Source of the DNA: a virus
Virus record (IMG/VR): IMGVR_UViG_3300031671_000012
Span: 1-24,984 of that record
Length of the DNA stretch: 24,984 bases
Strand: one strand, 5' to 3'
The notes under the pieces are model-generated. The model saw only the letters and a list, made by a program, of their open reading frames with translations, did no database searches and was not told the DNA's origin. The translations under genes were made by a program, and so were the position numbers. How positions within the stretch are numbered: position 1 is the stretch's first letter; each line of letters starts with the position of its first letter. Shown in pieces: positions 1-24,984 of the stretch.

Positions 1-3
1 TGG

Positions 4-540
4 GTGAAAGAAGAAATCCTTTTGAGGATAGAAGAAAAACAACTTGAGGAGGAACTGCTAATGGAAATGTCTGAAGAAGAGCGCAAGCTGTATTTTGGTG
101 CAAGAGACCGTGCTTTATCACGATTGGTTGGTAATGTAATCATGGAAGAGCAGTGCGATGGTTGGTACAGACAGGGGCTTTTGGCAGCCACAAATCAGGC
201 GGAATTATCAGTTGAGAGTCTTGATTTTGTGAAAGTTGAAACAAATGCTGGTTTCGCCTTCGTGTGTGCCTTCCTCTCCAGGCTGGAGGCTGTGAAAGGA
301 AAAGGCTACACTGCTTCTTGCTTCAAGCGTGGAGAAAAGGATGGGATGCTAGTGAATCTTCAACGTAAGTTTGACCGGATAGAAAATTTGATGCAACTTT
401 CCTCACCAGCCGATGGAGGAGAAACACTTTCCCAAACCTTGGGAGACTTGGCGGTGTATGCAACCAAATGGCTGATAGCGCAAGCAGAGCTTCGGCCTAA
501 CGAGTTCAAGGCATGGCTGGAGGAAGTGAGGAGGCTGTGA
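4..540 (+). CDS. DUF1599/Nmad1-like (MazG-like alpha-helical) phage protein, possibly 5' partial
   Basis: Reads as 178 residues from a GTG at the very edge of the window. The frame stays open to base 1, so the true start may lie outside. The first half is charged and helical. Residues about 117-160 carry the pattern NLQRKFDRIENL, then GETLSQTLGDLAVYATKWL, which resembles the DUF1599 (nucleotide modification associated domain 1) core with its Lys/Arg-rich helix and a later D-L-A-x-Y helix. Proteins with this domain are common in phages and are thought to act on nucleotides; no reaction is established for this one. The next gene starts immediately after the stop. The family assignment rests on pattern memory only, so a different helical family is possible. 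Confidence 0.5.
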   Translation: MKEEILLRIEEKQLEEELLMEMSEEERKLYFGARDRALSRLVGNVIMEEQCDGWYRQGLLAATNQAELSVESLDFVKVETNAGFAFVCAFLSRLEAVKGKGYTASCFKRGEKDGMLVNLQRKFDRIENLMQLSSPADGGETLSQTLGDLAVYATKWLIAQAELRPNEFKAWLEEVRRL

Positions 541-717
541 ATGATAATCAAATGCAGTGTTTGTAGCAAGTATCTTGACGATGAATTCCGAACAACCATC
601 TGTCCCCACGAAACTTTTAGCGCAAATGACGGGAACAACAATTTTGCCCATCATCCCGAAAGCTATTTGTCTCTGGAAAAGCCCACTTGGGTGGAGAGAT
701 TTGATGAAAAAAACTAA
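541..717 (+). CDS. Small Cys/His protein, zinc-ribbon-like
   Basis: A 58-residue protein that begins MIIKCSVCSKYL and ends at a TAA. The ATG directly follows the previous stop, and a GAGGAGG ribosome binding site at 528-534 sits six bases upstream, so the start is well supported. It has one CxxC pair near the N-terminus and a later C-P-H, a layout seen in many small phage zinc-binding proteins, although only three cysteines are present. The last 14 bases overlap the next gene in another frame. Function unknown. Confidence 0.65.
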   Translation: MIIKCSVCSKYLDDEFRTTICPHETFSANDGNNNFAHHPESYLSLEKPTWVERFDEKN

Positions 718-991
718 ATGCACCCCCATAGGTTTCAAAGGCACTGAGACCTACACTACAAAGAAAGAAATGCTGGAAATTGTAAAGCTGTACCACGCAG
801 CAATAGAAATGCCAGTTATGTCCGTTGCAGGAATGGGGATGGAGAGCTTTGCTGACCGAGCGTGGGATGAACTTCATAGGCGTATACACGCCATAGCTCT
901 GAAGCATAAATTGCCAGAAATTCCTGGCCACTATGGGCTGAATACAAAAACAGGTGAATTCTTGGCTAGTGCCTTCAAGGTGAATCATTGA
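704..991 (+). CDS. Hypothetical protein (95 aa)
   Basis: I chose the ATG at 704 because GGAGAG (693-698) lies five bases upstream. The frame is open further back to 557, but that extension would overlap the preceding gene completely. The product is mixed helical, with a central Met-rich stretch (MPVMSVAGMGM), a conserved-looking segment WDELHRRIHAIA, and an ending of LPEIPGHYGLNTKTGEFLA. I recognise no family. It overlaps the polymerase start by four bases (TTGA), which suggests translational coupling. Confidence 0.65.
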   Translation: MKKTKCTPIGFKGTETYTTKKEMLEIVKLYHAAIEMPVMSVAGMGMESFADRAWDELHRRIHAIALKHKLPEIPGHYGLNTKTGEFLASAFKVNH

Positions 992-3678
992 CCGAACTGA
1001 AAATCCTACCCAATGGCAGAACAGTAGACGAGTTTTGTCAAGAGTGTGGCCTTTGGGAGAAATGTAAATCCCCCAGGATGGAAGGGGAAGGAGCAAAGAA
1101 TCCCACTTGGTTGTTTATTGGTGAGGCGCCAGGCCAAGTAGAAGATGAAAAGGGTGTCCCTTTTGTAGGAGACTCAGGAAGAGAGCTTCGGAAAGGGATA
1201 GAAGAAATTGGTATTGATATTCAAAAGTGTAGGTTTAGCAATGTTTGCCGCTGCCGGCCACCTGGTAACAAGCTGTCAGCCTACCCAAAAGCAATCAAGC
1301 ATTGCCGCGTTCACATTCTTAGAGAAATCCGAGCTACCAATCCAAAAGTTATTGTTCTGCTGGGTTCCTCAGCTGTTCAGAGTATCCTAAATCGCACAGG
1401 TATCTTGCGGCTCCATGGTGAAGTAATCAAGACTCCAAACTGGACGTTTGTCTGTAGCTTCCACCCAGCATACCTTCTTCGCAATGACAACATTCCTACC
1501 CGGAAGCGTTTTTTGGAAGCTCTGCGGGTTGCCAAGCGTATGGCAGAACCGAAAAGAAAAAGTAGGAAATTAAAGCGTAAGAATGAGTACATCCGAGATA
1601 AGAAGATGCTGCAGGAGTATACAGACATGCTTCGGAAGCAGCCTCTTCTGTCCACAGATATTGAGTCAAGCACGCTGTCCCCATTTTTGAAAGGTACAAA
1701 AGAGCCAAAAGTAGGCTGCGTTGGGTTTGCTTGGGATTACAACAATGCAGTTTGCTTTCCGGTAGAAGGCCGAGCGGGTGCAGAAGCAGAAATAACAGTT
1801 CGCAAGGAAGAAGTGCTAGAGGCAGTGAAGGACATCTGGGAAGACCCAGGCATTAAACACGTAGCCCATTTTGGGAAGACACTTGAATACGTCTACATGA
1901 TTGTGCTTCATGACATTTGGCTTGGGGGGCGTGAGTCAAGAGGCTACTACGCTGATACAGGTTTGATGAGCTACACACTCAATGAGGAAAAGGGCGGCCA
2001 TGGGCTGAAAGACTGGGGCTATGCAGTGGGAATGCCTGACTATGACCTTCCTAAGCGTCAATATTGTCTAGAAAATCCGCAGCACGACCCAGAGCGTGGC
2101 GGAAATCTAATCTACGCACCTGCTGTGTCTGTGCTGTATCCGTACAACACTGATGATTGTATAGCGGGCTATAGATTATTTTTCAAGCTGGAAAAGCAGT
2201 TGAAGAAAGAAAAGCTGTGGGAACTTCCCTTCAAATTCCCACTGATGTGGCACAACTGGACAGCGGCAATGATGGAGATTGCCGGGATTAAGATTGACAA
2301 AAAGCGGAACGTTGATCTTCAAGACATTTACAGTGGCAGGATACAGAAACTTGATGGAAAGTTGCTGAACTTTCCCGAGGTGCAAGAGCTAAAGGAGGAA
2401 ATTGAGCAAAAGATGCTTTGTAGGGTTTATGAGAGGGTGCGTTCCTACAAATATCGCCCTATTAGTGTGAAAAAGCGTGTACTGGAGTTGTATGAGGCAC
2501 AACGTGAAAAGCTAATCAAAGAGAAGGGCTCAACCATAAATCTGAACTCCACAGAGGTACGGCGTGAATTGGTTTTTGAGAAATTGGGGTACAAATCCAT
2601 AAAGAAAACAGATGGGGGGTTGTATTCTGTAGACAAGGAAGTCCTGGAAGAACTCCAGAAAATTAGAAAGAATAAAGTTCTTGGTGCTTTGGTAAAACGA
2701 AATGAGCTTTTCTCTGCAAACTCTAAGTACATTGCTCCAATCGTAGAGTGGTGTGGCTTAGATGGAAAAACGCATACAACATACCGTCCGCAGGGTACTG
2801 TTACGGGAAGAGTTTCTAGCGACCACCCAAATCATGAAAATCTTCCCAAGCGAAGCAAACTTGCAATGGAATTACGCACTCAGTTTGTCTCTAGTGGAGA
2901 TGGCTACTTCATACTGGAGCAGGACGAAAAGCAGATGGAGCTTCGCCTCATGGCTGACCGTTCCCAGGATGAAACAATGATTTCCGAGTTTAATTCAGGC
3001 AAAGACCCCCACCAAATGGGAGCCGCAGCAGCCTATGAGATTCGAGAAGAAGATGTAACAAAGGAGCAGCGTACTGACGCCAAATCTGCCATCTCGTTTG
3101 GTTTGGTATATGGGCGCAGTGCAAAAGCTCTGGCGGCAGACTTTGGTTGGTCTGAGCAGAAAGCCCAGAAGTTCAAAAGCCGCTATTTTGGTAAGTACCA
3201 GGGTGTTGCAAGATACCTGGAGCAACGGCGCCACTACATTTTGGGCCATGGCGTTGTCTACTCCCATTTCTTTCGGCGAAGGCATTGCAGAGGCTACGAT
3301 AGTGAAGACGATGGAATTCGGAATACGGCAGTGCGTGAGGGAATAAACTCACCAATCCAAGGAGATGCATCAGATGTGACTTGGGTTGCTGGCCATCGCT
3401 TTGCTGAATGGGCTATGAAATACCGGATGAAATCAAAACTTATCATTGCGGTTCATGATGCTTTGTACATTGACTACTGGTACAAAGAACTTGATGATGT
3501 GTTGGAAATGTCCTACAAATTTATGACAGACCGTGAATTCATCCAGAAGAGGACTGGTTGGTTTTGTACAGTTCCTTGGGATACTGACATTTCTCTAGGT
3601 TTGAATCTTGGAGAGATGCAAGAACTTGAACATAGAAAGAAGCCTGGGGAATTTATTGTACCACCGGAGTTCAAATGA
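988..3678 (+). CDS. Uracil-DNA glycosylase (family 4-like) fused to family A DNA polymerase
   Basis: An 896-residue replicative polymerase from a TTG start coupled to the previous stop (TTGA), with AAGGTG just upstream. Residues 1-170 are a family 4-type UDG domain: four cysteines for a [4Fe-4S] cluster (C17, C20, C89 in CRPPGN, C106), GEAPG at 45-49 with PFVG following, and HPAYLLR at 159-165. Residues about 215-410 are a 3'-5' exonuclease domain with D224-I-E226 and Y386-xxx-D390; the middle motif reads GKTLEY, with E300 where Asp is usual. The polymerase domain has TGRVSSDHPNHENLP, motif A D646-EKQMELR, motif B around K699-F704-Y708, and motif C H823-D824-A825. SPO1-type phages have a comparable UDG-PolA fusion. 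Two departures are odd: motif B has one extra residue between Lys and Phe, and the Glu after the catalytic Asp of motif C is Ala. Confidence 0.93.
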   Translation: MTELKILPNGRTVDEFCQECGLWEKCKSPRMEGEGAKNPTWLFIGEAPGQVEDEKGVPFVGDSGRELRKGIEEIGIDIQKCRFSNVCRCRPPGNKLSAYPKAIKHCRVHILREIRATNPKVIVLLGSSAVQSILNRTGILRLHGEVIKTPNWTFVCSFHPAYLLRNDNIPTRKRFLEALRVAKRMAEPKRKSRKLKRKNEYIRDKKMLQEYTDMLRKQPLLSTDIESSTLSPFLKGTKEPKVGCVGFAWDYNNAVCFPVEGRAGAEAEITVRKEEVLEAVKDIWEDPGIKHVAHFGKTLEYVYMIVLHDIWLGGRESRGYYADTGLMSYTLNEEKGGHGLKDWGYAVGMPDYDLPKRQYCLENPQHDPERGGNLIYAPAVSVLYPYNTDDCIAGYRLFFKLEKQLKKEKLWELPFKFPLMWHNWTAAMMEIAGIKIDKKRNVDLQDIYSGRIQKLDGKLLNFPEVQELKEEIEQKMLCRVYERVRSYKYRPISVKKRVLELYEAQREKLIKEKGSTINLNSTEVRRELVFEKLGYKSIKKTDGGLYSVDKEVLEELQKIRKNKVLGALVKRNELFSANSKYIAPIVEWCGLDGKTHTTYRPQGTVTGRVSSDHPNHENLPKRSKLAMELRTQFVSSGDGYFILEQDEKQMELRLMADRSQDETMISEFNSGKDPHQMGAAAAYEIREEDVTKEQRTDAKSAISFGLVYGRSAKALAADFGWSEQKAQKFKSRYFGKYQGVARYLEQRRHYILGHGVVYSHFFRRRHCRGYDSEDDGIRNTAVREGINSPIQGDASDVTWVAGHRFAEWAMKYRMKSKLIIAVHDALYIDYWYKELDDVLEMSYKFMTDREFIQKRTGWFCTVPWDTDISLGLNLGEMQELEHRKKPGEFIVPPEFK

Positions 3679-4115
3679 GCGACCGACGTCTTAGGCATGC
3701 CCCTGTAGTCATCCAGCTTAGACCCACAGAGGTCTACAAGGCAGACTTGCTGAAAGAATTGCGGGTAGACCGCACAAGGATAGACAGGGAACTTTTGCAT
3801 CAGCCTGGGAAATATGCATGGTGGGCTTCCCTTTCGGCACAGGTTGCTGCTACTGTCTCAGAATTGGAGGAAAAGCTGGAGCATCTTGAAGCAAAACTCT
3901 CAAAAGAGCGTAGGGCAAGAGGAAAACCAATCCGAGTTGGAGATATGAAGATGGGGTTTTGGGACTCAACGCGATACCGGAAGTTGAGGGCCAAGTTGCG
4001 GCACTGGGAGGACTCTGCTCGATTTTTAGAAAAGAGTGAAAGAGCTTTTCAGCAGAGGGCATCAATGCTACAGTCGTTCAATGCTAACATGAGGAAGGAG
4101 AGAGAACAATCATGA
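3675..4115 (+). CDS. Putative UvsY-like recombination mediator
   Basis: A 146-residue, highly charged, largely helical protein. Residues 22-72 follow the UvsY-type pattern (a DLLKEL helix, D-x-x-x-I-D, an aromatic-rich turn, then a Glu/Lys coiled coil). After a short Gly/Pro turn, two further helices end in RASMLQSFNANMRKE. UvsY helps load the UvsX recombinase onto gp32-coated single-stranded DNA. Here the gene is flanked by a gp32-like protein (ATGA overlap downstream), with a RecA/UvsX-like gene two genes later, which is the expected company. The length matches T4 UvsY (137 residues). Sequence similarity is weak and context carries much of the call, so an unrelated coiled-coil protein is possible. 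GGAG at 3666-3669 supports the start. Confidence 0.55.
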   Translation: MSDRRLRHAPVVIQLRPTEVYKADLLKELRVDRTRIDRELLHQPGKYAWWASLSAQVAATVSELEEKLEHLEAKLSKERRARGKPIRVGDMKMGFWDSTRYRKLRAKLRHWEDSARFLEKSERAFQQRASMLQSFNANMRKEREQS

Positions 4116-5107
4116 CAATGACAGCACAAGAAGTTCAGGTGGAACGTGAGAAGAGGGCCAGCAAGCGGGGTGGGGGGAATCACGATTGGTTCAAAGCCTC
4201 TGTGGGCAACACTTACATCCGGATTGGTCCACCGTGGAAGACAAATGGTGAGGTTTGGAAGGATGTCTACTACCATGGAAATTATCCGGAAAAGGTGTAC
4301 TGCGCCCAGAATGATGTAGACAGGAAAACAGGGAAACATAGAAAGTGCGCTGTGTGCAAGCGGCAAGCTGACTTGAAAGGTGACAGGTCGGTGAGGGCAA
4401 AGAAACTCTGGGGGCTGTTGGTCAAAAAGAACGAAGGGCTTTGGAACATTTTGGTAGCGAAGGTCAAGAAAAGCTCCAAAGGGGAATATCGAGTCAAAGG
4501 CTATGAAGGGAAGAAATTCCAAATTCTCCGACTTTCCTCCAAGTGGCATAACTTGCTTTTGGACATCTTTTCCGATGAGGATTACAGGAGGAAGTCTATC
4601 CTAGGAGTAACCCACGCAAAGTATGGAAGGCTTATCCGGTTGAACAGGGTGGGTGAAGAGTTAGATACCACCTACACCTTCAAAGCACTGGATAGGGAGA
4701 CTCCAATTTTTGACTCCTCTACAAAACGGAAGGCTGTGCTGAAAACTCTGGTTGACTTTGATTCTATGGTGAGTGGAAGCAGCGATGAGGAACTTGAAAC
4801 ATTTGTGCACAGGTCTGAAAGGTTGGCTAAAAAGATGGAGCATGAAGAAAAGAAAAGTGGAAGCTCCTCTTCGTCGGAAAGTTCAGGAAGTTCTGAGTCT
4901 GAGTCCGAAAGTTCGGGGGGAGAGTCTTCTTCAGGTTCTGGGGTCTCAGAGTCAGAGGCTTCGGAGGCATCAGCGGAAACAGATTTGGAAAAGCAATACC
5001 GGAAGATGAAACATGATGTAAAATCTAAACACCACAAGGAGCATAAACACCATGGCCATGAAGAAGAAGAAAGTGAAAGCGAAGCCTCGGAATCGAGTTC
5101 GTCGTAG
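4112..5107 (+). CDS. gp32-like single-stranded DNA-binding protein with long Ser/Glu/His tail
   Basis: A 331-residue protein. Residues about 20-225 look like the gp32 core: a basic N-terminal arm, the segment TYIRIGPPW, then H55, C64, C79 and C82, which match the His-Cys-Cys-Cys order of the gp32 zinc site, followed by alternating aromatic/basic segments (WNILVAKV, FQILRLSSKW). From about residue 230 the chain is almost entirely Ser, Glu and Gly, then a His/Lys cluster (KSKHHKEHKHHGH), then a final acidic EEEESESEASESSSS. Acidic tails of phage and bacterial ssDNA-binding proteins recruit replication partners, but this tail is unusually long and includes a His cluster. It is coupled to the UvsY-like gene through ATGA. 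A small gene starts out of frame inside the tail. Confidence 0.82.
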   Translation: MTMTAQEVQVEREKRASKRGGGNHDWFKASVGNTYIRIGPPWKTNGEVWKDVYYHGNYPEKVYCAQNDVDRKTGKHRKCAVCKRQADLKGDRSVRAKKLWGLLVKKNEGLWNILVAKVKKSSKGEYRVKGYEGKKFQILRLSSKWHNLLLDIFSDEDYRRKSILGVTHAKYGRLIRLNRVGEELDTTYTFKALDRETPIFDSSTKRKAVLKTLVDFDSMVSGSSDEELETFVHRSERLAKKMEHEEKKSGSSSSSESSGSSESESESSGGESSSGSGVSESEASEASAETDLEKQYRKMKHDVKSKHHKEHKHHGHEEEESESEASESSSS

Positions 5108-5222
5108 GGTTACAAAACCTCAGCAACCTGCCATAACTGCAGGTTCTGTGAGGTTGGACCCAACCACCACTCCAGGAGTTGCTGAAAATCCCTTTGGTGG
5201 GAAAGTTGAGGGGGGAGAATAG
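5052..5222 (+). CDS. Small basic protein overlapping the ssDNA-binding protein tail
   Basis: A 56-residue reading frame starting MAMKKKKVKAKPRNRVRRR and ending in a Pro/Gly-rich segment (PGVAENPFGGKVEGGE). Its first 56 bases lie inside the gp32-like gene in another frame. AAGGAG at 5036-5041 sits ten bases before the ATG, and the frame fills the otherwise empty space to 5222, so it is probably translated. Its start is strongly basic, while the overlapped frame encodes an acidic tail. I recognise no family; nucleic acid or tail binding is only a guess. Confidence 0.6.
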   Translation: MAMKKKKVKAKPRNRVRRRVTKPQQPAITAGSVRLDPTTTPGVAENPFGGKVEGGE

Positions 5223-5228
5223 ACAATC

Positions 5229-5414
5229 ATGAATGCTGGGCGTTTTGTTTTTCTAGTCAAATTTCTAGGGGCAATGACGCCCAGCATGACTCAGTCTGAT
5301 TTGGAATTGTTTGAAGCAGTGTGTAGACGTTCTGTGGAGGGCACTGCAACTCCTGATGACTTATCGAAACTGGAACTGCTGTATTTCAAGTTTGGAGTTT
5401 CAAAGGAGGCATAA
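5229..5414 (+). CDS. Hypothetical protein (about 61 aa)
   Basis: A short frame between the ssDNA-binding and recombinase genes. A G-rich stretch (5209-5216) lies about 12 bases before the ATG at 5229. In-frame ATGs at 5274 and 5286 are alternatives; the segment from 5286 (MTQSDLELFEAVCRRS) looks like the more regular protein, and the first 15 residues are hydrophobic and may be untranslated. The C-terminal half is predicted helical (LSKLELLYFKFG). No family recognised. The recombinase gene starts three bases after its stop. Confidence 0.5.
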   Translation: MNAGRFVFLVKFLGAMTPSMTQSDLELFEAVCRRSVEGTATPDDLSKLELLYFKFGVSKEA

Positions 5415-5416
5415 CT

Positions 5417-6484
5417 GTGCCACCAAGATTTCCGCGCTATGAAAAGATTGTAGGCTTCAAGGGGGCAAAGCGTAAGGTTCTTGAGGAAGTAATCAAAAGC
5501 ATAAATACGCGATACAAAAAGGAGAAGAAGCGGCAGGGAAAAACTTTAACAACGCTTCACGACTCCATATTTGCACAAGAGCGCCCTTACATCTCCAGTG
5601 GGATTCTTCCTATTGATTGCTGCCTCTGCTTTGGGATGGGATTTCCAGGAGGTGGAATCATAGAAATCTATGGCCCTGAGGCAAGCCTCAAAACTGCCAT
5701 TGTAGAAAACACACTGGCGGAATCTCAACGTAAAGGCTACTACACTGGATTGTTTGCCGCAGAATACTCCCTGAACTACAAAAGAATGAAAAGTGTTGGG
5801 TTGGATGAGAATTTGTTGCTGGTTATGTGCTCAAAAACAATCGAGGACTTCTACAAAGAACTGCGGGATGTTGTACATGATATCCGGGCAAAGGACAAAA
5901 GGACACCAATCGTAGTTGGTTGGGACTCAATTGCCGCAACTCCAACACGGACAGAGCTAGAGCATAAGGCTGGATTGGCTGCAAGTGACATGGGCAGGAT
6001 GGCCCTTCAGTTGTCTAAGTTCTTTCGTAGGCTAGTGCGCTTTCTTTTCTTAAACAACGTTTGTTTGCTTTGTGTGAATCAAACTCGAACTAATCTTGCT
6101 CAAATGTACGGAAACAAGGAAGTAACAACAGGAGGAAAAGCACTACGTTTCTATGCTTGGGTACGCTGCCGAGTGGCCCGTATCAAAAGCATCAAAGGCC
6201 CGGATGATGAGGAAATCGGGATGTTGTGCAATTTCACTACAGTGAAAAACAAATTTGCCCCACCCTTTCGTAAGTGTAAGCTGGCAGCCTACTGGAAGAA
6301 GGGAATTGACCCTGTTTTTACTGTTTGGGAATTTTGCATAGACAAAAAGATAATCGAGCGTAGCGAGCAGGTGTACAAATACAAAGGCCATGTTCTTACA
6401 AAAAACTCGTTTGCCAAGTTCTACTCAAAGTACCGTCAAGAAGTTGATGCGGCTTTGAGAAAAGCCTCACTGGGGAAAGAATGA
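5417..6484 (+). CDS. RecA/UvsX-family recombinase
   Basis: A 355-residue strand-exchange ATPase with a GTG start supported by AAGGAGG at 5403-5409. Visible RecA features: P-loop G86-PEASLKT-93, the catalytic Glu in LFAAEYSLNY (E116), Walker B-like VVGWDSIAA, and the L2/C-terminal core VNQTRTNLAQMYGN then TTGGKALRFYAWVR, which closely parallels bacterial RecA. The P-loop lacks the last glycine of GxxxxGKT and has Leu91 instead. T4 UvsX also departs here (GPSKSFKS), so the protein is probably functional but UvsX-type. The N-terminus carries RFPR at residues 4-7, shared with five other proteins in the window. It works with the upstream UvsY- and gp32-like genes and is coupled to the exonuclease by ATGA. 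Confidence 0.92.
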   Translation: MPPRFPRYEKIVGFKGAKRKVLEEVIKSINTRYKKEKKRQGKTLTTLHDSIFAQERPYISSGILPIDCCLCFGMGFPGGGIIEIYGPEASLKTAIVENTLAESQRKGYYTGLFAAEYSLNYKRMKSVGLDENLLLVMCSKTIEDFYKELRDVVHDIRAKDKRTPIVVGWDSIAATPTRTELEHKAGLAASDMGRMALQLSKFFRRLVRFLFLNNVCLLCVNQTRTNLAQMYGNKEVTTGGKALRFYAWVRCRVARIKSIKGPDDEEIGMLCNFTTVKNKFAPPFRKCKLAAYWKKGIDPVFTVWEFCIDKKIIERSEQVYKYKGHVLTKNSFAKFYSKYRQEVDAALRKASLGKE

Positions 6485-7428
6485 AGACACTCATTATCGA
6501 CGGAAACAATAGCGTATGGCGTCTTTCCAAAAAGATGCCTATCCTCACCACTGCTGACACTAAGCAGGAAATTCAAGTCGTCTATGGCTTTCTGCGTCTT
6601 CTACGGAGTGTTCTTGTGCAGTTCAGCCCAGACTTGGCTTTGATTTGCTGGGACTTGGGAAAGTCTGAGTACCGAAAAAAGATTTTCCCTGAATACAAGG
6701 CTAATCGGCACCATGATTCTACATCTGCTGAAGCTAGAGAGTTTCGGAGTGTACTGAGCCAGATGGAGATTTTGAAAGACCTGCTGCGGAATCTTGCTGT
6801 GGCGCAACTTACCTATCCTGAAATGGAAGCTGATGATTTGATTGGGATTTCTTGTGCAGAACTAGCTGGAGACAAGACAATTGTTTCTTCTGATCAGGAT
6901 ATGCTCCATCTTGTAGACAACAAGGTTTCTGTTTGGTCTCCAATCAAGACAGAATTGTACACGATGAATAATTTTCATCAGAAACTTTTTCTATCTCCAA
7001 GACAATGGCTGGAATATCGGGCTGTCTGTGGAGATAATGGTGACAATATCCCAGGAATAGCAAAAGGTCTTGGGCCAACTACAGCAATGGAGATTATCCA
7101 GAAGTATGGCTCAGTGGAAGTGTTGTTTAGGGACTCAAAAGTGGCTGAGCGTGTGGCAAGCAAGGGAAATCGCTACGCTTTGTTTGTAGCAGAAGGAGCG
7201 CGGGAACAATTTTACAGAAATCTCCTGCTAATGGATTTGCACCTTTCCATTCGGCAAGAGAAGGCAGAAAAGGTAGTTTTGCTTCTTCGAAAAAACATCA
7301 AGGGCTTGAAACCAATAAACAAAGTAGCTTTGCAGGAATATTTTATCAAAAAGGAATTTGTGTCCTTGCTGAAGGATATGCCCAATTGGTTGAATCCATT
7401 TCAGGATTTGAATGTCCACGATAGCTAG
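6481..7428 (+). CDS. 5'-3' exonuclease / flap endonuclease (PolI N-domain family)
   Basis: A 315-residue stand-alone FEN-type nuclease, comparable in length to T5 D15 and to the N-terminal domain of bacterial PolI, which the polymerase here lacks. Metal ligands are visible in order: D7 (IDGNN), the acidic cluster EMEADDL at 114-120, SSDQD at 136-140 and GDNGDNIPG at 184-192, followed by a helix-hairpin-helix (GIAKGLGPTTA). It would remove RNA primers and flaps during lagging-strand synthesis. ATGA overlap with the recombinase gene indicates coupled translation, and its 3' end overlaps the next small gene by 17 bases. Confidence 0.93.
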   Translation: MKTLIIDGNNSVWRLSKKMPILTTADTKQEIQVVYGFLRLLRSVLVQFSPDLALICWDLGKSEYRKKIFPEYKANRHHDSTSAEAREFRSVLSQMEILKDLLRNLAVAQLTYPEMEADDLIGISCAELAGDKTIVSSDQDMLHLVDNKVSVWSPIKTELYTMNNFHQKLFLSPRQWLEYRAVCGDNGDNIPGIAKGLGPTTAMEIIQKYGSVEVLFRDSKVAERVASKGNRYALFVAEGAREQFYRNLLLMDLHLSIRQEKAEKVVLLLRKNIKGLKPINKVALQEYFIKKEFVSLLKDMPNWLNPFQDLNVHDS

Positions 7429-7618
7429 ATTTCCAAGGCTACTGCGGTTTCCAAGGTTTCCAGAAGCAGAGTGCCGCAGCAAGGAAGGAACACTTCTTTG
7501 CATCTGTGGAAAACGAGGCAGGATGTTTATCCATCAAAGTGAAGGGAAGCTTCGAGGATTTTGCTCTGATGAGTGCTGTGACTTCTTCTACGTTTTCAAA
7601 AAGTTAGGAGCAGAATAA
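7412..7618 (+). CDS. Small zinc-finger-like protein with doubled RFPR motif
   Basis: A 68-residue protein starting inside the end of the exonuclease gene, with AGGA five bases before the ATG. The N-terminus is unusual: two copies of Arg-Phe-Pro-Arg at residues 6-9 and 12-15, followed by another Phe-Pro. The rest has CIC at about 30-32 and CSDECC near 51-56, which suggests a single treble-clef or zinc-ribbon site. The ending is aromatic (FFYVFKKLGAE). No family recognised. Because it is little more than the repeated tag plus a zinc site, it is a candidate partner or adaptor for whatever recognises RFPR; that is inference. Confidence 0.65.
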   Translation: MSTIARFPRLLRFPRFPEAECRSKEGTLLCICGKRGRMFIHQSEGKLRGFCSDECCDFFYVFKKLGAE

Positions 7619-7620
7619 AC

Positions 7621-8109
7621 ATGGGAAGACATGCTAAGGTGTGGGATGTTAGGGAGGATTATCGCCCAATACTGTTCAAAGTGAAAGAACTGTTTCCAAC
7701 AGTACTGAAGCACATTGAGCCCAAGCGTGTGTTTCTATGTGGATTTACGAACAGGTCTAGCAACTTCATAGCAAGAATTTCCTCAAATCGCTATCCTTGG
7801 TCGTTAATCATACCGCATTTTGACTACGTGATAACCTTCTGGACAACTCGCTTTGATGCAGAAACTGTTGCATTTCAGCACTACGTTGTGCTTCACGAGC
7901 TATTCCACATCCCAGCAAGTGGATTTGAAGAAGGCCAGCGAAAGGAATATCGTAGACTGGTTCATCATGACATAGAAGACTTTTCAAACCTACTACGTTC
8001 CTACGGGATTCAAATGGAATCTGTTGATGATGTGATGAAAGGTGAACGAAAACTTTTTCGAGAGGAGAAAGGGCCGCATCGGTTTCCGCGTACAGCCCAA
8101 ATCAAATGA
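7621..8109 (+). CDS. Putative phage metallopeptidase-like protein
   Basis: A 162-residue protein with TAGGAG upstream (GGAG ten bases before the ATG). H92-E-L-F-H96 is a short HExxH zinc-peptidase motif, and HHDIEDF at 115-121 supplies a plausible third ligand. This arrangement (…VLHEL.H followed by HDIxDF) matches what I recall of the putative phage metallopeptidase family (PhageMetallopep). Substrate and role are unknown. The C-terminus carries RFPR at 154-157, five residues before the end. It is coupled to the next gene by ATGA. Confidence 0.7.
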   Translation: MGRHAKVWDVREDYRPILFKVKELFPTVLKHIEPKRVFLCGFTNRSSNFIARISSNRYPWSLIIPHFDYVITFWTTRFDAETVAFQHYVVLHELFHIPASGFEEGQRKEYRRLVHHDIEDFSNLLRSYGIQMESVDDVMKGERKLFREEKGPHRFPRTAQIK

Positions 8110-8453
8110 ACAATGAACCGCTTGTAATTGCTCGTTGCATAGTATCAAGCCACAGTCAAACTCGGCTTATTCTTGGTGAGTGCTATGGAATCCAAAGTAG
8201 CGAATTGTACTATGGGATGCGCTACGCCAGGGTTTATGAAATCAACTCTGAGGACTGGGCCACTTGGGGGGCTGTAGGCCAGGGACAAGGGAAGGACAAA
8301 CTTTTCAGAATTTCAGAACTTGGCCGTGCCTATCTTGGAGAATTTAGTTGCCATCGCTTTGAGCCAATCCACACCAAAGCAGAGATGGATGCTGAGATTG
8401 CTAGGATAGCTGAGCGGCAAAAGTTCACTTCCAGGCCAGTTCCTGGGGGTTAG
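8106..8453 (+). CDS. Hypothetical protein (115 aa)
   Basis: Starts in an ATGA overlap with the metallopeptidase-like gene and has no clear ribosome binding site of its own, so it probably depends on coupling. The product looks mainly beta-strand in its first two thirds (LVIARCIVSSHSQTRLILGE, then MRYARVYEI), with a Gly-rich turn (WGAVGQGQGK), and ends in a charged helix and a Pro/Gly tail. It is the last gene before a 98-base gap with a hairpin. No family recognised. Confidence 0.6.
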   Translation: MNNEPLVIARCIVSSHSQTRLILGECYGIQSSELYYGMRYARVYEINSEDWATWGAVGQGQGKDKLFRISELGRAYLGEFSCHRFEPIHTKAEMDAEIARIAERQKFTSRPVPGG

Positions 8454-8551
8454 GTAGCCTCCTATAACCCATCTCTAGCCCAATTTGCAGCCCCGTAGGC
8501 GAATTCTACGGGGAGGATAGGGGAAAACCCCATTCTAGGGAGTTTGTCAGG
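8454..8551 (+). promoter_or_regulatory. Intergenic gap with a perfect hairpin (8491-8513) and a second mini-hairpin
   Basis: This is one of the two largest gaps in the window. CCCCGTAG (8491-8498) pairs perfectly with CTACGGGG (8506-8513) across a seven-base loop. GGGG-AAAA-CCCC (8520-8531) could form a second small stem. AGGGAG (8537-8542) is the ribosome binding site for the next gene. There is no run of T after either stem, so a classical intrinsic terminator is not supported; an mRNA processing or translational control structure is as likely. TATAAC at 8463-8468 resembles a -10 box but no matching -35 is evident. Confidence 0.5.
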
Positions 8552-8791
8552 ATGATATTACAGCGAGTACACTTGTCAAAACTTAAGACAGATGATGGGA
8601 ATTGGGAATTTACAACAGCAACAGTGTGTATGGAGCTTTGGATTCAACCCCGAACACTGGAGGTCAAGAGCTACAGAGTTATTTTAGGAGACGGTAAGAT
8701 AAACAAGGTTCTAGGTGTTACTACAGAGCAGGGTGCTTTTATTCCTGTTGAGCTTCTCAGTTTTTCTAACGACTTCAAAATTTTGGAGTGA
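8552..8791 (+). CDS. Hypothetical protein (79 aa)
   Basis: First gene after the hairpin gap, with AGGGAG nine bases before the ATG. The product looks like a small all-beta protein (alternating hydrophobic strands such as WEFTTATVCMELWI and VKSYRVILGDG) and has no cysteine cluster or obvious catalytic residue. It is coupled to the SbcD-like gene through GTGA. No family recognised. Confidence 0.6.
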   Translation: MILQRVHLSKLKTDDGNWEFTTATVCMELWIQPRTLEVKSYRVILGDGKINKVLGVTTEQGAFIPVELLSFSNDFKILE

Positions 8792-9855
8792 GTGCTTTGT
8801 CTACAGTGCTTCGATTTTTGGCAACAGGAGACACCCAGATACACAACTGGAAGCAGTTCAGCTACACTCGAAAAGATGGAATGAACAGTCGGTTGTACAA
8901 TTGCCTCAAGGTTTTCGACATTCTTTCCACAGAAGCAAAGAAGCGGGGAATTCGTAAAATTCTACTGAATGGGGACTTGTTTGAGGAAACAGACTACATC
9001 CAAGTGGAAATCTACGACGCTGCCTATCAGAAGCTGGAGATGCTGTATGACTCAGGGTTGGAGACTGTAATCAATCTGGGGAACCACGACTTGTGTGCAC
9101 AGCTGAAAGACCGAACAATTCATTCTCTCAGGCCGTTTAGAAAAGTTGCACAAGTCATAGAGCAACCCCAACGCCTGTGGAAGCATTTGTATGCTGTTCC
9201 ATACACTTCAAAACCAGAACGTCTGAAGAAGGCGGTTAGAAAACTAAGAGTGGAAACTTCAGTTGCTGTGTTGGTTCTACATTGTGGTATACAAGGTGGG
9301 CGTGTAGGCCCAAAGCAATACCTCATTCGCAATCCTATCAAGCTCAAGGATATTCGTCCAAAAGACTTCAATCTTGTACTTCTGTCAGACTACCATACCC
9401 AGCAATGGTTGGCAAGCAACGTCCTGTATTTGGGCTCACCCCTTCAGCACTCGTTTGGAGAAACACATCGACCTTGTATTTGGGATGTGACTCTGTACGA
9501 CAAGAAGCCTTGGTTCAAGCTAGAAAAGATTTACACGAATCTCCCACGCTTTCGGCAGGTTCGAGTTTACCACCACAAAGACTTGAAAAAACTAGGGGAC
9601 TTGACTAATGACTTTGTTCGCGTTATACTACCGCTGGATTCAAAAGTTGAGGCTGCTGAGGTTGAGGCATTAGCCAGGGGGAAATTTCAGTTGCAGATAG
9701 ACCGAGCCAAAAGTGGAAGTGAGCAACCCATAGAAACTGTACGCTCACTGCGCCCTGAGGAGGCAATTGAACGGTATGCAAGGGGTAATGCTAGAAGAGA
9801 CCGGGTAGAAAGCCTAATACGTTTGGGCTCAAAAATTTATCTGGGGGAGAAGTGA
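8788..9855 (+). CDS. sbcD: SbcD/Mre11/gp47-like nuclease subunit (metallophosphoesterase)
   Basis: A 355-residue calcineurin-like phosphoesterase, the nuclease partner of the following SbcC/gp46-like ATPase. Motifs in order: GDTQIH (14-19), LNGDLFEE, NLGNHD, a His-Gly segment (VLHCGIQGG) and LLSDYHTQQ, which fit the metal-binding motifs of Mre11/SbcD; in the first, Gln17 stands where His is usual. The complex processes DNA ends during recombination. Two starts are possible: GTG 8788 overlapping the previous stop, or TTG 8797, which has GGAG (8785-8788) at a better distance of eight bases. The difference is three residues. Confidence 0.88.
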   Translation: MSALSTVLRFLATGDTQIHNWKQFSYTRKDGMNSRLYNCLKVFDILSTEAKKRGIRKILLNGDLFEETDYIQVEIYDAAYQKLEMLYDSGLETVINLGNHDLCAQLKDRTIHSLRPFRKVAQVIEQPQRLWKHLYAVPYTSKPERLKKAVRKLRVETSVAVLVLHCGIQGGRVGPKQYLIRNPIKLKDIRPKDFNLVLLSDYHTQQWLASNVLYLGSPLQHSFGETHRPCIWDVTLYDKKPWFKLEKIYTNLPRFRQVRVYHHKDLKKLGDLTNDFVRVILPLDSKVEAAEVEALARGKFQLQIDRAKSGSEQPIETVRSLRPEEAIERYARGNARRDRVESLIRLGSKIYLGEK

Positions 9856-11610
9856 ATGGTTGAGTTTCAAAAACTCAAAATTCATAACTTTATGAGTTTT
9901 CGAGAACAGCAAACCATTTCCCTAAGTAGGCAGGGAATAGTTCGATTGGAGGGGCGCAATCTGGATGACCCAGCGGCAGATAGCAATATGGCGGGTAAGA
10001 CAGCAATCATTGAAGCCCTGTGCTGGTGTCTATTCAATCGAACCATTCGTGGTCTCCACCATGACCAAGTCATACACAGGCGTGTGAAAAAAGATTGCTA
10101 CGTGTCGGTTTCCTTTACCGTGGCTGAGACAGGCTACGTGTGTAGGCGATACCGAAAGCATCACAAGCACCAAAACCAACTTCAATTATGGTGTGGAAAT
10201 CACCTGTTGTCTTTTCGGCATGAAGAACTTACTCAAGAAAGAGTAGAAGAAATTCTTGGCTGTGATTTTCAAGCCTTTGCCAATTCCGTAATCTTCGGTG
10301 GGATGAAGCCTTTTGCTATGATGTCAGACGCAGAGCAAAAGAAGCTTCTGGAATCCTTCCTGCACTTTAGCCGGTTTGATATTGCGCTCCACCGAACAAA
10401 GGAACTTCTAGCTGAGGCCAACGAGTACAAAGTACGGCTGTCTATTCAGCTTGAGCGAGAAAATGGAGAAGCAAAGACAGCCAAAGCTGAAATACAAGCA
10501 CTGCGGGAAAGTGAAGCCTTTGTTCAGCAAAAAGCGCAGGGAGAGTTGGAGGGGATTAGGCGAAAACTTCAGGGGTTGAAAAAGCCTAAGCTGAAAGTGA
10601 CAAAGCAAGATGTTAGGAAGGCTGAGGACGAATTTGAAGTCCTTGTTCAAAAGCAGACAAAGGGAGAAGCTAGAGTTCTTCAACTTCGAAAAACTCTAAA
10701 AGACTATTCCAAAGCAGTGCACAATCGAAAGAGATTGGTTGGAAAGCCTTGTCCGTTTTGTGGGGCTAGAATTTCTAAGCCAACTATCGAAGAATTCTTG
10801 AGCCATATTCAAACAGAGCAGCGGGGTACTATGGCGAAGTACCACGCAGCAAAACACTCTGTATTGGAATCGGAAAGGAGAACAACACATGGGCGCAAGA
10901 GTCTAAAGCGCCTACACAAACAATACACACTAAACCAACAACACCTAACACGATACTGCAAAGAGAAAGGGGAATTGGAGGCACAAGCGGGGGCAAAAAG
11001 TGTCTCCTTTGCCCCTTTCTCAGAAAAAATAGAAGCTTTATCTCTCAAGTACACACGGTGTGTGTCCAGGTTGTTGGTGCATGAACAAGAAAAGAAACTT
11101 CTTGAAAGGAGAATACAGAGCTTGGAGTTCTGGGAAATTGGTTTTGGAAATCGCGGAGTGAAGTCCTTGATTGTAAGGGAAGCACTCCCGGCATTGAACC
11201 AAAAGCTGGATGAGTATTCCAAAAAAGTATTTCATGGAGGGGTAGAGCTTGAGCTCAGCCCAACAAAACAAACCAAACAAGGAAAAGAGCGAGAGCTCTT
11301 TCATTTGCAGTATAAGGCTCGATTCGGGGCCAACAGTTATGTTGGTGAGTCCGCTGGAGGACGTAGACGGGTGGATATTTGCGTACTTCTTGTCTTTTCA
11401 TGGATGTCCCGCCTTTGCAATCTGCTACTTGTTGATGAACTCCTCGATGGTCTCGATGACACCGGACAAAAAGAGATTCTCAATATTCTCTCGGAGCTGC
11501 GGGGGACAATTCTAGTGATTAGTCATGAGAACCAGTTGCGTTCTCAGATAAGCAGAACTTGGCGGGTCACTAAGCATCATGGGTCTTCCACTCTGGAACA
11601 GTTTTCATGA
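9856..11610 (+). CDS. sbcC: SbcC/Rad50/gp46-like ATPase subunit
   Basis: A 584-residue SMC-type ATPase, about the size of T4 gp46 and far shorter than bacterial SbcC, so its coiled coil is short. Walker A is at S43-NMAGKT-49, the zinc hook is C299-P-F-C302 with coiled coil on both sides, the signature region is GESAGGRRR (497-505), Walker B is LLLVDE (523-528), and a switch His lies in LVISHEN. It pairs with the preceding nuclease subunit to resect DNA ends. The start has CTGGGGGAGA just upstream, one base after the previous stop. It overlaps the sigma-like gene by ATGA. Confidence 0.92.
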   Translation: MVEFQKLKIHNFMSFREQQTISLSRQGIVRLEGRNLDDPAADSNMAGKTAIIEALCWCLFNRTIRGLHHDQVIHRRVKKDCYVSVSFTVAETGYVCRRYRKHHKHQNQLQLWCGNHLLSFRHEELTQERVEEILGCDFQAFANSVIFGGMKPFAMMSDAEQKKLLESFLHFSRFDIALHRTKELLAEANEYKVRLSIQLERENGEAKTAKAEIQALRESEAFVQQKAQGELEGIRRKLQGLKKPKLKVTKQDVRKAEDEFEVLVQKQTKGEARVLQLRKTLKDYSKAVHNRKRLVGKPCPFCGARISKPTIEEFLSHIQTEQRGTMAKYHAAKHSVLESERRTTHGRKSLKRLHKQYTLNQQHLTRYCKEKGELEAQAGAKSVSFAPFSEKIEALSLKYTRCVSRLLVHEQEKKLLERRIQSLEFWEIGFGNRGVKSLIVREALPALNQKLDEYSKKVFHGGVELELSPTKQTKQGKERELFHLQYKARFGANSYVGESAGGRRRVDICVLLVFSWMSRLCNLLLVDELLDGLDDTGQKEILNILSELRGTILVISHENQLRSQISRTWRVTKHHGSSTLEQFS

Positions 11611-12314
11611 AGAAACACCAAATCTTCAATAACAAAAAGGTGACCCATCTTCTTGGTCTGTATGCAAAGGATGTCAGTCAAGTTGGACTGCGGGATAGAA
11701 TTGTGCGCAATTCTTTACCTCTAATTGATGCGGCTCTTTCCAAAAAACATATCTACGCAAACCGTGATGATATCCGTCAAGAATGTATTCTGAAGATGCT
11801 GTATGGGCTTGAGAAGTATGAGCCTGGGCGTGGCTCTGCTTTTGCCTTTTTGTGGACACTCATCTGCAACACGTGCATAACACAGGGCCAGAGGATGTCC
11901 AGTAAAAATCTCAGCTTGTCTACTGATGAAACTGCTCAACGGGAAGCTGAAGTCAATTCTAACAAGGTGTTTGAGACTCCGGAAAACCGTCACATATTGA
12001 ACGCTTTGGCAGATTCCATCCAGCACGCTTTCAGGGAAAATGGATTTTTGGTTCCAAAACATCGGTACCATCGCCGTGTTTGCGTGAAAATCCGTGAGTC
12101 CATTCAGAATGGAGAACTGTTTTACAACCGAGTGGAAGTGATGAAGAGTCTTGGAAGGCTTGGTTTGGATAAGAAAGAAGTTCAGTTCTATTTGGACTAC
12201 ACGCTGATTATGGTTAGGGAAAAGCTACTGGAGGCTCGTGAGAATGCAAGTGCGCTTATTGTTAAACCAATTGGCAAAAATGTACCCGAAGTCCTTGGTA
12301 GCGGAATTTTTTAG
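11607..12314 (+). CDS. Sigma-70-like factor, possible gp55-type late sigma
   Basis: A 235-residue protein. Residues about 50-95 read DDIRQECILKMLYGLEKYEPGRGSAFAF and on to an Ile-rich helix, a good match to sigma region 2 (D-L-x-Q-E…F-D-P-x-x-G…F). The C-terminal part is helical but shows no clear region 4 HTH. It directly follows the gp47/gp46-like pair, which parallels the T4 order in which the late sigma gene 55 is nearby, so a role in late (packaging and structural) transcription is a reasonable inference. Alternatively it could be an early/middle sigma factor. It starts in ATGA, and its end overlaps the next gene by 71 bases. Confidence 0.72.
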   Translation: MKKHQIFNNKKVTHLLGLYAKDVSQVGLRDRIVRNSLPLIDAALSKKHIYANRDDIRQECILKMLYGLEKYEPGRGSAFAFLWTLICNTCITQGQRMSSKNLSLSTDETAQREAEVNSNKVFETPENRHILNALADSIQHAFRENGFLVPKHRYHRRVCVKIRESIQNGELFYNRVEVMKSLGRLGLDKKEVQFYLDYTLIMVREKLLEARENASALIVKPIGKNVPEVLGSGIF

Positions 12315-12645
12315 GCTGTTTGGTGCAGCAGACACTGAGAAACTGCTTACAGTGTTTGCGGGCACAACACTTAGAATTCCAAGTACGAAGGAACTTGAAG
12401 AAGCACGCAGAAATATTGCTATCTATGAGACACTGTCTCATGCAAAAAGCGCAGCGGAGGCACGCCGTCTTGGAGAGGCTCTGATGTCTCAACACAACAT
12501 CTCACGAAATCAGGTTAGAAGAGTATACAAACTCACTCGAAAGTTGCTCCGTGAAAGCAAACGGTTTTCAGAGGCAGACGCGAAAACAGGCCAGTTGAAG
12601 AAAAAGACAATTCGTGTGTGGCGTAAGAGCAAGCGGAGGATGTGA
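12244..12645 (+). CDS. Mor-like transcription regulator (putative)
   Basis: I chose the ATG at 12244 because GGAGG (12230-12234) is nine bases upstream. ATG 12280 is an alternative with no clear binding site. The product is about 133 residues: the segment FFRLFGAADTEKLLTVFAGTTLRIPS matches the Mor/Middle operon regulator pattern (a helix, Gly-Gly/Ala-Gly-Thr-Thr, then I-P). A helical C-terminus follows (MSQHNISRNQVRRVYKLTRK), compatible with a DNA-binding helix-turn-helix and ending in a very basic tail. Mor-type proteins activate phage transcription. Its position nested in the end of a sigma-like gene suggests the two control late genes together. Confidence 0.6.
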   Translation: MQVRLLLNQLAKMYPKSLVAEFFRLFGAADTEKLLTVFAGTTLRIPSTKELEEARRNIAIYETLSHAKSAAEARRLGEALMSQHNISRNQVRRVYKLTRKLLRESKRFSEADAKTGQLKKKTIRVWRKSKRRM

Positions 12646-12647
12646 CA

Positions 12648-13262
12648 GTGGCAAATGTCTCAAATTGGAAAGGCTGGGAATGGGAAGTTGCCATAGCTTT
12701 GGGGGGCAAGCGCCGGTTGCGCACGATGGAGTCTTTTGGGGTTGAGGCTCCAGATGTTTACTTTGGGAAGAAATTCCGTAGGAAATATCCTCTTGTCCGT
12801 ACGGTTGTCATTGAGTGCAAAAAAAGAAGGAACCTTAGTGTGCCAGCCCTGTTTGCTGGCGCAGCTTCCAAATATGGAGAAGGGGGAAAGAAACATGTCC
12901 TTCTGGGAACAAAGCTGCCACGGCTAGGCAGTCTTGGTAAGAAGACCAAAGAGTTGAAAAAGGAAGTTGCCAACCGATATTCTGAGGGCAGCAGGATTTG
13001 GGAGAAACGGTACAGTCTGTTATTGCGCCAGCGACAAAAGGAGCCAAGGAAAAAAGATATCAAGCGGCTCCGAAAAAGCATGAGACGAGCGCAGGATAGA
13101 GTTCTAAAACGCGACCTGGCAAAACTGCGTGCCAGACACTCCATTACAGGGCTGATGACTGTTGAGCTTGGGTTCTTTACAGAACTTTGGGAGGCTTGGA
13201 TTGGGAAACGCGAAAAGGAAGCGAGAGCGGAGAAAAAAGCAAATGGAAGACATGGCGGATAA
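12648..13262 (+). CDS. PD-(D/E)XK nuclease, possible Holliday junction resolvase
   Basis: About 204 residues from GTG 12648, which has GGAGG eight bases upstream; GTG 12642, overlapping the previous stop, is only two bases from it. Residues 8-60 show the PD-(D/E)XK layout: E13 in WEWEVAIALGG, P35-D36-V, then VVIE56-C-K58. A segment like SKYGEGGKKHVLLGTK follows, as in archaeal Hjc-type resolvases. Residues about 100-170 are an extremely Arg/Lys-rich coiled coil, longer than usual. A resolvase would suit a phage with UvsX- and gp46/47-like proteins, because branched DNA must be trimmed before packaging, and the terminase genes follow shortly. Confidence 0.7.
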   Translation: MANVSNWKGWEWEVAIALGGKRRLRTMESFGVEAPDVYFGKKFRRKYPLVRTVVIECKKRRNLSVPALFAGAASKYGEGGKKHVLLGTKLPRLGSLGKKTKELKKEVANRYSEGSRIWEKRYSLLLRQRQKEPRKKDIKRLRKSMRRAQDRVLKRDLAKLRARHSITGLMTVELGFFTELWEAWIGKREKEARAEKKANGRHGG

Positions 13263-13620
13263 CGTAGCAGGAAAAGCAAAGCAATCGGAAGAAAGTGCCC
13301 ACCTTGTTCAACTTCTCCAGCGGCTCAACACGTTTGCAAATTACTTGTTGCGGAAGAATGGGGCAGGGCCAGGAATGTTGTTGGTGGATGGGCATATCCA
13401 CAAGATTCTGATGCGCTCCGAGATTGTAGTGCTCACTGAAATCCTCTGTGAAAAGTTTGGAATCCTCCCAGAGGAGTTTCTGGGTCGTGTCAACAATGAA
13501 CTGGAGAGAGAGATTGTCATCTATCAAATGGACAATCGTGTTGTTTTCACTCCAGATGGTGCAATAGCAGATGGGCCAGTTCCAATTAAGGAGAGTCCAG
13601 AAGATGGAAAAGGAAACTGA
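13243..13620 (+). CDS. Hypothetical protein (125 aa)
   Basis: I chose the ATG at 13243 (GGAG at 13229-13232, ten bases away); the open frame extends back to 13162 inside the nuclease gene. The product has a helical N-terminal half (AHLVQLLQRLNTFANYLLRK), a beta-like centre and LTEILCEKFGILPEEFLGRVNNELEREI. The end is acidic with Pro (ADGPVPIKESPEDGKGN). No catalytic motif or family recognised. Its last 17 bases overlap the next gene. Confidence 0.6.
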   Translation: MEDMADNVAGKAKQSEESAHLVQLLQRLNTFANYLLRKNGAGPGMLLVDGHIHKILMRSEIVVLTEILCEKFGILPEEFLGRVNNELEREIVIYQMDNRVVFTPDGAIADGPVPIKESPEDGKGN

Positions 13621-13873
13621 CAGTGTTGCAAGAGACACCACAGAACTCCGAGTTCTGATACGGGAGGACTCTCATGGAAATCTAAACGTGGAGTGGGAGT
13701 CCAGAATCCATGGGACAGGTGTTGTAATTCCAATGCGCTCTTCCCACGTAGCAGGGCAGTTGTTTTCAGCTGCCTTTGTGGTTCTTAGCAAGGACTACAA
13801 AAGCATGTCAAATGCAATTGGAGAAGCAGTTGGGAAAGGTAATTCTAAGCAGGGGAAAGAAAACAGTGGGTGA
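13604..13873 (+). CDS. Hypothetical protein (89 aa)
   Basis: Starts at an ATG with GGAGAG about nine bases upstream, inside the end of the previous gene. It has an acidic start, then likely beta strands (ELRVLIREDSHGNLNVEWES), then HGTGVVIPMRSSHVAGQLFSAAFV and a Gly/Lys tail. No family recognised. It overlaps the small terminase start by eight bases. Confidence 0.55.
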   Translation: MEKETDSVARDTTELRVLIREDSHGNLNVEWESRIHGTGVVIPMRSSHVAGQLFSAAFVVLSKDYKSMSNAIGEAVGKGNSKQGKENSG

Positions 13874-14546
13874 TAGAATCCAACGCTTTCCACGATATGC
13901 TGAAGACTACCCTCCAGAGAAAAAGTTGGTGAAGATGGCCAGCATCAGAAAGCAGGTCTCTGAGGGAAAAGTTCCGGTTCGCTATGACAAACTTTCGCCT
14001 CGGATGAAAAAGATTGCCCGCCTTGCAGTACGAGGTGTTCCCATTGATGTAATCTGCAAAATGGAACATTTGGATAGTAACACCTATTATCGGTGGATTC
14101 ACTACCACAAACTGTTTCAGAAATACTACCTGCGGTACGCAAACAAACAGGCATCCATAGTTGGCTCAAGACTTGATGCAAAGCTAGGACGTTCCGTAAC
14201 AGTCCTAGAGGATGCCTTGGAAAGTCGTGACCCATATCTGCAAACTGATACTGCATTGCGTCTTTTGAAGGGCCGGGGCAAGCTGATTCAGAACATTCAA
14301 ACCAAACAGCAAATCTCTGGGCATATCGACACAACAAGCGAAGTCCACCATACCCACGAAATGGATAAGGAATTTGCTCAGATGTTTGTGGAAGCTATGT
14401 TAGGAAAAGCAACCGGAATGAAAACAATACAGCCGACAGTCATAGATTTGAAGGCTTTGCCTCCGGCTGAGGTGGAGAGTCTCATTGGTCAGGGTAAAAC
14501 AGTACAAGCCAGTAGACAAAGAGCGTCTGTGGAGAAAGATAAATAG
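13866..14546 (+). CDS. terS: Small terminase subunit (putative)
   Basis: 226 residues from GTG 13866, with AGGGGAAAG about eight bases upstream; an ATG-less frame extends back to 13776 inside the previous gene. Residues about 50-90 look like a helix-turn-helix (IARLAVRGVPIDVICKMEHLDSNTYYRWI, written here as the region around residues 50-80), as expected for recognising the packaging site. The central part is helical and suited to ring assembly, with a Lys/Gln/Ala-rich C-terminus. It immediately precedes the large terminase ATPase, the usual order. RFPR occurs at residues 7-10, preceded by Ile-Gln, exactly as in the portal tail (IQRFPR). Confidence 0.72.
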   Translation: MGDRIQRFPRYAEDYPPEKKLVKMASIRKQVSEGKVPVRYDKLSPRMKKIARLAVRGVPIDVICKMEHLDSNTYYRWIHYHKLFQKYYLRYANKQASIVGSRLDAKLGRSVTVLEDALESRDPYLQTDTALRLLKGRGKLIQNIQTKQQISGHIDTTSEVHHTHEMDKEFAQMFVEAMLGKATGMKTIQPTVIDLKALPPAEVESLIGQGKTVQASRQRASVEKDK

Positions 14547-15705
14547 CGCTGAGGGAATGAACGGTGTGCGAACCCTGATGCGCCAGTATTTATCTCCCAG
14601 CTTTCGGCGTATGCTTGTCCCATTGTCTCCCGAATTCTTTCTGACCTATTACCTGGGGTTTAGACTTCCTGAGCATCAAAAGAAATGGATTCAGCTTTGG
14701 TCTACACAATTTCTGCTGCACCTTGCTCCTCGTGACCATGGCAAATCTTGGATTCATTCCTACGGAAAACCACTATACCGGATTTATTCAGATGCTGTAA
14801 ACAACAATCTCGAATTTGTCAATGAAAGGTTTCTGCAAATCTCAAAGACGGACACGCAATCTTCCAAGTATGCAGACCAGGTTCGAGAAACGATTGATGG
14901 GAACACTTGGCTCACGGAAGACTTTGGAGACATTCGAGACCCAAAGAAGTGGTTGAAAAGCTACTTTAGTTGCAAACGCCTCAAGGCAGGCAAGCTGGAA
15001 AAGGACCACACGTATGAATTTGTTGGTGCCTTGGGAGGAATTACAGGAGGCCATTTTGACGATGTGAATGTGGATGACCCGCTGGATGATGAAAACACAA
15101 AGACTGGGGAGCGAATGGATTCCCTGGAAAACTGGTTCTGGGGAACAGTCTGGAATCTTCGAGAACCATCTACTCGGTACTGTGTAGTTGGCACTCGCAA
15201 AAACCGCAGGGACTTGTTCAATACCATTCTCCAATCAGCACTCTGGAAGAAGACAATCGAAAAAGCTATCATCAAATTCCCCATGATTCCTGACCCAACG
15301 GACTCTGAAAAATTGATTCAGGGCTGGCTCTATCTGACTGATACAGGGCGGCACGTCAAGGGACTATCAGAGATTAAGGGTGAAGAGACAATCGTTGATG
15401 TAGAACTTTTGACTGATGACTACGAGGTACTGTGGCCAAGCACCCCTGCTCTTGATGATAATGGAAAAGCAATCAGTGACCCAACCACTGGGAAAGAGAA
15501 AGCATTTGGATGGGGCATTCGGGAACTTCTGATGGATAGGGCAGGGCAAGGTTCTGTATCGTTTGACAGGGAAAAGCAGAATGAGATTAGTTCTGGTGAA
15601 GGTGGAATCTTTCAGAAGGATTGGCTTTGCTACTTTGACAACGAAATGCTGGTGTATAATTCCGTGGATGGCTACACCTACCTTGCTACGGAGCTGAGTG
15701 CATAA
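14485..15705 (+). CDS. terL: Large terminase, ATPase half (gene split from its nuclease half)
   Basis: 406 residues from a TTG at 14485 with GGAGAG five bases upstream; ATG 14557 is a shorter alternative. It has the terminase ATPase features: an N-terminal adenine-binding-like aromatic segment, Walker A L80-APRDHGKS-88, and the acidic Walker B region DDVNVDDPLDDENT (192-205). An ATPase coupling segment follows (RYCVVGTRKNRRDL). The frame stops at 15705 after IFQKDWLCYFD and YTYLATELSA, just where the RNase H-like nuclease domain should start. That domain is found 1.5 kb further on at 17189, after three other genes. The ATPase would power DNA translocation through the portal. Confidence 0.88.
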   Translation: MVRVKQYKPVDKERLWRKINSAEGMNGVRTLMRQYLSPSFRRMLVPLSPEFFLTYYLGFRLPEHQKKWIQLWSTQFLLHLAPRDHGKSWIHSYGKPLYRIYSDAVNNNLEFVNERFLQISKTDTQSSKYADQVRETIDGNTWLTEDFGDIRDPKKWLKSYFSCKRLKAGKLEKDHTYEFVGALGGITGGHFDDVNVDDPLDDENTKTGERMDSLENWFWGTVWNLREPSTRYCVVGTRKNRRDLFNTILQSALWKKTIEKAIIKFPMIPDPTDSEKLIQGWLYLTDTGRHVKGLSEIKGEETIVDVELLTDDYEVLWPSTPALDDNGKAISDPTTGKEKAFGWGIRELLMDRAGQGSVSFDREKQNEISSGEGGIFQKDWLCYFDNEMLVYNSVDGYTYLATELSA

Positions 15706-15723
15706 CTTACAGGAGAGGACAGC

Positions 15724-16209
15724 GTGACACATCTTCTGTCTAAAAAGAAAGCGCACAAAATGCTTGACCAACAACCTAGAATGGGCGCATTGCGCCTGAG
15801 TTGCTGTGACTTCTACGTTGAGGTGGACATTAGTCGCCCAAGAATCTATGAGCCTGTTAGAGGACGTTGGGGGATTCATACAAAAGAGCTTCCTATGATA
15901 CGAGTTGAGCTCAAGAACTTGGTGGCTACGCAAAAGTATCTAAGACCGGAGTCTATTCACTGGCATATTGATAACCCACCGCCAGAGAGGACTCCAATTG
16001 TTTTCAAGTTCCGAGGAAAATTGTACGTGCACAATGGGCATCATCGGTTTGTGATGAGAAAAATTCGTGGAATCAAATCAGCAATGACACGCTTTGCAGA
16101 CCTGGATACGATGACACAATTGGCAATAGTGCCAAAGCGATTTCCTCGTGAAGAGAAAAGGGAGGCCAGCAATGTACAGAGCTCAGCAGTCGTTACCAGG
16201 GGAGCTTGA
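15724..16209 (+). CDS. ParB/Srx-like domain protein lying between the terminase halves
   Basis: 161 residues from a GTG with AGGAGAGG just upstream, 18 bases after the terminase ATPase stop. Residues 60-125 read VELKNLVATQKYL, then PIVFKFRGKLYVHNGHHRF (GHHR at 105-108) and RGIKSAMTRF, the pattern of ParB N-terminal/sulfiredoxin-fold domains common among phage head-region genes. These domains may bind NTP or cut DNA; I cannot say which applies here. RFPR is at 139-142, close to the C-terminus. The end overlaps the next gene by 38 bases. Confidence 0.68.
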   Translation: MTHLLSKKKAHKMLDQQPRMGALRLSCCDFYVEVDISRPRIYEPVRGRWGIHTKELPMIRVELKNLVATQKYLRPESIHWHIDNPPPERTPIVFKFRGKLYVHNGHHRFVMRKIRGIKSAMTRFADLDTMTQLAIVPKRFPREEKREASNVQSSAVVTRGA

Positions 16210-16645
16210 ATCCATTCGGAGACTTAGAGAGGGTGGCCCTGGCTCTGGACCACAGGGTGGCAGCAAAAACAAAAAATCTTCCTCTAAAGGAAAGAATGTA
16301 ATGTCTATGGACTTATACAACCATTTTCCAGACAAAAGTGAGGATGAGGGCAATCCTGCAATGGACAATATGGCTTCTCAACTAAAGCATATTGGCTCTA
16401 TGAAAAATGGAAGTGAGTTAGCTACCTCTGACAAGACGATAACAATACATCCACATGGAGCAAAAGAGGGGAGCTACACTTTCCACTCCAAAGCAGGCTT
16501 CACAAGAGCAGCCTTGCTGAAAGCTACAATTTCAGCAGTAAGACAGGATGGGGGTGCTTCCCATCACTACAACAGCGATGTGGTAGTGGAGGCGATTCAC
16601 AGAAGTCCAACCACGGGGCATTATCACGCAGAACTGGGAACATAA
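16172..16645 (+). CDS. Hypothetical protein with GGPGSGP motif
   Basis: 157 residues from ATG 16172, which has GGGAGG about six bases upstream; a longer GTG start at 16148 has no good site. The N-terminus carries REGGPGSGPQGG, a short Gly/Pro/Ser motif I recall in many phage head-region proteins, followed by a Lys/Ser linker. The second half resembles a compact mixed domain with HPHGAKEGSYTFHSKAGFTRAALL and a His-rich end (GHYHAELGT). The function of the motif is not known to me. Confidence 0.58.
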   Translation: MYRAQQSLPGELESIRRLREGGPGSGPQGGSKNKKSSSKGKNVMSMDLYNHFPDKSEDEGNPAMDNMASQLKHIGSMKNGSELATSDKTITIHPHGAKEGSYTFHSKAGFTRAALLKATISAVRQDGGASHHYNSDVVVEAIHRSPTTGHYHAELGT

Positions 16646-16649
16646 AAGA

Positions 16650-17192
16650 GTGAATCAGGTAAGGTGTATGACCCTACCGATTCTTGGCGATGATTTTGAT
16701 TTGTTGTACAGCCAGCGTCTTCAGGAGCAACAGCCCAAACAAACTATCTTTCGTGGACAGGAAGCAGTTGATAGGCTCAATGAGCAAATAGCATCTCAGC
16801 CCCGAACGATTGCCATGGATTTTGACGGGGTTCTGGCTGAATGGAATAAGGGAGACAACATCAACAAGATTGGAAAGCCTCTAGCACCTGGAATCAAGCT
16901 AGCAAGAAGAATCCAAGCAAAAGGCTTCCGCTTAGTTATTCTAACAGCACGTCCCAAACCTATGTGGGGGGCAATTGAAAGCTGGTTGAAAAAGTATGGC
17001 GTACATCCTCTTCAAGTTACAAACGTGAAGCCACCCGCTGAAGCGTACATCGATGACCGAGCCATTCGCTATCCTGCCAATCTTGGAGCAAAGAAGACAA
17101 AAGAAAACTCTGGTGATGGGATTATGAATGGGCTGGATGGAAACAGGATTGTAGGCTCACTTGACACTGGAAATCGCAGAACATCAAGATGA
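16650..17192 (+). CDS. HAD-superfamily hydrolase
   Basis: About 180 residues from GTG 16650; ATG 16668 is an equally plausible start and removes six residues. HAD motifs are clear: D57-F-D59-G-V (motif I), VILTAR (motif II), and NVKPPAEAYIDDRAIRYP, giving the motif III Lys and motif IV Asp-Asp. The compact lay-out (small cap, KPxAxxYIDDRAI) is typical of small phage-encoded phosphatases; a nucleotide or polynucleotide 3'-phosphatase role is possible but not shown. Its stop overlaps the terminase nuclease start as ATGA, so this nuclease half depends on its translation. Confidence 0.78.
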   Translation: MNQVRCMTLPILGDDFDLLYSQRLQEQQPKQTIFRGQEAVDRLNEQIASQPRTIAMDFDGVLAEWNKGDNINKIGKPLAPGIKLARRIQAKGFRLVILTARPKPMWGAIESWLKKYGVHPLQVTNVKPPAEAYIDDRAIRYPANLGAKKTKENSGDGIMNGLDGNRIVGSLDTGNRRTSR

Positions 17193-17833
17193 TTACTTTA
17201 AGACCTTTGCAATTTGTAGATTTGGCGTTAAAATCAGCTTCAGACCCTGGTGTGAAGCTGAATCCTGATGGAACTGTGAAAGCGGACTACTTTGTGATTG
17301 CTACTGGGGCACGAGTTGGTGCTTTGGTGTACTTGCTTGACACCTACAGAGCGCAGATTCCCTTTCCCCAGCAAGTTCGTGCGATGGTTCGAGAATGGAA
17401 AACTTGGAAGTCTACCAAGATTGGCATAGAAGCAAATGCTTACCAGTGGGCATTGGGCCAGCAAGCCTGGGAGCAAGGTGTTCCCTGTGTACCTGTTTCC
17501 TACCCAGGAGACAAAGTCCAAAAGTGGCAATTGGCTACACCGCACTTTGAAACTGGTCGAGTCCGGATACGTGCTGTGAAGGAAAATGGAGTTCTTGTTC
17601 CTCATCCTTCGATGAGACGTTTTGTTAGAGAAGCTTTAGATGCACCTTTTGGTGACCACGATGATACTCTGGACGCAATTACAGGGCTGGTGCTTATGCT
17701 AACGAGCCCAGATTTTCAAGCAAAAGAATTCCATGGTGCATTGACCCCAGGATATTCTTTTGCCACCCTTGGTGGATTGTCACCAGGGCGTCGATCAGGA
17801 GACCCGTTTGATGCTTTCAAGAGTCCATTCTGA
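17189..17833 (+). CDS. terL: Large terminase, nuclease half (RNase H-like)
   Basis: 214 residues corresponding to the C-terminal nuclease domain of large terminases. Acidic residues appear in the expected order: D11 in FVDLALKSASD, E81 in IGIEANAYQWAL, and D156-H-D-D-TLD (156-162). Family features between them include VYLLDTYRAQIPF, PGDKVQKWQLATPHFETGRVRI and a following FP/FG-GDHDD. It lacks any ATPase motif, which lies 1.5 kb upstream. There is no strong ribosome binding site, only the ATGA coupling to the HAD gene. The combined length of the two halves (620 residues) matches an ordinary large terminase, so the two products probably assemble into one motor. Confidence 0.87.
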   Translation: MITLRPLQFVDLALKSASDPGVKLNPDGTVKADYFVIATGARVGALVYLLDTYRAQIPFPQQVRAMVREWKTWKSTKIGIEANAYQWALGQQAWEQGVPCVPVSYPGDKVQKWQLATPHFETGRVRIRAVKENGVLVPHPSMRRFVREALDAPFGDHDDTLDAITGLVLMLTSPDFQAKEFHGALTPGYSFATLGGLSPGRRSGDPFDAFKSPF

Positions 17834-17862
17834 AAAGTAACTCAGTTATGTGAGAGGGATAA

Positions 17863-20800
17863 ATGGCATCTACTGTAAACAATCCAACAAATGCTAAGCC
17901 AGTCCCCGGGCAAGCGTTGCCCTTCATCCGTAGTGCTTCAGGGAAGGCTGAAGCATCAACAGTGCAGCCGAAGCCCAAGGATGTGTTCAACACTGGCAAG
18001 GATTACACCGATGAAGGAGCGCCGCTATTTACCACGGATGTAATAGTGGCCTCTGGAAAGTTTCCACCTGCGTTTGCTCACATGCCAGGAATAATCAATC
18101 CCCCAACTTCCGAAGATATCAAAGGGCTGACTAATCCTGATGAGGCAGCACAAGGTCAGCACATCAAATACCTTCACGAAGCTATTGTGATGGATGTAGA
18201 TGCCAAGCTCATCATCTCCACTGAGAAGCAGATGAAGAATGGAATCTTTCGGGAAGCACATTATCCAACCTTGGCTGACTACATTCGCAGCCCACACTAC
18301 AAAAAGCTGCGAGAGACGCGGATTGTGTCTGAGGCATTGAGTAACGTAGCAAACAGAACGCAGCTTCGGGAAAGTGGCACCAATCCGGTAGCAATTCGAT
18401 TTAATCCACGGCTAGTAAGCCTGAGCAAGTCGGTAGATGGGAAGATTCTGAAGAGTCTGAGAGAGTCTGGCTTCACTAAGGAATTGAAGCGTCTCACTGA
18501 GCAAGGTGACTTTCCAGGAGACATTGGTGGCTTTGGTTCCATTGGTGCCACTGGTCAGATGCTCCCAAATTTTGATGGTGGCCAGAGCTTTGCCTTGGGT
18601 GGGAGAGAACCAGACTTCACTCCGATGATTGCTGGGCCATACAACAAGCAGTTGTACTTTGCTGACTATCTGGAAATGCACGCTCTTGCGTATCAAGCCT
18701 GGTGCTTAACAGGCGATACTGAGATAGCAATGTTAGACGGAAGAGACATTTCCATTTTGGAGTTGAAAAAAGAATTGGAGTCGAAGGAATGTGTACAAGG
18801 TTACAAATTCGAGATGGCCAGCCAAACAATTCAGCCTGTGAATCTAATTGGTGTTCACGAAATGGGGGAAAAGGAGTGTGTTTGCATTCAGCTTAATTCC
18901 AGGAATGGGAGGATTATAACAGCTTCTTTAGACCATCCATTCCTGATGCTTGATGGAAACTACAAGAATGCAGGCAAACTTTTCCCTGGAGACCGTTTCA
19001 TGCCCATGGGAGTTAGGCCAGAAGGAATTCCAGAAGTTGAAAAAGTTTACCCTGCGGGTTTACATCATGTATATCATATTGAAACTTCTGAAGAAAAGTA
19101 CGAAGACCAAAACTTTTATTTGTCAGCAGGAATCTTTTCACACAACACGCACAATCCTGTAGCAAAAAGAATTGCCAAGGTCATCACACAATTTGTGCTT
19201 GGCAAGGGTGTCAAAGCAACAGTCATCACCGCGAGCTATCCACAGCCCAAGCCAGGGCAGCAAACGCTACAAGGACAGCCGCAGCAACCCAGCAAGGACT
19301 GGGCTGCCTTTTGTCAGGTGAAGCTGGATGAGCACTGGGAAAAGAACACACTTCACATTCGCAGCAAGCAAATCCTGCGCGACCTGGTTATCTTTGGGGA
19401 GCAGTTTGTTCGCTACTATGATGCTCCCTGGGGATTGAAGATTCGCCAGATTGACCCTTCCACAGTTTGGGAAGTGATTACAGACCCTGATGATTGCGAA
19501 AATGAATTTTACATCCACCAGCAATATCCGACGAGATATCAATGGTATGTCGATTTGCCAATTCCTTGCTTGGTTGGTTCTACAAAAGTTCGAACATTCT
19601 TTGGAAAAATTATGACTGTGGCAGAGTTGGCAGAATCTTCTGCTTCTGGCACATTTTTATATGCCTTTGATGAAAAAACAAAAGAAATTGTTCCAAGTTG
19701 TTTAGTGAAAGCTTGGAAAACAGGTACAAAAGAGTGTGTATCTGTGAAATTAAGTAATGGAGCAGTTGTAATAGCTTCTACTGACCATCCTTTTCTACTT
19801 CGAAACGGGGTGTATGAAGAAGCTGAAAAACTATCTCTTGGCACAGAACTAATGCCATTCCAGTTTACAGAAGATGCTGGAGTGCTTCAGCCAGCTACAG
19901 GGGAATACGAGTACCACATGTTTGTTCCCAAAAAAATTCCAAAGAAAGAAAAGGGGCCAACAGTAGAGTCAGTTATTTCTGTTGGAAAGCAAGAAGTGTA
20001 CGATGTTCAGATGGAAGGAAATCACAACTTTGGGCTGGCTGCCGGTTGCTTTGTCCACAACACCATAAAATTCATCATTCGCCAGGTTCCAAGTCTTCTT
20101 TACTATCACATGAAGATAAACACGGTGTCAGGAGAAGTTCGAGGCCGCAGTGAACTGTTTGCAGTTCTTGGCTGGCTCAAGCGCCTGAAAGAGTTTGCCA
20201 GCGACAGAGTTATACGTAACAAGATGGCAAATCTTTTCGTTTTGGATGTTGCAGTAGAAGGCGACCAGGCAGCAGTAGAGAATGCTAAGCAGCAATTCAA
20301 TACTCCACCAACTCCTGGCTCTTTTTTCATTCATAACAAAGCGGCAGAGCTTAACGGCATCAAGGCAGAAGTTGGGGCAGCTGACACTACGGCAGACTGG
20401 GAAATGCTGCTTACAATTATTGCAATGGGTGCTGGATTGTCACAGCAATATCTAGGAATGAGTGGTGGAACAAGCAAGGCAGAGGCACTGGTAGGAACAG
20501 AACCTGATGTAAAGACGTTTGAGGACTATCAGGAAATCATGGAGCAGTTCTTCCTACAAGATACTGAGCGCCTGTTTACTCGCTGTAAAGAGCGTGGAGA
20601 GATTCCCAAGAACCTGATTGTAAAGGTTGAAATCACCTATCCTGCCATTGCAGAAGAGAATCGAAGTGAAAAGCTGAAAGATTTGGCCTTTGGTGAGTCG
20701 ATGTCCTGGTGGTCTCACCGACGCATCGCTTCTGCTTCTGCAAAAGAATTGCAATTCACTTCCTATGACTATGATGAGGAACAACAGCAAATCGCACTGG

Positions 20801-21678
20801 AAGACGCGCAGAAGGAATTCCTAATCAACAGCGCCTACGCGCAGGTGCTGAAGGGCGAAGATAGCAGCAAGGCTGCTGCTGCAGGCGGTGCAGCGGGTGG
20901 AGCAGCAGGGGGTGCGGCAAGTGGTGGTGCTTCTGGTGGCAAAGGTGCCAGTGGAATGGGAATGGGAAAATCTCTACCAACCAGTAGCACTAAGGGCGAA
21001 AGTGAATCCATCCAGGAGTCCAGGGAAGACGCAACTCCAGTAACAGCACCTGGAACATCGACTGCCTCCAATGTTTCTGGAATGGCTACAACACACAATG
21101 CAAGCAAGGGAGCAGATGGCAAGACAGACCCTTGGGCAACAAGAGACCCGCGTGACATGGCTGAAACAATCAAGAGAGAAGCAGCAAATCTTCGCTACAG
21201 CCGTCACGCAATTGGACGAAAGCAAGACCGTGTGAAATCACCTGACAAGGTGCGTGACCAGAAGACTCTTGACCGTGGTGCCGTGGTATCCAAGGCAAGA
21301 GATGCGATGAAGCATGGTAACCTGAACAAAGAATCCCATCATCATCACCACCACCATGGGAACAAAGCAATTCAGCGCTTCCCGCGCCTAGAAACAGGCC
21401 CAGTGCAGCACCGTGACGCTATCCGTGTTCCTGAAGAAGAGCAGCAACTGCAATTGCAGCGCGGAAGCAAGCAGAAAGAAGCAATCGAAAGCGTGATGAA
21501 GCATACGCGCAAAAACCGTGAACAGGGGATAGAGCCATTCAAGCCTGAAGATGGTATGAAGAATTCCGCAACAACTAGTCCTGCTGGCACTGGAGCATAC
21601 AAAAAGCCCAACAGCGGAATTGTTGGTATTCCTGATGCAGTGAAGTTTGGCCAAAAACAACCTCGCCGCAAGAAATAA
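17863..21678 (+). CDS. Portal protein precursor containing two mini-inteins
   Basis: A 1271-residue precursor with GAGAGGGAT before the ATG. Without the inteins (residues 281-428 and 569-733) it is 958 residues. The extein has portal features: LAYQAW…NPVAKRIAKVITQFVLGKGV, then ILRDLVIFGEQFVRYY, PSLLYYHMKINTVSGEVRGRSELFAVLGWLKRLKEF (around 735-775) and MGAGLSQQYLGMSGG. The portal forms the dodecameric vertex ring that docks the terminase. Beyond about residue 1000 comes an unusual C-terminal extension: an Ala/Gly/Ser linker (20872-20970), a basic region, seven consecutive His residues (21337-21357), IQRFPR (RFPR at 1172-1175) and a very basic end (GQKQPRRKK). Such an extension could reach into the capsid or bind DNA or scaffold; that is inference. 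Confidence 0.85.
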   Translation: MASTVNNPTNAKPVPGQALPFIRSASGKAEASTVQPKPKDVFNTGKDYTDEGAPLFTTDVIVASGKFPPAFAHMPGIINPPTSEDIKGLTNPDEAAQGQHIKYLHEAIVMDVDAKLIISTEKQMKNGIFREAHYPTLADYIRSPHYKKLRETRIVSEALSNVANRTQLRESGTNPVAIRFNPRLVSLSKSVDGKILKSLRESGFTKELKRLTEQGDFPGDIGGFGSIGATGQMLPNFDGGQSFALGGREPDFTPMIAGPYNKQLYFADYLEMHALAYQAWCLTGDTEIAMLDGRDISILELKKELESKECVQGYKFEMASQTIQPVNLIGVHEMGEKECVCIQLNSRNGRIITASLDHPFLMLDGNYKNAGKLFPGDRFMPMGVRPEGIPEVEKVYPAGLHHVYHIETSEEKYEDQNFYLSAGIFSHNTHNPVAKRIAKVITQFVLGKGVKATVITASYPQPKPGQQTLQGQPQQPSKDWAAFCQVKLDEHWEKNTLHIRSKQILRDLVIFGEQFVRYYDAPWGLKIRQIDPSTVWEVITDPDDCENEFYIHQQYPTRYQWYVDLPIPCLVGSTKVRTFFGKIMTVAELAESSASGTFLYAFDEKTKEIVPSCLVKAWKTGTKECVSVKLSNGAVVIASTDHPFLLRNGVYEEAEKLSLGTELMPFQFTEDAGVLQPATGEYEYHMFVPKKIPKKEKGPTVESVISVGKQEVYDVQMEGNHNFGLAAGCFVHNTIKFIIRQVPSLLYYHMKINTVSGEVRGRSELFAVLGWLKRLKEFASDRVIRNKMANLFVLDVAVEGDQAAVENAKQQFNTPPTPGSFFIHNKAAELNGIKAEVGAADTTADWEMLLTIIAMGAGLSQQYLGMSGGTSKAEALVGTEPDVKTFEDYQEIMEQFFLQDTERLFTRCKERGEIPKNLIVKVEITYPAIAEENRSEKLKDLAFGESMSWWSHRRIASASAKELQFTSYDYDEEQQQIALEDAQKEFLINSAYAQVLKGEDSSKAAAAGGAAGGAAGGAASGGASGGKGASGMGMGKSLPTSSTKGESESIQESREDATPVTAPGTSTASNVSGMATTHNASKGADGKTDPWATRDPRDMAETIKREAANLRYSRHAIGRKQDRVKSPDKVRDQKTLDRGAVVSKARDAMKHGNLNKESHHHHHHHGNKAIQRFPRLETGPVQHRDAIRVPEEEQQLQLQRGSKQKEAIESVMKHTRKNREQGIEPFKPEDGMKNSATTSPAGTGAYKKPNSGIVGIPDAVKFGQKQPRRKK
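18703..19146 (+). other. Mini-intein 1 in the portal gene
   Basis: A 148-residue in-frame insertion that begins with Cys (CLTGDTEIAMLDGR, block A) and ends in FSHN followed by Thr as the +1 residue, between YQAW and THNPVAK of the portal. Block B reads ITASLDHPFL, with Ser where the usual Thr of TxxH lies. The block F region (VYHIETSEEKYEDQNFYLSAG) has His where Asp is common. There is no LAGLIDADG or HNH endonuclease between blocks B and F. Removal leaves a continuous portal helix. Confidence 0.88.
19567..20061 (+). other. Mini-intein 2 in the portal gene
   Basis: A 165-residue in-frame insertion that begins CLVGSTKVRTFFGK and ends AAGCFVHN followed by Thr, between VDLPIP and TIKFIIRQ of the portal. 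Block B is VIASTDHPFL, again with Ser at the Thr position; block F (QEVYDVQMEGNHNFGLAAG) is canonical. No homing endonuclease domain is present. Its DNA looks richer in A and T than the surrounding portal sequence. It resembles intein 1 in layout (DHPFL, LMPF/RFMPMG, HN-Thr). Confidence 0.9.
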
Positions 21679-21801
21679 GCCCAAAGTAAGCAAAACACTA
21701 GGTTAGACCCTATTCCAGAGTACATGCAGAACCCAATAGAAAGCCCTGCAGCAAATTTTGCAGGCTAGCCAGGTACTTCTCTACTTTCGGGGGTATTTAC
21801 A
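21679..21801 (+). other. Intergenic gap with a bulged hairpin
   Basis: 123 bases between the portal and the next small gene. AGC-C-CTGCA (21742-21750) can pair with TGCAGGCT (21759-21766) across an eight-base loop, giving an 8-bp stem with one bulged C. No T-run follows, so termination is uncertain. A G-rich stretch (21789-21793) serves as ribosome binding site for the gene at 21802. I see no convincing promoter. Confidence 0.4.
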
Positions 21802-22014
21802 ATGGGAATTGCAGTTGCAGCAACGCTGATAAAATGCTCCACTGCTGATGGGCTTGTAGAGATGGAAGCTGGTGTCCCATTGGGAAAAATCTATCGTGTG
21901 TTCCCTGAAACAAAACGCACTGTTACGCTTTGGAATGTAAAGAAACAGGTGTTCCATGAAAAAGAGATTGTAGATACAGATTCCAAGATATTAACAGGGA
22001 GGAAAGCACAATGA
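21802..22014 (+). CDS. Hypothetical protein (70 aa)
   Basis: A short protein beginning MGIAVAATLIKCSTADG, with likely beta strands (KIYRVFPETKRTVTLWNVKKQVF) and an ending with a basic GRKAQ. Compact all-beta folds of this size occur in phage accessory proteins, but I recognise no family. It overlaps the next gene as ATGA. It lies between the portal and the compositionally different right-hand region. Confidence 0.55.
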   Translation: MGIAVAATLIKCSTADGLVEMEAGVPLGKIYRVFPETKRTVTLWNVKKQVFHEKEIVDTDSKILTGRKAQ

Positions 22015-22322
22015 GTAGGGAAAATAAGAATCTAGAATGGGATAGTCAAATCTGGCTAATTCGATACCAGCCCGATTCTGGAGAACCTTTCTATAGACTC
22101 TTCACGAGTTGGAAAGCACTTCTGTATTCTTATTGCCGTGAACCAAAAGTTAGGCACCCATCCTGGTACCATGACTTTCGTGTTTGGGCCATTAAACCGA
22201 CAGAAAGCAATGGGACAGTGCGGGAAATCACAGGAAACCTAATTTATGCGGCGCAGCGATATCCACCGTACGAAAGTGACATTGTAGACTTTGAAGAACC
22301 TTGTGCTATTCCCATTTTCTAG
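22011..22322 (+). CDS. Hypothetical protein (103 aa)
   Basis: Starts in ATGA with GGGAGG upstream. The product is rich in Trp and Tyr (WDSQIWLIRYQPDSG, SWYHDFRVWAIKP) and looks like a small alpha/beta protein with a acidic-hydrophobic end (SDIVDFEEPCAIPIF). No motif identifies a function. AQRYPPYE is superficially like the RFPR tag but is not the same motif. Confidence 0.6.
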   Translation: MSRENKNLEWDSQIWLIRYQPDSGEPFYRLFTSWKALLYSYCREPKVRHPSWYHDFRVWAIKPTESNGTVREITGNLIYAAQRYPPYESDIVDFEEPCAIPIF

Positions 22323-22334
22323 CAAGGAGAAACC

Positions 22335-22550
22335 ATGCCAAGCTCTGGATTACCAATAGAACATTTTTGGAAAGAAAACCAAACTAATGAGGAAGTACGA
22401 GAGATGTATGCGTATATTGAGCTACAGGCAGAGCATTCCATAAAGATGGGAGTGTTTATGGAGTGGCTTGAATCCTTTGTTGGTGCCTGGAATAGCACAA
22501 AAGACCCAGTTCAAGCTGCCAATGCAGGCATTATAGAATGGGATATGTAG
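22335..22550 (+). CDS. Hypothetical protein (71 aa)
   Basis: AAGGAG six bases before the ATG makes the start firm. The protein is helical and acidic (EEVREMYAYIELQAEHSIKM), then FMEWLESFVGAWNSTKD, with an AANAGIIEWDM end. No family recognised. It is the last gene with the base composition of the main genome; the next gene starts ten bases later in G+C-richer DNA. Confidence 0.6.
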   Translation: MPSSGLPIEHFWKENQTNEEVREMYAYIELQAEHSIKMGVFMEWLESFVGAWNSTKDPVQAANAGIIEWDM

Positions 22551-22560
22551 GGAGGAAGCC

Positions 22561-22776
22561 GTGAACGAACTGACTAAGCTGTGCGAGAAGTTGGAAAACG
22601 TAAGGCACCATGAGTGCGAAGACGGCTGGTATTCCTGTCCTTTATCAGAGGAAGGATGCTACGACGAACGTCAGAAAGAATGTGATTGTGTAGCAGGATG
22701 CATCCATCAAATAGCGGCCGAGCTTCGCGCCGTCATTGCCACGCAGGAAGAGCTATGTGTGGAGCGGGTGCTGTAA
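22561..22776 (+). CDS. Small Cys-rich accessory protein (WYSCP type)
   Basis: A 71-residue protein from GTG with GGGAGGAA just upstream. MNELTKLCEKLE opens the chain, then HHECEDGWYSCPLSEEGCYDER, then CDCVAGCIHQIAAELRAVI. The seven or so cysteines with HHxC and WYSCP suggest a metal-binding knuckle; I recall similar WYSCP small proteins in environmental phages, without a known function. Its first and last segments (LCEK, AAELRAVI) recur in the gene at 24469. Confidence 0.6.
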   Translation: MNELTKLCEKLENVRHHECEDGWYSCPLSEEGCYDERQKECDCVAGCIHQIAAELRAVIATQEELCVERVL

Positions 22777-22807
22777 GAAGCAAAGTGGTGGTGGGAGCGG
22801 TTATCAA

Positions 22808-22846
22808 ATGAGCGACAGACTGCAGGCGCAAAGGAGAATCAAATGA
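22808..22846 (+). other. Twelve-codon micro-frame ahead of the next gene
   Basis: ATG AGC GAC … TGA encodes MSDRLQAQRRIK and its stop overlaps the next start codon as ATGA. The opening MSD is shared with several real genes of this region. It also contains AAGGAG, the ribosome binding site of the next gene. It may be a remnant of a deleted gene or a translated leader; evidence is weak. Confidence 0.2.
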
Positions 22847-23310
22847 AATTCCGTAAGAAACCAGTGGAGATTGAGGCGACGCAGTGGTTCAAGAATGGCG
22901 ACCACCCCCTTGATTACACTGTGGACCATGAAGGGACTGAGAATGGCGCGATGCGTATATTTACGGCGGAAGAGCGTAAAGAGAAACGATGGGAAGGGGA
23001 CATCGTTCGCTATTTCAGGCGACCAGATAAGAACGGAAATGAGAACTGCCAGCACTGCGGAAAAACCATGCACTTCCACGGCTGGATTGACACCAAAGAA
23101 GGCGGCCACATCGTTTGCCCTGGCGACTGGATTATCACTGGTGTCCAAGGTGAACACTATCCTTGCAAACCAGACATCTTCGAGAAGACCTACGATTCCG
23201 CCGAGAGGAAGCCGCGACCGACAATCGAAGAACTGGATAAGATTCTTAACTCTGAGAATGACGTTGACATAGAAATACTTCCAGATGGCTCGATTCGTGC
23301 CAAGGAATAG
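22843..23310 (+). CDS. Conserved phage protein of the RKKPVxIEAxQW / PGDWI type
   Basis: 155 residues starting MKFRKKPVEIEATQW, a signature of a widespread small phage protein family of unknown function. Its other hallmark, GGHIVCPGDWIITGVQGEHYPCKPDIF, is present, and a CQHCG pair with a following H-x-H lies between them as a zinc-ribbon-like insertion. AAGGAG lies about eight bases before the ATG. The last 30 residues are acidic (EILPDGSIRAKE). It is a typical accessory gene, with no reaction known. Confidence 0.72.
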   Translation: MKFRKKPVEIEATQWFKNGDHPLDYTVDHEGTENGAMRIFTAEERKEKRWEGDIVRYFRRPDKNGNENCQHCGKTMHFHGWIDTKEGGHIVCPGDWIITGVQGEHYPCKPDIFEKTYDSAERKPRPTIEELDKILNSENDVDIEILPDGSIRAKE

Positions 23311-23313
23311 TGC

Positions 23314-23517
23314 ATGAGCGACAAGCAGAAAATATCAGTATCATGTTTCGTTTGCGGTCCAAGCAGGCCGGAATGCAAATGCGAGTGCCCGGAAGGCCCA
23401 TGCGGACACAGGTGGGACGGGGAAACCGAGACTTCCCATGATGGTCTTTGTGAGAGTGTTACCTGTTCACGCTGCGGGATGAGCGCAGTTTCTCACAGCA
23501 TGTGGGTCGGTCCATGA
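23314..23517 (+). CDS. Small Cys-rich zinc-binding-like protein
   Basis: 67 residues with AAGGA seven bases before the ATG. Cysteines occur in CFVCG, ECKCEC, CGHRW and CSRCG, enough for two metal sites, and the middle reads GPCGHRWDGETET followed by HDGLCESVTC. The arrangement with CSRCGM and SHSMW at the end looks like a double zinc ribbon. Function unknown. ATGA overlap with the next gene. Confidence 0.6.
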   Translation: MSDKQKISVSCFVCGPSRPECKCECPEGPCGHRWDGETETSHDGLCESVTCSRCGMSAVSHSMWVGP

Positions 23518-23846
23518 GCGATAACGTGCGGCAGGCGTGCGAGGAAGCGGCGAAGTGCATCGAGAAGCTATGTCGCAACAATTTAGCTCTGCGGCATCCG
23601 AAGAGAGAAACCGCAGCCGACATCATCGAGCGTCACCTCGCGCCCGTGGTGAGCGCCGAACGCGCGGCGATGAGGGAGAAGTGCGCGCAACTGGTAGACA
23701 GCGTACTTAATGCGCTAGAATCCATGTGGAAGCTAGATGTGCTCGACACAATCTTGCTGCACGTAATCAGCAAAAAGATTCGCGCCATCCCAACGGAAGA
23801 CGCACCGGAAAAGGAGAACAAAGATGAGAACAATAGAAATCAGTGA
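23514..23846 (+). CDS. Accessory helical protein (AERAAMREKCAQLVDS type)
   Basis: 110 residues from ATG 23514, which overlaps the previous stop as ATGA; a GTG at 23502 would add four residues. It is almost wholly helical: ACEEAAKCIEKLC, then ETAADIIERHLAPVVSAERAAMREKCAQLVDSVL, and an acidic tail. The segment around AADIIERHL…AERAAMREKCAQL parallels IIDAVLPII…AEREACAKLCDD of the gene at 24164, so the two look like related modules. Function unknown. Confidence 0.6.
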   Translation: MSDNVRQACEEAAKCIEKLCRNNLALRHPKRETAADIIERHLAPVVSAERAAMREKCAQLVDSVLNALESMWKLDVLDTILLHVISKKIRAIPTEDAPEKENKDENNRNQ

Positions 23847-24009
23847 CGAGGATTATAGGCGGTTAGAATTTCTCGGTACCGATAAGTGGATGAGGACAAA
23901 AGGCGAGAAGCCTTTATTGGTGGAGAAAGTTTTGCACCGATGTATTGAACAGGAGTTCAAAACGGCCTGTCCGCCAGTGTACAGAGCCATACAAGAGCGC
24001 GGGGATTGA
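23824..24009 (+). CDS. Small DNA-binding-like protein, antitoxin-type fold possible
   Basis: 61 residues beginning MRTIEISDEDYRRLEFLG, a pattern like the beta-strand plus helix start of ribbon-helix-helix antitoxins (T-I-x-I-S-D-E-x-Y), then a helix with VEKVLHRCIEQEF. AAAGGAGA lies about six bases before the ATG. It overlaps the previous gene by 23 bases. No toxin is recognisable beside it, so the antitoxin idea is tentative. Confidence 0.5.
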   Translation: MRTIEISDEDYRRLEFLGTDKWMRTKGEKPLLVEKVLHRCIEQEFKTACPPVYRAIQERGD

Positions 24010-24425
24010 CAAAACGCGCCGAGGCCGAATGCAAAGCGCGATTGGAAGAAGCCTGCGAAGCGCATCGTCATGGTCCGTGGCACGATGACGACATTTTGTC
24101 GTGCTGGTTGTGCCAGCATATATCTGACCTTTCAGTACCAGCGCTGGAAAAGGAGAAACTCCCGTGGATAAGAAAGAGTTGGTCGAGAAGCTGGCAAAAG
24201 GTTTGCGTTCTATGGCCGTCCGTGTGTATCAGTATGATGGCGGTCGCACTGTATTTCGCGATGCAGAGGCCACGACGATTATCGACGCCGTTCTGCCCAT
24301 CATCCGCGCCTACGTCGCCGAGCGCATTAAGGAAGCGGTTGAGGCCGAGCGGGAAGCGTGCGCAAAGCTTTGTGACGATGCGTGGAAAGCGGAAGATGGA
24401 AGGTCATTCACATTCACCGCTCTAG
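24006..24425 (+). CDS. Doubtful ORF: real-looking first half, out-of-frame second half
   Basis: Starts at TTG overlapping the previous stop (TTGA). The first 50 codons encode a believable helix plus a His/Cys stretch (EACEAHRHGPWHDDDILSCWLCQH). Beyond about 24164 the frame is just a shadow of the better supported gene that begins there with AAGGAG, and its sequence becomes irregular (RSWSRSWQKVCVLWPSV). The likely explanation is a short gene that lost its stop, or a frameshift near 24150; a genuine long overlap is less likely. Confidence 0.3.
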   Translation: MTKRAEAECKARLEEACEAHRHGPWHDDDILSCWLCQHISDLSVPALEKEKLPWIRKSWSRSWQKVCVLWPSVCISMMAVALYFAMQRPRRLSTPFCPSSAPTSPSALRKRLRPSGKRAQSFVTMRGKRKMEGHSHSPL

Positions 24426-24472
24426 CTTTAGCTAAACGCATTCGCGCCCGCAAACTGGAGGCCAAGCCATGA
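24164..24472 (+). CDS. Accessory helical protein (AEREACAKLCDD type)
   Basis: 102 residues from GTG with AAGGAG (24150-24155) eight bases upstream. MDKKELVEKLAKGL is followed by ATTIIDAVLPIIRAYVAERIKEAVEAEREACAKL (around residues 36-69), then a helical, basic end. The block I-I-D-x-x-L…AEREACAKLCDDA is a common arrangement in small environmental phage proteins, whose role I do not know. It is coupled to the next gene by ATGA. Confidence 0.65.
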   Translation: MDKKELVEKLAKGLRSMAVRVYQYDGGRTVFRDAEATTIIDAVLPIIRAYVAERIKEAVEAEREACAKLCDDAWKAEDGRSFTFTALALAKRIRARKLEAKP

Positions 24473-24927
24473 GCGAGACGCCGATGAATAAGCTGAGGGA
24501 ACTGTGCGAGAAGTGGCAACTGCCAAATATCAACATTCGCGGAGATGGTGGCGAAGGTAGTACCGATATTAGTTATAGTGCAACTCGTCTGCAATGTGCC
24601 GCCGAACTCCGCGCCATCCTGCCCGACGTGGAGCGGCTGGAACAAGACCGCGAGTTTCACGAAGCGTGCTATTTGAAATCACAAGAGAACTTGGGTGAAA
24701 TGACCGGACAGGCAGCGAGGCTAACCTGTTACGCAGTTACGTTACGGGAGCACGTGGAGCGGCTGGTCGAGGCGCTGTGCAAGTTAGCCGAATGGCAGCA
24801 TGAGGGTAAAGACCCAGGACATATTGCGATGTATCCGTTCACTCAATGCCCGCATCATCAATGCAAAAAGGTCAGCGCCTCGCTCGCCCTCTTCTCCCAG
24901 CCAGTCGCGCCAAAGGAGACGAAATGA
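24469..24927 (+). CDS. Accessory protein (LCEK…AAELRA type, 152 aa)
   Basis: Starts in ATGA overlap; a second ATG at 24484 (MNKLRELCEKW) may be the original start. The N-terminal LCEK and CAAELRAIL segments repeat those of the gene at 22561, but the middle differs (NINIRGDGGEGSTDISYSAT). The chain then carries a helical region (VERLEQDREFHEACYLKSQE) and ends with CPHHQCKK, possibly one metal site. Function unknown. Confidence 0.6.
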   Translation: MSETPMNKLRELCEKWQLPNINIRGDGGEGSTDISYSATRLQCAAELRAILPDVERLEQDREFHEACYLKSQENLGEMTGQAARLTCYAVTLREHVERLVEALCKLAEWQHEGKDPGHIAMYPFTQCPHHQCKKVSASLALFSQPVAPKETK

Positions 24928-24984
24928 AGCGATCATTGCTGTGCATCGCAGTGCTGTTGCTGGCGAGCGGGGCGTGGGGGCAGG
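24924..24984 (+). CDS. Secreted or lipid-anchored protein, 5' fragment (window ends)
   Basis: An ATG in ATGA overlap with the previous stop and AAAGGAG (24911-24917) upstream begins MKRSLLCIAVLLLASGAWGQ, a textbook signal peptide: two basic residues, a Leu-rich hydrophobic core and a small-residue cleavage region. The window stops after 20 codons, so the mature protein is unseen. It is the only exported product visible here; a periplasmic or superinfection-related phage protein would fit, but that is a guess. Confidence 0.6.
   Translation, partial: MKRSLLCIAVLLLASGAWGQ

Follow-up and report, generated by a model that had tools for sequence, protein, structure and literature searches.

A conserved Arg-Phe-Pro-Arg motif at the ends of DNA-processing and packaging proteins in a phage clade: a putative docking signal

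Terminal motifs that bind a common hub, exemplified by the PIP-box and the tails of SSB proteins, organise DNA replication and repair in cells. The APIM sequence, with the consensus [KR]-[FYW]-[LIVA]-[LIVA]-[KR], is a PCNA-binding motif (PMC6881253). In the case of phage T4, the acidic C-domain of gp32 is a described site of many protein contacts and has been proposed to contact the short basic LAST motif; the C-domains of SSB proteins contact many partners (PMC5892887). In nucleus-forming phages, import by the PicA pathway involves recognition of a surface region, and no conserved terminal sequence was found (PMC11087766). Short strings repeated in many proteins of one phage are also represented by the T4-type prohead-protease sites (LxE).

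Here, we analysed a window of 24,984 bases of viral DNA (the whole stretch examined, from an IMG/VR record) and nine related contigs, the proteins of which share the tetrapeptide Arg-Phe-Pro-Arg (RFPR). We know of no other phage clade with one exact tetrapeptide on so many of its own DNA-handling proteins, and full-text literature searches gave no relevant mention of an RFPR motif and no published description of it. The PIP-box and APIM are short, occur in disordered regions of numerous unrelated proteins that process DNA, and all dock on one hub; RFPR resembles them in length and distribution, and it shares with APIM a basic-aromatic-x-x-basic character (PMC6881253). It differs from APIM in having four residues, a near-obligatory proline at position 3 and no lysine in place of arginine, whereas APIM has five residues with [LIVA][LIVA] in the middle. 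Although its proposed action resembles that of PIP-box/APIM and SSB-tail systems, RFPR is not classed here with either: it does not fit the APIM consensus, eight clade contigs gave no match to a DnaN or PCNA clamp, and its binding to the SSB is putative. The resemblance to T4 lies in a gp32-like SSB with an acidic tail, encoded beside UvsY-like and UvsX-like genes. The LAST motif of T4, however, is (K/R)3(S/T)2 and lies inside gp32 itself, while RFPR is strictly R-F-P-R and is carried by other proteins, its link to the SSB being putative. As in PicA import, the phage would mark its own DNA-handling proteins for one place, but this clade shows a clear terminal tetrapeptide and has no known phage nucleus. 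The role of T4-type LxE sites fits a different string of the clade, RLRE/LREA in structural proteins, and not RFPR.

The first-pass annotation of the window had listed seven in-frame RFPR copies in six unrelated proteins, and all seven were found at their positions, on the plus strand and with the codons given there. They lie in the UvsX/RecA-like recombinase (gene 5417-6484; copy at 5426-5437, residues 4-7), twice in a 68-residue Cys-rich protein (gene 7412-7618; 7427-7438, residues 6-9, and 7445-7456, residues 12-15), in a PhageMetallopep protein (gene 7621-8109; 8080-8091, five residues before the C-terminus), in the small terminase TerS (gene 13866-14546 with a GTG start at 13866; 13884-13895, residues 7-10), near the C-terminus of a ParB-like protein (gene 15724-16209; 16138-16149) and in the portal protein, within its C-terminal tail (gene 17863-21678; 21376-21387). 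Family searches identified a RecA/UvsX recombinase, a PhageMetallopep peptidase and a portal with an intein; they gave no match for TerS, the Cys-rich protein and the ParB-like protein, the names of which rest on context and on the first-pass annotation. Three extra RFPR strings occur outside the gene frames, at 20600 (plus strand), 23417 and 24380 (both minus strand). A second contig represents the same phage and is 99.99% identical over 16.5 kb.

Given their composition, the predicted proteins, of about 8,355 residues in all, should contain 0.066 RFPR, and six distinct carriers correspond to a Poisson p of 1.0e-10, the most extreme value of all tetrapeptides. In 300 within-protein shuffles of the window, the most extreme string of any kind reached 1.4e-7, and RFPR itself had at most two carriers in any shuffle. 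The composition-matched strings RYPR and KFPK, proposed earlier as a comparison, were absent from the window's proteins, as were KFPR and RFPK. The earlier view that RFPR is too frequent for chance is borne out: of the two conditions that would have refuted it, neither holds, since the matched strings are absent and the orthologues, described below, keep the motif.

An IMG/VR search with the large terminase (TerL) of the window gave five contigs with TerL 62-67% identical, and TerL and RecA alignments added four more, so that nine relatives were available (TerL or RecA 46-67% identical). They are designated A (G001, 92.9 kb), B (G002), C (G003), D (G004), E (G005, 104 kb), F (G007), H (G008), I (G010) and J (G009), with W for the window. 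The gene predictions came from a home-made dicodon caller, and both their number and part of their starts are approximate. No close isolate was found in phage records, and no relative in bacterial and archaeal genome contigs scanned with the TerL alignment. No tRNAs were found in contigs A, C and E.

In nine of the ten contigs, no tetrapeptide is more over-represented than RFPR; in contig F, it ranks third. Its p value is weakest in the 18-kb contig H (2.6e-5), strongest in contig E (1.2e-21) and 2e-8 or lower in eight contigs. Altogether, 94 copies were found in 77 proteins belonging to 33 orthogroups. When all open frames were considered, 102 copies were present in 287,788 clade residues vs none in 63,361 residues of the control, which consisted of the open frames at nine loci of unrelated phages, 50 kb of T4 among them. 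More distant relatives (L008, L009, L042-L045, L054 and L055; RecA or TerL 24-33% identical) had no RFPR in a plausible gene, and their RecA N-termini lack it. Since neither the control loci nor these distant relatives have the motif, the tagging appears, as judged from the sequences compared, to be confined to the ten-contig clade.

The clade copies are concentrated at protein ends, as the first-pass annotation had noticed in the window: 73 of the 94 lie within 20 residues of an end, compared with 22.8 expected for uniform placement (maximum 37 in 2,000 trials). Within 30 residues of the ends, 38 copies are N-terminal and 39 C-terminal, and the other 17 lie elsewhere; the non-terminal copies inspected, in FtsK and endonuclease-VII-like proteins, are beside and not inside recognised domains. 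The 94 copies are encoded by 68 different 12-mers and use all six arginine codons, in agreement with the earlier statement that selection acts on the peptide and that the motif was not copied as DNA. The motif is strict. Clade termini contain 77 RFPR, five RYPR, five RHPR, three RFAR and three RFSR, but no KFPR or RFPK. Among one-residue variants, any other RxPR occurs at most five times and any other RFxR at most three times, while other RFPx strings number two and other xFPR strings five. The flanking residues had been described as unconserved. This holds for the flanks in general, which diverge, but not for position -2, which is isoleucine, valine or proline in 70% of the clade copies (background 16.5%) and in 28 of the 33 orthogroup majorities. 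As a working consensus, we use [IVP]-x-R-F-P-R.

AlphaFold models of the recombinase and the metallopeptidase, built on 9-10 sequences and of modest quality (mean pLDDT about 67), gave pLDDT under 50 in the tag regions, and both tags presumably sit in disordered ends. RFPR has several properties of a short linear motif: an excess over composition, presence in unrelated proteins, conservation among orthologues while the flanks diverge, and location at ends or in linkers.

The related phages retain the motif in corresponding proteins, and the carriers of the nine contigs uphold the earlier description of a set of DNA-metabolism and packaging proteins. The RecA N-terminus carries RFPR in all ten contigs; R4-F5-P6-R7 are invariant and residues 8-15 vary. 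TerS has it at the N-terminus in 7/7 orthologues with the pattern I-x-RFPR, and the C-terminal tail of the portal in 6/7. In the metallopeptidase, it was found in six of nine orthologues, and its distance from the C-terminus was exactly five residues in every one of the six; two of the remaining three are missing the tail altogether, and the third has a tail of another kind. A fold search with this protein gave weak selecase/HtpX/minigluzincin-like matches, none of them significant. The ParB-like carrier is a singleton without an orthologue in the other contigs. Further carriers are an FtsK/SpoIIIE-type translocase (5/6, in the stretch preceding the FtsK alpha domain), a protein of 216-230 residues without assigned function (N-terminal, 4/4), the helical-domain protein of the 5-hmdU DNA kinase (C-terminal, 4/8) and the P-loop kinase of the same system (N-terminal, 3/3). 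Carriers found once or twice include endonuclease VII with two copies at the C-terminus, a radical-SAM protein that has RFPR as its last four residues and matches a phage photolyase family, a protein of 456-463 residues (C-terminal), a PIG-L-like protein and an orthologue of the product of window gene 12642-13262.

The interval between the exonuclease and metallopeptidase genes contains a small tagged protein in 9/9 contigs. These proteins represent two or more unrelated types, some Cys-rich and others not, and are often tagged at both ends; some of 70 residues have one copy at each end. We read this slot, from the sequences, as a case of convergent gain and not of shared descent. Together with the tandem copies and the loss of the tail as a unit, the unrelated tagged proteins in one syntenic slot show what looks like repeated gain of the motif.

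In A_73 (L020:18452-19303) and its orthologues in B, D, E and I, the N-terminal and C-terminal halves are both conserved, the second being encoded in the +1 frame with respect to the first. The C-terminal half contains one to three RFPR in A, B, D and E and two in I. The sequence TACGCAAR, common to four contigs, lies near a candidate programmed +1 frameshift; in contig F, the similar halves appear to share one frame.

Many proteins of the same phages are untagged. They include DNA polymerase A, SSB, the UvsY-like mediator, the exonuclease, SbcCD-like proteins, DnaB helicase, primase, DEAD helicase, a sigma-like factor, a late-activator-like protein, both TerL pieces, an HU-like protein and a thymidylate-synthase-like protein. 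Essentially all structural proteins, including those of the tail, also lack RFPR; in the structural module of contig A, 44 of 45 genes are untagged, and the one exception is endonuclease VII. As we read the carrier list, the tag prefers packaging entry and those proteins whose action on DNA falls around replication or later. In the window, the untagged DNA polymerase A (988-3678) is fused to an N-terminal domain of the uracil-DNA-glycosylase superfamily.

Of the three options raised in the first-pass annotation (a sorting tag, a docking motif for a common partner, a processing site), docking fits best. The explanation that we consider probable is that RFPR is a terminal docking motif through which proteins that process DNA gather at a common hub on the phage DNA. 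This reading is based on the strictness of the motif, its terminal or linker placement, the tandem copies, the loss of the tail as a unit and the convergent gain, and the carriers of known function are mostly DNA-acting. The counterpoint is that the exonuclease, SbcCD and TerL act on DNA and are untagged. According to this mechanism, [I/V/P]-x-R-F-P-R would be exposed on disordered ends or inter-domain linkers, through which the recombinase, endonuclease VII, the FtsK-type translocase, the 5-hmdU DNA kinase, TerS, the portal and others would bind one common partner. We infer that this partner is a protein. It would be located on phage DNA, on which its clients would act during or after replication, so that recombination, base modification, DNA movement and packaging might be gathered at one place. 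If recruitment to a hub is true, the tag predicts which clade genes of unknown function act on DNA and offers a simple handle for finding the hub, in contrast to nucleus-forming phages, in which no terminal signal was found. The strict consensus makes the proposal directly testable with peptides.

The leading candidate for the receptor is the untagged gp32-like SSB (4112-5107, plus strand; phrog_1192), which has an acidic, serine-rich C-terminal tail. It is attractive because it is present in all ten contigs, is untagged, has an acidic tail and belongs to the same gene row as the UvsY-like and RecA genes, just upstream of RecA. The tails of all ten orthologues are rich in D/E or D/E/S (D/E 25-65%, the lowest ones being serine-rich). 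Such a role of the SSB is speculative and rather doubtful; otherwise, the receptor would be another phage protein or a host protein. The near-absolute need for phenylalanine and proline fits a shaped pocket better than a fuzzy acidic tail, which counts against the SSB. An alternative candidate might be the untagged UvsY-like recombination mediator (3675-4115, plus strand), found in 10/10 contigs, the orthologue of which (A_84) matches phrog_231 UvsY-like. The outgroup loci gave no SSB or UvsY match. In eight clade contigs, which may be fragments, no DnaN or PCNA family match was obtained, while the controls were detected; the search for gp45 detected no control, and the negative result for a clamp therefore refers to the DnaN and PCNA families. 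Another protein considered as a hub is that of the A_75 group (contig A 59728-61077), a protein of 350-450 residues in which acidic blocks alternate with blocks of lysine (or serine); it also has a Cys-rich knuckle, and its C-terminal domain is conserved. It was found in A, B, D, E, F and I only, and contig C stops short of the corresponding part of the genome. The end of a RecA-adjacent protein in L008 is similar to the knuckle.

Instead, the tag could direct proteins to a physical compartment or a condensate that surrounds the phage DNA, as an import or partition label and not as a ligand of one hub protein. The carriers are proteins expected at phage DNA, the several copies in some small proteins (four in C_107, three in D_0) would suit multivalent clients or cross-linkers, and the A_75 protein, with its acidic and basic blocks, could scaffold a condensate. 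We consider this unlikely, as no shell or tubulin-like protein came to notice in searches aimed at other proteins, the largest contigs, of about 100 kb, are below jumbo size, the core replisome proteins are untagged, and in nucleus-forming phages no conserved terminal signal has been found (PMC11087766). The broader statement that RFPR is an address code, a strict and repeatedly gained terminal tetrapeptide gathering recombination, hypermodification, translocation and packaging proteins at either a single receptor or a compartment on phage DNA, seems to us evenly balanced between true and false.

Direct binding of RFPR to nucleic acid is rather improbable. Two arginines, an aromatic residue and a proline could form a basic-aromatic peptide that raises affinity for phage DNA, perhaps hypermodified, on which the carriers act, and the clade has 5-hmdU DNA kinase and thymidylate-synthase-like genes. 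A single copy per protein would, however, add little affinity, and the near absence of lysine in place of either arginine, together with the preference for I/V/P at -2, points to a protein pocket. As for the DNA itself, contigs A, B, D, E, F, H, I and J contain thymidine-hypermodification genes, with the parts of the 5-hmdU DNA kinase in separate proteins and a thymidylate-synthase-like gene. Given these genes, the DNA of the phages represented by these eight contigs probably contains modified thymidine.

In T4-like phages, short N-terminal sequences direct the loading of internal proteins. A similar cargo tag, loading proteins into the procapsid or onto the portal, would agree with the presence of RFPR on the portal and TerS. 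It is very improbable here, since the portal itself is tagged, other proteins of the structural module of contig A are not, and RecA, FtsK and the DNA kinase are not expected in virions.

A processing site, one of the options raised in the first-pass annotation, hardly comes into consideration. In its favour, a clade metallopeptidase carries the tag, and the structural proteins have a separate LRE-type string with the look of a prohead-protease site. Copies in the last four residues or at residues 2-6 would nevertheless yield no meaningful product, because cleavage there would free next to nothing, and some 70-residue proteins are tagged at each end. Apart from the three out-of-frame copies in the window, nothing speaks for chance, for a DNA repeat common to the genes or for a mobile DNA element, and these explanations are negligible, given the p values in eight of ten contigs, the orthologous conservation, the absence of RFPR from the control residues and the lack of a nucleotide sequence common to the copies.

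The RLRE/LREA string mentioned above is a second recurrent string, enriched in the structural modules of A and E (p 1e-8 to 1e-11), often near the protein start; in sequence, it resembles T4-type LxE prohead-protease sites. The large terminase of the window is split into an ATPase-like part (14485-15705) and a nuclease-like part (17189-17833), about 1.5 kb apart with other genes between them, and the relatives show the same split. The window portal (17863-21678) apparently contains two inteins, at about residues 281-425 and 570-734, of which the second alone passes the Pfam intein cut-off; relatives A and D are without both, and other portals are also long. A run of seven histidines is encoded at 21337-21357, shortly upstream of the portal RFPR.
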